From NCBI GenBank assembly GCA_017552435.1, contig JAFZPZ010000045.1, forward strand, positions 1-52,886: a DNA stretch of 52,886 bases, read 5' to 3'. The notes below the pieces were generated by a model. That model was not told the DNA's origin. It did no database searches and worked only from the letters and a program-made list of their open reading frames with translations. Below are positions 1 through 52,886 of this stretch, one piece after another. The position numbers were made by a program, and so were the translations under genes. The stretch comes from Bacteroidaceae bacterium. GTDB lineage: Bacteria > Bacteroidota > Bacteroidia > Bacteroidales > Bacteroidaceae. The stretch's first letter is position 1; every line of letters starts with the position of its first letter.

Positions 1-106
1 CTGCTTTCACTTTAAGTGCCATAATTGAATTTAAAATTTTAAGGATGTAAAACTTTTTCCTATTCCTTAAAACCTCTTCCTCAGTCCGTGTTTTTGCGCC
101 CTAACT

Positions 107-148
107 AGGAAAATTTTCCTCGTGCACTAGGAAAATATTTTTCCCTGG
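107..148. repeat. Palindrome and near-direct copy (ACTAGGAAAAT motif)
   Basis: A perfect 14-bp palindrome, AGGAAAATTTTCCT, lies at 107-120. A second, less perfect copy starting ACTAGGAAAAT follows at 126-148. Two spaced copies could be an operator for the gene to the left, or a small interspersed repeat. No gene is seen in bases 1-826; they hold this element, a leftward promoter, two octamer arrays, an AT palindrome and GC-rich repeats. Confidence 0.5.
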
Positions 149-195
149 TTATGCCGCAAAAAGTGATGCGCATGTCTGTTTTTGCATCTTTGATG

Positions 196-227
196 CAAAG
201 GTACGACTTTTTCCGAAACTGTGCAAG
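196..227 (-). promoter_or_regulatory. Leftward Bacteroidetes-type promoter
   Basis: On the minus strand, TACCTTTG (203-196) matches the -7 box TAnnTTTG, with CTTG as a weak -33 box 20 nt upstream. It points out of the left edge, so a minus-strand gene probably begins just outside the window. A hairpin, TTTGCATC/GATGCAAA, overlaps the expected start point. Confidence 0.45.
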
Positions 228-266
228 TAAAATCCAAAATATTTTTACTATGGAGCGAAAAAAAAT

Positions 267-302
267 ACTTTCCCACTTTCCCACTTTCCCACTTTCCCAC
301 TT
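267..302 (+). repeat. TTTCCCAC octamer array, left arm
   Basis: Four to five tandem TTTCCCAC units are followed by GGACATCTA. The same unit with a similar flank recurs inverted at 476-501 and direct at 15832-15858. The two copies here face each other around a perfect AT palindrome. Confidence 0.85.
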
Positions 303-339
303 CGGACATCTACATTCTGAAAAATTTGAAACTGAAATT

Positions 340-382
340 TTACATTATATATATAATATAGTATATTATATATATAATGTAA
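340..382. repeat. 43-nt perfect AT-rich palindrome
   Basis: Two 21-nt arms, 340-360 and 362-382, are exact reverse complements around one central G at 361. The sequence is almost only A and T (TATATA runs). It could extrude as a cruciform. It lies midway between the inverted TTTCCCAC arrays. Confidence 0.85.
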
Positions 383-459
383 TTTTAATTATTATGAGAT
401 ATTCTATCTTCTCTCTCTTCTAGGCCGCATCCCTGTAGTCCCATTTCCTTTTGTATTGA

Positions 460-501
460 AAAAACATAAATGTCCAAAGTGGGAAAGTGGGAAAGTGGGA
501 A
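460..501 (-). repeat. TTTCCCAC octamer array, right (inverted) arm
   Basis: GTGGGAAA units (the reverse complement of TTTCCCAC) at 476-501 are preceded by the complement of GGACATTTATG. Array plus flank therefore mirror the arm at 267-315. The pair forms an inverted repeat about 230 bp across. Confidence 0.8.
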
Positions 502-522
502 ACTTAGGCTCTGATTTTCTCC

Positions 523-560
523 GTTTTCCTTGTGTGGGATTGAAAAATTTCGTAACCTTC
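523..560 (+). promoter_or_regulatory. Promoter-bearing repeat, copy A
   Basis: A 38-bp sequence seen three times in the window (also 4263-4300 and 16565-16602). Here it holds TTG, 20 nt, then TAACCTTC, a degraded -7 box. It points toward the GH59 gene 267 bp downstream. Confidence 0.55.
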
Positions 561-730
561 TTGCGCTCCGGTAGGTGCTCAGGCGCAGGCGGAACTTGCG
601 CTCCGGTAGGTCTTCGGCTGAAGCCTCAGGCGGCAAAGCCGGACGTCTCAGACGCAGGCGGAACTTGCGCTCCGGTAGGTCTTCGCAAGTGCTCAGGCGG
701 CAAAGCCGGACGTCTCAGGCGCAGGCGAAA
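560..730 (+). repeat. GC-rich interspersed repeat, about 2.5 units
   Basis: Units of about 65 bp run CTTGCGCTCCGGTAGGTCTT, GGCTGAAGCC, GGCGGCAAAGCCGGACGTC and TCAGGCGCAGGCGG. Short inverted repeats (GGCTGAAGCC, CGGC-AAA-GCCG) allow hairpins. An almost identical unit lies at 28498-28563. One frame stays open through the repeat into the GH59 gene, but the signal peptide at 827 marks the true start. Confidence 0.8.
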
Positions 731-826
731 GAGACAGGTCTCGACATTTTTTATTCACCTGACGTAAAAATCTCAGAATTTTTATTTATCTTTGCATCAT
801 CAAAAACAAACAAAACAAAGGAAATT

Positions 827-2938
827 ATGAAAATAGTGATTTACATCAGCGCACTGCTTCTTTGCCTAAGTGTGGGCGAAGCTAGAGCACAAAAGACCAT
901 TCACATCAGTTCACTATCCACAGGAAAGACCTTCGATGGCATCGGCATTGTGGATGGCGGTGGTGCCACATCAGTCCTGCTGAAGGACTATCCCGAGAAG
1001 CAGCGCGGCGAGATACTCGACATGCTGTACAAACCAAAGTTCGGCGGTTCCGTGAGCACGCTGCTGGTAGAGATTCCCGGCGACGGTAACTCGACGCAGG
1101 GTTCGATGCCTTCGCATAGTCATTATGGCGGCGACTACAACTTCCAGCGGGGCTACACGTGGTGGGTGCTGCAAGAGGCCAAGCGGCGTAATTCGCAACT
1201 GTCCTTAGACGCTACAGGATGGAGCGCTCCAGCATGGGTGGGTAACTTCTGGTCGCAGGATATGGCCGACTATTACGTCAGCTGGCTGCAGGGCCTGCGC
1301 TCGGTTTATGGCATAGAGATGGACGCCATAGGCTGCCATAATGAGAAGGGCTATAGCTACGACTTTGCCAAAGCACTGCGCCGCACGATGAATGAGCGCG
1401 GCTTCAAGGACGTGAAGCTGCACGGCTTCGACAACTGGGGTGACCATAAGATGGATTTCCTGAAGGATATGCAGAATGACCCAGAGCTGCGCGATGCCTT
1501 CTATGCCGTCAGTGCCCATACGTTCAGCGAGATTCAGCTGACACCGGAGCAGCGCAAGATGGCTGAGGACATGGGCAAGCCCATTTGGAATTCGGAGGAC
1601 CATAACTACCTGCCGGGCTTCGACGCGCTCATTACCATCGTAAAATGCTTCAACGAGAACTATATTGTCAGCGGCGCCACGAAGGTCATCAACTGGTATG
1701 GCATCGCAGGTGTCTATCCCATGGAGCCTTACAGCTGCGACCCGGCTATGGTGCTGGCTCGTGAGCCGTGGAGCGGACACTATCAGGTGCGAGAGGCTTT
1801 GTGGGGCTATGCCCACTACGGACAGTTCACCGAGGTAGGCTGGCGGTATGTCGACGACGGATGTGGCAACCTGCCAAAGGGTGGCACGGTGGCTACCTTA
1901 CGCAACCCCAAGACAGGCGACTTCAGCATGATCTTCGAGACGAAAGGCGCTACGGAACGACAGACCGTGAAGGTGAAGGTGGGTAAAGGTCTGAGCAAAG
2001 GCAAACTCTGCGTGTGGCGCAGTACTAAGGACGAGCAGTTCGTGCAGCAGCCTGACCTGAAGGGTGGATTGTTCACCATTACACTAGAACCCAATGCCGT
2101 TTATTCCATATCGACGACGACTGGTCAGCAGCATGGTGCGTATGCCGACATACCAGCCTCGAAGCCGTTCCCCATCCCCTATAGCGACGACTTCGAACAG
2201 TATGAAAAGCCCGTCGAATGGGGATATCTGCCGCACTACCTGGCCGATCTCATCGGAGCGTTTGAAATTGTTGACGCGCCAGCCCCAACTCTAAACTCTC
2301 AACTCTCAACTCTCAACTCTTCAAAATGCATCCGTCAGACGGTGAGTGAGCACACGCTGAGTTGGGCGCCCGAATGGCACCACTACACCATCCTGGGCGA
2401 CTCTGCATGGACGGACTACGAGGTGAGTGCCGACGTGTATCTGAATCCCCAAGACGAAGCCGCCGTGATGGGTCGCCTTTGTGATGTCGGTTCCGGCTAC
2501 GGCATCTGGGCCAAGGGATACTACCTGAAACTCGATGACCATGGAAAGGTGACACTTATACTTACTCGTGGTAAACGGGACCAGAAGGAACTCATCGGCG
2601 ACAAGGAACAGCAGGAAGCCATCCTCGCCCGCAAGGATGTGGAAATTGGCGGAGAATATACGTTGAGCGAGGCTAAAGTAGGGGGCATCACCTCCCTCCA
2701 ATGGCACAATCTAAAACTGCGTTTCGAGGGAGATGATATCACAGGTTATGTGGATGGCAAGGAGGTAGTCAAGACCACTAGCGACCACTACCGCACGGGT
2801 ATGGCAGGTCTGATGGCACCCCTACAAGAGAAGCGTGTCTGCACTCCCTATTTCGACAACCTGAAGATTACCCCAATAGGACGCACAAAGGCTGTGAAGA
2901 ATCTACGCATGAATGTAGAACCTCTCTATACGAATTAA
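827..2938 (+). CDS. Secreted GH59 galactocerebrosidase-like glycoside hydrolase
   Basis: About 703 residues. The start is ATG 827, because a signal peptide (ISALLLCLSVGEARA, mature from about residue 22) follows directly. Residues 36-100 carry the GH59 hallmark FDGIG..DGGGATS and a VEIPGDGNST stretch, as in animal galactosylceramidase. The likely acid/base is Glu173 in CHNEKGYS and the likely nucleophile is Glu257 in IWNSEDHN. A C-terminal beta-sandwich (about 510-690) resembles the lectin-like region of the family. It probably removes beta-galactosyl groups from glycans or glycolipids in the periplasm or outside. A heptamer array (2286-2321) encodes a low-complexity linker, TLNSQLSTLNS, between the catalytic and C-terminal parts. 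The GH26 gene follows after 14 bp, so the two are probably co-transcribed. The exact substrate is not predictable. Confidence 0.88.
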   Translation: MKIVIYISALLLCLSVGEARAQKTIHISSLSTGKTFDGIGIVDGGGATSVLLKDYPEKQRGEILDMLYKPKFGGSVSTLLVEIPGDGNSTQGSMPSHSHYGGDYNFQRGYTWWVLQEAKRRNSQLSLDATGWSAPAWVGNFWSQDMADYYVSWLQGLRSVYGIEMDAIGCHNEKGYSYDFAKALRRTMNERGFKDVKLHGFDNWGDHKMDFLKDMQNDPELRDAFYAVSAHTFSEIQLTPEQRKMAEDMGKPIWNSEDHNYLPGFDALITIVKCFNENYIVSGATKVINWYGIAGVYPMEPYSCDPAMVLAREPWSGHYQVREALWGYAHYGQFTEVGWRYVDDGCGNLPKGGTVATLRNPKTGDFSMIFETKGATERQTVKVKVGKGLSKGKLCVWRSTKDEQFVQQPDLKGGLFTITLEPNAVYSISTTTGQQHGAYADIPASKPFPIPYSDDFEQYEKPVEWGYLPHYLADLIGAFEIVDAPAPTLNSQLSTLNSSKCIRQTVSEHTLSWAPEWHHYTILGDSAWTDYEVSADVYLNPQDEAAVMGRLCDVGSGYGIWAKGYYLKLDDHGKVTLILTRGKRDQKELIGDKEQQEAILARKDVEIGGEYTLSEAKVGGITSLQWHNLKLRFEGDDITGYVDGKEVVKTTSDHYRTGMAGLMAPLQEKRVCTPYFDNLKITPIGRTKAVKNLRMNVEPLYTN
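2286..2321 (+). repeat. In-frame heptamer array (CAACTCT) in the GH59 gene
   Basis: Five near-perfect CAACTCT heptamers are read as TLNSQLSTLNS inside the coding sequence, at a domain boundary. Similar heptamers are otherwise mostly intergenic here. Confidence 0.85.
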
Positions 2939-2952
2939 TACACGAATCGATA

Positions 2953-4149
2953 ATGAAACGACTTGCACTTTTACTACTGACCGCATGTGTAATCTGCGGA
3001 ACTCATGCCCAGAATACTTCGCAGCGTTCTGCTGAGGCAGAACAGCTGTTTCAATGTCTCCAGTACATTCAGGGGCAGAAGATTCTCTCCGGCACCACCG
3101 CAAACGTTAACTGGAACTTCAACGAGGCAAAGTGGGTGAACCAGCATACTGGCAAGTGGCCTGCGCTGAACTGCATGGACTATATCCATCATCCTTTTTC
3201 CTCGAAAGGCGGATGGATAGACTACACGAACATCACGGAGGTCTATAACTGGCACCGACAGGGAGGAGTCATCCTCATCATGTGGCACTGGAATGTGCCT
3301 GCCAACGAGAATGGGAAATACGCTTTCTATTGGGGCGAAGAGGCCGACAAGACGACATTCGACGTACGCAAAATCTTCGAGCCGGAGTCGGACGAGTATA
3401 AACTGATGCTGAAGGACATTGACCAGATTGCCTCGTACTTGAAGCTACTGAAACAGAGGAAAATCCCAGTACTATGGCGACCGTTGCACGAGGCGGGTGG
3501 TATGTGGTTCTGGTGGGGACGTGACCCCGATGCCTGCAACGAGTTGTGGAGAGTGATGTACGACCGCTTGACTGGCTACCATAAACTGAACAACCTCATT
3601 TGGGTATGGACACAGGCTGCAGCTTGGAACCAGCCATACAGCGACGGCTACCGTTGGTATCCGGGCGACGACTATGTCGATATCGTAAGTATTGATGTCT
3701 ATAACAACAGCAGTGCCAGCAACATCTACACCAGTTGTTTCAAGTTCCTGAAAAAGTACTCTCCCGATAAGTTGGTGGCTCTTACCGAATGTGGCAATGT
3801 ACCCACAATCACCAAGCAATGGAAAGCAGGTGCCAAATGGCTGTTCTTTGCACCTTGGTATGACTATGGCCGCACAAACAACACAAGCAGTTCAGAGTTC
3901 CAAAGCACGGACCACAGCAACTGCAATGCTGACTGGTGGAAGGATGCTTTCTCTAACGACTATGTCCTCTCACGAGAAGACTTCAAGAAGCTAAGAGAGG
4001 ACTTCGCGGCAGTAATGGAAGGCGTAAAAGCCTATGATTCCATTGACAAATCCGTGGAGCATGCATCCTACAACCTCAACGGGACGCCTTGGCAGCCGAA
4101 TCAGCATGGCATCCGCATCCAGAACGGCAAGAGATATTACGTCAAATAG
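2953..4149 (+). CDS. Secreted GH26 beta-mannanase-like glycoside hydrolase
   Basis: 398 residues with a signal peptide ending near Ala19 (CGTHA). The GH26 fold is clear: GQKILSGTT near residue 41, a WHW motif near 111, the acid/base Glu180 in WRPLHEAGG followed by WFWWG, and the nucleophile Glu279 in VALTECG. Family members cut beta-1,4-mannan or related beta-glycans. It probably works with the GH59 enzyme 14 bp upstream on galactose-decorated mannans, which is inferred from adjacency only. No extra binding module is visible. A strong palindrome follows the stop codon. Confidence 0.92.
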   Translation: MKRLALLLLTACVICGTHAQNTSQRSAEAEQLFQCLQYIQGQKILSGTTANVNWNFNEAKWVNQHTGKWPALNCMDYIHHPFSSKGGWIDYTNITEVYNWHRQGGVILIMWHWNVPANENGKYAFYWGEEADKTTFDVRKIFEPESDEYKLMLKDIDQIASYLKLLKQRKIPVLWRPLHEAGGMWFWWGRDPDACNELWRVMYDRLTGYHKLNNLIWVWTQAAAWNQPYSDGYRWYPGDDYVDIVSIDVYNNSSASNIYTSCFKFLKKYSPDKLVALTECGNVPTITKQWKAGAKWLFFAPWYDYGRTNNTSSSEFQSTDHSNCNADWWKDAFSNDYVLSREDFKKLREDFAAVMEGVKAYDSIDKSVEHASYNLNGTPWQPNQHGIRIQNGKRYYVK

Positions 4150-4167
4150 AACGCTTACATCTATATA

Positions 4168-4196
4168 TTAACGTTAGTTCGTCGAACTCACGTTAA
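4168..4196 (+). terminator. Strong hairpin after GH26
   Basis: TTAACGT and AGTTC pair with GAACT and ACGTTAA, giving 7 + 5 bp around one mismatch and a 3-nt loop. It starts 19 nt after the GH26 stop. There is no long T-run, so it may be an RNA-stabilising end or a palindromic operator rather than a classical terminator. Confidence 0.5.
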
Positions 4197-4262
4197 ATAA
4201 GGGAAATAAAAATTTTGTTAAATCATTTTGAGCTTTGCAGGTTTTCCTTTGTTATTTTCTCT

Positions 4263-4300
4263 ATTTTCCTTGTGAGGGATTGAAAAATTTCGTAACTTTA
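4263..4300 (+). promoter_or_regulatory. Promoter-bearing repeat, copy B
   Basis: Second copy of the 38-bp repeat, with TTG, 20 nt, TAACTTTA. It points toward the lipoprotein gene at 4487. The 4197-4486 interval also holds a palindromic C5/G5 element and a C10 tract at 4401-4410, and no gene. Confidence 0.55.
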
Positions 4301-4340
4301 CAGCCGAAAACAATAAAACGCAACAATTAACCCTCAATGA

Positions 4341-4366
4341 TTCCCCCTAAAGGGGGATAGGGGGTC
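4341..4366 (-). repeat. C5/G5 palindromic element
   Basis: CCCCCTAAAGGGGG core followed by TAGGGGGTC. Intergenic copy. Confidence 0.85.
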
Positions 4367-4486
4367 AGATTTACAACTATATGATATTCAGGCAATTACC
4401 CCCCCCCTATTTCGGAGCACCGGAATCAACATAACATAAACGGCGCGAGCCGACTTGGTCTCTCTTCGGAGGGCACTTTTATTTTT

Positions 4487-4819
4487 ATGGTTGACACCCT
4501 GCTGCATTGGGCATACGCCCTTTGTGGCAGGTTTTTTTGTTGCCTGTTATTCCTCATCTTCCTTGCATCTTGCAGCAATGATGAGGTGCATTTCGTGAAG
4601 ATTAGCGAGTATTATGCCGAGTCGTGCCACCTGGACCAGGCGACGCAGGACAGTATAGTCCGTTTCGCGCAGAAGGTAGATGCCTTCGTTGCTGCGAACC
4701 CCCTGGCGAAGGAAGACCCGCTCTATGCTCGCATCCTGCATAACATAAAGACTTCCAGTTTCGACCCGGGCTTCATGCTCAATACCGATTGGAAAGACGA
4801 TGTAGAAAGTGGATTCTGA
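4487..4819 (+). CDS. Small lipoprotein, unknown function
   Basis: 110 residues. A hydrophobic stretch (residues 12-26) ends in the lipobox LASC, with Cys29 followed by SND, so this is probably a lipoprotein. The mature part is about 80 residues, acidic and helical, without a recognised domain. The charge pattern near the N-terminus is unusual, since few basic residues precede the hydrophobic core. Copy B of the promoter repeat lies about 190 bp upstream. Function unknown. Confidence 0.6.
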   Translation: MVDTLLHWAYALCGRFFCCLLFLIFLASCSNDEVHFVKISEYYAESCHLDQATQDSIVRFAQKVDAFVAANPLAKEDPLYARILHNIKTSSFDPGFMLNTDWKDDVESGF

Positions 4820-4822
4820 ATA

Positions 4823-5160
4823 ATACAAAAACCTAAAAAACCCTTTTCTGGAGTTTATGAGTTACACTCTCACGTTTTCAATCTGTCTGTCAGCGAATGC
4901 AAGTAAATTTGCCTTCTCTGCCGCCCATATCAAAAACAGCCTAACGGCCTAAACACCAGAAAAGAAAAACAATAAAAACCAACGATGTGATAAATGATAA
5001 ATTCTGTTTCATAATTATTTGTCGTTTAAAAAGTCGCCGTGAAGGCTGCGATTAAGCGAGAGCAGAGCCAAATCACATTTGAGCTATGCCGAGTGAAAGC
5101 AGTCTCGACCAATGGTCAGGGTGCCGCGACGAACTTGGCAAGATGCCAATAGGTAATTAA
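4823..5160. other. Gene-free interval with structured segments
   Basis: No coding sequence is supported here. Visible are AAAAACCT..CCCTTTT at 4825-4846, which resembles 52738-52760; an imperfect hairpin AGCCAAAT-CAC-ATTTGAGCT near 5066-5085; and a perfect TTGGCA/TGCCAA hairpin at 5134-5148. The order looks like a small structured RNA or an intergenic repeat. No promoter boxes are convincing. Confidence 0.35.
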
Positions 5161-5207
5161 TTTTTTTCATTATTCCCTCGCCTCCTGAGACAGGCCGCGA
5201 GGTTTTA

Positions 5208-5238
5208 GGACCCCCCAGCCCCCTTTAGGGGGAGATAA
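5208..5238 (+). repeat. C5/G5 palindromic element
   Basis: GGACCCCCCAGC, then CCCCTTTAGGGGGAG. It lies immediately before the small gene at 5247. Confidence 0.85.
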
Positions 5239-5246
5239 ATATAAAA

Positions 5247-5588
5247 ATGAGAGATATGGAAGATGAAGATATAGGAAGATTTTTTGATGAGATAGAGGAG
5301 GAGATAATGAGTCAGCAGCAAGTGTTGCATCCGGCAACGGATGCCGTGAGGGTAGCTCTGAACGAGGCTATTCAGAAATACAATCTTTCTGCAGCCTCCA
5401 CTCTGGTATTGCTGGCCCGTTTTGCTGCTGCCACCATACACAAGCTGCAAAGACAGCTCCCAGATGCGAAGTTCAAGGATGACATAGAGGATATGTTCAA
5501 CGACACCCTTGTCACCTATCTGGCACTTCTTGATATGCGAGACGTATCAGAAGAGTACAACAATATAAGGAGAGAGAAGATGAATTGA
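5247..5588 (+). CDS. Hypothetical protein, 113 aa
   Basis: Acidic N-terminus (EDEDIGRFFDEIEEE), then a largely helical protein with an Ala/Leu-rich segment (about 48-65) and a charged C-terminus. No domain is recognised. Start ATG 5247; ATG 5256 is an alternative. It stands alone, with a palindromic element in front and a hairpin with a T-run about 120 bp behind. Codon usage matches the host better than the restriction genes that follow. Confidence 0.5.
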   Translation: MRDMEDEDIGRFFDEIEEEIMSQQQVLHPATDAVRVALNEAIQKYNLSAASTLVLLARFAAATIHKLQRQLPDAKFKDDIEDMFNDTLVTYLALLDMRDVSEEYNNIRREKMN

Positions 5589-5706
5589 AAAAAATACCCC
5601 AAACTCTTCGTCGGAAGGACGGGTTCCTTCTCGTTGAGTGTTTGTGTGACATGATTAGGGGGTAATCCCCGAAGTTGTGTTAGTGAGTTAATATTATAAG
5701 TTTGTC

Positions 5707-5738
5707 CCTCAGCGGTTTGTGAAAATAGCTGAGGTTTT
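5707..5738 (+). terminator. Intrinsic terminator-like hairpin
   Basis: CCTCAGC (5707-5713) pairs perfectly with GCTGAGG (5728-5734), followed by TTTTAA. It could end transcription from the 5247 gene. Confidence 0.55.
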
Positions 5739-5851
5739 AAAAGAAAGAGTAAAAGATACAAGATATATACGAACATTAAAACTGAAAATATAAAATAGTG
5801 AATATAGAATAAAAATAGTTAATTGAGTCTATAACATCCTTGACGAGACTG

Positions 5852-6030
5852 GTTTACCAGAATTAGGACCTCAGGAACACGTCAGTCAGGCAAGGCAACG
5901 GATGTTCGCGCTCTTTGAGAAACGGGGCGCGGGCTATGATTGTTTGTCTGACGTGGGCCGTCCTAAGCCTTGGTAAACAACAATCTCTTCCGCGCCCTCT
6001 TTTCCCGAAACGAAAAGGGGGCTTTTCGTG
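5852..6030 (+). ncRNA. Structured leader or candidate RNA before the R-M genes
   Basis: Three nested helices are exact: 5852-5859 with 5971-5978 (GTTTACCA/TGGTAAAC), 5863-5869 with 5960-5966 (TTAGGAC/GTCCTAA) and 5878-5885 with 5948-5955 (CACGTCAG/CTGACGTG). The apical part holds CGCGC/GCGCG (5907-5911, 5927-5931). In addition GGGCGCGG (5925-5932) can pair with CCGCGCCC (5990-5997), and ATTGTT (5939-5944) with AACAAT (5979-5984), crossing the outer helix. A further ACGAAAAG/CTTTTCGT hairpin sits near 6010-6029. The methyltransferase ATG is at 6054. The family is not recognised; a riboregulator, an RNA gene or a DNA cruciform site are all possible. Confidence 0.55.
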
Positions 6031-6053
6031 AGCCCAGAAAAGGAAGGAAGAGA

Positions 6054-7361
6054 ATGGGACAAAAAATAATTAAATTTATAGATTTATTTGCAGGAATAGG
6101 TGGTATTAGGTTAGGATTAGAACAGGCTTTAAGAAAAGCAGGTTATACTCCTAAATGCGTCTTTACATCCGAAATCAAAGAACACGCCATAAATGTATTA
6201 AAGCAGAACCACCCTAAAGATAAAATCACTGGTGATATTACAAAAGTAGAAGCTAGTAGTATTCCAGACTTTGACATACTATGTGGAGGTTTCCCCTGTC
6301 AAGCTTTTAGTGCGGCTGGTAAAAGAGATGGATTTGCAGATACTAGGGGTACATTATTCTTTGATGTAGAAAGAATAATATTAGAGAAAAGGCCTAAGGG
6401 ATTCATATTAGAGAATGTTGAAGGCTTAGTAAATCACGATGGAGGAAACACCTTAGAAGTTATATTAGGTAATCTGGATGCCGCTAATTACTGGGTATCT
6501 TATAAGGTACTTAATTCTGTAGATTTTGGCGTACCACAAGAAAGGAAACGTATATATATCATTGGAATAAGAAAAGATCTGTGTGATAACCGTATATCAT
6601 TAGACGATTTCCCAAAGACTCAAAAGAAGCTAGGAAAGATACTAGAATCTGGTAAACCTACTTCTGATTCCCCATTTGTTAAGTTGCTACTGGAAAAATT
6701 CACAATAGATGAATTATCTGGTAAGGCTATAAAAGACAAAAGGGGGGGTACTGCTAATATACATAGTTGGGATTTAGAACTAAAAGGCCCAGTAACAGAA
6801 GAGGAAAAGCATTTCCTAAATCTTCTTTTAACTGAAAGAAGGAAAAAGAAATGGGCAGATATTATTGGTATAAAGTGGATGGATGGTATGCCACTTACCA
6901 AAGAACAAATAGAAGATTTTTACCGGAATGAAAAACTGCAAGAGATGCTTGATGATTTAACTTCTAAAGGATATATTAGATTTGAGCATCCCAAGAAGTT
7001 AGTTACAGAAAAGCACGTAGCACCAAATGGAAAGATGGTAACGACTTCCAGAAGAATTAGTGATACTACTAAGCCTAAAGGATATAATATCGTAGCAGGT
7101 AAACTTAGTTATGAAGTTGGTAAGATTCTATCACCTAAAGAAGTAGCTCCTACTCTAGTGGCCACAGATATGCAACATCTTTATGTAATAGACAATGGTG
7201 GTTTGCGCACTTTTACACTACGGGAAGGATTAAGACTATTTGGCTATCCAGAATCATTTAAGTTTGAGATAGATGAAGCTAGTGGTTTTGATCTTTTAGG
7301 AAATACTGTGGTAGTTCCAGTAATAAAGTCTGTGGCCACTAGACTGGTTGAAAAATTATAA
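6054..7361 (+). CDS. Type II DNA (cytosine-5) methyltransferase
   Basis: 435 residues from ATG 6054, chosen because conserved motif I follows at once. Motif I is DLFAGIGG (residues 10-17), motif IV is GGFPCQAFS with catalytic Cys82, motif VI is ENVEG (120-124) and motif VIII is QERKR (162-166). A variable target-recognition region spans about 175-345, and the final motifs (LREGLRLFGYP, LLGNTVVVPV) close the fold. It methylates cytosine C5 at a specific site using S-adenosylmethionine and protects the host from the partner nuclease encoded next. The gene is far more AT-rich than the surroundings, with TTA and AGA codons, which suggests recent transfer. If the nuclease is NgoBV-like, the site may be GGNNCC. 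Confidence 0.95.
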   Translation: MGQKIIKFIDLFAGIGGIRLGLEQALRKAGYTPKCVFTSEIKEHAINVLKQNHPKDKITGDITKVEASSIPDFDILCGGFPCQAFSAAGKRDGFADTRGTLFFDVERIILEKRPKGFILENVEGLVNHDGGNTLEVILGNLDAANYWVSYKVLNSVDFGVPQERKRIYIIGIRKDLCDNRISLDDFPKTQKKLGKILESGKPTSDSPFVKLLLEKFTIDELSGKAIKDKRGGTANIHSWDLELKGPVTEEEKHFLNLLLTERRKKKWADIIGIKWMDGMPLTKEQIEDFYRNEKLQEMLDDLTSKGYIRFEHPKKLVTEKHVAPNGKMVTTSRRISDTTKPKGYNIVAGKLSYEVGKILSPKEVAPTLVATDMQHLYVIDNGGLRTFTLREGLRLFGYPESFKFEIDEASGFDLLGNTVVVPVIKSVATRLVEKL

Positions 7362-7407
7362 AGTTGCTGATATTTTTCTCTTTTATAACTCTAATACACC
7401 TAAGAAT

Positions 7408-8127
7408 ATGGCTAAGAAAGTTACTGCAGAAGAAATATACTTAGCACTTACAGACGAATTTAATATAGTTGGTGCAACTGGTGAATTACAATTTAGAATC
7501 AATGATTTTACTATTGTAGTTGAACAGAATAATGTTATAGGCAATCTAATAGAAGAATGGTTAGCTAAGTGGCTAAATGAAAAGGGATTTGCAAATATCT
7601 ATAACCATAAACAAGAATCACCTGATTTCTGGCTTAATCCTGATGACTTAAATAAGGATTGGCTAGAAATAAAGTGCTTTACTGGTAGTGCAAACTTCGA
7701 CATTAACAACTTTACTTCTTATATCAACGAAATCAAAGTCAAACCATACAAACTACATTCAAAGTACTTAATTTTTAAGTACTCAATGAAGAATGGTGTG
7801 GTTACCATTGAAAATTGTTGGCTAAAAAACGTGTGGGAAATAAGTAGTCCATCCGAAAAATATCCAATAAAGAATCAGAACAAACGTGGTATTATATATA
7901 ACTTAAGACCAAGTACTTGGTATAGCGTCAAAGGAGATTTCCCCTCATTTACTTGCTTAGAACATTTCTTAGCTGCCATGGAACAAACTATATACAAATA
8001 TGGCCCAACAAATAGTATGGCTGATGGATGGTTAGACACAGTTCTTTTCAACTATAAAAAGTTTTATGGGGTTGATCTGGTTGTACCTAGATGGATAGAT
8101 ATAAAGAATCAATATACGAAAAGATAA
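7408..8127 (+). CDS. Type II restriction endonuclease, NgoBV-like
   Basis: 239 residues from ATG 7408; a TTG at 7348 overlapping the methyltransferase would add 20 residues. The N-terminus (AEEIYLALTDEFNIVGATGELQ) and the block PDF (72-74) .. LEIK (86-89) match what I recall of the NgoBV/NlaIV-type nucleases and form a PD-(D/E)XK catalytic site with Asp73, Glu87 and Lys89. The later segment KPYKLHSKYLIFKY also fits. It should cut unmodified DNA at the sequence its neighbour methylates; GGNNCC is inferred from the family. It has the same AT-rich codon use as the methyltransferase, and the pair is clearly one mobile unit. It looks intact. Confidence 0.75.
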   Translation: MAKKVTAEEIYLALTDEFNIVGATGELQFRINDFTIVVEQNNVIGNLIEEWLAKWLNEKGFANIYNHKQESPDFWLNPDDLNKDWLEIKCFTGSANFDINNFTSYINEIKVKPYKLHSKYLIFKYSMKNGVVTIENCWLKNVWEISSPSEKYPIKNQNKRGIIYNLRPSTWYSVKGDFPSFTCLEHFLAAMEQTIYKYGPTNSMADGWLDTVLFNYKKFYGVDLVVPRWIDIKNQYTKR

Positions 8128-8167
8128 TTACCACGATTGAAGTTCGATTGAACAAACAAATCACGCT

Positions 8168-8944
8168 ATGATAGTTCCGGGTTTATCTGAAGACAAGTTA
8201 TTAGCTGAGTTAGTCGCTGATAAGGAATGTATAGCTAGGAAGGTAAGAAAAATAGCAAGAGAAAAAATCCTTCGTCTTCAGAAGAGTGGTCGTGATGGCA
8301 TAAATGAAGAATTAGGCTACACCTATGAAATTAGTAACATAGTATACAATAATACCTGGCGTGTGGCTATCTTCATAAACATGGCGAAGAACCCTAAATG
8401 GTATCATCTTTCTGTATGCTGCGTTGAATCTGGGCAAGGCACAAAAGATTATTACTTCGTAAGAGGCTTTTCACAAAAGAAACCCTATTACATAAAAGTC
8501 TCGGCCCATGCCATGAAAAGATTTATAGAAAGAGCTTTCACAACGGTTTCGAAAGAAAAAGTAGCGGGGATAGACCTCGCCCCAATTCTAATTAGAAAGG
8601 GGGAGGTGATTACATGGATGAAGGTTGCCGATCCCAAACTCTGGAAGTATACAATTAACAATGAAGAGGAAAACGAATTAATAAAACTTTTCTATACATT
8701 CTATGGGTGTTATTTGGGTTGTGAAACTGAAAATGGCAATTATGTATTCAAAACATACCTTAACAAAAACACCAATTTTAAGAAGTGGGGAGAGAAAGAA
8801 AGTATGCTTACATGCAAGTATGCCCATATGGTCTTTAATGAATCATTCTATGAAAAAAAATTTATTGAAAATATAATGGATGATGAAATGAAGGAAATGA
8901 ATGTGGGAATAAAACAATGCTTCAAATTTAAACTAGTGCCATAA
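8168..8944 (+). CDS. Unrecognised 258-aa protein beside the R-M pair
   Basis: 258 residues, no signal peptide or membrane segment. It has a charged, basic helical start (RKVRKIAREKILRLQKSG), a central beta-rich part and the motif SAHAMKRFIERAF near residues 116-128, whose H-x3-R-x3-R spacing recurs in Bacteroidales proteins I cannot name. The C-terminal part has several aromatic and cysteine residues. It follows the nuclease by 40 bp, in the same direction, with intermediate base composition. It could be a third part of the defence unit or an unrelated passenger. No function is assigned. Confidence 0.55.
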   Translation: MIVPGLSEDKLLAELVADKECIARKVRKIAREKILRLQKSGRDGINEELGYTYEISNIVYNNTWRVAIFINMAKNPKWYHLSVCCVESGQGTKDYYFVRGFSQKKPYYIKVSAHAMKRFIERAFTTVSKEKVAGIDLAPILIRKGEVITWMKVADPKLWKYTINNEEENELIKLFYTFYGCYLGCETENGNYVFKTYLNKNTNFKKWGEKESMLTCKYAHMVFNESFYEKKFIENIMDDEMKEMNVGIKQCFKFKLVP

Positions 8945-8950
8945 TATATT

Positions 8951-9067
8951 ATGAAAGAAGAAAAGAAGAAACCTGAAGAAGAGCCGAAGGAAGAGAAGCA
9001 GACGGAGCAAAAGCCTAAAAGAACTATCAAGCAGGTATGGGATGAATTTTGTTTTGACTATTTTTGA
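8951..9067 (+). CDS. Very small charged protein, 38 aa
   Basis: ATG 8951 to TGA 9065-9067. It begins with a Lys/Glu-rich stretch (KEEKKKPEEEPKEEK) and ends with IKQVWDEFCFDYF. It starts 6 bp after the upstream gene. Its coding status rests on the close spacing and the non-random charged composition; no homologue is recognised. Confidence 0.35.
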   Translation: MKEEKKKPEEEPKEEKQTEQKPKRTIKQVWDEFCFDYF

Positions 9068-9142
9068 GATAACCACACAAGATTATTGGTACTTTTGGGG
9101 ATGTATGAAGTCTGATGGCTGATTTATGAGGTGGGACGAAAA

Positions 9143-9231
9143 AGAACGAGGGAACTTCACAGCCCCCTCGTTCAACTAACACTTTAGATTGCATGAATAA
9201 ATCTATAATGAATTCAGTGCAAAGGTACGAA
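9143..9231 (-). ncRNA. Candidate small RNA with promoter and terminator
   Basis: On the minus strand a TACCTTTG -7 box (9227-9220) is followed about 60 nt later by a hairpin, AACGAGGG/CCCTCGTT (9172-9165 with 9152-9145), and then CTTTTTCG. An AGATT/AATCT stem lies between. This predicts a transcript of about 65-75 nt. The -33 box is weak. The hairpin might instead end the operon that stops at 9399. The rest of 9068-9398 shows no gene. Confidence 0.3.
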
Positions 9232-9398
9232 GAAAAAATGAATTGTGAAAAGTGAGAAATGAATAAATTAAGATAGAAGTGTTGTAGAACATAAGATGAA
9301 AGACCGATGGCTGATGTATGAAGGATGAAGGAAGAGATAAGAGACAAGAATCCCCCGCTGGATGGCGAGGGAGGTGGTTTGCGAGACGAAGGAAGAGG

Positions 9399-9896
9399 TC
9401 AGGGCTTCAGCTCGTTGAACATCGCCGTCTCTTCGTCGAAAGTAGCAAGGATTTCCTCAAGCTGGGGGTTGCTGCGCTGGACGATGAGAGCCACATACTC
9501 CTTCCGGCCTTCTTCGCCTCTTACCTCCACAGAACGCGCCACATAATGCTTCTGCTGCTCGGCCCCGTTGAACCAGCGCAGGAAAAGCCGAGCGCGCTGA
9601 GCTTGCTTGCCGCCCTCTGTGCTGCACATGTAAAGCAGAATGTCGGGATTCTGACGGAAAAACTCCTCGATGATGCAGACAACGGTCTGTGCAATCTTCT
9701 TGTCACCTGGAGAAGATTGATGTTCAAGATTGGTAAGATTAAACCAATAAGCCGTGAAATTAAGGTTGCTGTCCAATTCGAAATCAACGGCATAGAGGAT
9801 GTTATAATCGGTTCTGAACAAATATTTCCCATTTGGACTCAACCAAACAAGATACTCCGAATGAGCATTGATAAGATTAAGATCAAGTGTATTCAT
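9399..9896 (-). CDS. Conserved hypothetical protein, possibly DUF6169
   Basis: 165 residues, soluble. The start GKYLFRTDYNILYAVDFELD (about 23-42), an INLEEFF-like helix and the middle LYMCSTEGGKQAQRARLFLRWF resemble what I recall of the Bacteroidales DUF6169 family; this is a weak memory match. It is the second gene of a minus-strand operon and begins 3 bp after the stop of the 57-aa gene. Its role is unknown. The two-gene layout with a short basic first protein is compatible with a toxin-antitoxin pair but does not prove one. Confidence 0.55.
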   Translation of the reverse strand: MNTLDLNLINAHSEYLVWLSPNGKYLFRTDYNILYAVDFELDSNLNFTAYWFNLTNLEHQSSPGDKKIAQTVVCIIEEFFRQNPDILLYMCSTEGGKQAQRARLFLRWFNGAEQQKHYVARSVEVRGEEGRKEYVALIVQRSNPQLEEILATFDEETAMFNELKP

Positions 9897-9899
9897 TTC

Positions 9900-10073
9900 C
9901 TACACTGCAAAATCGAAATAGTGCGACTCTTTAGCTCTGCGGCTTTCCTCAACAATGGACTTAAGTTCTGCTTCCGTTTCTTTTTCCCAAGCCAATTTGC
10001 GCTGGCGGGCCGCATTAAACCACGAAAGAATCTCTTCGCGAGTACGTTTCCTCCTTGTTACTGTAGTTTCCAT
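9900..10073 (-). CDS. Small basic helical protein, 57 aa
   Basis: Start ATG at 10073; an in-frame ATG at 10100 would place the start inside the promoter boxes. The sequence is charged and helical (RRKRTREEILSWFNAARQRKLAWEKETEAEL) and ends in HYFDFAV. It has no known domain. It is the first gene of the operon with the 165-aa protein. A canonical promoter lies just upstream. Confidence 0.55.
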   Translation of the reverse strand: METTVTRRKRTREEILSWFNAARQRKLAWEKETEAELKSIVEESRRAKESHYFDFAV

Positions 10074-10097
10074 AATGCAATTTGATGTTTCCGAGTG

Positions 10098-10129
10098 CAA
10101 AGTTAAGGCTTATTTTTGAATCTCCCAAA
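10098..10129 (-). promoter_or_regulatory. Promoter of the 57-aa/165-aa operon
   Basis: Minus strand: TTTG (10129-10126), 20 nt, TAACTTTG (10105-10098). Both boxes fit the Bacteroidetes consensus, and the start codon is about 25 nt downstream. Confidence 0.7.
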
Positions 10130-10212
10130 AAACAAGAGTAGAAAAATAAAAAAAAGATGATATGAACGAACAGGTTCCGAGCTTGCTCGCCTGAACACCT
10201 AATGGAAAAGAT

Positions 10213-11064
10213 ATGATACTAAGTGAAGAATTAAAAGAGATATTCAAAGACCTGGAGGAACAGGGCTGGGAGCCGCGGCTGTGCGATACGGCGGTACCGT
10301 TCTATGACGGGGGTGTACCTTGTGGTTCGCCCAATGGTGTAGGTGACGTGGAGTGCGAAATGGCTATGATGCCGAGGGAGTATCTGCCCATGAACCGCGT
10401 GTTTATGGCAACAGTCACGGGCGACTCGATGAAGGACGCAAACATTTTTGCGGGCGACATCGTGGTGGTAGAGTCGGGCGTCTCCATCAGCGACGGCGAC
10501 ATTGTGCTGGTGAGAATCGACGGCGAATGCACCCTGAAGTCCTATTGTGAAGACGAGAACGGCAACCCCTGGCTCGTTCCTCAGAATGCAGAATACGATG
10601 CTTTCCCGCTGAAAGAGAGCCAAAGCATCTATGTGGCCGGCAAGGTTAGGGACATCATCCGGCAAGCGCCTCGCATCAAATACAACGCCTGCCAGAAATA
10701 TATCAGGAAAGCTAGGGCAAAGCAGTCGGAACCCGAAGAAATCAGCCAAGTACAAATCTCGAAAACCATCCGCGAAATAGCACCCACCATTACTGTAGCC
10801 CGCCAATGGTATGCGGTCTTCAGGGAGATGATGGAAGTTGGCGTAGTGAAGAAGTGGGACTATGACGGCTTCTGCGTGATGGTGAAGGAAGAAGTTCCCG
10901 ATCACAAGCACCTGCCAACCCGCCTGGAACTGCAACGCATGGCTGTGGGCAGTTTCGTCAAATCCCCCAAGTTCTGGACGGAAAGCGATGCTCCTGTCAA
11001 GGGCAAGAGATTTGAAACATACAAGAAACTGGCAGAACTGACGAAAGGAATGCTGGAAAGGTAA
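10213..11064 (+). CDS. S24-family (LexA/UmuD-like) peptidase with C-terminal extension
   Basis: 283 residues. An S24 peptidase domain occupies about 36-150: a possible self-cleavage region near PCGSPNGVGD (36-45), the nucleophile Ser72 in VTGDSM, and the general base Lys109 in GECTLKSY. There is no N-terminal helix-turn-helix like that of LexA or phage repressors. Residues 175-283 form an unknown helical part. Proteins of this type respond to RecA-ssDNA by autocleavage and act in SOS control, prophage control or as UmuD-like factors. It opens the phage-like cassette and is followed by an iteron-like repeat and a strong terminator, so it may control the genes downstream. Confidence 0.75.
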   Translation: MILSEELKEIFKDLEEQGWEPRLCDTAVPFYDGGVPCGSPNGVGDVECEMAMMPREYLPMNRVFMATVTGDSMKDANIFAGDIVVVESGVSISDGDIVLVRIDGECTLKSYCEDENGNPWLVPQNAEYDAFPLKESQSIYVAGKVRDIIRQAPRIKYNACQKYIRKARAKQSEPEEISQVQISKTIREIAPTITVARQWYAVFREMMEVGVVKKWDYDGFCVMVKEEVPDHKHLPTRLELQRMAVGSFVKSPKFWTESDAPVKGKRFETYKKLAELTKGMLER

Positions 11065-11172
11065 AACTCTCAAAAAACTCTCAAAAACTCTCGCAAATTT
11101 GGCCGTTTTTGGGCTGAAATCGCCAAAAACTCTCTCAACCCCCAAAAACTCTCGCTAAAACTCTCGCAAACT
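11064..11172 (+). repeat. Iteron-like AAAACTCTC repeats
   Basis: At least seven copies of AAAACTCTC or a close variant occur in about 105 bp directly after the S24 gene. An inner inverted part is GGCCG..CGCC. Spacing is irregular (about 10-40 bp). The array could bind a regulator or replication protein. Confidence 0.65.
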
Positions 11173-11176
11173 AGTC

Positions 11177-11209
11177 GGCGATGGAAGATTACTTCCGTCG
11201 CCTTTTTTT
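11177..11209 (+). terminator. Strong intrinsic terminator after the S24 gene
   Basis: GGCGATGGAAG pairs along 11 positions (one G-T) with CTTCCGTCGCC around the loop ATTA, then T7. Confidence 0.9.
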
Positions 11210-11215
11210 GTGCCG

Positions 11216-11223
11216 TATCTTTG
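11216..11223 (+). promoter_or_regulatory. -7 box for the KilAC/VirE cassette
   Basis: TATCTTTG lies directly after the terminator. No clear -33 TTTG is seen at the right distance. It would give a leader of nearly 200 nt before the 11419 gene; the leader holds a C5/G5 palindromic element at 11305-11330. Confidence 0.5.
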
Positions 11224-11304
11224 CACTGCAATCCAATCCCGGAGGGGGGTGGAAATAGGAAATCCCGAGGGTGGAGATTGTGGTGCTCTTTGAAATATTG
11301 AAAT

Positions 11305-11330
11305 GGACCCCCCCTTAGGGGGAGCTAATT
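11305..11330 (+). repeat. C5/G5 palindromic element
   Basis: GGACCCCCCCTTAGGGGGAG, a shortened copy in the leader of the 11419 gene. Confidence 0.75.
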
Positions 11331-11418
11331 AATTCTCTCCTACACACACGCACACGTACATTCTTAAAATTATAAGATTATAAAATTAAAATATTGAAAA
11401 TATAGAATTAGAAAAGAA

Positions 11419-11814
11419 ATGAATACGGAACAACATAACAAGGATTTGATGCGGCGGGCTGTGCGGCACCTATTGGTGACGGACGACGACGTGATGAATG
11501 AGGCGGAACGCATCGTGGGGCATACCCTGCAGCGCGAAAACCAAGGTGACAACGGATGCCTGACGGTGACGGAGATTGCCAAGGAGCTGGATATGGAAGC
11601 CAGAGACCTGAACAGTTTTCTCCGCGACATGGGTATCCAGAAATGGAAGCAAGGTCAGTACAGACTCACTCCCCAATATGAGGGCAGAGGGCTGACACAC
11701 GACAGGCTTTTCATCTACTACTCGAAGGACGGGAAAAAGAAACGTCAGACCTATCTCGTCTGGACTACCAAAGGTCTGGAATTTATTAAGAATCTAATAA
11801 GGAAAAGGACATAA
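11419..11814 (+). CDS. KilAC-like phage antirepressor C-terminal domain protein
   Basis: 131 residues. The segment from about 47 to 128 (LTVTEIAKELDM.ARDLNSFLRDMGIQKW..GQYRLTPQY, then WTTKGLEFI) follows the plan of the KilAC domain of phage antirepressors: a helix-turn-helix-like first half and a terminal W-T-x-K-G motif. No KilA-N or Bro-N partner domain is present, so it is a stand-alone KilAC. It probably binds DNA in the regulation of the cassette. Confidence 0.65.
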   Translation: MNTEQHNKDLMRRAVRHLLVTDDDVMNEAERIVGHTLQRENQGDNGCLTVTEIAKELDMEARDLNSFLRDMGIQKWKQGQYRLTPQYEGRGLTHDRLFIYYSKDGKKKRQTYLVWTTKGLEFIKNLIRKRT

Positions 11815-11822
11815 GGAAAATG

Positions 11823-11862
11823 ATTAAATTCAAAATAACTAAATTCAAAATTCAAAATTTTT
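11823..11862 (+). repeat. ATTCAAA heptamer array
   Basis: Degenerate tandem ATTCAAA units fill the gap between the KilAC-like gene and the 204-aa gene, just ahead of its start codon. Confidence 0.8.
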
Positions 11863-11876
11863 AAAATCAAAAAGTT

Positions 11877-12491
11877 ATGGAAAAAGCTTTTTTGTATGAT
11901 TCCCTATGCGGAATCGTTTATCGGTGCATGTATGCAGGAATCGATGACAACGGACATGCACAGTGGGTGAACATCACTCCGGGTGAGGAGACTGAGATGC
12001 TGGAAAACATTCCGGCGGGTTTGGACCTGGATGACACAAGGCTCTGCATGCTCGCCATGGATGGCGAACTGGCGCAGTCGCGTATGGTTGCCAAGGTGCT
12101 GGCAAAAGTGCTGATGTGCCCTGTCGGTGAGGTGGGTGCAGACATGGCCTACTGCATGAGGCGCATGCAGCAAAACGGCCTGGTGTGGGACCACAAACCG
12201 CTGGAACTGGGTGTGAAGGTGTTCGAGAATACCCCAGGCGGCCGCCGCAAAGGCAAGTACACGTTCTGGCTGGGTGACAACTTCTCGGACTGCAGCATCT
12301 ATATTCAGGTGGACGGGTTCGACAACCTGACGGATATATTCCGCATGATTCGCCTGTACTTCATTACGCTGGAGACAGCGGCTGACATCAACATCACGAA
12401 GAAGTACCTCTGCATCAGCAGCGAGCTGAAGAAGCAGGTGGGGCGAATGGATCTGAGGATGTTTGACTACATTGAATCAATTGATAATTGA
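11877..12491 (+). CDS. Hypothetical protein of the phage-like cassette, 204 aa
   Basis: Soluble and acidic, with no recognised domain. Visible blocks are DSLCGIVYRCMYAG near the N-terminus, an Ala/Met-rich helix (about 66-88) and a GGRRKGKYTFWLGDNFSDCSIYIQVDGF segment. It lies in the same direction as its neighbours, separated by heptamer arrays of about 20-60 bp. It could be an accessory replication or packaging protein; that is a guess from context. Confidence 0.5.
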   Translation: MEKAFLYDSLCGIVYRCMYAGIDDNGHAQWVNITPGEETEMLENIPAGLDLDDTRLCMLAMDGELAQSRMVAKVLAKVLMCPVGEVGADMAYCMRRMQQNGLVWDHKPLELGVKVFENTPGGRRKGKYTFWLGDNFSDCSIYIQVDGFDNLTDIFRMIRLYFITLETAADINITKKYLCISSELKKQVGRMDLRMFDYIESIDN

Positions 12492-12511
12492 AAATTGAAA
12501 ATTAAAAAATT
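12481..12511 (+). repeat. GAAAATT heptamer array
   Basis: ATTGAAAATTGAAAATT-type tandem units overlap the end of the 204-aa gene and lead to the next ATG at 12512. Confidence 0.7.
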
Positions 12512-12805
12512 ATGGAAAAAATCGTTAGAATTTTGGAACAGTCGGCACTTTCGACGAGAAAGTACAACGACAAGAAGACAGGTCAGGAAAAGGTGATGAA
12601 TGCCGTTACCTTCAAGCTGACTGATGGTATCGACACGTTCCTGGGCGAAATCACAGGCGAACGCGCTGTGAACTGCCCGGTGTTCGACAAGAATTACTAC
12701 TACCGGGTGCAGTGCTCGATGGTTGTGAGGGACTGGATGTCGCAGCAGACGGGAGAGCCGATGCAGGCGACGACAATCTACCTGGACAAGATAAACCTGG
12801 TTTAA
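12512..12805 (+). CDS. Hypothetical protein, possible OB-fold, 97 aa
   Basis: 97 residues with alternating beta-type segments (VMNAVTFKLTDGIDTFLGEI, NYYYRVQCSMVVRDW, ATTIYLDKINLV). The size and pattern would suit a small OB-fold single-strand DNA-binding protein, but no signature proves it. It sits two genes before the DUF3987 ATPase. Confidence 0.45.
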   Translation: MEKIVRILEQSALSTRKYNDKKTGQEKVMNAVTFKLTDGIDTFLGEITGERAVNCPVFDKNYYYRVQCSMVVRDWMSQQTGEPMQATTIYLDKINLV

Positions 12806-12844
12806 TTCAAAATTCAAAATAACTAAATTCAAAATTCAAAATTA
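12803..12844 (+). repeat. ATTCAAA heptamer array
   Basis: Tandem ATTCAAA/AACTAAA units begin at the stop codon of the 97-aa gene. Confidence 0.8.
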
Positions 12845-12875
12845 ACACCCGCTATCCCCTCCGCGGAATACAAAA

Positions 12876-12911
12876 CTCCTCCCCTTTAACGGGGAGGTCG
12901 GGAGGGGTCTT
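12876..12911 (+). repeat. C5/G5 palindromic element
   Basis: CTCCCCTTTAACGGGGAG followed by GTCGGGAGGGGTC. It ends just before the ATG at 12913. Confidence 0.85.
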
Positions 12912-12912
12912 T

Positions 12913-13371
12913 ATGAAAAAGTTATTGAAATCATTCAAGTCGAAGACGCATCTGTATGATGACAATTCGATTGTGGTGTCGCCACAGGCTGAGGGCGAAC
13001 CGACTCAGAGAGAGGTAAGGAAAGTGGGGAAGTCGAAACGGTACATCACCAACGGCAAGAGCCCACTGACGTGTGTAGAACTGAAGTGCCCGGAGGACGT
13101 GGCGGACAAGGCTGCCTTCTTCAGGGGGGAGCTGGCAAAGCTGACGAAGGACATGGAGATAGAAGCACCGCAGATGCCGGACGGCGAGTTCCTGCTGAAC
13201 AAGGACAACCTGAAGGTCTGCCTGGCGGCAGGGGAACAGAAGGTGATGGCATGGCTCACCTTCGAGGCAAAAGGACTGCTGGAGATAAGGAGAGAGCTGT
13301 ACTCATTAACCAGTGAGATAGACAAATGTTTTGTTATCAACGAAGCTTCGGTCTGCCCACAGAGACCGTGA
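12913..13371 (+). CDS. Hypothetical protein of the phage-like cassette, 152 aa
   Basis: A basic N-terminus (KKLLKSFKSKTH) is followed by a mixed, charged protein without a recognised domain. Its end overlaps the DUF3987 gene: by 46 bp if that gene starts at ATG 13326, or by a GTGA overlap if it starts at GTG 13368. The tight coupling suggests joint function. Confidence 0.5.
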   Translation: MKKLLKSFKSKTHLYDDNSIVVSPQAEGEPTQREVRKVGKSKRYITNGKSPLTCVELKCPEDVADKAAFFRGELAKLTKDMEIEAPQMPDGEFLLNKDNLKVCLAAGEQKVMAWLTFEAKGLLEIRRELYSLTSEIDKCFVINEASVCPQRP

Positions 13372-15809
13372 CACTGGAACAGTTTCGGGCGCTAATTTCG
13401 GCGCCTGAAACTTTCAGAAAAGTAAGAGAGGCCCGCGAGGCGCTGGCTCGTGGCGACAAGAAGACCTACGATGCCAAGAAGAAGGGGCTGCCACTGGCTA
13501 TCTTTATCGGCACCTTCGAGGAGTCAGTAAAGGTGTTTGAGAACAAGAATACTGGCAAGAAGGAGGAGGTGACAGGCTGCTGGCGACTGCAGAAGCATTG
13601 CAGGCTGAACGGGTTGTGCGTGATTGACTTTGACCATGTGGACGAAGCCTCCCCCAGCCCCTCCGAAGGAGGGGTGAAAAGGACGATAAAAGAGATTTGG
13701 GATGAAGCCTATGCTCGATTGTCTGAGGAGGACAAACGGAGGATTCTCTTTGTGTTCGTGACGCCGTCGGGGCATGGATTGAAGGTGGTGTTTATCGCTG
13801 ATGCTGCGGTAGGCAACCTGATAGACAACCAGATTGTCTTCTCACGGAAGCTGGGGCTGAACCCCGATGAGGCCTGTAAGGATGCCAGCAGAGGGGCCTT
13901 CATGACTACGAGTGATGACATTATCTTTATTGACGAAGAAAGACTGATTACGTATGAGAATGAAGAATTTGGTAAGAAGTATGATGAGGAATACCATGCT
14001 GGGAAGAGCGGAGCGACATGCCAGAGTGAAGAACGAAGAGTGAAGAGTGAAGAATGTAACTGTCAACTGTCAACTGTCAACTGTCAACTGGAGTATCACG
14101 GCATTCCTTACCAGAAGATAGTGGAGGCTTGGATTGGTGACAAGAAGGTGGAGCCCGGCGACAGGCATCGGACAAGTCTGGTGCTGGCCGACCACCTGCG
14201 ATACATTACGGATAACGACCCTAAGCTGATAGAACAGATCCTGCGAGAGACGCCCTTCGTGAAGGAGATTATCGAGGAACGTAACGAGGATGTATCAGCT
14301 ACCGTGAAAAGTGCGCAGGGCTATGAGTTCCTGAAGGGGATTCCGAAGAGGATGCGGGAAGCGCTGGCAAGTGCTGGAGCACTTGGAAGTGAAGAGTTAA
14401 GAGTGAAGAGTGAAGAATTTGCTGCCGCCAATGCAGACAACGATGTTTATGGGGTATTGCCTCTGGATGAATGGGCAAAAGAGCTGCTGGAGATGGCAGA
14501 GTATTACCCCTGTATGAAGGAGCTGTTCCTGAATGTGCATCCCTACAAGCTGCCTGCGGTGTGGTTCTCAAGTGCGGCATTGTTCGGCACGCTGATGACG
14601 AGGGCCTACTACCACTTCTGGTTCGACCCGGAGATTATGAGGCGGCTGAACTACTGCATCTTCATCATCGGCGACCCGGGTGCGGGTAAGAACATTGTGG
14701 AGAAATTCTACAAGAAGATTGCCGACCCGATGATTCAGGCCGACAAGTGCCTGATAGATGCGGTGAACCGCTACAAGGACAGCCGCACGGAACGCAGCAC
14801 CAGCACGAAGGCCCAGAAGGGCGATGCCCTGAAAAGACCTGTAGTGGGTATCAGAGTGCATCCGGCCCGCACGGCTACTGGTGAGTTCATCCGCCACATG
14901 AATGCTGCCATCGAGACGGTACAGGGCGTGCCCCTGAACCTGCACATGTTCTCGTTCGATGCCGAGCTGGACAACGTGACGAAGCAGAACAAGGGCGGTG
15001 ACTGGAAGGACCGCGAGATACTGGAGCTGAAGGCGTTCCACAACGAGGAGGACGGACAGATGTATGCCAATCAGGAGTCTGTCACCGGCATGTTCAATGT
15101 CTTCTGGAACTTCATCTATACCGGCACCCCTTACGCCCTGCACCGCAAGGTGAACCAAAGGAACTTCGGTACGGGTATGAGCACCCGCCTGGCTGTGATA
15201 CCTCTGCCCGACATGGGGCTGGCAAAGCGGCACCAAGAGGTTGATCCCAACGCCAACGAGATGCTCCGCACATGGGCTTACCGCCTCGACAAGGTGGAAG
15301 GGGAACTGCCTATAGAACCCCTGAACGATGAGACCTACGACTGGCAATCGGCACATCTGGAAATCGCGGAGTTCAACGGCGACAGGGCCGACAAGACCCT
15401 GCTGAAACGCATTCCGTACTACGGCATCGGCATTTCGCTGCCCTTCATCCTGATGCGCCATTGGGACGAGTGGCAGGAGCAGAAGACCCTGACGATGGAC
15501 GACAGGGACCGCCGTCTGTGCCGTCTGGCAATGGAAATCCAGTACAGATGCCAGCAGTTCTTCTTCGGCGAAATGGCCTACAACTACTTCGAGAACCAGA
15601 ATAAGGAGTTCGTGCAGCGCCGCCGCACCACCCGCTACGACGATTGCTTCCGCAAACTGCCCGATGAGTTCAAGACCCAGCAGTTCATGGAAGTGTTCGG
15701 GGTCTCGAAGTCAGCAGCATCGAGAGCAATACTACGCTTTCAAGAAGAGCATGTGGTGGAAATCGTTAAATATGGATTGTATCGAAAACTAGTACAATCG
15801 CTACCATAA
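13326..15809 (+). CDS. VirE-N (BT4734-like) / DUF3987 primase-helicase-like ATPase
   Basis: 827 residues from ATG 13326 (GTG 13368 is an alternative). Residues 15-220 match the VirE N-terminal or BT4734-like domain: GLPLAIFIGTF, LCVIDFDHV and FVTPSGHGLKVVF, an archaeo-eukaryotic-primase-like pattern. Residues about 378-720 form the DUF3987 ATPase, with Walker A IIGDPGAGKN (about 447-456) and an acidic Walker-B-like FSFDAELDNV. Such proteins occur in Bacteroidetes mobile elements and phages, probably in DNA replication. Three low-complexity insertions are repeats in frame: a palindromic element at 13648-13677 (SPSPSEGG) and heptamer arrays at 14024-14090 and 14388-14419. The frame stays open, so the gene is probably functional. 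The endolysin-like gene follows after 72 bp. Confidence 0.8.
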   Translation: MFCYQRSFGLPTETVTLEQFRALISAPETFRKVREAREALARGDKKTYDAKKKGLPLAIFIGTFEESVKVFENKNTGKKEEVTGCWRLQKHCRLNGLCVIDFDHVDEASPSPSEGGVKRTIKEIWDEAYARLSEEDKRRILFVFVTPSGHGLKVVFIADAAVGNLIDNQIVFSRKLGLNPDEACKDASRGAFMTTSDDIIFIDEERLITYENEEFGKKYDEEYHAGKSGATCQSEERRVKSEECNCQLSTVNCQLEYHGIPYQKIVEAWIGDKKVEPGDRHRTSLVLADHLRYITDNDPKLIEQILRETPFVKEIIEERNEDVSATVKSAQGYEFLKGIPKRMREALASAGALGSEELRVKSEEFAAANADNDVYGVLPLDEWAKELLEMAEYYPCMKELFLNVHPYKLPAVWFSSAALFGTLMTRAYYHFWFDPEIMRRLNYCIFIIGDPGAGKNIVEKFYKKIADPMIQADKCLIDAVNRYKDSRTERSTSTKAQKGDALKRPVVGIRVHPARTATGEFIRHMNAAIETVQGVPLNLHMFSFDAELDNVTKQNKGGDWKDREILELKAFHNEEDGQMYANQESVTGMFNVFWNFIYTGTPYALHRKVNQRNFGTGMSTRLAVIPLPDMGLAKRHQEVDPNANEMLRTWAYRLDKVEGELPIEPLNDETYDWQSAHLEIAEFNGDRADKTLLKRIPYYGIGISLPFILMRHWDEWQEQKTLTMDDRDRRLCRLAMEIQYRCQQFFFGEMAYNYFENQNKEFVQRRRTTRYDDCFRKLPDEFKTQQFMEVFGVSKSAASRAILRFQEEHVVEIVKYGLYRKLVQSLP
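13648..13677 (+). repeat. In-frame C5/G5 palindromic element in the DUF3987 gene
   Basis: CCTCCCCCAGCCCCTCCGAA then GGAGGGG, read as SPSPSEGG at about residues 109-116. Confidence 0.8.
14024..14090 (+). repeat. In-frame heptamer arrays in the DUF3987 gene
   Basis: GTGAAGA-type units are followed by five CAACTGT units. They are read as SEERRVKSEE and CQLSTVNCQLE between the VirE-N part and the ATPase part. Confidence 0.85.
14388..14419 (+). repeat. In-frame heptamer array in the DUF3987 gene
   Basis: GTGAAGA units read as GSEELRVKSEEF, just before the ATPase domain. Confidence 0.8.
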
Positions 15810-15831
15810 CTATTCGGGATGTGTGGGGAAG

Positions 15832-15858
15832 TTTCCCACTTTCCCACTTTCCCACTTT
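15832..15858 (+). repeat. TTTCCCAC octamer array
   Basis: Three TTTCCCAC units followed by TTTTGACATTTAT, the same order of array and flank as at 267-315. It lies in the leader of the endolysin-like gene. Confidence 0.8.
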
Positions 15859-15881
15859 TGACATTTATAAATTTAGAACTT

Positions 15882-16463
15882 ATGGAAAATGACAAATTAC
15901 CTCGCGGGATTAGGAACAATAACCCGCTGAACATCCGCCTGTCCTGGCGGAACAAATGGAAAGGGCAGAGGCCGCCTTCACCCTCTCCCACGGGAGAGGG
16001 ACGGGGTGAGGCCGCCTTCTGCCAGTTTGAAAGCATGAAATGGGGCATACGTGCCGCATACATCCTCATCCACAACTACATCCACATCTATGGTCTGCAC
16101 ACCATACAGGCCGTCGTGACGCGATGGGCGCCTGTGGTGGACCGCAACGACCCGGACAGCTACGCTGCGAGGGTGCGGGAGCTGATGGAGAAAAGCTCCG
16201 TGAACTACCGCCTGGACTTCAGCAACGGCGCAGACATGGTGCGACTGGTCTATGCGATGGCAATCGTGGAGAACGGAACCCGAATCAGCTACCACGCCAT
16301 CATGGAGGGCTATGCTATGGCCTGTGCCGACATGAACATAGAGCCGCACCTGGGCGGCATCGACTCGTACGTATATGAGGATATGGACGTGACGCAGGCT
16401 GCCATGCAGCATGACTTCGAAAAATACAGGAAAGAGTATGAAGAATTAAAAATTCAAAATTAG
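15882..16463 (+). CDS. Endolysin / lysozyme-like phage protein
   Basis: 193 residues from ATG 15882; the reading frame is open upstream, but only through the octamer array. The start LPRGIRNNNPLNIR..W..KW, then FCQFESMKWGIRAAYILIHNY, TIQAVVTRWAPVVDRND and SYAARV, is the pattern of small phage lysozyme-like proteins such as PRD1 P5-type lytic factors. It should cut peptidoglycan in lysis or DNA entry. No signal peptide is present. A palindromic element in frame (15974-16011, SPSPTGEGRGEA) separates the first block from FCQF, and the C-terminus (LKIQN) is made by a heptamer array. It is the last gene of the cassette. Confidence 0.7.
   Translation: MENDKLPRGIRNNNPLNIRLSWRNKWKGQRPPSPSPTGEGRGEAAFCQFESMKWGIRAAYILIHNYIHIYGLHTIQAVVTRWAPVVDRNDPDSYAARVRELMEKSSVNYRLDFSNGADMVRLVYAMAIVENGTRISYHAIMEGYAMACADMNIEPHLGGIDSYVYEDMDVTQAAMQHDFEKYRKEYEELKIQN
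15974..16011 (+). repeat. In-frame palindromic element in the endolysin-like gene
   Basis: CACCCTCTCCCACGGGAGAG then GGACGGGGTGAGG, a diverged C-run/G-run palindrome read as PSPSPTGEGRGE. Confidence 0.7.
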
Positions 16464-16495
16464 AAAATTCAAAATTCAAAACTAGAAGAGTGAAG
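16437..16495 (+). repeat. Heptamer arrays at the end of the endolysin-like gene
   Basis: GTGAAGA-type and ATTCAAA-type heptamers overlap the stop codon and supply the last residues. The rest of 16496-16680 holds a small hairpin and the promoter repeat copy C. Confidence 0.75.
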
Positions 16496-16564
16496 AATTA
16501 AAATGAACTATCCCTGCTGCGGAAACTACGAGTTCTGTGGCGGGGATTTTTGTATAATTTTCCT

Positions 16565-16602
16565 GATTTCCTTGTGTGGGATTGAAAAATTTCGTAATTT
16601 TG
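16565..16602 (+). promoter_or_regulatory. Promoter-bearing repeat, copy C
   Basis: Third copy of the 38-bp repeat and the best promoter of the three: CTTG, 20 nt, TAATTTTG (16595-16602). It should drive the gene at 16681 with a leader of about 70 nt. Confidence 0.65.
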
Positions 16603-16680
16603 TGGGCAGAATGACTTGTTTCCCCAAGGTGTTGTGCATCTGAGGACTTCTGGTAATAACAATATTAAATGCAAAATAAT

Positions 16681-17739
16681 ATGAAAAGGATGCTTACGGC
16701 CGCAGTTGCCTTAATCTGTATGACCTTGAATGTCCCTGCACAACAGGCGACAGGTTCTATCAAACAACAGGGCGAGAAGCTGGCAAAGGCTGCCGATGCT
16801 GACCCGAAGAACTGGCGTAAACAGTTCGATGCTGCTGATTTCTTCCTCAATTTAGAAGATACGACTCAGAGCGGGAAGTACATTCAACGTGCATTGGAAA
16901 TCGCACAGAAGATGGAGGTCAAGAAAGACACCATATTGCCCAAGTCCCTTGAATTGCTTGCGGGCTATTATATGGCAAAAGGGGATTATGTGCAGGGAAT
17001 CAATACCTACGACAAGGCCCTGGGTGCCTGCATCGATGAGTTTGGTTACGAAAACAAACTCGTTCCTCCTCGTATCGCCAATATAGCCTGCAATAAATGG
17101 TTGATGTATATGTTAAATATGTATGCCTTGGGGGACGTTGACTGCATAAAGAACCTTCGTGAAGCATTCAATCTGAACAATCAACTGCCCGAGGGACAGC
17201 GCGCTACGGGTTTAGAAGAAGCGGAAACCATGTATGCCTTGGCCCAGGAATTGTTGCTGCTGGAACATCAGAGAAAAATGAAGGATAAAGTGTGGCAGTG
17301 GTATAACCCTGAAGACGGTAAGTTATATACGATTCTGGCTTTCAACAACTGGACACTGGAACAGCCCGAAGGCCTCATCGCAGAAATGTTTTCGTTTGAC
17401 GAAAATAAGAAAGAAGAAATGAAGCATGGACTGATACTGATGGACGAACAAGGTAAAGTGAGGGAAATGGTACATGGAGAACTTTCATGGAACATTTACT
17501 GGAGATGCCTTAACGATAAATTCTCCCTTGGTGAAAAAAGCTCACTTCGTCTTGCCACCGTCACTCCCGAACGCCGTCAGGAAATGATAGAAGCCCTAAA
17601 CGGACGACGACAGCAAATCATCGACGACTTCAGGAGGGGGGTAGCCGAAAAGAAAATTGACTCACCCATGAAAATCAATCCTAATGCAATAAATTTCAAA
17701 AAACCGGGAAAGCCTGGAACCTTCCACTTCAGCATGTAA
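16681..17739 (+). CDS. Secreted TPR-like protein, 352 aa
   Basis: The start is ATG 16681, since MKRMLTAAVALICMTLNVPAQ forms a signal peptide. Helical pairs such as WRKQFDAADFFLNLEDTTQSGKYIQRALEIA and LELLAGYYMAKGDYVQGINTYDKALG look like tetratricopeptide repeats (about 45-140). The rest has a WYNPEDGKLYTILAF block and a basic C-terminus. It is probably periplasmic. No enzyme motif is seen. It stands alone behind the promoter repeat and is convergent with the next gene. Confidence 0.6.
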   Translation: MKRMLTAAVALICMTLNVPAQQATGSIKQQGEKLAKAADADPKNWRKQFDAADFFLNLEDTTQSGKYIQRALEIAQKMEVKKDTILPKSLELLAGYYMAKGDYVQGINTYDKALGACIDEFGYENKLVPPRIANIACNKWLMYMLNMYALGDVDCIKNLREAFNLNNQLPEGQRATGLEEAETMYALAQELLLLEHQRKMKDKVWQWYNPEDGKLYTILAFNNWTLEQPEGLIAEMFSFDENKKEEMKHGLILMDEQGKVREMVHGELSWNIYWRCLNDKFSLGEKSSLRLATVTPERRQEMIEALNGRRQQIIDDFRRGVAEKKIDSPMKINPNAINFKKPGKPGTFHFSM

Positions 17740-17752
17740 TCGATGCGGGGTG

Positions 17753-18253
17753 CTATTCCTGCTCTCGCTGGAGGGTTTCCCAGCCGCTGCGGTCCTGCCA
17801 CTGGACATAGATCGTCTTGTAGCTGTTGTTCTTCAGCCTCTTCTTGCCCAGCGAGACGCGGGCATAGGTGGAGGACCATTCCTCGAGGCCCTTTTCGTGG
17901 GTGTAGTCCCACGTGCCATACTTCTGGCGCAGCTTCTTGCGTATCTGTTTGGTCTTCATGAGTAGCCCCACTTCGTTGCCCTCTATCTCGTCGAAATAGA
18001 CGATGACGATATGGACGGTGTGCGAGCGCGGGGTGGCATGCACCTCTATCCTGGAACGGATGCCGTCGAAGAGCCCCGACAGTGTGGTGCACTCATTATC
18101 CTCGTCCTCGAATTCGTAGCCCAGGTCCTCCAACGCCTCGACAAACTCGTCTCTGTCCCCTCCGAGCGGCAGGCCGAGGAATTCGGAATGTCTCTGTGCT
18201 GTGGCGCATAGGGACGCACACAGGAGCATGATGATGAGCAGCCGGACTTTCAA
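17753..18253 (-). CDS. Secreted hypothetical protein, 166 aa
   Basis: Signal peptide MKVRLLIIMLLCASLCATAQ. The mature part starts HSEFLGLPLGGDRDEFVEALEDLGYEF, a common opening in small periplasmic Bacteroidetes proteins, and contains beta-strand-like segments. No function is known. It follows the GH95 gene by 11 bp and is probably in the same transcript. Confidence 0.55.
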   Translation of the reverse strand: MKVRLLIIMLLCASLCATAQRHSEFLGLPLGGDRDEFVEALEDLGYEFEDEDNECTTLSGLFDGIRSRIEVHATPRSHTVHIVIVYFDEIEGNEVGLLMKTKQIRKKLRQKYGTWDYTHEKGLEEWSSTYARVSLGKKRLKNNSYKTIYVQWQDRSGWETLQREQE

Positions 18254-18264
18254 TGGGATGGCGT

Positions 18265-20733
18265 TTAGGATTTATCATGTACGATGGTGACGGTGTCGCC
18301 CTGCTTCACACCGGGGATGGTATAGACAGCCCCCTCTTCCGTCTCTCCAAGGGGAGAAACAACGGGTGCAACTTTTTTACCGTTCAGGCGGACGGTGTAG
18401 CCGGAATCCTTTAGTTTTGCATAGCGGATGCGGAGAGGCTGGCGGCCCCCAGCGACTATGGTGGCGCTGGTGATGGTGCCGTTCTGCCAGGTCTCACTGA
18501 CGGTGAAGTTGCCCTGTGCCTTCAGTCCCGACACACTGCCTTCTTTCCATGCTGTGGGCAAGGCGGGCAGCAGGGTGATGATGTCGTCGTAGGATTGCAG
18601 CAACATCTCGGCAATGCCGCTGGTGCAGCCGTAGTTGCCGTCGATCTGGAAGGGCGAATGGGCATCGAAGAGGTTGTAGTAGCAGCCGCCGCAGTTGGCC
18701 ATCTCGATGACATAGCTGCCGGAGTGCCTGAGCGCCAGCGAGAGGTTCTTGCGGGCCCGGTCACCGTCCAGGCAGCGGCTGTAGGTGTTCGTCTGCCAGC
18801 CCATCGACCATCCCGTCACATCGCCGTTGCGGGCTATCTGTCCGTTGTAGGCTGCCTGGAACAGACGTTTGCCCTCGGCACTCTGGTCGAAGGCGCTGAC
18901 CTGCGAGAACGGGAAGAGACACATCAGGTGGGAGAGGTGGCGATGAGCGGGGTCGGAGAGCGGGTTGTTCTTCCACTCGGAGATGCAGGTCTTGTCGTTG
19001 TAGGTCTCTGTCCAGAGGCCCCTGTCGAAGTTGTCATAGAGGTCTTGTATAGCCGCAATCTCCGGGGCCGTGAGTGTCGATTCGCCACCAAGCTCGGCGT
19101 GTCCCTTCATGATCTCGTCCAGGAGTTCGTAGCTTGTCTGCTGTCCAAATGCGGTGACGTCGTAGGGCCCATGCTCGGGGCTGAATTCGTCCTTGATTTC
19201 GTAGCGTCCGTTCTGGTCCTTCGTGGCGTTGGACTTGATGAAGAGGGCGCACTGGTACATGACGGGCAGGGCTTTCCGGAGGAACTCCCTATCCATAGTA
19301 TATTTATAGTAGCGCCACAGGTGTGTGCAGTACCAGGCTCCGAGGGTCTTCATGCCGCTGTTGCCCCAGGTGGAGGTGCCGCCGAAGATGTTGTTCTCCA
19401 CAGCCACAGCCCATCCCCGGGCACCGCTCTTGATCTGGGAGGCGAACTGGTACCAGGGAGAGTCGCTGCCGGAAGCGCCCAGGTCCAGGATGTGGTTCAG
19501 GAAGGGCAGGTGCATCTCCGAGAGGTTGGCGGGGTCGGCGGCCCAGTAGTTCATCTGGACATTGATGTCGGCATGTATGTCGCAATGCCAGAACGAGCTG
19601 TTGCTGCGGTCGTTCCAGATGCCTTGCAGGTTGGATGGCGCATGAATGCTGGTGTCCAGGTTGGCCCCGATGGTGAGGTAGCGTCCGTACTGGAAGTAGA
19701 GCGCCTCGAGGAAGAGTCCGTCGCTGGTTGTCTTGTTCTGTGCAGACGCATTGTAGAACTTGACGAGGTCCTCGGTGGTCTTCGTCGAGGCATCGCCCAG
19801 TTGCAGGCTGACGCGGTTCATCAGGGCGCTGTGGGCGGCCTTGTGGTCGGAGAGCAAAGCCGAGTATCCCTTGCGGGAAGCCTTGTTGATGCGTGTGGCG
19901 ACGATGGTGGCCAGAGCGTCGGCATCTGCTCCGCTGACGCAGCCTTTCCGGCTCGCATCATAGTCTGTTGCCGCTGCCATGATGATGTCCATCCATGTGG
20001 CACCGGTTACGCTGATGCCCATGGGCGTGGTACTGATGGCGCCATCTGTCTTGACACGGAACGCCGTGTTGTAGCTGACAATCTGCAGCTTGCCGCGGAA
20101 GGTGGCAGAGGCCGTCCCGTCGGGTTCTGTCTGGTAGGTCGCGTTGCCGGCGTTGATCTGCCCGTCGGGAGCATAGCTGATGCCGAGTGCCATCTTTTCT
20201 GTGCCTTTTGCTTCGTAGTGTGCCACGAAGACGCGGTCGGTGGCAGAGGCGAAGTAGCGACGATGGAAGCTGGTCTGGTGGTCCGGCGACTGGAAGTTGA
20301 CGCCGGCTATGCCGTCGATGATGTCGAGGAAGCGGTTGTAGTTCTCGATGGGCTTCTTGTCGGAAGCGACAGCCGAGAAGGTGTTGCTTCGGTCCTCGAC
20401 CAGAATCGAGCCGAAGTTCTGGAAGTAGCCCTGATTGTCGGAATTGGTGTCAGTGCCGCTCCAGAGGGTCTTCTCGTTGAACTGGATGTCGTCGCAGTGC
20501 ACGCCTCCGCGAATGGTGGCACCCACCTGACCATTGCCCAGGGGCAGGGCATACTCCATCCAGGTGTCGGAAACGCCCGTAGCAGTAGCCGGGATGTCGT
20601 ACCAGAGGGAGAAGTCGTGGATGTCGGCGGGTCGCGAACCCTTCTGTCCTACACAGAACTCGGTGGCCCTGTCGGCAGCACCGGCCCAGCCCACAACGAG
20701 GGCGAGAAGCAAAAATGAGAGAAGTCGTTTCAT
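18265..20733 (-). CDS. Secreted GH95 alpha-L-fucosidase-like enzyme
   Basis: 822 residues with a signal peptide ending near Ala19-Ala20. GH95 features: WYDIPATA..W.EYALPLGNGQVGA with QFNEKTLWSG near the N-terminus, DINVQMNYW (the catalytic-base asparagine region), EFSPEHGP (general acid Glu) and FQIDGNYG (substrate-binding Asp). The family inverts alpha-1,2-fucosyl or alpha-galactosyl linkages, and fucose removal from host or plant glycans is the likely role. A diverged palindromic element at 18328-18360 is read in frame as VVSPLGETEEG in the C-terminal domain. It shares the strand with the 166-aa secreted protein downstream. No promoter is evident upstream, where octamer and heptamer arrays lie. 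Confidence 0.92.
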   Translation of the reverse strand: MKRLLSFLLLALVVGWAGAADRATEFCVGQKGSRPADIHDFSLWYDIPATATGVSDTWMEYALPLGNGQVGATIRGGVHCDDIQFNEKTLWSGTDTNSDNQGYFQNFGSILVEDRSNTFSAVASDKKPIENYNRFLDIIDGIAGVNFQSPDHQTSFHRRYFASATDRVFVAHYEAKGTEKMALGISYAPDGQINAGNATYQTEPDGTASATFRGKLQIVSYNTAFRVKTDGAISTTPMGISVTGATWMDIIMAAATDYDASRKGCVSGADADALATIVATRINKASRKGYSALLSDHKAAHSALMNRVSLQLGDASTKTTEDLVKFYNASAQNKTTSDGLFLEALYFQYGRYLTIGANLDTSIHAPSNLQGIWNDRSNSSFWHCDIHADINVQMNYWAADPANLSEMHLPFLNHILDLGASGSDSPWYQFASQIKSGARGWAVAVENNIFGGTSTWGNSGMKTLGAWYCTHLWRYYKYTMDREFLRKALPVMYQCALFIKSNATKDQNGRYEIKDEFSPEHGPYDVTAFGQQTSYELLDEIMKGHAELGGESTLTAPEIAAIQDLYDNFDRGLWTETYNDKTCISEWKNNPLSDPAHRHLSHLMCLFPFSQVSAFDQSAEGKRLFQAAYNGQIARNGDVTGWSMGWQTNTYSRCLDGDRARKNLSLALRHSGSYVIEMANCGGCYYNLFDAHSPFQIDGNYGCTSGIAEMLLQSYDDIITLLPALPTAWKEGSVSGLKAQGNFTVSETWQNGTITSATIVAGGRQPLRIRYAKLKDSGYTVRLNGKKVAPVVSPLGETEEGAVYTIPGVKQGDTVTIVHDKS
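18328..18360 (-). repeat. Diverged palindromic element in the GH95 gene
   Basis: AGCCCCCTCTTCC..CTCCAAGGGGAGA, read as SPLGETEEGA. Weaker than the other copies. Confidence 0.5.
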
Positions 20734-20735
20734 AA

Positions 20736-20819
20736 TGTCGTTTGGTCGTTTGGGGGATTGGTCGTTTGGTCGTTTGGTCGTTTGGGGATTGTCAATTATT
20801 AATTGTCAATTGTCAATTC
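20736..20819. repeat. GTCGTTTG octamer array plus TGTCAAT heptamers
   Basis: Five to six GTCGTTTG/GGTCGTTT units (20738-20790) are followed by TGTCAAT heptamers, filling the gap between GH95 and aroB. Confidence 0.85.
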
Positions 20820-20823
20820 CTTT

Positions 20824-21888
20824 TCACCCTTCGCGGAGGAAGTCGAGCATCTCGAAGATGTCATCCTTCGAAGCTTGCTGGTTGATGCGGATGTCCCCGA
20901 TGTCGCCCAGCAGGGTGAAGTTGATGATGCCGCCCTCGTTCTTCTTGTCGTGTGTCATGAATTCGTAGAGGCGGTCGTATTCTTTGCATTCGAAGGTGAA
21001 GTCGCCGTAGTTCTGCCGTATGAACTGGACCGTCTGGCGCAGCTTGTCCTTCGGGAAGTCGCATTTCACGACACTCAGATAGAGTTCGCAGATGAGTCCC
21101 CACGCCACAGCATAGCCGTGCAGGACGGTGCGGCCCTGTTCCATAGCCAGACTCTCGAGGGCGTGACCTGCGGTGTGACCCAGGTTGAGTGCCTTGCGCA
21201 GCCCTTTCTCCGTCGGGTCTTCCTCCACGATGCGCTCCTTCACTGCAACACTCTTTGCCACCAATGCGCCAAGCTGTCTGTAGTCTGTTGTCCCTTGTCC
21301 GTTGTCTAGTTCGAACCTCAGCAACTCTGCCCAACTCTCTGTATCGCTGATGAGGCCGTGCTTGAGCATCTCGGCATAGCCGGAAAGCAGGTTCCTCAGG
21401 TCGAGCGAACGCAGGAACTCGCTGGAGAGGATAACGGTGGCGGCGCAGTTGAAGACGCCGATTTCGTTCTTCAGCCCCCCGAAGTTGATGCCTGTCTTGC
21501 CGCCCACACTGGCATCGACCTGGCTGAGCAGCGTTGTCGGGATGTTGATGTAGGCGATGCCGCGCTTGAAGGTGCTGGCAGCGAAGCCTCCCAGGTCCGT
21601 CACCATGCCGCCTCCCAGGTTCACCAGGAGCGAGTGGCGTGTGGCACCACCTTGCTGCAAGGCCGTCCAGACATGTGCGAGCGATTCGAGCGTTTTGTTG
21701 TCGTCCGTGTCACCGATGGTTATCATCTGTGCCCCCTGGAAGCAGGGCAGGGCACAGATGAGTGGCCAGCAGAGGCGGAGTGTTGTGGTGTCGGTGAGTA
21801 TAAAGAGCCTGTCGAATGACTGGTGTTTTATGGCATTCGCGACGTCTTCGGCCAAGTTTTGGCTTATTATGACTTCCTGTTTAAGCAT
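20824..21888 (-). CDS. aroB: 3-Dehydroquinate synthase
   Basis: 354 residues, the usual length. NAD- and metal-binding motifs are plain: LVNLGGGMVTDLGGFAAS, INIPTTLLSQVDASVGGKTGIN, EMLKHG and LNLGHTAGHALE. It closes the carbocycle in the shikimate pathway (DAHP to 3-dehydroquinate) in the cytosol. A heptamer array (21286-21308) is read in frame as DNGQGTTDYRQ in a helical region. A TATCTTTG -7 box lies on the minus strand at 21921-21914, about 25 bp before the start; no -33 box is clear. Confidence 0.96.
   Translation of the reverse strand: MLKQEVIISQNLAEDVANAIKHQSFDRLFILTDTTTLRLCWPLICALPCFQGAQMITIGDTDDNKTLESLAHVWTALQQGGATRHSLLVNLGGGMVTDLGGFAASTFKRGIAYINIPTTLLSQVDASVGGKTGINFGGLKNEIGVFNCAATVILSSEFLRSLDLRNLLSGYAEMLKHGLISDTESWAELLRFELDNGQGTTDYRQLGALVAKSVAVKERIVEEDPTEKGLRKALNLGHTAGHALESLAMEQGRTVLHGYAVAWGLICELYLSVVKCDFPKDKLRQTVQFIRQNYGDFTFECKEYDRLYEFMTHDKKNEGGIINFTLLGDIGDIRINQQASKDDIFEMLDFLREG
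21286..21308 (-). repeat. In-frame heptamer array in aroB
   Basis: Three KTTGTCY heptamers read on the coding strand as DNGQGTT. Confidence 0.65.
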
Positions 21889-22065
21889 GTTCCAAGTGAA
21901 TTCAAATTCTTCGCAAAGATACGAAATAAAGAATAAAGAATAGAGATTAGGGAATAGAGATTAGTGAAAAACGAAAAAAAATGCATATAAATAAAAAATT
22001 TCCACCTATTTCCTTTTCACTTTTCACTTTTTGTTGTACCTTTGCCGAGCAAAAACGAAAAGGAT

Positions 22066-22139
22066 GGCGGGATAGCTCAGCTGGTTAGAGCGTCGGATTC
22101 ATAATCCGGAGGTCGTGGGATCGTGACCCACTCCCGCTA
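22066..22139 (+). tRNA. tRNA-Met (CAT)
   Basis: 74 nt. Acceptor GGCGGGA pairs with TCCCGCT (first pair G-T), D-arm AGCTCAGCTGGTTAGAGC, anticodon stem CGGAT/ATCCG with loop TCATA, anticodon CAT. The T-stem is GTGGG/CCCAC. The T-loop reads ATCGTGA instead of TTCnAnn, which is unusual. CCA is not encoded. CAT could also denote an Ile tRNA with modified C34. Confidence 0.88.
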
Positions 22140-22149
22140 CCGAAGCAAG

Positions 22150-22179
22150 AACTTGTGACCGAAAGGTTGCAAGTTTTTT
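22150..22179 (+). terminator. Terminator after tRNA-Met
   Basis: AACTTGTGACC pairs with GGTTGCAAGTT (two G-T pairs) around GAAA, followed by T-rich sequence. Confidence 0.75.
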
Positions 22180-22197
22180 CTTTTTCTTGACAAATCT

Positions 22198-22229
22198 TTT
22201 GGCTTGTATCCCTTTTATTCGTATCTTTG
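22198..22229 (+). promoter_or_regulatory. Promoter of the nitroreductase-TonB gene
   Basis: TTTG (22198-22201), 20 nt, TATCTTTG (22222-22229). The start codon at 22256 gives a leader of about 20 nt. Confidence 0.8.
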
Positions 22230-22255
22230 CTGTTGGAATTAAAGGGTTTTGTAAT

Positions 22256-23212
22256 ATGAAAAGAGTTCTCTTCTGCCTTTTGGCTATGATTGGCGTGCTG
22301 TCTCTGACTGCACAAAGTGTGTATGAAAACGAGATCATCAATAATATTATGGCGCGTCGCTCTGTCCGCAAGTACCTGGACAAACCCGTGGAACACGCAA
22401 AGCTGGAGGCGATAGCCACCGCCGGTATCAATGCTCCCAGCGCTATGAACCGCCAGAACTGGGCTGTCCGGATTATCGAGGACCAGAAACTGCTGTCCGA
22501 CGTGACGGAGGTCTTCAAGCAGGAGAACCCGCAGATGGTGGAGCGCGACCCGAACTTCAAGAATATGTTTCGCAATGCACCGAACCTCATCTGCGTCTGC
22601 AGCCCTGCGAATGGTGGCAACGACCTCGATGCTGGGTTGCTCTGCGAGAACATGATGCTGGCGGCGCAGTCGTTGGGACTGGGCACCTGTATCCAGACGG
22701 GCCCTGTGCGCTTCCTCGTCTCGAACGAGAAGGCAAAGTTCTTCCTGGACCGCCTCGACATCCCCGAGGGGTACAAACTGCTGTGCGTGATTGCCGTCGG
22801 CTATCCCGACGAGTCGCCCGATGCCAAGCCCCGCGATGCCGCGAAGGTGAAATACATCGGAGCCTCGACTCCCGAAACAAGCAAGGATGATAGGATCTTC
22901 GTAGATGATGAATTCAATGCTCAGTTCCCAGGCGGCGAAAAAGCTTGCATGAAGTGGCTCTCGGATAACATGCAGTATCCGGAGGATTGCCTGAAGGAAA
23001 AGATTGAAGGTCGGGTGAATGTGAGCTTTGTTGTCGAAAGGGATGGCTCCATCAGCGAAGTCAAAATAAAGAAATCACCTCATCCCTCCCTCTCGAAAGA
23101 AGCTGAACGTCTGGTCAAGGCAATGCCCAAATGGGTACCCGCACGTCATGGAAATAAGGCAGTCCGCTCGATTTGGCTGCTTCCGGTCATATTTAAGATC
23201 CCAGAATCTTAA
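22256..23212 (+). CDS. Exported nitroreductase fused to a TonB C-terminal domain
   Basis: 318 residues from ATG 22256. A signal peptide (MKRVLFCLLAMIGVLSLTAQ) precedes a nitroreductase-family domain (about 25-195): MARRSVRKYLDKPV, the FMN-contact segment APSAMNRQNW, and LCENMMLAAQSLGLGTCIQTG. Residues about 225-318 form a TonB C-terminal domain: NMQYPEDCLKEKIEGRVNVSFVVERDGSISEVKI and EAERLVKAMPKWVPARHGNKAVRS. Nitroreductases are usually cytosolic flavoenzymes, so an exported copy with a TonB-type domain is odd. It could be a periplasmic redox enzyme using the TonB part to dock envelope proteins. No Tat motif is seen, so FMN would have to be loaded after Sec export. It is monocistronic behind its own promoter. 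Confidence 0.85.
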   Translation: MKRVLFCLLAMIGVLSLTAQSVYENEIINNIMARRSVRKYLDKPVEHAKLEAIATAGINAPSAMNRQNWAVRIIEDQKLLSDVTEVFKQENPQMVERDPNFKNMFRNAPNLICVCSPANGGNDLDAGLLCENMMLAAQSLGLGTCIQTGPVRFLVSNEKAKFFLDRLDIPEGYKLLCVIAVGYPDESPDAKPRDAAKVKYIGASTPETSKDDRIFVDDEFNAQFPGGEKACMKWLSDNMQYPEDCLKEKIEGRVNVSFVVERDGSISEVKIKKSPHPSLSKEAERLVKAMPKWVPARHGNKAVRSIWLLPVIFKIPES

Positions 23213-23293
23213 ACGCTTACAACACCCTTAAGATTATACTGCAAAAAAGGGAAAGGAAGCATCGCCTATGAGAACATCTATATGTAAAGGAAT

Positions 23294-26200
23294 ATGAATA
23301 AAGTCTATACTCTTTTTCTTTTAGCATTTTTTTTGTCTGCTACAGTACGTGGACAAAATAGGTATCGCGTGATTGACTCAAAAACTAATGAGCCTCTGCA
23401 GGGTGCCTTGTTGTATATCTCCGATGGCAAAGGAGCGTGGACAAACGATGAAGGCAATGCCGAGTTGACTGTCGAAGACGGCGAGCAGGTAAAAATTTCC
23501 TATATTGGCTATCAATCACAAATACTTAAGAAGTCCGAGTTGACGGGAACTATTAGAATGAAATCCCTGTTGAAGGAGTTGCAGGATGTTAATGTGGAAT
23601 CCGACTGGTTGCTCCTTGAACGTCTGGCAAAGAAATTGAACAAAGAGGCAAATTCAAAGAAAAATCATAAAGTTCCGTTCTTTTCGAGGATAACTCTTCA
23701 GACTCTTGATGGCAACGAGATGATAGAGTCATTCCTTGAAGCCGGCTCTGCTGGGAGCATTCATACAATCAAACTTTATAACGGACTCTATTACAGCCTC
23801 TCTGCTATAGGAAAGAGCGCTTCAAACCTTCGCAGGACAAATCTCCATAACATCTTTTGCATAGGACCGACACTTTATAACGACCCTTTTTGGGAAGGAT
23901 ATGAGGGACCTTTGCATCAAGGTGTTACGGCTGCTTGGCTGAAAAGGAACTATCAGTTATCATCAGAGGTATATATAAACGACGAGGGAGAGGGACTGAG
24001 ATGCATCACAATGACTCCTAAGGATCGTTTTAATATGATAGGCGGTAAAATATATATCAGAACCTCAACCATGGAACCTGTCTTCTTTGAAGGAGAAATG
24101 GGGTCGAAAGCCGTGGTCTATTCCGGTGATGTTTCGAATACTTCGAGGACTTTCATCAAATTCTCCATCAATTATACTAACCGCGATGGCTTCTGCGAAG
24201 TGGATAATATGACATTCTCGTTAATAGCTAAAGGGACAGAATGTCAATCTGTCATGATTAATATGGAGAAATACGAAGTGAAGGATGAGATGGTGTGGCC
24301 TACAGAGATAGGTAGAAATCTCGTTGCAGCCATCAATAATGTGGGCTACAATCCTGCATTGGACAAGTATCTCACTATCATGAAGCGGACAGAATTAGAG
24401 GACGCTCTTGTAAACGGTCAGTTCTATACGATGCAAGAGTCGGAGGCAAACGAAAACTATGATACAATTCCTTCACAGAGATGGAAAGACGCTCTGCCAC
24501 AAGAGAAAGTATATTTGCATTTGGACAATACTGGCTACTTCAAAGGTGAGACGATTTGGTTCAAGGCTTACGTCGTAAGAACAGACACGGAGAAGAGAGG
24601 CAACCTTAGCAGCGTTCTTTATGTAGATTTGGTGAGCCCTCAAGGCGATGTCATAAACAGTAAGAAGATACTTGTGAATCAAGGCATAGGTGCAGGCAGC
24701 ATAACCCTCGACAATGCGGTAATGCCGACTGGGTTCTATGAACTGAGAGCCTATACTCGTTACATGACGAACTGGAGCAAGAACGCATGCTTTTCAAGGA
24801 TAATCCCCATCTTCCGCACACCCCAGAAGGAAGGCAACTACATTCCAGTTATTGACAAAGAGACACGCCTCACCGCTACGGAAACGAAAAAGGAGGAGAA
24901 GGTAGCATTCCATCCCGAAGGAGGGTATCTGGTGAAGGGCCTGCCTTCCCGAGTCGCATATATTATAAAGGGAACGCGGGGAGTTGTAGATATTCCTGCT
25001 TCAGAAGACCCGAAGTCGGTAGAGATAACAGTCAATGGCTCTACTCGCAGCTATGACCTCCCACAAGCTAAGGACGAAGGCATTTCCATGAAAGTTGATG
25101 CTCTGCGCGATGATAGCGTCACGATGGATTTGTGGTCAACCTCCGCATTCAACGGAAAGGAGTTTGGATATGCCCTCATCCACAGTGGAAAAGTTTTGAT
25201 ATCCGAGACTTTCAAGGCACAAGAATATCAGCGATTCTCCATCTCGCGGGACTTGCTTCCGGATGGTGTCTCGCAGATAACCGTCTTCGATCCCGAAGAA
25301 GGAGCCCTAACCGACCGCCTTGTGTTCCGCTGTCCTGAATATGAAGACTCTCTCACAATCCAAAGCTTGACGACAAAACTCCTTCCTTGCGGCAAAGTCT
25401 CGATGGACATTACGGCAGAACCGTACACTTCGTTGTCCTTTTCTGTCATGGATGCAGGCAGCACAGTCAACGGCAAGCGCGGGAACATTAAGACATGGAT
25501 GCTTCTGGGCAGTGATTTAAAAGGCTACATTGCCAATCCAGAATACTATTTCGAGAGCGATGACGAAGAGCATCGCAAGGCGGCCGATCTCCTGATGATG
25601 ATTCAGGGATGGAAACGCTACAACTGGGATGTGATGAACGGACACAAGAAGTTGAAAACGTTGCAGCCCTACGAAAGCAAATTGGCTATTGATGGTACAC
25701 TCAAAGCAAAAAAGGGCATTAAAGCAGACGTGGCTGGCGTCACGGTCTCTGTTACTTTGCGAGGCGTGGATGAAAACATTGGGCTTTCTGCTGTTACGGA
25801 CAGCACGGGGCGTTATGTTATAGTCCTTCCTGACATTCAGGGAGAGTGGCCGATGAGCATTTCGGCTGCCAAGAATGGGCTCTCCGACAAGTACATCATC
25901 CCCATCAACCGTCATATCTCCCCCGCATCGAGGCTTCCTGAGGAATTCGAGGTTGGGCAGATACCCTTAGACAACCTGCAGATACATCATTGGGACATCC
26001 CTGACGACGACGAAACAGTCTGGAAGAAATTTCTGGATGCCCGTGGAACAACGATGCGCGAAGTGACTGTTAAGAAGAGAAGACTCGACAACTTTAACTA
26101 TAGTGGCTTTGCCGATGAAAGGAATGCACAGATAAACTCCACGCTCTACTATGACTGCGAAAAGGCTGTCGAGGACTATCTCGACCGTGGTGAAGAGCCT

Positions 26201-26965
26201 CCATACCTAACGGAATGGCTCGCAGGGAAGAAAAAGAACTTCAATGGAAGCACACCCATTGAAAAAGCGTTGTGGGCTGCCATAGGAGACTCCATGGAAT
26301 TTAATCGGGACGACAGATCTATGTTCGTGCCTGGCGCGGTGATTGATGTCGCAGAGTTTAATGGTATGGACTTCCCCTACAACAGCTACGAGGAAAACGC
26401 ACCATTGTACTGGATTCCCGTATGGAGAGACGGCCTTTCGATAGACGGACATCCTGTCGTGTGGATGGTGAACAACCTGTACTGTACCATCACCAACCTT
26501 ATTCTTAGAACCGACTCGGGAAGCAGGGTTCCGGTTACGGCTCCCACCACAGAGCGTCTTACCAGGCCAAACATAGAGCTGCCGCAGCTGCTCGAGGACG
26601 TGAAGTCACTCTATGTCGCCAGAGACAATTCACTCGTCCGTAGGGTAACAAGCTCATCGGCCATCGAAGGGCGAACCCCATATCTGGTGTACTGCTTCAC
26701 CAAACCCGGAATAAAGAGCAAGGTTAAGGGCATACGATATACGTCGTATCAGGGCTTCGACCCCGTGGAAATCTTCCAAACCGAGGATTATAACGAGATG
26801 CCGCCGATGGACGACTTCCGCCGGACGCTCTACTGGAATCCCAATATCTGGACAGACAAGGACGGGAAAGCACATGTCGAGTTCTGGAACAACTCCATAT
26901 GCACAGATATGATTATATCCGCCGAAGGTGTTACTGACGAAGGAAAGTTTGTGATGGGGAGATAA
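23294..26965 (+). CDS. Large surface protein with carboxypeptidase-regulatory-like and macroglobulin-like domains
   Basis: 1223 residues. The signal peptide ends near SATVRGQ. Residues 22-95 form a carboxypeptidase-D regulatory-like beta-sandwich (YRVIDSKTNEPLQGALLYIS..GYQSQ), as at the N-terminus of many Bacteroidetes envelope proteins. From about 400 a macroglobulin MG2-like domain follows (PQEKVYLHLDNTGYFKGETIWFKAYVV .. GFYELRAYTRYM). The C-terminal 500 residues include another carboxypeptidase-regulatory-like unit (about 820-880, TDSTGRYVIVLPD) and end in TDKDGKAHVEFWNNS. No TonB-dependent barrel is present. It is probably an outer-membrane-associated or periplasmic protein of unknown role. 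It lies alone, 81 bp after the nitroreductase fusion. Confidence 0.7.
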   Translation: MNKVYTLFLLAFFLSATVRGQNRYRVIDSKTNEPLQGALLYISDGKGAWTNDEGNAELTVEDGEQVKISYIGYQSQILKKSELTGTIRMKSLLKELQDVNVESDWLLLERLAKKLNKEANSKKNHKVPFFSRITLQTLDGNEMIESFLEAGSAGSIHTIKLYNGLYYSLSAIGKSASNLRRTNLHNIFCIGPTLYNDPFWEGYEGPLHQGVTAAWLKRNYQLSSEVYINDEGEGLRCITMTPKDRFNMIGGKIYIRTSTMEPVFFEGEMGSKAVVYSGDVSNTSRTFIKFSINYTNRDGFCEVDNMTFSLIAKGTECQSVMINMEKYEVKDEMVWPTEIGRNLVAAINNVGYNPALDKYLTIMKRTELEDALVNGQFYTMQESEANENYDTIPSQRWKDALPQEKVYLHLDNTGYFKGETIWFKAYVVRTDTEKRGNLSSVLYVDLVSPQGDVINSKKILVNQGIGAGSITLDNAVMPTGFYELRAYTRYMTNWSKNACFSRIIPIFRTPQKEGNYIPVIDKETRLTATETKKEEKVAFHPEGGYLVKGLPSRVAYIIKGTRGVVDIPASEDPKSVEITVNGSTRSYDLPQAKDEGISMKVDALRDDSVTMDLWSTSAFNGKEFGYALIHSGKVLISETFKAQEYQRFSISRDLLPDGVSQITVFDPEEGALTDRLVFRCPEYEDSLTIQSLTTKLLPCGKVSMDITAEPYTSLSFSVMDAGSTVNGKRGNIKTWMLLGSDLKGYIANPEYYFESDDEEHRKAADLLMMIQGWKRYNWDVMNGHKKLKTLQPYESKLAIDGTLKAKKGIKADVAGVTVSVTLRGVDENIGLSAVTDSTGRYVIVLPDIQGEWPMSISAAKNGLSDKYIIPINRHISPASRLPEEFEVGQIPLDNLQIHHWDIPDDDETVWKKFLDARGTTMREVTVKKRRLDNFNYSGFADERNAQINSTLYYDCEKAVEDYLDRGEEPPYLTEWLAGKKKNFNGSTPIEKALWAAIGDSMEFNRDDRSMFVPGAVIDVAEFNGMDFPYNSYEENAPLYWIPVWRDGLSIDGHPVVWMVNNLYCTITNLILRTDSGSRVPVTAPTTERLTRPNIELPQLLEDVKSLYVARDNSLVRRVTSSSAIEGRTPYLVYCFTKPGIKSKVKGIRYTSYQGFDPVEIFQTEDYNEMPPMDDFRRTLYWNPNIWTDKDGKAHVEFWNNSICTDMIISAEGVTDEGKFVMGR

Positions 26966-26980
26966 TAATCTACGACTCCT

Positions 26981-27802
26981 TTAGACACTTACAACACCCT
27001 TGATGGCGGGGTAGGGGTCGTAACCTTCCAGCGTGAAGTCCTCGTACTGGAACTGGAAGATGTCCTTTACCTCAGGATTGATGTGCATCGTGGGTAGCTT
27101 GCGCGGTTCGCGGCTCAATTGCAGATGCACCTGATCCAAGTGGTTCAGGTAGATGTGTGTGTCACCTGTTGTGTGGATGAAGTCGCCCGGTTCCAGACCG
27201 CATACCTGTGCCATCATCATGCAGAGAAGTGCATACGAAGCGATGTTGAAGGGCACACCCAGGAAGCAGTCCGCACTCCTTTGGTAGAGCTGCAGCGAGA
27301 GTTTCCCAGCCTCCCCCGACCCCTCCGAAGGAGGGGAGACGTAGAATTGGAAGAAAGCGTGGCAAGGCGGCAGGTTCATGTTCTTCAGGTCTGCTACATT
27401 CCAAGCCGAAACGATAATACGTCGGCAGTCGGGGTCGCGCTTGATGGTATCGACGGCTTCCTGTATCTGGTCGATGAAGCCGCCATTGTAGTCTGGCCAC
27501 GAGCGCCATTGATAGCCGTATATGTGGCCCAGATCACCCGTCTCGGGGTCAGCCCATTCGTTCCAGATACGCACACCGCGTTCCTGCAGCCAATGGGCAT
27601 TTGTGTTGCCCTGCAGGAACCAAAGCAGTTCGTATATGATGCTCTTCAGGTGTACCTTTTTTGTGGTGAGCAGGGGAAAGCCTTCGCTCAGGTCGAAGCG
27701 CATCTGATGACCGAAGATGCTGATGGTGCCGGTTCCAGTGCGGTCCTCCTTGCGGACACCTTCGTCAAGGATGCGATGTAGTAGGTCGAGATATTGTTTC
27801 AT
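26981..27802 (-). CDS. thyA: Thymidylate synthase
   Basis: 273 residues against 264 in Escherichia coli. It makes dTMP from dUMP with methylene-tetrahydrofolate. Key blocks are [26 protein letters not shown], the catalytic Cys (about 147) in [31 protein letters not shown] and GDTHIYLNH. Nearly all the extra length is [10 protein letters not shown] between FYV and GKLS, where E. coli has only AD. It is encoded by a palindromic element (27306-27340) and lies at a surface turn close after the catalytic strand. The gene is paired with folA, 53 bp upstream, a logical pair because the reaction yields dihydrofolate. Confidence 0.97.
27306..27340 (-). repeat. In-frame C5/G5 palindromic element in thyA
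   Basis: CCTCCCCCGACCCCTCCGAA then GGAGGGGAG, read on the coding strand as [10 protein letters not shown], about eight residues longer than the same turn in E. coli ThyA. Confidence 0.9.
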
Positions 27803-27806
27803 TTAT

Positions 27807-27841
27807 GGACCCCTCCAAACCTCCCCGTAGAGGGGAGGCTT
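27807..27841 (+). repeat. C5/G5 palindromic element between folA and thyA
   Basis: GGACCCCTCCAAAC, CTCCCCGTAGAGGGGAG. Intergenic copy. Confidence 0.85.
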
Positions 27842-27855
27842 TTTGTTTAATCTAA

Positions 27856-28434
27856 TTATTTTGTGTTATGATTTTTGCTTTTCCTTACGTAATCCACGAA
27901 TTCGAAGCTCTGATTGTGCTTCTCATCGGGCTCATGCTCCTCGCGGAAAGCGACGTTCCATTCCTTGCGATTGAAGTCGGGGAAGAAGGCATCGGCCTCC
28001 TGCGGCGTGTCGTGTACCTCCGTCAGGCACAGACGGTCTGCAAGGGGCAGAGCTTCAGCATAGACGCTGGCGCCACCGATGATATAGACTTCCTCAGACC
28101 CCCCGTTTTGCCCTCCGTCGCTTGCGCTCCCCAATCGCTCCGCTGTCAACGGGCGATTGCCCTTTAGGGGGAGGTTGCATGCAGCGAGGGCTGCAGCAAG
28201 AGAGGGGAAAGTCTCTGCCCCAGGGAAGTCCTTCTTGCTTCGAGTGAGGACGATGTTCCGGCGGTTGGGTAGGGCACCTTTGGGCAGACTCTCGAAGGTC
28301 TTCCGTCCCATGATGATGGTGTGGCCCGTGGTGAGTGCCTTGAAGCGCTTCAGGTCCGCCGGCAGCCAGTAGAGCAACTTACCGTTCAGCCCGATGGCAT
28401 TGTTCTCGGCAATTGCGGCAATAATGGTTATCAT
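27856..28434 (-). CDS. folA: Dihydrofolate reductase
   Basis: 192 residues against about 160-165 for the family. It reduces dihydrofolate with NADPH. MITIIAAIAENNAIGLNGKLLYWLPADLKRFKALT, IIMGRKTFESLP, RRNIVLTRS, VYIIGGASVYAEAL and the C-terminal W-N-V strand are all present. Residues about 86-113 (NLPLKGNRPLTAERLGSASD..) are an insertion between the helix and VYIIGG where relatives have a short turn. It is encoded by a split palindromic element plus a GC-rich insert (28097-28178). The active-site segments are intact, so the enzyme is probably functional. It precedes thyA on the same strand. Confidence 0.95.
   Translation of the reverse strand: MITIIAAIAENNAIGLNGKLLYWLPADLKRFKALTTGHTIIMGRKTFESLPKGALPNRRNIVLTRSKKDFPGAETFPSLAAALAACNLPLKGNRPLTAERLGSASDGGQNGGSEEVYIIGGASVYAEALPLADRLCLTEVHDTPQEADAFFPDFNRKEWNVAFREEHEPDEKHNQSFEFVDYVRKSKNHNTK
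28097..28178 (-). repeat. Composite in-frame repeat in folA
   Basis: The outer parts (GACCCCCC and CCCTTTAGGGGGAGG) are those of the C5/G5 element. A GC-rich 50-bp segment with GTCGCTTGCGCTCC and CGGGCGATTGCCC lies inside. The whole is read as about 27 extra residues. Confidence 0.75.
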
Positions 28435-28474
28435 TCTGGTCGTTTGGTGGTTTAGTCGTTTGGTCGTTTAGGAG
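28435..28474 (+). repeat. GTCGTTTG octamer array upstream of folA
   Basis: Four GTCGTTTG-like units directly abut the folA start codon. Confidence 0.8.
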
Positions 28475-28497
28475 GAGTTAACGAAGTTATCGGAGTT

Positions 28498-28643
28498 CTT
28501 GCGCTCCAGTAGGTCTTCGGCTGAAGCCTCAGGCGGCAAAGCCGGACGTCTCAGGCGCAGGCGGAGTCTCGCTACGCTCGAAGTTAACAACGATACCACT
28601 GGGCGGTAGCAAATTCTTCTTCGCAAAGCTCAGGCGCGGGCGG
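28498..28643 (+). repeat. GC-rich interspersed repeat, second locus
   Basis: 28498-28563 is nearly identical to the unit at 594-660 (one G to A change in CTCCGGTAGG). A partial unit (TTCTTCGCAAAGCTCAGGCG) follows at 28615-28643. Between them CGAAGTTAACAACG echoes GAGTTAACGAAGTT at 28476-28489. Confidence 0.8.
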
Positions 28644-28671
28644 AACATTCTTCATTTTTCACTCTTCACTA

Positions 28672-28699
28672 GTTCCCCCTAAAGGGGGCTAGGGGGTCT
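28672..28699 (-). repeat. C5/G5 palindromic element
   Basis: TTCCCCCTAAAGGGGGCTAG then GGGGTC. It ends at the stop codon of the esterase gene. Confidence 0.85.
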
Positions 28700-30432
28700 T
28701 ATAACTTCTTTATCTCTTTCAAAAACTCACTTATTCTCTCCAGATATGTATAGCTGCCTGTGCCGGGCGAAGCTGTCCGCTGGAAGCAATGGTTGCGCTT
28801 GGCCAGGATGTGAAGCTCGCTCTGGATGCCCATTGCACGCATCTTCTCCCAGGTCTTGACGGAGTTCATCGCAGCCCAGACATCCTCGTCGCCATGTACG
28901 AAGAGCATCGGAGCCGTCTTGAGGTCGAAATTAAATTCGGGCACAAGGACAGCGCTGTCGTCTGTTCCGCTCGAGGTATTGTGCTCCTCAGCTCCGTCGG
29001 TGAGGGCGTAGGCGGGATAGATGCCGATGCCCCACTGCACGTTGCAGGGCTGTTTATCGAGGTCGTCGATAGGCAGATAGGCCTGCTGCACGGAAGAGGT
29101 GACACCCATGAGGGTGAGGTGTCCGCCTGCGCTGCTACCCATAATGCCAATGTTGTTCGGGTCGAGACCATACTCTGCAGCCTTGCTCTTGACGATTCGG
29201 ATGGCGCGTTGCAGATCCTGCCAGGCCGAGATGTGCTTCTTCAAACCTGTCTCTGCGGCTGGGCGAGGTGTACGGTAACGCATCGTCACGACTGCCATAC
29301 CCAGACTGTTCAGATAGCGGCGTGCCGGAGCCACTTCGAAACTCTCTGGACCGTTGCCCATGTAGCTGCCTCCCGAATAGATAATCTGGATGGCTTTAGT
29401 CTTGAGCTCTGCAGGGATGTGCCATTCTATGTAGGGCGTGCCCTGGTTCTCCTGCACGTATGGCATCTTGCCGTCGGGCCAGATGTTCTCCTTGACGTAC
29501 TTGGCGCGGTCGTTGTCATTTGGGAAGCGTTTCATAATCTCCTCTTCGGGTGCCAGCGGCATCAGGAGACCCATCTGCTGCAGGAACTCTATGCCACGCT
29601 CCAGGCCAAAAGCACCGTGACCCTTTCCGGGATAGAGGTGCAGCTCGGCAGGTATCTTCCGCTTGCGCAGCTGACGATAGACCATCGTCGAGGCATTGGG
29701 ACTGTAGGGATCGTTCCCGCCGTGATGCAGGCTCATGGGACAGGTCTTCTCGTCGAAGTGGAAGATGGTGTCGAGCTTGACATCGGGACCATAGCCCAGG
29801 CGAACGTTGGGAGTGCCACCCTCGCTGTCGGTCAGGGCGTATGCCGGAGCATTGACGATGGCGAAGTTCACGTGGCAGGGCACATCGTCCAGGTCATCCA
29901 CGCGGGCGTATGCCGGAGTCTGCGAACTGGTGGCAAGCAGGAGTGCCAGGTGAGAACCCGCCGACATGCTGATGGTACCAATCTTCTCGGGGTCAAAGCC
30001 ACGCTTCTGGGCTTCGCTGCGTACCATGCGGACGGCTCGCTGTCCGTCCTCCCAAGCTGTCTTGTAGATGGGCAGTCCCTCGGGACGAGGAGTACGATAG
30101 ACGAAGTTGACACACTGGAAGCCAAGTTCGGTGAAGCGCTTCGTCCAAAGCGTGATAAGATTGTTGTCGCAGGTGTTGTTGTAGCCACCTCCGGAGATGA
30201 GAATCATGCATCCACCGTTGGGTGTGGCGGGTTGTTCCATCCATTCGAGATAGGGCATACGGTATTTGTCCGGGTTGAACCCTTTTGCTCCGGACTCGGC
30301 CGTCATAGCTGCAATCTGCTGTGGCTGCGTGTCGGGCATCTTGCCTTTAGGCCAAAGGCTGATGTGCTTCCCGGCCTGTAGGCCTGAAAATGCAAAGATG
30401 CATAGAATTAGAAATGTAGAAACTCTTTTCAT
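28699..30432 (-). CDS. Secreted esterase with two tandem alpha/beta-hydrolase domains
   Basis: 577 residues from ATG at 30432; the signal peptide ends near LQAG. Two homologous alpha/beta-hydrolase domains follow. Domain 1 (about 50-300) has an ISGGGYNN oxyanion motif, ISMSAGSHLA around the serine, and HGGNDPYSP/GKGHGAFG for the acid and histidine. Domain 2 (about 325-575) has IYSGGSYMG, the canonical GSSAGGHLT and HGDEDVWA/KRNHCFQR. Both match acetylxylan-esterase-like or BD-FAE-type lipases of Bacteroidetes. Deacylation of hemicellulose is the likely role. The duplication, with GxSAGS in place of GxSAGG in domain 1, suggests the two sites may differ in specificity. Confidence 0.82.
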   Translation of the reverse strand: MKRVSTFLILCIFAFSGLQAGKHISLWPKGKMPDTQPQQIAAMTAESGAKGFNPDKYRMPYLEWMEQPATPNGGCMILISGGGYNNTCDNNLITLWTKRFTELGFQCVNFVYRTPRPEGLPIYKTAWEDGQRAVRMVRSEAQKRGFDPEKIGTISMSAGSHLALLLATSSQTPAYARVDDLDDVPCHVNFAIVNAPAYALTDSEGGTPNVRLGYGPDVKLDTIFHFDEKTCPMSLHHGGNDPYSPNASTMVYRQLRKRKIPAELHLYPGKGHGAFGLERGIEFLQQMGLLMPLAPEEEIMKRFPNDNDRAKYVKENIWPDGKMPYVQENQGTPYIEWHIPAELKTKAIQIIYSGGSYMGNGPESFEVAPARRYLNSLGMAVVTMRYRTPRPAAETGLKKHISAWQDLQRAIRIVKSKAAEYGLDPNNIGIMGSSAGGHLTLMGVTSSVQQAYLPIDDLDKQPCNVQWGIGIYPAYALTDGAEEHNTSSGTDDSAVLVPEFNFDLKTAPMLFVHGDEDVWAAMNSVKTWEKMRAMGIQSELHILAKRNHCFQRTASPGTGSYTYLERISEFLKEIKKL

Positions 30433-30461
30433 CATATCATTTATCATTTGTCATTTTTCGT

Positions 30462-31097
30462 TTAGACATCGCCGCTGCCGCTTAGCGTTTGCAAACGCGC
30501 GATGTACTTTCCGATGATGTCGAACTCGATGTTTACAACCGTTCCGGGATGGATGGCGTGGAAATTCGTGTTGTCGTAGGTGTAGGGGATGATGCAGACC
30601 TGGAATGTATCGGCGGTTGGGCGGCAAACGGTGAGGCTGACGCCGTTGACTGTTACGCTGCCCTTATCTACTGTGAAGTAGCCGTGCCGGACCATCTCCT
30701 TTGTACTTTCATATTTGAAGGTGTATTGATGGCTACCCTGCTGGTCCTCTACGGCGATGCAGGTTGCCGTCTGATCCACATGTCCCTGCACGATGTGTCC
30801 GTCCAGACGTCCGTTCATCAGCATCGAGCGTTCCACATTCACCTCGTCGCCCACCTTTAGCAGACCCAGGTTGCTGCGCTCCAGCGTCTCGCGCATAGCA
30901 GTAACGGTGTAGAGACCCCCCTGACCCCCTTTAGGGGGAGTAATGGCTACCACCGTCAGGCATACGCCGTTGTGGGCGATGCTTTGGTCGATGCTCAATT
31001 CCTGCGCGAAGGGACAAGTCAACGTCAGATGGACATTATCCTGGTCGTGTTCAATGGCGACGACTCGCGCCATATTTTCTATGATACCTGAGAACAT
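30462..31097 (-). CDS. ribE: Riboflavin synthase alpha subunit
   Basis: 211 residues; it starts MFSGIIE as in the family. Two lumazine-binding repeats are present: GVCLTVVAI..YTVTAMRETLERSNLG and the second half with VNGVSLTVC and IPYTYDNTNF. It dismutates two dimethyl-ribityllumazine molecules to riboflavin; the lumazine synthase gene ribH lies at 38.1 kb. A palindromic element (30914-30943) is read in frame as TPPKGGQGG in the first repeat, where homologues have a short turn. It has a canonical promoter, divergent from the decarboxylase operon. Confidence 0.95.
   Translation of the reverse strand: MFSGIIENMARVVAIEHDQDNVHLTLTCPFAQELSIDQSIAHNGVCLTVVAITPPKGGQGGLYTVTAMRETLERSNLGLLKVGDEVNVERSMLMNGRLDGHIVQGHVDQTATCIAVEDQQGSHQYTFKYESTKEMVRHGYFTVDKGSVTVNGVSLTVCRPTADTFQVCIIPYTYDNTNFHAIHPGTVVNIEFDIIGKYIARLQTLSGSGDV
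30914..30943 (-). repeat. In-frame C5/G5 palindromic element in ribE
   Basis: GACCCCCCTGACCCCCTTTA then GGGGGAG. The frame used reads TPPKGGQGG and avoids the TAA present in another frame of the core. Confidence 0.9.
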
Positions 31098-31126
31098 AGG
31101 CTGTAGTCTGTTTGCATTTTACGCTG

Positions 31127-31157
31127 CAAAGATAGAAAAAAAATCGGAGATGACAAA
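31127..31157 (-). promoter_or_regulatory. Promoter of ribE
   Basis: Minus strand: TTTG (31157-31154), 19 nt, TATCTTTG (31134-31127). The start codon is 30 nt downstream. Confidence 0.8.
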
Positions 31158-31173
31158 ATGAAACGAAAAAACC

Positions 31174-31204
31174 TTTGATGATATTGAAAAAAGTATTATC
31201 TTTG
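31174..31204 (+). promoter_or_regulatory. Promoter of the decarboxylase operon
   Basis: TTTG (31174-31177), 19 nt, TATCTTTG (31197-31204). It is back to back with the ribE promoter, with only 16 nt between the two -33 boxes. Confidence 0.85.
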
Positions 31205-31238
31205 CACGAATTTTCATGCAAACATTACTATATTTAAA

Positions 31239-32810
31239 ATGAGTACACAAACAGAAAAGATTAAGGAGCTTATGGAGCTCCGCGCCAAGGCTCGTGTGGG
31301 CGGTGGCGAAAAGGCTATCGAGAAACAGCACGAAAAGGGCAAGTTCACAGCCCGCGAACGTATTGCCATGCTGCTGGATGAAGGTAGCTTCGAGGAGTTG
31401 GACATGTTCGTGAAGCATCGCTGCACTAACTTCGGAATGGAGAAGAAGCAGTATCTGGGCGACGGCGTTGTAACCGGTAGCGGTACGATAGGCGGACGCC
31501 TGGTCTATGTCTTTGCACAGGACTTCACGGTTTCTGCTGGTTCTCTTTCCGAGATGCTTGCCAGTAAGATTTGTAAGGTGATGGACATCGCCATGAAGGT
31601 AGGTGCTCCCGTTATCGGTCTGAACGACTCTGGCGGCGCACGTCTGCAGGAAGGCATCAACGCCCTGGCCGGCTATGCTGAGATTTTCCAGCGCAACATC
31701 ATGTCCTCTGGCGTGATTCCTCAGATCAGCGCCATCATGGGCCCCTGTGCAGGTGGCGCAGTATATAGCCCCGCTCTGACCGACTTCACCTTCATGGTGG
31801 AAGGCAGCAGCTATATGTTCCTTACCGGTCCTGGTCCTGTGAAGGCAGTTTTGGGCGAAGTAGTGACGCAGGAACAGCTGGGCGGTGCAAGTGTTCATGC
31901 CACAAAGAGCGGTGTGACGCACTTCACAGCCAAGAACGAGGAAGAGTGTATCGCTATGATTAAGCAGCTCTTCTCCTACATTCCTCAGAACAACCTGGAG
32001 AAGACACCTCGCGTGGCTTGCACAGACCCCATCGACCGCATGGAGGACTACCTGAACGACATCATCCCCGACAACCCCAACATGCCTTACGATATGTATC
32101 AGGTGATTGCCGGTATCGTGGATAACGGTGAGTTCTTCGAGGTTCAGCCCAACTTTGCAAAAAATATTATCATCGGCTTTGCCCGCTTCAATGGTCAGAG
32201 CGTCGGCATCGTTGCCAACCAGCCGAAGCAGCTGGCAGGTGTGCTCGACTGCAACAGTAGCCGCAAGGGCGCCCGCTTCGTTCGTTTCTGCGACGCATTC
32301 AACATCCCCATCGTGACGCTTGTTGACGTTCCCGGTTTCCTGCCCGGAACAGGTCAGGAGTACAACGCCGTCATCCTGCATGGTGCCAAGTTGCTCTATG
32401 CTTACGGAGAGGCTACAATTCCCAAAGTGACCGTTACCCTGCGCAAGAGTTACGGCGGCAGCCATATCGTGATGAGTTGTAAGCAGCTGCGCGGCGACCT
32501 CAACTACGCTTGGCCCAGCAGCGAGATTGCTGTGATGGGTGCCAGCGGTGCAGCTACTGTGCTCTATGCTAAGGAAGCCAAGGCACTCAAGGACGAAGGC
32601 AAACCCGAGGAAGCAAAGGCTTATCTGGCAGAAAAGGAGAAGGAGTACGAAGACCTCTTCGCAAATCCATATCAAGCTGCCAAGTATGGTTACATCGACG
32701 ATGTTATCGAGCCTCGCAACACTCGTTTCCGCATCATTCGCGCTTTGGCTCAACTGGAGAACAAGAAACTCACTAACCCCGCCAAGAAGCACGGTAATAT
32801 ACCTCTGTAA
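31239..32810 (+). CDS. mmdA: Acyl-CoA carboxyltransferase subunit (methylmalonyl-CoA decarboxylase alpha / propionyl-CoA carboxylase beta)
   Basis: 523 residues. The carboxyltransferase family is clear: GKFTARERIAMLLDEGSFEE, GLNDSGGARLQEG (oxyanion site), GPCAGGAVYSPALTDF and DVPGFLPGTGQE. It moves the carboxyl group between methylmalonyl-CoA and biotin. The neighbours (OadG-like, biotin carrier, OadB) make a sodium-pumping methylmalonyl-CoA decarboxylase the best reading: propionyl-CoA is made from succinate with Na+ export. No acetyl-CoA carboxylase-type biotin carboxylase gene is adjacent. It is the first gene of the operon. Confidence 0.92.
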   Translation: MSTQTEKIKELMELRAKARVGGGEKAIEKQHEKGKFTARERIAMLLDEGSFEELDMFVKHRCTNFGMEKKQYLGDGVVTGSGTIGGRLVYVFAQDFTVSAGSLSEMLASKICKVMDIAMKVGAPVIGLNDSGGARLQEGINALAGYAEIFQRNIMSSGVIPQISAIMGPCAGGAVYSPALTDFTFMVEGSSYMFLTGPGPVKAVLGEVVTQEQLGGASVHATKSGVTHFTAKNEEECIAMIKQLFSYIPQNNLEKTPRVACTDPIDRMEDYLNDIIPDNPNMPYDMYQVIAGIVDNGEFFEVQPNFAKNIIIGFARFNGQSVGIVANQPKQLAGVLDCNSSRKGARFVRFCDAFNIPIVTLVDVPGFLPGTGQEYNAVILHGAKLLYAYGEATIPKVTVTLRKSYGGSHIVMSCKQLRGDLNYAWPSSEIAVMGASGAATVLYAKEAKALKDEGKPEEAKAYLAEKEKEYEDLFANPYQAAKYGYIDDVIEPRNTRFRIIRALAQLENKKLTNPAKKHGNIPL

Positions 32811-32812
32811 GG

Positions 32813-32841
32813 AATTCAAAATTATTAAATTCAAAATTCAA
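32813..32841 (+). repeat. ATTCAAA heptamer array
   Basis: Tandem ATTCAAA/ATTATTAA units fill the 32-bp gap between mmdA and the gamma-subunit gene. Confidence 0.8.
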
Positions 32842-32842
32842 A

Positions 32843-33175
32843 ATGTATTTCCTTTCTATATCCGACCCTCAGATATGGCTTTTGGCAGGCATCTCCGTTC
32901 TGGTGGTGTTCTCTATCCTGGTTATCCTGGTTGCCATCCTGAACATCTTCACCATTGTTGCCAAGAAGACAACAGAAAAGGCTAAGGCCGTGAAGAGCAC
33001 CATCGACACCAGCAAGCAAGCCAAGACTTTCGAGAAAGCCAGCGAAGAGGATAAGGCAGCAGTGGCAACAGCACTCTACCTTTACTTCGAAGAGAAAAAC
33101 AATCGCGAGAACCGTGTTCTCACTATTGCTCCCTACAATTCAGCCTGGGGCGCTCAACTGAACCCAAGACTATAG
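32843..33175 (+). CDS. Sodium-pump decarboxylase gamma subunit (OadG family)
   Basis: 110 residues. One membrane helix (about 12-40, LLAGISVLVVFSILVILVAIL) is followed by a charged linker and a C-terminal tail, as in OadG. It anchors the carboxyltransferase and carrier to the membrane beta subunit. It lies between mmdA and the biotin carrier. Confidence 0.8.
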   Translation: MYFLSISDPQIWLLAGISVLVVFSILVILVAILNIFTIVAKKTTEKAKAVKSTIDTSKQAKTFEKASEEDKAAVATALYLYFEEKNNRENRVLTIAPYNSAWGAQLNPRL

Positions 33176-33179
33176 ACCC

Positions 33180-33294
33180 CATTAGTCGTTTGGGAAATTA
33201 GTCGTCTGGTCGTTTGGGTATGATTACCCGGCGGCAACAGTGACTTTCCTAGACGACTAAACAACCAAACAACTAAACGACTAAATATAATTCA
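33180..33294. repeat. Inverted composite of GTCGTTTG octamers
   Basis: GTCGTTTG-like units (33184-33219) face CGACTAAA/CCAAACAAC units (33254-33291) around a centre ATTACCCGGCGGCAACAGTG then ACTTTCC. A second composite with a related centre lies at 36928-37027. Confidence 0.85.
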
Positions 33295-33297
33295 AAA

Positions 33298-34011
33298 ATG
33301 AAAGAATTCAAGTTTAAGATAGGTGGTCAGGATTATGCTGCCACCGTTGAAGACCTCAAGGACGGACAGATGAAGGTTACCGTCAATGGTCAGACCTATC
33401 AGGTAGAAGTGCCTCACAAGAAGGCCAAAGGACCTCATGTCGCTATGGCGCCCGCAGCCGCAGAAGCACAGACAGGCGGTCCGAAGAACGTCAACAGCGA
33501 ACTGCCAGGTACTGTTACGAAGATTAATGTTGCCGACGGTCAACATGTGAAACGCGGAGATGTGCTGCTCGTTATCGAGGCTATGAAGATGGCCAACGAT
33601 ATTGTGAGCGAAGTAGATGGCACCGTTCAGCGTGTAGCCGTTACTCAGGGACAGAGTGTCAATCAGGGTGACCTGCTTGTCGAGATGGTTGCTGATTTCG
33701 TTGCCGCAAAGGCAGAGGTTACTCCGAAGCCTGCTCCCGCTGCTCCTGCTCCAGTAGCTGCAGCCGCTCCTGCTCCGACACCTGCTCCCGCAGCTGGCGC
33801 AAAGACCGTGACTGCTCCTCTGCCTGGCACTGTCACCAAGGTGACTGTCAAGGTGGGCGACAGCATCAATGCCGGTGACACCGTACTCCTGATGGAGGCA
33901 ATGAAGATGGAGAACAACATCACAGCCGAGTTCGGTGGTACCGTCAAGGCTATCCTTGTTGAGGCCGGTGCTCAGGTACAAAGCGGACAGGCACTGGTGG
34001 AACTGGATTAG
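33298..34011 (+). CDS. Biotin carboxyl carrier with two biotinyl domains
   Basis: 237 residues. A short N-terminal domain (1-45) precedes the first biotinyl domain (about 65-132), with the biotin-accepting Lys97 in EAMKM. A Pro/Ala linker (about 142-168) leads to a second biotinyl domain (169-237) with Lys203 in EAMKM. Family members in related bacteria usually have one site and about 140 residues, so this gene has an internal duplication. Two biotin arms could raise transfer capacity between carboxyltransferase and the beta subunit. Confidence 0.88.
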   Translation: MKEFKFKIGGQDYAATVEDLKDGQMKVTVNGQTYQVEVPHKKAKGPHVAMAPAAAEAQTGGPKNVNSELPGTVTKINVADGQHVKRGDVLLVIEAMKMANDIVSEVDGTVQRVAVTQGQSVNQGDLLVEMVADFVAAKAEVTPKPAPAAPAPVAAAAPAPTPAPAAGAKTVTAPLPGTVTKVTVKVGDSINAGDTVLLMEAMKMENNITAEFGGTVKAILVEAGAQVQSGQALVELD

Positions 34012-34044
34012 GACCCTCTCTAACTCCCCCATAAGGGGGAGAAA
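34011..34044 (+). repeat. C5/G5 palindromic element
   Basis: GGACCCTCTCTAAC, TCCCCCATAAGGGGGAG. It begins at the biotin-carrier stop codon. Confidence 0.85.
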
Positions 34045-34069
34045 ACAAATCGTAAATTGAAAATAACAA

Positions 34070-35383
34070 ATGAAAAAGATAATTAATCTCCTCCCCTCTA
34101 CGGGGAGGTTGGGAGGGGTCCTGGCCTTCCTTTTGCTCCTTATGGTTTCAGTTCCTACCTTCGCTGCTGACTTCAACCTGGAGCAGGGTCTGAACGACTT
34201 TCTCAACGAGATGGGCTTCGTTACCTTCTTTATAAAGGAAGAGGGTTGGAAGAATGCCGTCATGATTCTCATCGGTTGCTTCCTGCTCTGGCTGGCTATC
34301 AAGAAAGAGTACGAGCCCTTGCTGCTTCTGCCCATCGCCTTCGGTATGATTCTCAGCAATCTGCCCGGTGCTGGTCTCTTCGACTCTGATATGTGGAACA
34401 ATGAGTTCCTGAATCCTGCAAGCGAGAATTACCATAGTTACGGCTATATTATGGCGCACGGAGGTTTGCTCGATATCCTCTATATCGGCGTGAAGGCTGG
34501 CGTTTATCCCTGCCTCATCTTCCTCGGCGTAGGTGCGATGACTGACTTCGGTCCGCTGATTGCCAACCCCAAGAGTCTCCTGCTCGGTGCTGCTGCACAG
34601 CTTGGTATCTTCGCTACCTTCCTGGTAACTCAGATTGACTTCTTTGGGTTTACAGCTGCCCAGTCGGCTTCTATCGGCATCATCGGCGGTGCTGACGGTC
34701 CTACAGCTATCTTCCTGACCTCTAAACTTGCTCCAGAATTGCTTGGTCCCATTGCCGTTGCTGCCTATAGCTACATGGCTCTGGTGCCCGTCATCCAGCC
34801 TCCCATCATGCGTGCCCTTACAAGCCAGAAGGAACGTAAGATTCGCATGAGTCAGCTCCGCACGGTTAGCAAGAAGGAGAAGATAATCTTCCCCATCGTC
34901 GTTGCTATCGTAGTGAGCCTGATTGTTCCCTCTGCCGGAACGCTTATCGGCTGTCTGATGCTCGGCAATCTTTTCAAGGAGAGTGGGGTGGTAGAGCGTC
35001 TGAGTAAGGCCGCCCAGAACGAGTTGAACAACATCGTGGTTATCATGCTTGGTGTGACTGTTGGTGCTACTGCAACCGCAAGTGCTTTCCTCAACTTCCA
35101 GACGATTGCTATCCTCTGTGTCGGTATCGTTGCCTTTGGCATCGGTTCTGCCGGTGGTGTCCTCATGGCCAAGTGTATGAACCTCTTCCTCAAGGAGAAG
35201 ATTAACCCGCTCATCGGCTCTGCCGGCGTGAGTGCAGTTCCTATGGCTGCCCGCGTCAGCCAGTCTGAAGGACAGAAGGCCGATCCGCGCAACTTCCTCC
35301 TGATGCACGCTATGGGCCCCAATGTGGCTGGTGTCATCGGTAGTGCTGTTGCAGCAGGTATCCTGCTCAGTTTCTGCAGTTAA
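34070..35383 (+). CDS. oadB: Sodium-pump decarboxylase beta subunit
   Basis: 437 residues, many membrane helices. Core motifs are present: [18 protein letters not shown], the signature [10 protein letters not shown] with the Na+-site Asp, and a C-terminal [14 protein letters not shown] segment. It decarboxylates carboxybiotin and exports Na+. The extra N-terminus contains a hydrophobic leader ending VPTFAAD. A palindromic element at 34088-34122 supplies [10 protein letters not shown] at the start of this leader, so a repeat has been built into the signal-like region. The start at 34070 precedes the element; no better start is seen. The last base of its stop codon is the first base of the xseA ATG. 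Confidence 0.92.
34088..34122 (+). repeat. In-frame C5/G5 palindromic element in the oadB leader
   Basis: CTCCTCCCCTCTACGGGGAG then GTTGGGAGGGGTCC, read as [12 protein letters not shown]. Confidence 0.85.
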
Positions 35384-36726
35384 TGACGAATGAGACCCTG
35401 ACATTATTCGAACTGAACAGTCTGGTTCGCGAACTCATTGAGACGCAATTCGATGAGTCGTATTGGGTTGTCGGTGAATTGAGTGATGTCAGCACGCCTG
35501 CCTATGGTGGGCACTTTTACGGCGAGCTTGTCCAAAAGGATGAGCTCGCTGATCGTATCATAGCTCGAGCCCGCATCACTTGTTGGGCGCGAACCTACGG
35601 AATGTTGCGTCTGAGGTTCCAAAAGGAGTCGGGCGAGACACTTCGCAAAGGCTTGCAGGTGAGGCTTTTGGTGAAGATCAACTTCCACGAACAATATGGT
35701 TACTCACTCAATGTACTTGATATCGATTCCACATTCACCCTGGGCGACCTCGCGAAGAGGCGTAGGGAGATACTCCTGCAATTGGAGAAAGACGGCATCC
35801 TGCACGATAATCAGGAGCTTCCTTTGCCTCGGTTGTTGAGACGCATAGCTGTCGTAAGCAGTGCCACAGCAGCCGGTTATGGTGACTTTTGCAACCAATT
35901 GGAGCAGAACGAATACGGCTTCCATTTCGATGTACAACTCTTTCCTGCCGTGATGCAGGGTGAACAGGTTCCGGAAAGCATCATCTGCGCCCTCGAAGCA
36001 ATACTCTCCTCCCCCGCCGAGGGGGAGGTCGGGAAGGGGCTTCCCTTTGACCTCGTAGTCATCATCCGTGGAGGAGGAGCCAGTAGCGACCTGAGTGATT
36101 TCGACAGCTACGAACTGGCTGCCTGCATCGCTCAATACCCCCTGCCTGTCCTTACTGGAATCGGACACGAACGGGATGAGACGGTCCTCGACTTTGTGGC
36201 ACATACACGAGTCAAGACCCCGACTGCTGCTGCTGCCTTCATTATCGATCATCAGGCCGGAGAGGCAGCATTGCTCGATGACCTCTATCAGCGCATCACA
36301 CGTTCGGCAGAGGAGAGAATCCTACGCGAGAAGCAACGATTAGAGCGGCAACAGGCCGTCCTTCCCTTGCTTTTTGCAAATTTCTTTCAAGGGTTGTGGA
36401 ACCGGCTTGTACTTGCCAGTCAGCGTCTGACGGGTAATGCAATACAACGCCTCGAACGCGAACCAGGCAGGCTTCTGCTGCTTCACCAAAGGCTCAATTC
36501 TTCCAGCTCCCATCGCATCGAGCGCGAGCAGCATAGGTTGCAGCTCATGAAGCAGCGAATGGATTCCCTCGATCCCAGGCTCCTGCTGAAGTGCGGCTAC
36601 AGCATAACAACCTGCGGCGGAAAAATCGTTCGTAGCATTGAGGGCCTTGTAGAAGGAGATGTCTTGACAACCAGTATAGAAAACGGAGAAATATATTCAA
36701 AGGTAGTATTATGCAAGAAGAACTAA
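35383..36726 (+). CDS. xseA: Exodeoxyribonuclease VII large subunit
   Basis: 447 residues. It starts with an OB-fold (about 5-105; VVGELSDV..GHFYGELVQK, TCWARTYGML), then the catalytic core with RRIAVVSSATAAGYGDF, VVIIRGGGASSDLSDFDSYELAACIAQYPLPVLTGIGHERDET and a coiled C-terminus rich in Arg/Leu/Gln. With XseB it degrades single-stranded DNA. A palindromic element (36007-36040) adds SSPAEGEVGKGLP at about residues 210-222, before FDLVVIIRGGGA. xseB overlaps the end by 16 bp. Confidence 0.95.
   Translation: MTNETLTLFELNSLVRELIETQFDESYWVVGELSDVSTPAYGGHFYGELVQKDELADRIIARARITCWARTYGMLRLRFQKESGETLRKGLQVRLLVKINFHEQYGYSLNVLDIDSTFTLGDLAKRRREILLQLEKDGILHDNQELPLPRLLRRIAVVSSATAAGYGDFCNQLEQNEYGFHFDVQLFPAVMQGEQVPESIICALEAILSSPAEGEVGKGLPFDLVVIIRGGGASSDLSDFDSYELAACIAQYPLPVLTGIGHERDETVLDFVAHTRVKTPTAAAAFIIDHQAGEAALLDDLYQRITRSAEERILREKQRLERQQAVLPLLFANFFQGLWNRLVLASQRLTGNAIQRLEREPGRLLLLHQRLNSSSSHRIEREQHRLQLMKQRMDSLDPRLLLKCGYSITTCGGKIVRSIEGLVEGDVLTTSIENGEIYSKVVLCKKN
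36007..36040 (+). repeat. In-frame C5/G5 palindromic element in xseA
   Basis: CTCCTCCCCCGCCGAGGGGG then AGGTCGGGAAGGGG, read as SSPAEGEVGKG. Confidence 0.9.
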
Positions 36727-36911
36727 CTTACGAGCAAGCCATGCAGAAGCTTGAGGAGATGGCTGCGCAGATGGAACGCGGAGAAATAGGCATCGACGTA
36801 ATGGCAGAGCGCCTGCGTGAAGCCCAGAAGTTGATGAAATATTGTCGCGAAAAGCTTTACGAAGCAGAAAAAAACTGCAAATCCTTGCTGAATGTCGAGG
36901 AAAAGGTGTAA
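36711..36911 (+). CDS. xseB: Exodeoxyribonuclease VII small subunit
   Basis: 66 residues. YEQAMQKLEEMAAQMERGEIGIDVMAERLREAQKLMKYCREKLYEAEKNC is the standard XseB helical pair. It overlaps xseA, showing translational coupling. Confidence 0.93.
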   Translation: MQEELTYEQAMQKLEEMAAQMERGEIGIDVMAERLREAQKLMKYCREKLYEAEKNCKSLLNVEEKV

Positions 36912-36927
36912 ATTTGCAAGCAAAATT

Positions 36928-37027
36928 GGTCGTTTGGTAAATTGGTCGTTTGGTCGTTTAGGTTTAATTAACCTACGGTCATCGGTAACTTTCCCAAACG
37001 ACTAAACGACGAAATGACTAAACGATA
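36928..37027. repeat. Inverted composite of GTCGTTTG octamers
   Basis: GTCGTTTG units (36929-36963) and inverted CAAACGAC/TAAACGA units (36993-37026) flank ATTAACCTACGGTCATCGGT then AACTTTCC, related to the centre of the element at 33180-33294. It ends just before the ilvE start codon. Confidence 0.85.
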
Positions 37028-37032
37028 AAACT

Positions 37033-38055
37033 ATGAAAGAAATAGATTGGAGTAACCTCTCGTTTGGTTACATGAAGACCGACTACAATGTACGCTGTTA
37101 TTACCGTAATGGCGCATGGGGTGAAATAGAAGTTTGCAGCGAAGAGACCATTCCTATCCACATGGCTGCAACGAGTTTGCACTACGGACAGGAAGCTTTC
37201 GAGGGCCTGAAGGCATACCGTTGCCCTGACGGCAAGGTGCGCGTTTTCCGCAGCGACGAGAACGCAGCCCGTTTGCAGAGTACTTGTCGCGGCATCCTGA
37301 TGCCCGAGATATCTACGGAAAGGTTTAACGAGATGGTGGATAAGGTGGTGCGCCTTAATGAGCGCTTCATCCCGCCTTACGAGAGCGGCGCAACGCTCTA
37401 TATCCGTCCTCTCCTTATTGGCACCAGTGCCCAGGTTGGCGTACATCCTGCCAGCGAGTACCTTTTCCTCATTTTTGTCACACCGGTAGGACCCTACTTC
37501 AAGGGCGGCTTTGCCACGAATCCCTACGTCATCATTCGCGAGTACGACCGTTCGGCTCCTCTCGGTACAGGCATCTATAAGGTGGGCGGCAACTATGCTG
37601 CCAGTCTCCGTGCCAACAAGATGGCGCACGACCTCGGTTACAGTTGCGAGTTCTATCTCGATGCAAAGGAGAAGAAGTACATTGATGAGTGTGGTGCCGC
37701 TAATTTCTTTGGTATCAAGGATAATACCTACGTTACACCCAAGAGTACCAGCATCCTGCCCAGCATCACCAACAAAAGCCTGATGCAGCTGGCAATGGAT
37801 CTGGGGCTGAAGGTGGAGCGCCGTCAGATCCCTGAGGAAGAGCTTGCTACCTTCGAGGAGGCAGGCGCTTGCGGCACAGCAGCCGTTATCAGTCCCATTG
37901 AGCGCATAGACGACTTGGAGAATAAGAAGAGCTATATCATCAGCAAGGACGGCCAGCCTGGTCCCATCAGCACAAAGCTCTATAACAAACTGCGCAACAT
38001 CCAGTACGGCATCGAACCCGATATACACGGCTGGACAAGAGTCGTCATCGAATAA
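37033..38055 (+). CDS. ilvE: Branched-chain amino acid aminotransferase
   Basis: 340 residues, fold-type IV PLP enzyme. SLHYGQEAFEGLKAYR, RPLLIGTSAQVGVHPASEY, GTGIYKVGGNYAAS, the lysine region with LDAKEKKYIDECGAANFF, and EEAGACGTAAVISPI are all present. It interconverts Leu, Ile and Val with their 2-oxo acids. It is monocistronic, with a strong bidirectional terminator just after it. Confidence 0.95.
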   Translation: MKEIDWSNLSFGYMKTDYNVRCYYRNGAWGEIEVCSEETIPIHMAATSLHYGQEAFEGLKAYRCPDGKVRVFRSDENAARLQSTCRGILMPEISTERFNEMVDKVVRLNERFIPPYESGATLYIRPLLIGTSAQVGVHPASEYLFLIFVTPVGPYFKGGFATNPYVIIREYDRSAPLGTGIYKVGGNYAASLRANKMAHDLGYSCEFYLDAKEKKYIDECGAANFFGIKDNTYVTPKSTSILPSITNKSLMQLAMDLGLKVERRQIPEEELATFEEAGACGTAAVISPIERIDDLENKKSYIISKDGQPGPISTKLYNKLRNIQYGIEPDIHGWTRVVIE

Positions 38056-38078
38056 GAAAGGCTCTCAATACTATACAC

Positions 38079-38118
38079 AAACAGAGCGCTGACCGGAATC
38101 CCGAGCAGCGCTCTGTTT
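38079..38118. terminator. Bidirectional terminator between ilvE and ribH
   Basis: AAACAGAGCGCTG (38079-38091) pairs perfectly with CAGCGCTCTGTTT (38106-38118) around a 14-nt loop. A and T runs on both sides suit both strands. Confidence 0.9.
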
Positions 38119-38138
38119 ATTGTATGGAATATGAAACC

Positions 38139-38621
38139 TTACTCCCAGCCCTTGACCATCTTGATGGCTGTGACAGCACATTCGTCACCTTTGTTGCCGA
38201 GCATGCCGCCACATCGTTCCTGAGCCTGTTCGAGGGTGTTGCAGGTGAGCAGACCATAGATGACAGGTATCTTGCCTTCACGATTCAGATCGGCCAACCC
38301 CTGGGTTGTCCCCTGACAGATATAGTCGAAGTGGGGCGTGTCGCCACGAATGACGCAACCGATGGCTATGACGGCATCAACCAGACCGGAATTGACGAGA
38401 CGTGAGGCGCCATAAACCAATTCGAAGCTGCCGGGAACGGGCTTCACCTTGATATCCTCTTCACGCACACCATGTTTGATGAGCGTCTGGCAAGCACCTT
38501 CCAGCAGCGCACCTGTTATCTTGTCGTTCCACTCGCTAACGACAATACCAACCCTCATGCCTGTTGCATCAGGCACGGAGTTGATGTCGTATTCGGAAAG
38601 GTTATGAAGGAAGGAAGCCAT
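38139..38621 (-). CDS. ribH: 6,7-Dimethyl-8-ribityllumazine synthase
   Basis: 160 residues. [50 protein letters not shown] (catalytic His in the GDTPHF loop) and [18 protein letters not shown] mark the lumazine synthase. It supplies the substrate of RibE. Its start overlaps the stop of the TPR gene by one base (TAATG). Confidence 0.96.
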
Positions 38622-39292
38622 TACTGTGCAGCTTCGATATACTTGTCTATCTCGTAGTAGAGGTTGTTCTGCTGGTACTTGCTCTTAATCTGGTTGAAGC
38701 AGTCGAGAGCCTTGTCGTTCTGTCCGAGTGCCATATAAATCTGACCGGCCTGCAGCAGACAAGTGGGGCTGATGATGTTGTTGTCGGCCTTCTTGGCAGC
38801 CTTCACGAGCAGATCTACAGCTTTCTCGTTTTCTCCGAGTTCAGCATAGCAGTTACCCTTGAGCGCGATAGCGGCAGGGCTAATCAAGGCATCGCCGCAA
38901 CCGTCGAACTTGTCGAGCATATCAATAGCTTCTTGGTACTTCTCGGTAGCTGCATAGCACTTGGCAGCATAGAGACAGGCGATGTTGCCGGCCTTGGTGC
39001 TTCCGAATTCGTCGATGACGGCGAGGAAACCCAGGTTCTCGCCATCGCCATTCAGAGCCTTGTCGTAGCTGCCGTCCATGAAGGCCTGCTCGGCGTAGAA
39101 GATGCTCTCGTTGGCGCGGTTGTTACGCGGAGTGATATAGAACTGATGAATAAGCAGAGCAATAATAATGATGGCCAGCAGGCCGCCTCCTCCGTAGAGG
39201 ATTGCTTTCTTGTTTTTCTCGTAGAATGATCTGGAGGCTGCGAGTGTTTCATCGAACTCGTTAACCTGTTTTTTTGTTTTTTTCTTAGACAT
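38621..39292 (-). CDS. Membrane-anchored TPR protein
   Basis: 223 residues from ATG at 39292. A basic N-terminus is followed by one membrane helix (about 30-50, [23 protein letters not shown]) and TPR motifs ([64 protein letters not shown]). The layout resembles YfgM-like TPR proteins. A TACCTTTG -7 box lies on the minus strand at 39330-39323. It is co-transcribed with ribH. Confidence 0.85.
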
Positions 39293-39341
39293 TATAATTA
39301 CTGTTTTATTAAATTTTGCGTGCAAAGGTACAAAATAATTC

Positions 39342-39430
39342 ATAATTCATAGTTCATAATTCATAATTATTTTCGCTTTTATAGTGAAATTCGTTCTTTT
39401 TCACTAATCTCTAATCCCTAATCCCTAATC
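39342..39430. repeat. CATAATT and CTAATCC heptamer arrays
   Basis: CATAATT-like units at 39342-39372 and CTAATCC units at 39402-39430 fill the divergent TPR-recF gap and end at the recF promoter. Confidence 0.8.
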
Positions 39431-39436
39431 TTTTCC

Positions 39437-39444
39437 TATCTTTG
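39437..39444 (+). promoter_or_regulatory. -7 box of recF
   Basis: TATCTTTG lies only 8 nt before the recF start codon, so the mRNA would be almost leaderless. No -33 TTTG is clear. Confidence 0.55.
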
Positions 39445-39452
39445 CAGTTGAA

Positions 39453-40550
39453 ATGAGACTGAGAGACCTTACAATATTCAACTATAAGAACATCGCCGAG
39501 GCGGAACTGCATTTCTCGCCCAAACTGAATTGCTTTATAGGCAACAACGGCGAAGGCAAGACGAATGTGCTGGATGCCATCCACTTTCTGAGTTTCTGTC
39601 GCAGCTACAGCAGCAGTATCGATATGCTGAGTGTAAAGCATGGCTGTGAGTTCATGTCGCTTCAGGGACGCTACGAACACGAGGACGGTACAGAAGAAGA
39701 CATCCATTGCGGCCTGAAGGTGGGGCAGAAGAAAATTGTGCGGCGAGGCAAGAAGGCCTATCGTCGTATATCAGAGCATATAGGTCTGATTCCCCTCGTA
39801 ATGGTATCGCCAGCCGACCAGATGCTAGTGACAGGTGGCAGCGAGGAGCGCCGCCGCTTCATTGATATGGTTATCTGTCAGTACGATCCGGCTTACACCG
39901 AGTCGTTGATGCGCTACAACAAGGCCCTGCAGCAGCGCAATGCTATGCTCAAGCAGGAACAGGAGCCCGATCCGGAGGTCATGCTACTTTGGGAAGAACA
40001 GATGGCTCGTGAAGGAGCATATATTTACGAAAAGCGCAACGACTACATCACCGAACTCATACCTATCTTCCAACAGTTCTACAACCAGATATCGGAGGAG
40101 CATGAGCAAGTGGAGTTGCGCTATGTCTCTCACCTTCAGCGCGGACCGTTGCTGGAACAGCTCACGAGCAATCGCCATAAGGACCGAGCCGTCGGTTACT
40201 CCCTGCACGGCATTCACAAGGACGACCTGGAGATGTTGCAAGGGGGCTATCCTGTTCGTCGCGAAGGTTCTCAAGGGCAGAGCAAGACTTTCCTCATTGC
40301 CCTGAAGTTGGCGCAGTTCGATTTCCTGTGCCGTATCGGAACCCGTACGACCCCTTTGCTTCTTCTCGATGATATCTTCGACAAGCTGGATGCAAAAAGG
40401 GTTGAGCAGATAGTGAAACTGGTGGGAGGCAAGCGTTTCGGGCAGATATTCATCACGGACACCAATCGCGACCATTTGGATGCCATCCTCGCTTCGATGG
40501 AGGGCGATAACAGGATATTCTTCGTGGAGAAAGGAGAAATCAAGGCATGA
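39453..40550 (+). CDS. recF: DNA replication and repair protein RecF
   Basis: 365 residues. Walker A GNNGEGKTN (about 30-38), then LDAIHFLSFCRSYSSS, a central coiled region, the signature SQGQSKTFLIALKLAQF and Walker B LLLLDDIFDKLDAKR. It loads RecA at gaps with RecO and RecR; recR is at 45.3 kb. It overlaps the DUF721 gene by 4 bp (ATGA). Confidence 0.96.
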   Translation: MRLRDLTIFNYKNIAEAELHFSPKLNCFIGNNGEGKTNVLDAIHFLSFCRSYSSSIDMLSVKHGCEFMSLQGRYEHEDGTEEDIHCGLKVGQKKIVRRGKKAYRRISEHIGLIPLVMVSPADQMLVTGGSEERRRFIDMVICQYDPAYTESLMRYNKALQQRNAMLKQEQEPDPEVMLLWEEQMAREGAYIYEKRNDYITELIPIFQQFYNQISEEHEQVELRYVSHLQRGPLLEQLTSNRHKDRAVGYSLHGIHKDDLEMLQGGYPVRREGSQGQSKTFLIALKLAQFDFLCRIGTRTTPLLLLDDIFDKLDAKRVEQIVKLVGGKRFGQIFITDTNRDHLDAILASMEGDNRIFFVEKGEIKA

Positions 40551-40840
40551 TAGCATCTGGCAAACCGAATACGATGCAAGATGCCCTTTTGGCTTTTCTG
40601 CGGGAAGAGGGTCTGGAGACGCCGTTATTGGAGTATCGCATTACACAGGCTTGGCCGGAGGTGATGGGCGAGGTTATCAACCGCTATACCAAACAGGTCT
40701 ATGTGCGCAGTGGAAAGCTACATGTGCAGATTTCCAGCTCGTCACTCCGACAGAATCTGATGATGGAGCATAAGCGAATCACCCAGAAACTTAACGACCA
40801 TGTCGGCTCCTTTGTCATCAGCGATGTCTGTTTTTTCTGA
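40547..40840 (+). CDS. DUF721 / DciA-like protein
   Basis: 97 residues. ITQAWPEVMGEVINRYTKQVYVRSGKLHVQISSSSLRQNLMMEHKRITQKLN is the DUF721 core. Family members act as replicative-helicase loaders (DciA) or are found beside recF. ATGA overlap with recF. Confidence 0.85.
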   Translation: MIASGKPNTMQDALLAFLREEGLETPLLEYRITQAWPEVMGEVINRYTKQVYVRSGKLHVQISSSSLRQNLMMEHKRITQKLNDHVGSFVISDVCFF

Positions 40841-40881
40841 TATTTCATTCCTTCAATTTTTATTATTTCATTATTTCTTCG

Positions 40882-40889
40882 TACCTTTG
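40882..40889 (+). promoter_or_regulatory. -7 box of the his genes
   Basis: TACCTTTG, about 42 nt before the hisG start. The -33 region is T-rich without a clean TTTG. Confidence 0.55.
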
Positions 40890-40930
40890 CGCCCAAAAAT
40901 AATATAATAAGGTAAAAGAATAGTTTTGAG

Positions 40931-41782
40931 ATGTTGAGAATAGCAGTTCAGTCGAAAGGCCGTCTCTTTGAAGATACAATGGCTTTGCTTGCCGAAGCAG
41001 GCATCAAAGTGAGTAGTAGCAAACGCACGCTGCTTGTGCAGAGCAGCAACTTTCCCATTGAAGTTCTCTATCTGCGCGACGATGATATTCCCCAAAGTGT
41101 GGCAAGTGGTGTCGCCGACCTCGGTATCGTGGGTCAGAACGAGTTTGAAGAGCGTGCTGAGGATGCCGAAGTGGTTCGCCCTCTCGGTTTCAGCAAATGT
41201 CGTCTCTCTCTGGCAGTGCCCAAGGGATGTGGTTACTATGGTTTGAAATGGTTCGAGGGCAAGAAGATTGCTACATCCTATCCCAATATCCTGCGCCGTT
41301 TTATGCAGGAGAACCATATAGCTGCCGACATTCACGTCATAACTGGTAGTGTGGAAATCAGCCCGGGTATTGGCCTTGCAGATGCTATCTTCGATATTGT
41401 CAGCAGCGGCTCTACACTAGTCAGCAACAATCTTGTAGAGGTTGAGACCGTTATGCAGAGTGAGGCTGTACTCATAGCCAACAAGAATCTTGATGCCGAG
41501 AAGCGTGCTGTACTCGATGAGTTGTTGTTCCGCATCGAAGCAGTCAAGGCAGCCGAAGACAAGAAGTATGTGCTGATGAATGTGCCGACCGACCGTCTCC
41601 AGGAAATTGTTGCTGTACTGCCTGGCGTGAAGAGTCCGACCGTTATGCCTCTTGCGACTGAGGGCTGGAGTAGCGTTCACACCGTCATCGAAGAAAAACG
41701 TTTCTGGGAAATTATTCGCGAGCTGAAAGGCCTTGGGGCCGAGGGTATCCTCGTTGTTCCTATTGAGAAAATGATACCATGA
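40931..41782 (+). CDS. hisG: ATP phosphoribosyltransferase (long form)
   Basis: 283 residues. RIAVQSKGRLFEDT, DIPQSVASGVADLGIVGQNE, IATSYPNILRRFMQ and DIVSSGSTLVSNNL belong to the catalytic part. Residues about 205-283 are the ACT-like regulatory domain of the long form, which senses histidine. First step of histidine synthesis. It overlaps hisD by 4 bp. Confidence 0.96.
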   Translation: MLRIAVQSKGRLFEDTMALLAEAGIKVSSSKRTLLVQSSNFPIEVLYLRDDDIPQSVASGVADLGIVGQNEFEERAEDAEVVRPLGFSKCRLSLAVPKGCGYYGLKWFEGKKIATSYPNILRRFMQENHIAADIHVITGSVEISPGIGLADAIFDIVSSGSTLVSNNLVEVETVMQSEAVLIANKNLDAEKRAVLDELLFRIEAVKAAEDKKYVLMNVPTDRLQEIVAVLPGVKSPTVMPLATEGWSSVHTVIEEKRFWEIIRELKGLGAEGILVVPIEKMIP

Positions 41783-43062
41783 AAATATACATTTATCCCT
41801 CCCAAGATGAGCTCGCCGCCTTGCTGAAGCGGCCTGTTCGGGATGCTTCGGAGCTGAATGCCACTGTTTCTGCGGTTCTGCAGGATGTTAAGGAGCGTGG
41901 TGATGAGGCTGTGCGCGAATATGAGGAGCGTTTCGATAAGGTTCGCCTTGCCGACTTGGCTGTTACCGAAGCTGAGATGCTTACAGCCGAAGCCTCTATC
42001 GGCGAGGAACTCAAGCAGGCCATTCGTCTGGCGCATCAGAATATTGAGCAGTTCCATGCAGCTCAGCGTTTTGTGGGTGAACACATTCAGGTGACCGAAG
42101 GTGTGGAGTGCTGGCAGAAGTCTGTCGCTATAGAGCGTGTAGGTCTCTATATTCCGGGAGGCACAGCTCCCCTTTTCAGCACAGTACTTATGCTTGCTAC
42201 ACCTGCTAAGATAGCAGGTTGTCGCGATATTGTGCTCTGCACGCCGCCTGCTCGCGATGGTAGTGTCAATCCCGCCATCCTTGTCGCCGCTCGTATAGCA
42301 GGCGTCAATCGCATTTACAAGATAGGTGGCGTACAGGCAATTGGAGCAATGGCATACGGTACAGAGAGTGTGCCAAAGGTCTATAAGATATTTGGTCCTG
42401 GCAATCAGTTCGTTATGTGTGCCAAGCAACAGGTCAGCCTGCATGATGTTGCAATTGACATGCCTGCCGGACCAAGCGAAGTGGAAGTGCTTGCTGATGA
42501 GACATCCAATCCCGCTTTTGTTGCTGCTGATTTGCTCAGTCAAGCCGAACACGGCATAGACAGTCAGGTGCTGCTTGTCTGCAAGAGCAACGAGACAGCA
42601 AAACAGGTGGAGGCTGAGGTGGAACGACAGTTGGCCCTGTTGCCAAGAAAAGAGATAGCTGCCCAAGCCCTCGAGCACAGCAAAACGATTGTGGTGCATG
42701 ATGACAACGAGATGATGGATATTACCAATCGCTATGCCCCAGAGCATCTCATCATCGAGACTGCCAACTATATGGAACTGGCTCAGAAGGTTGTGAATGC
42801 CGGTAGCGTCTTTCTCGGCTCCTTGACCCCAGAGAGCGCAGGTGACTATGCCAGCGGAACCAACCACACCCTTCCCACCAATGGTTATGCTGTGGCCTAT
42901 AGCGGTGTGAACCTGGATAGCTTCTGCCGTAAAATAACCTTCCAGCATATCCAGCCCGAAGGCATCCGTTCAATAGGTCGAGCCGTAGAACTTATGGCAG
43001 AGGCTGAAGGACTCGATGCACACAAAAATGCAATGACAATTAGAATGAAGAGTGAAGAATGA
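41779..43062 (+). CDS. hisD: Histidinol dehydrogenase
   Basis: 427 residues, full length. [55 protein letters not shown] and [28 protein letters not shown] are the expected NAD- and Zn-binding segments. It oxidises histidinol to histidine. The last residues (RMKSEE) are made by a GTGAAGA heptamer array that also supplies the hisC start region. Confidence 0.96.
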
Positions 43063-43100
43063 AGAATATGCTGTCGCCCTCAACTATGAACTATGAACTA
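43040..43100 (+). repeat. Heptamer arrays spanning the hisD-hisC junction
   Basis: (R)TGAAGA units at 43045-43067 code for the end of HisD and contain the hisC ATG. TGAACTA units at 43085-43099 code for hisC residues near MNYELK. Confidence 0.75.
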
Positions 43101-44126
43101 AAGACCCTTGTTCGCCCGAATATTTGGGCACTTGAACCATACAGTTGTGCCCGCGATGAATTCAAGGGTAGGGAGGCACATGTCTTTCTTGATGCCAACG
43201 AAAATCCCTACAACGACCCAATTAACCGCTATCCCGATCCGTTGCAGGAAAAACTGAAGGAGCGTCTGGCACCTCTCAAACATGTGCGTCCTTCCCAGAT
43301 ATTTCTCGGCAACGGAAGCGACGAAGCCATCGATCTGGTTTATCGCATCTTCTGCAATCCGGGCAAAGACAATGTGGTGGCAATTGCTCCCACCTACGGT
43401 ATGTACAAGGTGTGTGCTGATATCAATGATGTGGAGTATCGGGGCGTACCCCTCGTCGATGATTGGCAGCTTGATCCTAAGGCGTTGCTCGCTGCTGCAG
43501 ATGCCCATACGAAGGTTATTTGGATTTGCTCGCCCAACAACCCGACAGGTAACGATTTCTCGCGCGAGGCCATTCATGAGGTGCTGACAAACTTCGTCGG
43601 CATAGTTGTGATAGACGAAGCCTATTCTGACTTTTCTATGCAGCAGCCTTTCCGCGATATTCTCGACAACTATCCCAACCTCATCGTTCTCAATACTTTC
43701 AGCAAGGCATGGGCTTCGGCAGCGATACGTCTGGGTATGGCATTTGCCAGCGAGGAGATTATCGGACTCTTCAATAAAGTGAAGTACCCATATAATGTCA
43801 ATCTGCTCACTCAGGAGAAAGCTTGTACCCTGCTTGGGGATTACGCACTCATTGATGGGTGGTTGGCACAAATCAGACGTGAACGCGAGCATGTCTTGCC
43901 TGCTCTTAGCGAATTGCCCATCGTCCTGAAGGTGTTCCCAACGGATGCCAACTTCGTCCTCGTCCGCGTGACCGACGCCAATCGTATTTACCGCTATCTG
44001 ATAGATCAAGGCATTGTGGTGCGTAACCGTCATCGTGTCCAGCTGTGCAAGGATTGCTTACGTATCACTATCGGAACGCGCCAGGAGAACAACGAACTCT
44101 TGGGGGCGTTGAGGTTCTATAAATAG
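43059..44126 (+). CDS. hisC: Histidinol-phosphate aminotransferase
   Basis: 355 residues from ATG 43059 (ATGA overlap with hisD); ATG 43086, where homology begins, is an alternative. [56 protein letters not shown] and the PLP lysine in [15 protein letters not shown] are present. It forms histidinol phosphate. The first residues come from repeat sequence. Confidence 0.96.
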
Positions 44127-44185
44127 ACCCCCTGACCCCCTTTAGGGGGAATAATGTTCAATGTTCAATTATCAATGTTCAATGA
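44126..44185 (+). repeat. C5/G5 palindromic element plus AATGTTC heptamers
   Basis: GACCCCCTGACCCCCTTTAG then GGGGAATAATG at 44126-44155 follows the hisC stop. AATGTTC-like heptamers (44152-44184) lead into the hisB ATG. Confidence 0.9.
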
Positions 44186-45246
44186 ATAGAATTCTTTTCA
44201 TCGACCGCGATGGCACTATTCTTCGTGAGCCTGAGGACGAACAGATAGACAGCTTCGAGAAGTTCAGCTTCGTACCAGGAGCCATCAGTGCCCTGCGCTT
44301 CTTGCGTCAGCACACCGATTTCCTCTTCGTGATGGTGAGCAATCAGGACGGGCTTGGCACAGACAGCTATCCCGAAGACACTTTCTGGCCCACACAGAAT
44401 CTCATGCTCGACATCCTGAAGGGCGAGGGTGTTATCTTCGATGCCATCCACATAGACCGCAGCTTTCCAAAAGACAATCTGCCAACACGCAAGCCAGGAA
44501 CTGCGATGCTAACTGACTACATGACAGGTGACTACGACTTGACTGGCAGCTTTGTCATTGGTGATAGAGAGACGGATGAGAAGCTTGCTGAGAACCTCGG
44601 TTGCCGCAGCTTCATCCTTAGTCCGGAGATGACTTGGGAGAAGATTGCCGAACTCATCTTCGCTGGAGAGCGGATAGCAAGCGTAAAGCGTACCACAAAG
44701 GAGACAGACATTGAGGTGCGTGTCTGCTTGGACGGCAACGGCAAGAGCGACATAGAGACTGGTCTCGGTTTCTTCGACCACATGCTGGAGCAGATTGCCA
44801 AGCACGGTATGATTGACCTCTACATCCGATGCAAGGGTGACCTGAACGTGGATGAGCACCACACAATAGAAGATGTGGCACTCGCTTTGGGCGAGTGCAT
44901 CAAAAAGGCTCTCGGTGACAAGCGGGGCATAGAGCGCTACGGCTACTGCCTCCCTATGGATGACTGCCTGTGCCAGGTTGCACTTGATTTTGGAGGTCGT
45001 CCCTGGCTCGTCTGGGATGCAGAGTTCCATCGCGAGAAGGTGGGCGAGATGCCGACAGAGATGTTCCTGCACTTCTTCAAGAGCCTCTCCGACAGCGCTG
45101 CTATCAACCTCAATATCAAGGCAGAAGGGCAGAACGAACACCACAAGATAGAAGGCATCTTCAAAGCCTTTGCTCGCAGCCTCAGAATGGCTGTAAGGCG
45201 AGACATTACGCACTTCCAACTGCCTTCTAGCAAAGGAGTGCTATAG
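44182..45246 (+). CDS. hisB: Bifunctional histidinol-phosphatase / imidazoleglycerol-phosphate dehydratase
   Basis: 354 residues from ATG 44182. The N-terminal HAD-type phosphatase (about 1-165) has FIDRDGTIL and VIGDRETD. The C-terminal dehydratase has [28 protein letters not shown] and [15 protein letters not shown], a metal-binding His cluster. The fusion is the enterobacterial/Bacteroidetes type. It completes hisG-D-C-B; other his genes are not in this window. Confidence 0.96.
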
Positions 45247-45298
45247 ACCCCCTAACCCCCTTTAGGGGGAATAAATGTTCAATGGTTAATGGTCAATA
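45245..45298 (+). repeat. C5/G5 palindromic element plus heptamers
   Basis: GACCCCCTAACCCCCTTTAG then GGGGAATAAATG (45245-45276) and AATGTTC/AATGGTT units. The last overlap the recR start. Confidence 0.85.
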
Positions 45299-45903
45299 AT
45301 AGGTTTAGTTCTTCGCTTCTCGAGAAGGCCGTAATGGAAATCAACCGTTTGCCGGGTATTGGCAGCAGGACGGCTTTGCGGCTTGCCTTGCATCTGCTTC
45401 GGCAAGAGCCGGAACGGGTGGAAGCCCTTGCGGAGAGCCTTGTGGGAATGCGTCGGGGTGTGCACTACTGCCAGGTCTGCTACAACATCTGCGATAATGA
45501 CAGATGCGAGATATGCAGCAACCCGTCGCGCGACAGCCATCTTGTCTGCGTGGTGGAAGACGTGCAGGACGTGATGGCTATCGAGAACACCATGCAATAC
45601 AGAGGTCTGTATCATGTCCTTGGCGGCGTCATCAGTCCGATGGACGGAATTGGTCCCAGCGACTTGCAGATAGAGAGCCTTGTCGAGCGCGTGAAGCAGG
45701 GTGGGGTGGAGGAGGTTATTCTTGCCCTCAGCCCTACGATGGAGGGCGATACGACCAACTTTTATATTTATCGCAAACTTGAAGAGACAGGTGTCAAAGT
45801 GACGGTTATAGCCCGAGGCATAGCACAAAACGATGAACTGCAATATACAGATGAAGTGACGCTTGGTCGAGCCCTCGCCGGACGGGTGCCGTTCAACTCT
45901 TAA
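45289..45903 (+). CDS. recR: Recombination protein RecR
   Basis: 204 residues, usual length. [20 protein letters not shown] (helix-hairpin-helix), the four-cysteine zinc site [16 protein letters not shown], and the Toprim segment [14 protein letters not shown] with [16 protein letters not shown]. It works with RecF/RecO in gap repair. Start ATG 45289 lies inside repeat sequence; the first residues MVNN are probably repeat-derived. Confidence 0.95.
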
Positions 45904-45907
45904 CCCT

Positions 45908-45950
45908 CATCCTTAATCTTTAATCTTTAATCCTTAATCCTTAATCCATA
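45908..45950 (+). repeat. CTTAATC heptamer array
   Basis: Five to six CTTAATC-like units directly after recR. Confidence 0.85.
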
Positions 45951-45954
45951 TACA

Positions 45955-46197
45955 ATGCTAACATACCTCTTGACTCTTCTTTGCGCAGCCACGATTCTGC
46001 TGGCAGCTTTCTTTGCCATTCGTTACAGAAAGGTGAATGCCTACGTGCGGGTGGCTGCACTTGTTCTGGCAGCGGCTTTTGTGCTGTTCCTGTATTTCCG
46101 CTTTGACAACACCACCCAGCTCTATGGTCTTGGCATCCTTGCCGTCGCATTTCTGTTCCCTTTGATAGATATCAAGCGTCATGCTAAAAAACAGTAA
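45955..46197 (+). CDS. Small membrane protein, 80 aa
   Basis: Two to three membrane helices (about 2-22, 33-50, 56-70), basic between and after them. No known domain. It overlaps the GNAT gene by 17 bp, so the two are coupled. Confidence 0.6.
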   Translation: MLTYLLTLLCAATILLAAFFAIRYRKVNAYVRVAALVLAAAFVLFLYFRFDNTTQLYGLGILAVAFLFPLIDIKRHAKKQ

Positions 46198-46693
46198 GTT
46201 AAGGCTGAGAGCCGTCGAGCCGGAGGATCTTGACTTGATGTATCTCATCGAGAACGACACCGAGTTGTGGTGTTGCGGACAGACCACTGTGCCTTTCTCG
46301 CACTATACCCTCAAGCAGTATATTGCCGAGAGCAGCAATGATATCTTCCAGGACCGTCAGCTGCGGCTTGTCATAGAGAAGACCGACGGCGTGAGTGTGG
46401 GCTTCGTCGATCTACAGAACTACGCCCCCCAGCACCATCGGGCCGAGGTTGGAATCGTCGTGGTGCCCGAACAGCAGCGGCAAGGAATAGCGACCGAAGC
46501 GCTGCATCTGCTCACGAAGTATGTTTCTACTCATTTTGGCATTCACCAACTCTATTCCCTTGTACCAGAGGGGAATGCTGCATCAATGGCCCTTTTTCAG
46601 AAGTGCGGTTACAAAAAAACTGCCACCCTGCAGGAATGGTTGAATACTCCTTCAGGATGGCAGTCGGTGATAGTCTTTCAATTGTTTATTTGA
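46181..46693 (+). CDS. GNAT-family N-acetyltransferase
   Basis: 170 residues. [20 protein letters not shown] is the typical start. The acetyl-CoA loop is [16 protein letters not shown], and [16 protein letters not shown] closes the fold. It resembles the SpeG/RimJ-like group; the substrate is unknown. It is convergent with the rubrerythrin gene, overlapping it by 8 bp. Confidence 0.85.
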
Positions 46694-47240
46694 AGTATCT
46701 CTTCAACAGACCAGCGAAGCCGGCACCGTGACGTGCTTCGTCCTTAGCCATTTCGTGAACGGTGTCGTGGATGGCATCGAAACCGGCAGCCTTAGCATTC
46801 TTGGCAATGCGGAACTTGTCCTCGCAAGCACCAGCCTCGGCAGCAGCGCGCTTTTCCAGATTGGTCTTGGTGTCCCATACACACTCGCCCAGCAGCTCAG
46901 CAAAACGTGAAGCATGGTCGGCCTCCTCGAAAGCATAGCGCTTGAAGGCCTCGGCAATTTCGGGATAGCCCTCGCGGTCAGCCTGACGGGCCATAGCCAG
47001 ATACATGCCAACCTCGCCGCATTCTCCGTTGAAGTGGGCACGCAGGTCATTAATCATTTCCTCGCTGACACCTTCGGGCTTGCCGTCGCCAATCTTATGC
47101 ACGGTAGCATAGGTCATGTCGGCATCATCCTTCAGTTCTGAGAACTTCGAGGCGGGAGCCTTACAGATTGGGCACTGCTCGGGAGCAGCATCGCCTTCGT
47201 AGATATATCCACAAACGGCGCAGATGAATTTCTTTTTCAT
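46686..47240 (-). CDS. Reverse-type rubrerythrin
   Basis: 184 residues. An N-terminal rubredoxin domain (Cys7, Cys10, Cys23, Cys26 in [14 protein letters not shown]) precedes a four-helix diiron domain (E-x-x-H motifs in [14 protein letters not shown] and [15 protein letters not shown]). This order is the reverse of classical rubrerythrin. It reduces peroxide in anaerobes. TATCTTTG lies on the minus strand at 47300-47293. There is no neighbour on its strand. Confidence 0.9.
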
Positions 47241-47359
47241 AATACTACGTTTTTAGTTTGAAAGTTAATATGTTTATTGGTTATACTTGATGCAAAGATA
47301 GACATTTTTTGCAAACGATACCTAATTTTGTGTACAAATATAGGAACAAAAGAGAAATT

Positions 47360-47396
47360 TTTCACTTTTCACTTTTCAATTTTCACTTAAAAGTCG
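47360..47396 (+). repeat. TTTTCAC heptamer array
   Basis: Four TTTTCAC-like units in the 47241-47504 intergenic region. Confidence 0.75.
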
Positions 47397-47457
47397 TACC
47401 TTGAACCAACGTTCGAGCTACTTTTTCGCTCGACAATAAAAATAAAAGCAGTTTTAT

Positions 47458-47488
47458 TTTGTATTGTGCTCGCTTATTCGTACCTTTG
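47458..47488 (+). promoter_or_regulatory. Promoter of tRNA-Gly
   Basis: TTTG (47458-47461), 19 nt, TACCTTTG (47481-47488), 16 nt before the tRNA. Confidence 0.8.
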
Positions 47489-47504
47489 CACCTACAAAAT
47501 CGAT

Positions 47505-47580
47505 GCGATAGTAGCTCAGTTGGTAGAGCTTTGGCTTCCCAAGCCAAAGGTCGCGGGTTCGAGCCCCGTCTATCGCTCCA
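47505..47580 (+). tRNA. tRNA-Gly (CCC)
   Basis: 76 nt. Acceptor GCGATAG/CTATCGC, D-arm AGCTCAGTTGGTAGAGC, anticodon stem TTGGC/GCCAA with loop TTCCCAA (anticodon CCC), T-arm CGGGTTCGAGCCCCG. CCA is encoded. Confidence 0.95.
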
Positions 47581-47602
47581 GATATTGAATATGGACAAGA
47601 AT

Positions 47603-47640
47603 AAACCCCGAGAGTTGGAATAAACTTTCGGGGTTTGCTT
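47603..47640 (+). terminator. Terminator after tRNA-Gly
   Basis: AAACCCCGAGAGTT pairs over 14 positions (one G-T) with AACTTTCGGGGTTT around GGAATA, then GCTTTTG. Confidence 0.9.
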
Positions 47641-47660
47641 TTGTTGTGATTATATACCTG

Positions 47661-48092
47661 TTATTTCTTCTTGTTGATGTAGAGGTAATAGCTGATGCCG
47701 CGACGGACATTCTCGATGACGGCTTCCGATGAGACAGTAGCCCCGGTGACGGCGTCCACCTTTGCCTTTTCGGCAGTCTTGACGGGCATTCCGTTCCATT
47801 TCTTCATCAGCCCTTTCTCTACCATATCGAAGTATTTGGGAGTCTCTTCGTTTTCCAGGGACTCGATGCGTTGCACTTTGTCGCCCTTTATATAAATCTT
47901 CACAGGCGTCTGGCCCACATAGCCTTCGATGTCCGTAGCAAGGGATGTGGTGTTGATGATGGTGACGTCCTTCTGCTTCGTCATAACGGGGTCATCGGTC
48001 GTCTGACTTGTCAGAAAGAGGAAGGCGGCAATAAGCAACAGCCCCCTTTTGATTCCCCCGAGGGGGAAAAACTTACGAATTGTATAGTTCAT
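47661..48092 (-). CDS. Membrane-anchored FMN-binding domain protein
   Basis: 143 residues. One hydrophobic helix (about 15-29) precedes a small domain with YVGQTPVKIYIKGDKVQRIE and DAVTGATVSSEAVIENVRRG, the FMN-binding signature of RnfG/NqrC-like proteins, in which FMN is bound through a Ser/Thr phosphoester. A palindromic element (48041-48070) supplies FPLGGIKRG at residues 9-17. It follows the aldo/keto reductase by 10 bp and may pass electrons to it. Confidence 0.78.
   Translation of the reverse strand: MNYTIRKFFPLGGIKRGLLLIAAFLFLTSQTTDDPVMTKQKDVTIINTTSLATDIEGYVGQTPVKIYIKGDKVQRIESLENEETPKYFDMVEKGLMKKWNGMPVKTAEKAKVDAVTGATVSSEAVIENVRRGISYYLYINKKK
48041..48070 (-). repeat. In-frame C5/G5 palindromic element in the FMN-binding gene
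   Basis: GCCCCCTTTTGATTCCCCCG then AGGGGGAA, read as FFPLGGIKRGL at the N-terminus. Confidence 0.75.
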
Positions 48093-48102
48093 GTTCTTTC
48101 TC

Positions 48103-49506
48103 CTATGCTTTTTTCTTCCTCGTCATCTCCACGAGTTTGCTCATGTGTGTGGAGATAGGCAGTTGCTGCGGGCACTTTTTCAGGCATTCGCCGCAGTCCT
48201 GACATTTATTGGCCCTAGCAGCAGCGGGGATAGCGGCGCGATAGGCCTCGAGATAAGCTACGCGCTTTTCTTCGAAGTCGGGTGCAGAGCTGTCGGGTAG
48301 GGGCAGTCGGCCCTCTGTCACAGCCTTGTTGTAGAATGCGAAGTTGCCCGGAATATCCACACCATGCTTGCAGGGCATGCAGTATGCGCAGGTTGTGCAT
48401 CCAATTGTCGGAAGGCCTGCCATCTTGTCGGCTATGCGGGCCAGCAGTTCGTTATCTACCGTTGTGCAGGGTTCGAGAGGCGAGAATGTTTCCAGATTTT
48501 CCTTCAGGTGTTCCATACGGTTCATGCCGCTCAGGGTGGTCAGTACATCGGGATGCGAAGCTACCCAGCGGAAGCCCCAACGTGCTGGTGTATCGTCCTT
48601 GCGTGCACGGCTCAGCTGTTCGCGTACATCATCTGTTACGTTCGCAAGGGAGCCTCCTCGCAGGGGTTCCATGATGACAGCCTGGATGCCCAGTTTCTCG
48701 AGCCTGCCATACAGGTACTCGGCATTTGCATCGCCGCGACCGCGTCTGCCGCCTCGCCTTTGGGCATAATTCCAGTCGAGGTAGTTCATCTGGATCTGCA
48801 CGAAGTCCCAATGGTACGTGTCGTTGTTGTCGAGCAGCCAGTCGAACACCTTCACGTCACCATGATAGCTGAAGCCGAGGTGTCGGATGCGGCCTGCCTT
48901 GCGCTCCTCCAGGAGGAAGTCCAGCAGTCCGTTGTCGATGAATCTGCTTTTCAGGTTATCCAGACCGCCGCCGCCTACGCTGTGCAGCAGATAGTAGTCG
49001 ATGTAATCAACCTGCAGTTTGCGGAACGAGTTCTCGTACATCTCCTTCGACTTTTCGAAGGGCCAGAGTGCCTCGTTCTGGTTAGACATTTTTGTGGCTA
49101 CATAATAGCTTTCGCGGGGGTGGCGACTCAGGGCCAGACCTGTAGCCGTCTCGTTCTGACCGCCGCCATACATCGGTGCTGTGTCGAAGTAGTTCACGCC
49201 GTGAGCCAATGCATAGTCCACCAACTCGTTTACCTGTTCCTGTTCGCGTGGCAGACGCATCATGCCGAAGCCCAGCAGCGAAATCTTCTCGCCTGTGCCG
49301 TTCTGGGTGCGATACGTCATGGACCCCTCTGAATCTCCCCCTAAAGGGGAGACTTCCCGACCAATGTCCCCCTTTAAGGGGGAGTTAGAGAGGGTCTGCA
49401 GAGGCCCTATTGCCATCAGCGACAATGCTGTGGCGGAACCTAAACCCAATCGCTCCAGGAACTGACGGCGATTGATCTCGTGTGCTTCATTGCATTTCCT
49501 TTTCAT
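48103..49506 (-). CDS. Tat-exported aldo/keto reductase with 4Fe-4S C-terminal domain
   Basis: 467 residues. NRRQFLERLGLGSATALSLMAIG is a twin-arginine-type leader. The aldo/keto reductase barrel runs about 65-350 (LLGFGMMRLP, FDTAPMYGGGQNETATG with the catalytic Tyr, IDYYLLHSVGG). The tail has CTTCAYCMPCKHGV and CQDCGECLKKCPQQLPI, cysteines for two 4Fe-4S clusters. Two inverted palindromic elements (49321-49398) form residues about 38-62 between leader and barrel. It is probably a periplasmic reductase working with the FMN-binding protein; the substrate is unknown. Confidence 0.85.
   Translation of the reverse strand: MKRKCNEAHEINRRQFLERLGLGSATALSLMAIGPLQTLSNSPLKGDIGREVSPLGGDSEGSMTYRTQNGTGEKISLLGFGMMRLPREQEQVNELVDYALAHGVNYFDTAPMYGGGQNETATGLALSRHPRESYYVATKMSNQNEALWPFEKSKEMYENSFRKLQVDYIDYYLLHSVGGGGLDNLKSRFIDNGLLDFLLEERKAGRIRHLGFSYHGDVKVFDWLLDNNDTYHWDFVQIQMNYLDWNYAQRRGGRRGRGDANAEYLYGRLEKLGIQAVIMEPLRGGSLANVTDDVREQLSRARKDDTPARWGFRWVASHPDVLTTLSGMNRMEHLKENLETFSPLEPCTTVDNELLARIADKMAGLPTIGCTTCAYCMPCKHGVDIPGNFAFYNKAVTEGRLPLPDSSAPDFEEKRVAYLEAYRAAIPAAARANKCQDCGECLKKCPQQLPISTHMSKLVEMTRKKKA
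49321..49398. repeat. Two facing C5/G5 palindromic elements in the aldo/keto reductase gene
   Basis: GGACCCCTCTGAATCTCCCC then CTAAAGGGGAG (49321-49352) and TGTCCCCCTTTAAGGGGGAG then TTAGAGAGGGTC (49365-49398) are inverted relative to each other. Together they are read as TLSNSPLKGDIGREVSPLGG..EGS. Confidence 0.9.
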
Positions 49507-49564
49507 AATGTACAGATGTTTTCTATTTAGACATTTTATAACTGAAAAGGTTTAATCCGGGTCT

Positions 49565-51889
49565 TTAATCGCTGAGGGAGTAGGGCTTGCCGGTCGTGAC
49601 GCAACGCTTCTTGTTTGGCGTGCTGCTCATGACGAATTCCAGCGTGCCGCCCTGCATGATGTCCGAGTGCGTCAGATAGAGCTTGTCGTAGGTCTTGCCG
49701 TTCAGCCGCACCTCCTTCACGTAGCGCATTTTGTCGCTGACACCAGGTGCCTTGATGGTAAACAGCTTCCCGTTTGGAAGGGTGAGTTTGCACGAGGGAA
49801 CGTAGGGAGCTCCGAGGACATATTGGTCGCTGCCCGGGCAGACGGGGTAGAAGCCCATCGCCGTAAAGATGTACCAGGCCGACATCTGGCCGCAGTCATC
49901 GTTGCCGTGCAGGCCATCTATGTTGTTGATATACATGCGGTTCATTATCTCGCGCAACCAATACTGAGCCTTCCAGGGCTGTGAGGTCCAGGCATAGAGG
50001 TAGGGGATGTGGTGACTGGGTTCGTTGCCGTGAACGTATCCGCCCAGCAGGCACTCTTCCTCGATGTCCTCGTTGTCCTCGTAGTACTTCTTGTCCAGAG
50101 GTTCTGCGAAGAGGTTGTCGAGGCGTTCGATGAACTTCTTGTCGCCTCCGAAGCACTCAATCATGCCCTTCACATCGTGGGGTACATGGAAGGAATAGTT
50201 GGCGCTGTTACCCTCGATGAAGCCTTCGCCGTAGGTTTGCAGGGGAGAGAAGTCCTTTTTCCAGCTGCCGTCTTTGTACTTGGGGCAGGCCAATCCGAGG
50301 GCGGGATTGAAGACATTGCGGTAATTGAGAGCCCGTTTCTTGAACGTCTCGGCCATTTCTGCGTCGCCTGCATCGATGGCTGCCTGATAGATGGTCCAGT
50401 CGTCATAGGCATACTCCAGGGTATTGCTGGCGCTGGTGCCGCAGTGGTCGTAGGGAACGTAACCATACTGGATGTAGTCGGTGAGGCCCTCCATCCACTT
50501 GGAGTTGGCAGTCGCCTTCATCGCAGCGAGCATGGCCTTCTTGTCCTTGATGCCCAGTTTCTTGGCGACATCCGAAAGGACAGCTACGGCATGATAGCCG
50601 CTCATGCACCAGCCTTCGTTAGCCATCAGGTACCAGACGGGCAACAGGTCGAGGGCGCTCTGTTGCTGGATGCGTATCATGCTCTCGGCCATATCGGCGC
50701 CTTGTTTGGGTTTGATGAGGTTAAGCAGCGGATGCTCGGCGCGATAGGTGTCCCAAAGGGAGAAGATGGTGTAGTTCGTGAAACCGTCGGCCTGATGAAT
50801 CTCCATATCGTTGCCGCGATACTTCCCATCGACATCCATATAGACAGATGGGTTGATCATCGTGTGATAGAGCGAGGTGTAGAAGAGCGCCTTCTGGTCG
50901 TCGGTGCCCTCGATTTCCAGTCCTGTCAGCTCCTTCGTCCACTGTTCTGTTGCGCGTTGCTTGACCTGGTCGAAGCTGAGGCCTGCCGTTTCTGCGCGCA
51001 GATTGGCAAGGGCTCCGCTCTGGCTGACGGCAGAGAGGGCTACCTTGATGGTGAGCTGTCGGTTGGCGGGCAGGTTGCAGCTGAAGTAGGCGGCAATCTC
51101 GCGGCCCGCCATATCGGGGAAGTTGTGGTAGATGTCGTTCTTGCGCCAGAAACCGCTGTACTTCATCCGTTGCTTGTCTTTGTAGCCGTACTGCTGGATG
51201 GGTTCGGACAGCGAGATGGCGAAGTAGGTGTAGTTCTGGCGGGCCCATCCGTTCGTGATGCGATAGCCGGTCAGCAGCGTGTCATTCTCTACGCGGAGGT
51301 AGCTCCAGAGCGTCTTGCCCTGATAGTTATAGATGCCGTGCCCCAGGTCGAGGATGAACTGGGCCTGCTGGGATGGGAACGTGTAGCGATGCACGCCAAC
51401 CCTCTGAGTTGCAGTCAGCTGAGCAAGGATGTCGTAGTCCTGCAACTTGACCTCGTAGTAGCCCGGAACGCATTTCTCCGTTTCGTGCGAGAAACGCGAG
51501 CGGTAGCCCGCTTCTGGATTGTCGGCTGTGCCCGGATTTGTTTGTATCTTGCCAGTTGTGGGCATAATCAGGATGTCGCCCAGATCGCTGTGTCCCGTAC
51601 CGCTCAGGTGCGTGTGGCTGAAGCCGACGATGGTCTTGTCGCGATGCTGATAACCGGCACAGTACTCATAGACTTTGCCCTGGTAGCGTCCGTCCACGTT
51701 GTGGGGAATCGTGTCCGTCTCAGGGCTCAGCTGCACGATGCCGAATGGAACACAAGCTCCTGGGAACGTGTGTCCCATACCGTTTGTGCCGATGATGGGA
51801 TTGACGTAATCAATCACATTCTGTGAGTGAAGAATGCAAAAATGAAAAAAAGAAAAAATGAAGGCTGCGGATAGGAGATGTTTCTTCAT
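49565..51889 (-). CDS. Secreted GH92 alpha-mannosidase
   Basis: 774 residues; the signal peptide ends near ILHSQ. The family start is VIDYVNPIIGTNGMGHTFPGACVPFGIVQLSPET. Later blocks are HVPHDVKGMIECFGG, GGYVHGNEPSHHIPYLY and GNDDCGQMSAWYIFTAMGFYPVCPGS, which hold Ca2+-binding and catalytic acidic residues. GH92 enzymes are Ca2+-dependent exo-alpha-mannosidases on N-glycans or yeast mannan. It lies 58 bp upstream of the aldo/keto reductase on the same strand. Confidence 0.95.
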   Translation of the reverse strand: MKKHLLSAAFIFSFFHFCILHSQNVIDYVNPIIGTNGMGHTFPGACVPFGIVQLSPETDTIPHNVDGRYQGKVYEYCAGYQHRDKTIVGFSHTHLSGTGHSDLGDILIMPTTGKIQTNPGTADNPEAGYRSRFSHETEKCVPGYYEVKLQDYDILAQLTATQRVGVHRYTFPSQQAQFILDLGHGIYNYQGKTLWSYLRVENDTLLTGYRITNGWARQNYTYFAISLSEPIQQYGYKDKQRMKYSGFWRKNDIYHNFPDMAGREIAAYFSCNLPANRQLTIKVALSAVSQSGALANLRAETAGLSFDQVKQRATEQWTKELTGLEIEGTDDQKALFYTSLYHTMINPSVYMDVDGKYRGNDMEIHQADGFTNYTIFSLWDTYRAEHPLLNLIKPKQGADMAESMIRIQQQSALDLLPVWYLMANEGWCMSGYHAVAVLSDVAKKLGIKDKKAMLAAMKATANSKWMEGLTDYIQYGYVPYDHCGTSASNTLEYAYDDWTIYQAAIDAGDAEMAETFKKRALNYRNVFNPALGLACPKYKDGSWKKDFSPLQTYGEGFIEGNSANYSFHVPHDVKGMIECFGGDKKFIERLDNLFAEPLDKKYYEDNEDIEEECLLGGYVHGNEPSHHIPYLYAWTSQPWKAQYWLREIMNRMYINNIDGLHGNDDCGQMSAWYIFTAMGFYPVCPGSDQYVLGAPYVPSCKLTLPNGKLFTIKAPGVSDKMRYVKEVRLNGKTYDKLYLTHSDIMQGGTLEFVMSSTPNKKRCVTTGKPYSLSD

Positions 51890-51915
51890 AATACATTATA
51901 ATTTATATATAAAAA

Positions 51916-51939
51916 AAGCTTCCTGTTATGAGGAAGCTT
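51916..51939 (-). terminator. Terminator of the HU gene
   Basis: On the minus strand AAGCTTCCT/AGGAAGCTT form a perfect 9-bp stem with a 6-nt loop, followed by a T-run (A-run at 51911-51917 on the plus strand). Confidence 0.9.
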
Positions 51940-51944
51940 GAATA

Positions 51945-51980
51945 GCCTCCCCATAGAGGGGGAGGTTTGGGAGATGGTCT
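51945..51980 (+). repeat. C5/G5 palindromic element
   Basis: CCTCCCCATAGAGGGGGAGG then TTTGGGAGATGGTC, between the HU stop codon and its terminator. Confidence 0.8.
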
Positions 51981-51985
51981 GTTTT

Positions 51986-52264
51986 TTAAGCCTTAGCGAC
52001 AGCCTCCAGGAATTCCTTGCAGGGCTTGAAGTAGGGGATGTCGTGTGCGGGAATCATCAGAGTGGTGTTCTTGGAGATGTTGCGGGCAGTCTTCGTAGCG
52101 CGATGTTTGAGTGTCCATGTACCCCAACCGCGGATGTACACATTCTCCTTGTTGATGAGAGACTCTTTCAGTGTGTCAATCACACCTTCTACTGCAGCCA
52201 TTGCTGTGGGCTGGTCGATGCCGGTCTTCTCGGCGACCTTTTTTGCGAGTTCAATCTTTGTCAT
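51986..52264 (-). CDS. HU-family DNA-binding protein
   Basis: 92 residues. MTKIELAKKVAEKTGI and the arm region IRGWGTWTLKHRATKTARNISKNTTLMIPAHDIPYFKPCKEFLEAV are HU/IHF-like, with Trp in place of the usual FGxF. It bends and packs DNA. It has its own canonical promoter and terminator. Confidence 0.93.
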   Translation of the reverse strand: MTKIELAKKVAEKTGIDQPTAMAAVEGVIDTLKESLINKENVYIRGWGTWTLKHRATKTARNISKNTTLMIPAHDIPYFKPCKEFLEAVAKA

Positions 52265-52312
52265 TTTCGTTTGATTTTTATGTATTTATGTCTTAAATGC
52301 AGAAAAGTGGCA

Positions 52313-52344
52313 CAAAGGTACACAATTTATTGAGTTTAAGCAAA
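52313..52344 (-). promoter_or_regulatory. Promoter of the HU gene
   Basis: Minus strand: TTTG (52344-52341), 20 nt, TACCTTTG (52320-52313). Confidence 0.85.
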
Positions 52345-52399
52345 TATCGCGCAATATTTTTTTTTGAAAAAAATGTTTTTGGGTTGAATTTTGCGCAAA

Positions 52400-52590
52400 A
52401 ATCACAGCGGGAATAATATGGCAGAGACTGCCTGAGCTAAAGCAGTCCTCCGTCGCAAGTGGGGACTTCCCTTCGGGCCTCCGTCGTAATCATAGATTAC
52501 TCCCCTCATCAGGCACAGATTACCAAAGGGTAATCCTCTAAAGGCCTTCTTCGCCCCTTTGTGGGGCCGCAATGACACTCAGTCATTGCT
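52400..52590 (-). other. Gene-free interval with three hairpins
   Basis: Hairpins: ATTACC/GGTAAT (52519-52534), GCCCC/GGGGC (52553-52567) and GCAATGAC/GTCATTGC (52569-52589). The last begins one base after the smalltalk stop codon, so it may end that transcript. No gene is supported here. Confidence 0.5.
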
Positions 52591-52698
52591 CTAAAGACCC
52601 CAGTCGCCCATGCAGGAGGTGACTCCCAGGCTGGTTGCGATAGCCGTCAGAATGGCGATTATCGTCTGAATGATGAATTTCCAGGTTTCTTTCTTCAT
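52591..52698 (-). CDS. Smalltalk protein, 35 aa
   Basis: ATG at 52698, stop at 52591. The sequence MKKETWKFIIQTIIAILTAI, then ATSLGVTSCMGDWGL, is the very small Bacteroidetes 'smalltalk' protein: one membrane helix with a short tail and a conserved Cys. It is usually found near HU-like proteins, amidases and VirE-N proteins. Its function is unknown. Confidence 0.85.
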   Translation of the reverse strand: MKKETWKFIIQTIIAILTAIATSLGVTSCMGDWGL

Positions 52699-52704
52699 AA
52701 TTTT

Positions 52705-52731
52705 AGTCGTTTAGTTGTTTAGTCGTTTGGG
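52705..52731 (+). repeat. GTCGTTTA octamer array
   Basis: Three GTCGTTTA/G units directly upstream of the smalltalk start. The remaining 52732-52886 shows AAAAACCT..CCCTTTT (also near 4825), two small hairpins (GAGAC/GTCTC, GTAAGC/GCTTAC) and no gene. Confidence 0.75.
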
Positions 52732-52886
52732 GATTTAACAAAAACCTTAAAAACCCTTTTATCCAGGTTGAGACTTTGTCTCTGATGTCGTGCCTGTGTT
52801 CTTTTCCTTGTAAGCGAGCTTACAGACAAAAGCCCACATTCACACCATCATTTCTTCGAAATCATTACCTGAATAAAAGAAAAACA

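Follow-up and report, generated by a model that had tools for sequence, protein, structure and literature searches.

Genomes are commonly littered with GC-rich palindromic repeats for which no mover is known, and the 52,886-nucleotide stretch of a Bacteroidaceae genome analysed here (the window) raises the question of what such palindromes are and how they come to lie both between and within genes. A preliminary description of this DNA counted about 22 copies of one element; the dispersed copies are real, but about 19 tagged C-rich hairpins are listed here, belonging to at least four families that differ in tags (GACC, GCCTC, GCCCC) and stems. The 3.50-Mb genome contains 128 copies of the core CCCCCTTTAGGGGG, in both orientations as had been proposed (61 forward and 67 reverse), against 0 matches of the reversed control, and a broader tag-plus-hairpin finder detects 12 copies in the window compared with 0, 0, 1, 0, 0, 0, 0, 0, 0 and 0 in ten first-order Markov simulations. 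The core count and the simulations rule out chance from composition as the origin of the hairpins. Tagged C5/G5 palindromes are genuine and occur far more often than chance would give, the opposite of one outcome that the preliminary description had named as refuting. No Rfam family accounts for the hairpins: at gathering thresholds, two tRNAs are the only matches in the window. In the A-type, the commonest type in this genome, the third base before the stem is complementary to the second base after it in 75/77 and 92/94 copies, which counts in support of the hairpin as a substrate, though this Y-R covariation could also stem from two co-amplified sub-lineages.

Many copies in the window lie outside genes or at their edges. 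Intergenic A-type solos are found at 4342..4366 (minus strand; GACCCCCTAT-CCCCC-TTTA-GGGGG-A) and 5209..5232 (plus; GACCCCCCAG-CCCCC-TTTA-GGGGG), and a degenerate A-type copy (GACCCCCCCTTAGGGGGAG) was recognised by eye at 11306..11324 (plus). A gap of 3 bp separates the tag of a B-like solo at 12878..12909 (minus; GACCCCTCCCGA-CCTCCCC-GTTAAA-GGGGAGG) from a called start codon, and the tag of another between folA and thyA (27808..27838, plus) adjoins the thyA start. Further A-type solos abut a stop codon directly (28675..28698, minus; TAA followed by GACC) or even supply part of it, the G of the tag completing the TAG of hisC at the hisC-hisB junction (44126..44149, plus) and that of hisB ahead of a gene that we read as recR-like (45246..45269, plus). 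A B-like copy at 51946..51979 (minus) lies upstream of, and outside, an ORF that encodes a GH92 and not, as first named, a GH95 protein, and the supposed copy in folA is a cluster at 28099-28132 without a G arm, which is not this element.

Other copies fall within open frames. The frame 13326-15809, which holds a C-type copy at 13647..13674 (plus; CCTCCCCCAG-CCCCTCC-GAA-GGAGGGG), has no Pfam match at 1e-5, leaving its earlier DUF3987 label unconfirmed, and a D-type copy (48041..48066, plus; GCCCCCTTTTGATT-CCCCC-GA-GGGGG) occupies the N-terminal part of the FMN_bind frame 47661-48092 (minus). A CCTCACCCC-tagged hairpin within the frame 15819-16463 (15981..16012, minus; CCCTCTCCC-GT-GGGAGAGGG) is absent from the earlier list. 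Two tags-outward pairs are also seen. In one, a B-type copy (34012..34041, plus) follows directly on the TAG that ends the biotin-lipoyl gene 33298-34011, and its B-like partner (34090..34120, minus) is in frame at the N-terminus of oadB (34070-35383, plus). The two copies reported in the aldo/keto reductase are indeed present in its open frame (48103-49506, minus), but they form a single tags-outward B-type pair (49322..49352, plus, lying a little upstream of where the called gene begins, and 49367..49396, minus) N-terminal of the reductase domain. The pair may not be translated, since the called gene starts just after it, though the open frame spans both members.

Comparison with homologues bears out the in-frame insertions proposed for several enzymes. 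The C-type copy in thyA (27309..27336, plus; gene 26981-27802, minus) is a net in-frame insertion of 24 bp, or 8 aa, in an alignment of 30 loci, own included; it is common to genomes G000 and G020, other inserts occupy the same site in G013, G022 and G037, and 25 of the 30 loci have no insert. In ribE (30462-31097, minus), an A-type copy (30914..30938, plus) replaces a short loop with a net gain of 18 bp (6 aa) that is absent from all 29 other loci in an alignment of 30 with the own one included, three of them carrying a different 4-aa insert. The preliminary description had named homologues with the same residues at the same places as a contrary outcome, which is not what the ThyA and RibE alignments give. 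A B-like copy in xseA (36008..36040, minus; gene 35383-36726, plus) adds net 27 bp against three sisters in a DNA-level alignment, G013 having a larger, different insert at the same site, and the oadB copy appears as an N-terminal insertion against the one homologue aligned. At ThyA, XseA, RibE and the leuA-leuC junction, no target duplication is evident by eye, small target losses blurring the ends. Across sampled stretches, 42/99 copies lie within coding sequence as called by a simple codon-usage caller; the stretches were picked around A-type copies, so that this type is over-sampled and copy fractions are not genome-wide estimates. The palindromes are inserted, dispersed and variable between lineages.

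Within the limits of the codon-usage gene caller and of A-type-centred stretches, 26/38 elements with a stop-facing tag have no more than 2 bp between the tag and the stop codon. The intergenic copies earlier said to touch stops and starts do adjoin them, but are better described as largely tag-first insertions, sisters at the two junctions compared often having nearly gapless genes and no hairpin. Neighbouring elements less than 100 bp apart have their tags outward in 16 of 18 pairs (two of which are overlapping calls) and inward in none. A reading of the pair spacer as part of a fixed REPIN was rejected for several pairs, since there the spacer contains the start of the next gene.

A candidate partner for the palindromes, which went unnoticed in the preliminary description, is a gene encoding a DUF559 protein. 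Matching copies of the hairpins stand in inverted orientation on either side of DUF559 genes: at 52/73 loci, and at 49/58 of those from the same genus, both flanks have a tagged hairpin with its tag outward, against 0/159 control loci. A left-versus-right flank score of at least 40 is reached at 46/73 DUF559 loci, compared with 30/593 mismatched pairs and 1/103 other loci. The unit consists of tag and hairpin, a single DUF559 gene, and inverted hairpin and tag, mostly within about 0.45-0.6 kb, and whole units, tags-outward pairs, solos and tag-like stubs are all found. Among the DUF559 units of the genome under study, L316 (C-type, matching the copy at 13647..13674) and L318 (B-type) carry families that also occur in the window. 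Several genomes have DUF559 at the same host loci. At the leuA-leuC junction, near-empty alleles, tag-like stubs, longer alleles without a unit and whole units are seen, with whole units at 3/30 loci and 50 bp or less at 20/30, and at least four element types are represented when four further loci are included. For the A-type, the own assembly (88% complete) yields no cognate DUF559; the A-type-rich G053 (75% complete) has four DUF559 units, none of them A-type, and G027 has 27 element-pattern matches with no DUF559 match.

Pfam names DUF559 (PF04480) a family of unknown function. All four proteins scanned match its profile at 105-115 bits against a curated cut-off of 20.6, the domain of about 105 aa being Vsr/EDxHD-like, and Pfam finds no extra DNA-binding region in the short protein. 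Sequence matches in the PDB include 3hrl (5.5e-23) and 3r3p, I-Bth0305I (3.3e-8). A structure model (pLDDT 85.5) retrieves 3hrl (6.7e-6), I-Bth0305I (1.2e-4, TM (target) 0.82) and E. coli Vsr (5.6e-2) in Foldseek, and DUF559 is accordingly predicted to have the fold of the I-Bth0305I catalytic domain.

DUF559 clade and hairpin sequence vary together. In Mantel tests, protein identity correlates with element similarity at r=0.60 for 56 of the 73 units (0/5000 permutations as high), at r=0.55 for the 49 same-genus units and at r=0.32 for pairs under 65% identity (both 0/5000). On a DUF559 tree of about 107 columns, in which many forks are open and near-copies aid label clustering, the labels GAC and CCTC each require 9 changes against 19.2 and 17.8 when shuffled (both 0/500), GCCCC being weaker (9 against 11.3, 19/500); tag classes were assigned by regular expression, and 15 'other' and 4 'mixed' units of the 73 were kept in the tree without being read as a class. 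Presence is also linked: among 72 sister genomes, counting the GACC-type pattern only, 38 have both element and DUF559, 3 DUF559 only, 8 the element only and 23 neither (p=5e-9, Spearman 0.70). The phylum test used 29/30 loci, the one from the own genome being excluded.

We favour, at a probability of roughly 0.7, the reading that the palindromes stem from a very small mobile unit, hairpin-DUF559-hairpin, some as its ends and others as its non-autonomous derivatives. The DUF559 protein would recognise its cognate hairpin and cut or nick at or near it. In repairing a new break, the host would then copy in either the whole unit or a version shortened by deletion, a step in which some target bases would often be lost and no clear target duplication would arise. 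Surviving insertions would be those at gapless gene junctions, with the tag abutting or supplying a stop codon, or else net multiple-of-3 insertions in protein loops. Against this stand the points that a nuclease alone is not a transposase, that the A-type lacks a cognate DUF559 in the own assembly, and that bracketing in other families is weaker. On the favoured reading, the scattered hairpins of this rumen bacterium would link genome litter to a likely enzyme, a candidate that makes their spread directly testable and gives DUF559 a likely biological context.

In shape alone, the elements resemble ordinary REP/REPIN elements, whose mover is a Y1 (HUH) REP-associated transposase (RAYT): a tag conserved at the 5' end, a hairpin and pairs with their tags outward are common to both. 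Y1 genes do occur in 10/72 sister genomes (E<1e-10). However, the own genome has no Y1_Tnp match, Y1 and element presence are unrelated (8 both, 2 Y1 only, 38 element only, 24 neither; p=0.31, Spearman 0.06), and the 12 Y1 genes inspected are of the Y..QxxHH type, several adjoining other hairpins and none of those in sisters being bracketed by GACC elements; RAYT as the mover is largely refuted and this origin is very improbable. One Y1 gene, L084, has two GC-rich tagged hairpins upstream, on one side only. It is somewhat less improbable, if still unlikely, that something else moves the palindromes and DUF559 is a homing endonuclease invading pre-existing hairpin pairs, as its resemblance to I-Bth0305I and its recurrence at the same host loci would suggest; yet no hairpin pair without DUF559 is seen by eye among the 28/30 readable leuA-leuC junctions, and both unit ends co-vary with the protein.

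Selection of the palindromes at gene ends as regulatory hairpins (terminators or mRNA stabilisers), with DUF559 an unrelated neighbour, would suit the abutment of tags on stop codons but not the copies inside coding sequence, the two orientations, the often gapless homologous junctions or the bracketing of DUF559 against none in controls, and we consider it hardly probable. The same slight probability is given to the idea that the hairpins spread passively and serve DUF559 as binding sites, either for regulating itself or in an addiction-like guarding of the genome. According to PMC12907096, a DUF559 protein of Caulobacter underlies the DNA-damage response seen in the absence of a methylase, but inverted matched ends, whole-unit insertions and deletion derivatives are left unaccounted for.

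The mobile-unit reading places the palindromes beside several known systems. REP/REPIN elements with RAYT genes (REPtrons; PMC3733652 and PMC6006769, see also PMC3116915) share the tagged 20-40 bp hairpin, high copy number, tags-outward pairs (the REPIN-like geometry seen here), a gene flanked by inverted copies and co-diversification of enzyme and hairpin; in REPtrons, however, the partner is an HUH Y1 transposase rather than a PD-(D/E)XK/EDxHD-like DUF559 protein and tags are GTAG or CGTC, and the location of about 4 in 10 sampled copies inside genes sets the present elements apart. The parallel drawn earlier with Rickettsia palindromic elements, which PMC3733652 places in frame in protein genes, holds for behaviour (in frame in enzymes, variable between sister genomes); the difference in sequence is taken from the preliminary description, and a candidate partner gene is found here. 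EDxHD homing endonucleases such as I-Bth0305I (PMC3943268) share the catalytic-domain fold and recurrent host loci but differ in that DUF559 genes are free-standing or fused with no intron or intein seen, and that the unit has palindromic ends and many short derivatives. Internally deleted derivatives with inverted ends recall MITEs, though the unit has no transposase gene and no consistent target-site duplication is evident by eye.

Literature searches found no published description of a hairpin-DUF559-hairpin unit. The chances are about even that it represents a new class of mobile DNA, possibly across bacterial phyla, in which two tagged palindromes and one EDxHD/Vsr-like nuclease distribute hairpins through genomes as pairs or solos, sometimes in frame within essential enzymes, and in which whole units also insert in frame in LeuRS-, MetH- and NAD-epimerase-like ORFs, so that the nuclease would be translated as part of the host protein. 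Such enzymes are natural experiments in how a protein tolerates the in-frame addition of 6 to 24 residues, or of a whole nuclease. In other families, tags-outward bracketing is weaker (3/15; 6/15 in any orientation), and inward-facing tags are seen in Sphingomonas and Deinococcus. Of 49 plasmid records, eight loci were examined and four have a flank score of at least 40, a fifth being weak (29) and one without a C-rich hairpin scoring 28. Spread by phage is not supported, matching palindromes flanking 1/25 of the DUF559 relatives examined on phage contigs (of 38 viral relatives), with the next-best flank score AT-rich. An exact A-type element is present on two viral contigs.

The short tagged hairpins that lie between and inside genes, taken for copies of a single palindromic C5/G5 element in the preliminary description, proved to be several families that differ in stem and in tag, the conserved bases ahead of the stem. 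In the genome that holds the window, a 3.50-Mb assembly of 129 contigs that is 88% complete, aligned A-type copies give the consensus GACCCCC-Y-NN-CCCCC-TTTA-GGGGG-A-R. The other families follow a common plan of tag, short linker, C-rich stem and complementary arm, being GACCCTCT..CTCCC/GGGAG in the B-type, CCTCCCCC..CCCCTCC/GGAGGGG in the C-type and GCCCCC..CCCCC/GGGGG in the D-type. The Y and R bases of the A-type complement each other in 75 of 77 copies from this genome and 92 of 94 from named assemblies, reflecting either a constrained extra pair of the hairpin or two co-amplified sub-lineages. The hairpins exceed what composition predicts: the exact A-type core occurs 128 times in the genome, the reversed pattern never, and the window holds 12 tag-plus-hairpin matches as against 0 to 1 in each of ten simulations. 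A broad GACC pattern is present in 49 of 120 genomes (this genome, 46 of 72 sisters and 2 of 47 from other families), its reversed control matching once, in one genome. Named records hold the exact A-type pattern in at least 95 stretches; the 80 matches listed all come from Bacteroidaceae, Prevotellaceae, Bacteroidales or Bacteroidetes assemblies, and the names of many refer to the rumen.

Clustering of the ORFs near elements led to genes of the DUF559 (PF04480) nuclease family, which the profile matches in 60 of the 120 genomes. The 70 loci examined hold 73 DUF559 domains, and 52 of these have hairpins with outward-facing tags on both sides, compared with 0 of 159 control loci; by group, bracketing was seen in 49 of 58 within the genus and 3 of 15 from other families. 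Left and right flanks match with a score of at least 40 in 46 of 73 DUF559 cases; for mismatched pairs the figure is 30 of 593, and for other loci 1 of 103. The units mostly measure about 0.45-0.6 kb. The more alike two DUF559 proteins are, the more alike are their elements: r is 0.60 over all units and 0.55 for those of the genus, values that 0 of 5000 permutations reached. Over the 72 sisters the gene and GACC elements also co-occur: 38 sisters have both, 3 the gene alone, 8 elements alone and 23 neither (p=5e-9). The strongest exception is the sister G027, where the pattern matches 27 times and the DUF559 search gave no hit. Three full-length DUF559 genes are carried by this genome: L316, flanked by C-type hairpins as found in thyA and the ORF at 13326-15809 of the window, L318, flanked by the B-type, and L317, flanked by a GCCCCC type. 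A-type hairpins flank a clade of DUF559 genes from four sisters, whose branch is supported at 99%.

The alleles of one junction range from nearly empty to whole units. Of 30 leuA-leuC loci, 20 have at most 50 bp between the genes, 3 hold whole units, 5 are longer without a unit, and in 2 the genes are not neighbours. When four more loci are counted, the whole units at this one junction belong to at least 4 element types, and tag-like stubs alone remain at four loci. Whole units also lie in frame in ORFs whose names were assigned by reading the sequences, without profile searches: LeuRS-like (L291, L340), NAD-epimerase-like and cupin-like (L295, L321) and, elsewhere in the phylum, MetH-like, LeuRS-like and HsdR/HsdM-like. 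Among other Bacteroidota, L291, L340, L383, L371 and L376 are such in-frame cases within LeuRS-like and MetH-like ORFs. On contig C61 of this genome, the L316 gene precedes a guanylate-kinase-like ORF in frame, a layout similar to those of L303 (G013), L310 (G020) and L300 (G047) in sisters, L310 having a stop within the DUF559 frame.

In-frame insertion of hairpins into ThyA, XseA and RibE, as initially proposed, was borne out, most or all aligned homologues being without the same insert. The ThyA insert of 24 bp is common to this genome and G020, three sisters having other inserts at the site and 25 of 30 loci none; that of XseA is a net 27 bp relative to three sisters, and G013 has another, larger insert there. 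The A-type copy in RibE adds 6 residues; none of 29 homologous loci carries them, and 3 of these loci have a different insert, of 4 residues. In intergenic regions, the tag side lies at most 2 bp from the stop codon in 26 of 38 elements whose tag faces a stop and at most 6 bp from the start in 7 of 19 whose tag faces a start, while the distance from the hairpin side to the gene varies widely. At hisC-hisB, at most 20 bp separate the hisC stop from the position of hisB codon 10 in 16 of 30 loci; this genome has an element and AT-rich spacer there, 61 bp, and the first G of the tag completes the hisC stop codon, as also happens after hisB. Tags that abut or complete stops, taken with the enzyme inserts, thus indicate that the surviving insertions are those at junctions or those of a net multiple of three. 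Where two elements lie less than 100 bp apart, their tags point outward in 16 of 18 cases and inward in 0, and the spacer of some pairs is host sequence, the next gene's start included. Several intergenic regions of the window (e.g. 11362-11410, 20735-20804 and 44150-44184) contain AT-rich or TGGTCGTT tandem 7- to 8-mers, which can come after a hairpin and occupy junctions where sisters have almost no gap.

The classical mover of such elements is a Y1 transposase (RAYT). This candidate was rejected, there being no Y1 match in this 88% complete assembly and no relation between Y1 and elements in sister genomes, of which 8 have both, 2 Y1 alone, 38 elements alone and 24 neither (p=0.31). In sisters, the 12 Y1 genes that were looked at are of a Y..QxxHH type, resembling subclass 1.2 as outlined in PMC6006769, and several are adjoined by other hairpins. 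Two GC-rich tagged hairpins lie upstream of the L084 gene. The different hairpins beside the Y1 genes of the sister loci L083, L084 and L085 (GCCCTGAAAGGGC, CCCAGGGC..) are perhaps a second hairpin-gene association.

We instead favour, with a probability of roughly 0.7, a mechanism in which DUF559 would recognise its cognate hairpin and cut or nick nearby, whereupon repair would copy the unit or a derivative into other sites; hairpin pairs would derive from units by internal deletion and solitary hairpins by further loss. The bracketing, the co-variation of hairpin and protein, the insertions and the junction alleles are observed, whereas recognition, cutting, copying and the order of derivation are inferred from them. 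The four DUF559 proteins scanned score 105-115 bits against the profile (cut-off 20.6), and their closest solved structures by sequence are 3hrl, an endonuclease-like protein, and 3r3p, the catalytic domain of the homing endonuclease I-Bth0305I; both are again the best folds for a predicted model (pLDDT 85.5), E. coli Vsr being weaker. The EDxHD family is described in PMC3943268, a DUF559 gene is placed in it by PMC9403480, and a DUF559 protein behind a DNA-damage response in Caulobacter is reported in PMC12907096. A main weak point of the DUF559 mechanism is that the A-type-clade gene was not found in this incomplete assembly; nor is an A-type unit among the four DUF559 units of the A-type-rich sister G053. 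Among the papers that searches of open-licence PubMed Central listed, no title or abstract opening linked DUF559 with palindromic repeats, and the main text of a REP survey (PMC12306157) lacks the words endonuclease, transposase and RAYT.

Phylum-wide, flanks match with a score of at least 30 at 16 of 29 DUF559 loci (22 of 400 mismatched) and of at least 40 at 5 of 29 (6 of 400 mismatched), some matched segments being other than C-rich hairpins. Among plasmids, sampled as 8 of 49 records, the loci of Azospirillum, Sphingomonas, Pseudanabaena and Deinococcus (4 of 8) score at least 40 with palindromes, the tags facing inward in Sphingomonas, where the gene sits between sufB and sufC, and in Deinococcus. 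The Picosynechococcus locus scores a weak 29; three of the 8 loci have no matching palindromes, one of these three scoring 28 without a C-rich hairpin. On a viral contig (L394), DUF559 is flanked by identical inverted palindromes (AGCCCCCTCAACTCCCCCCAAGGGGGAGCT).

The window also contains other repeats. A repeat of about 68 bp (CTTGCGCTCC..TCTTCGGC..GGCAAAGCCGGACG), separate from the hairpins, has three copies, within 595-729 and 28498-28565, and CTTGCGCTCC is present too in a C-rich stretch of the folA ORF near 28099-28132. A 46-nt repeat (ATTTTCTCCGTTTTCCTTGTGTGGGATTGAAAAATTTCGTAACCTT-like) lies at 514-559, 4254-4299 and 16556-16601, with 85-91% identity to the reference copy, and arrays of the octamer TTTCCCAC occur in both orientations at 269-312, 466-505 and 15829-15868.
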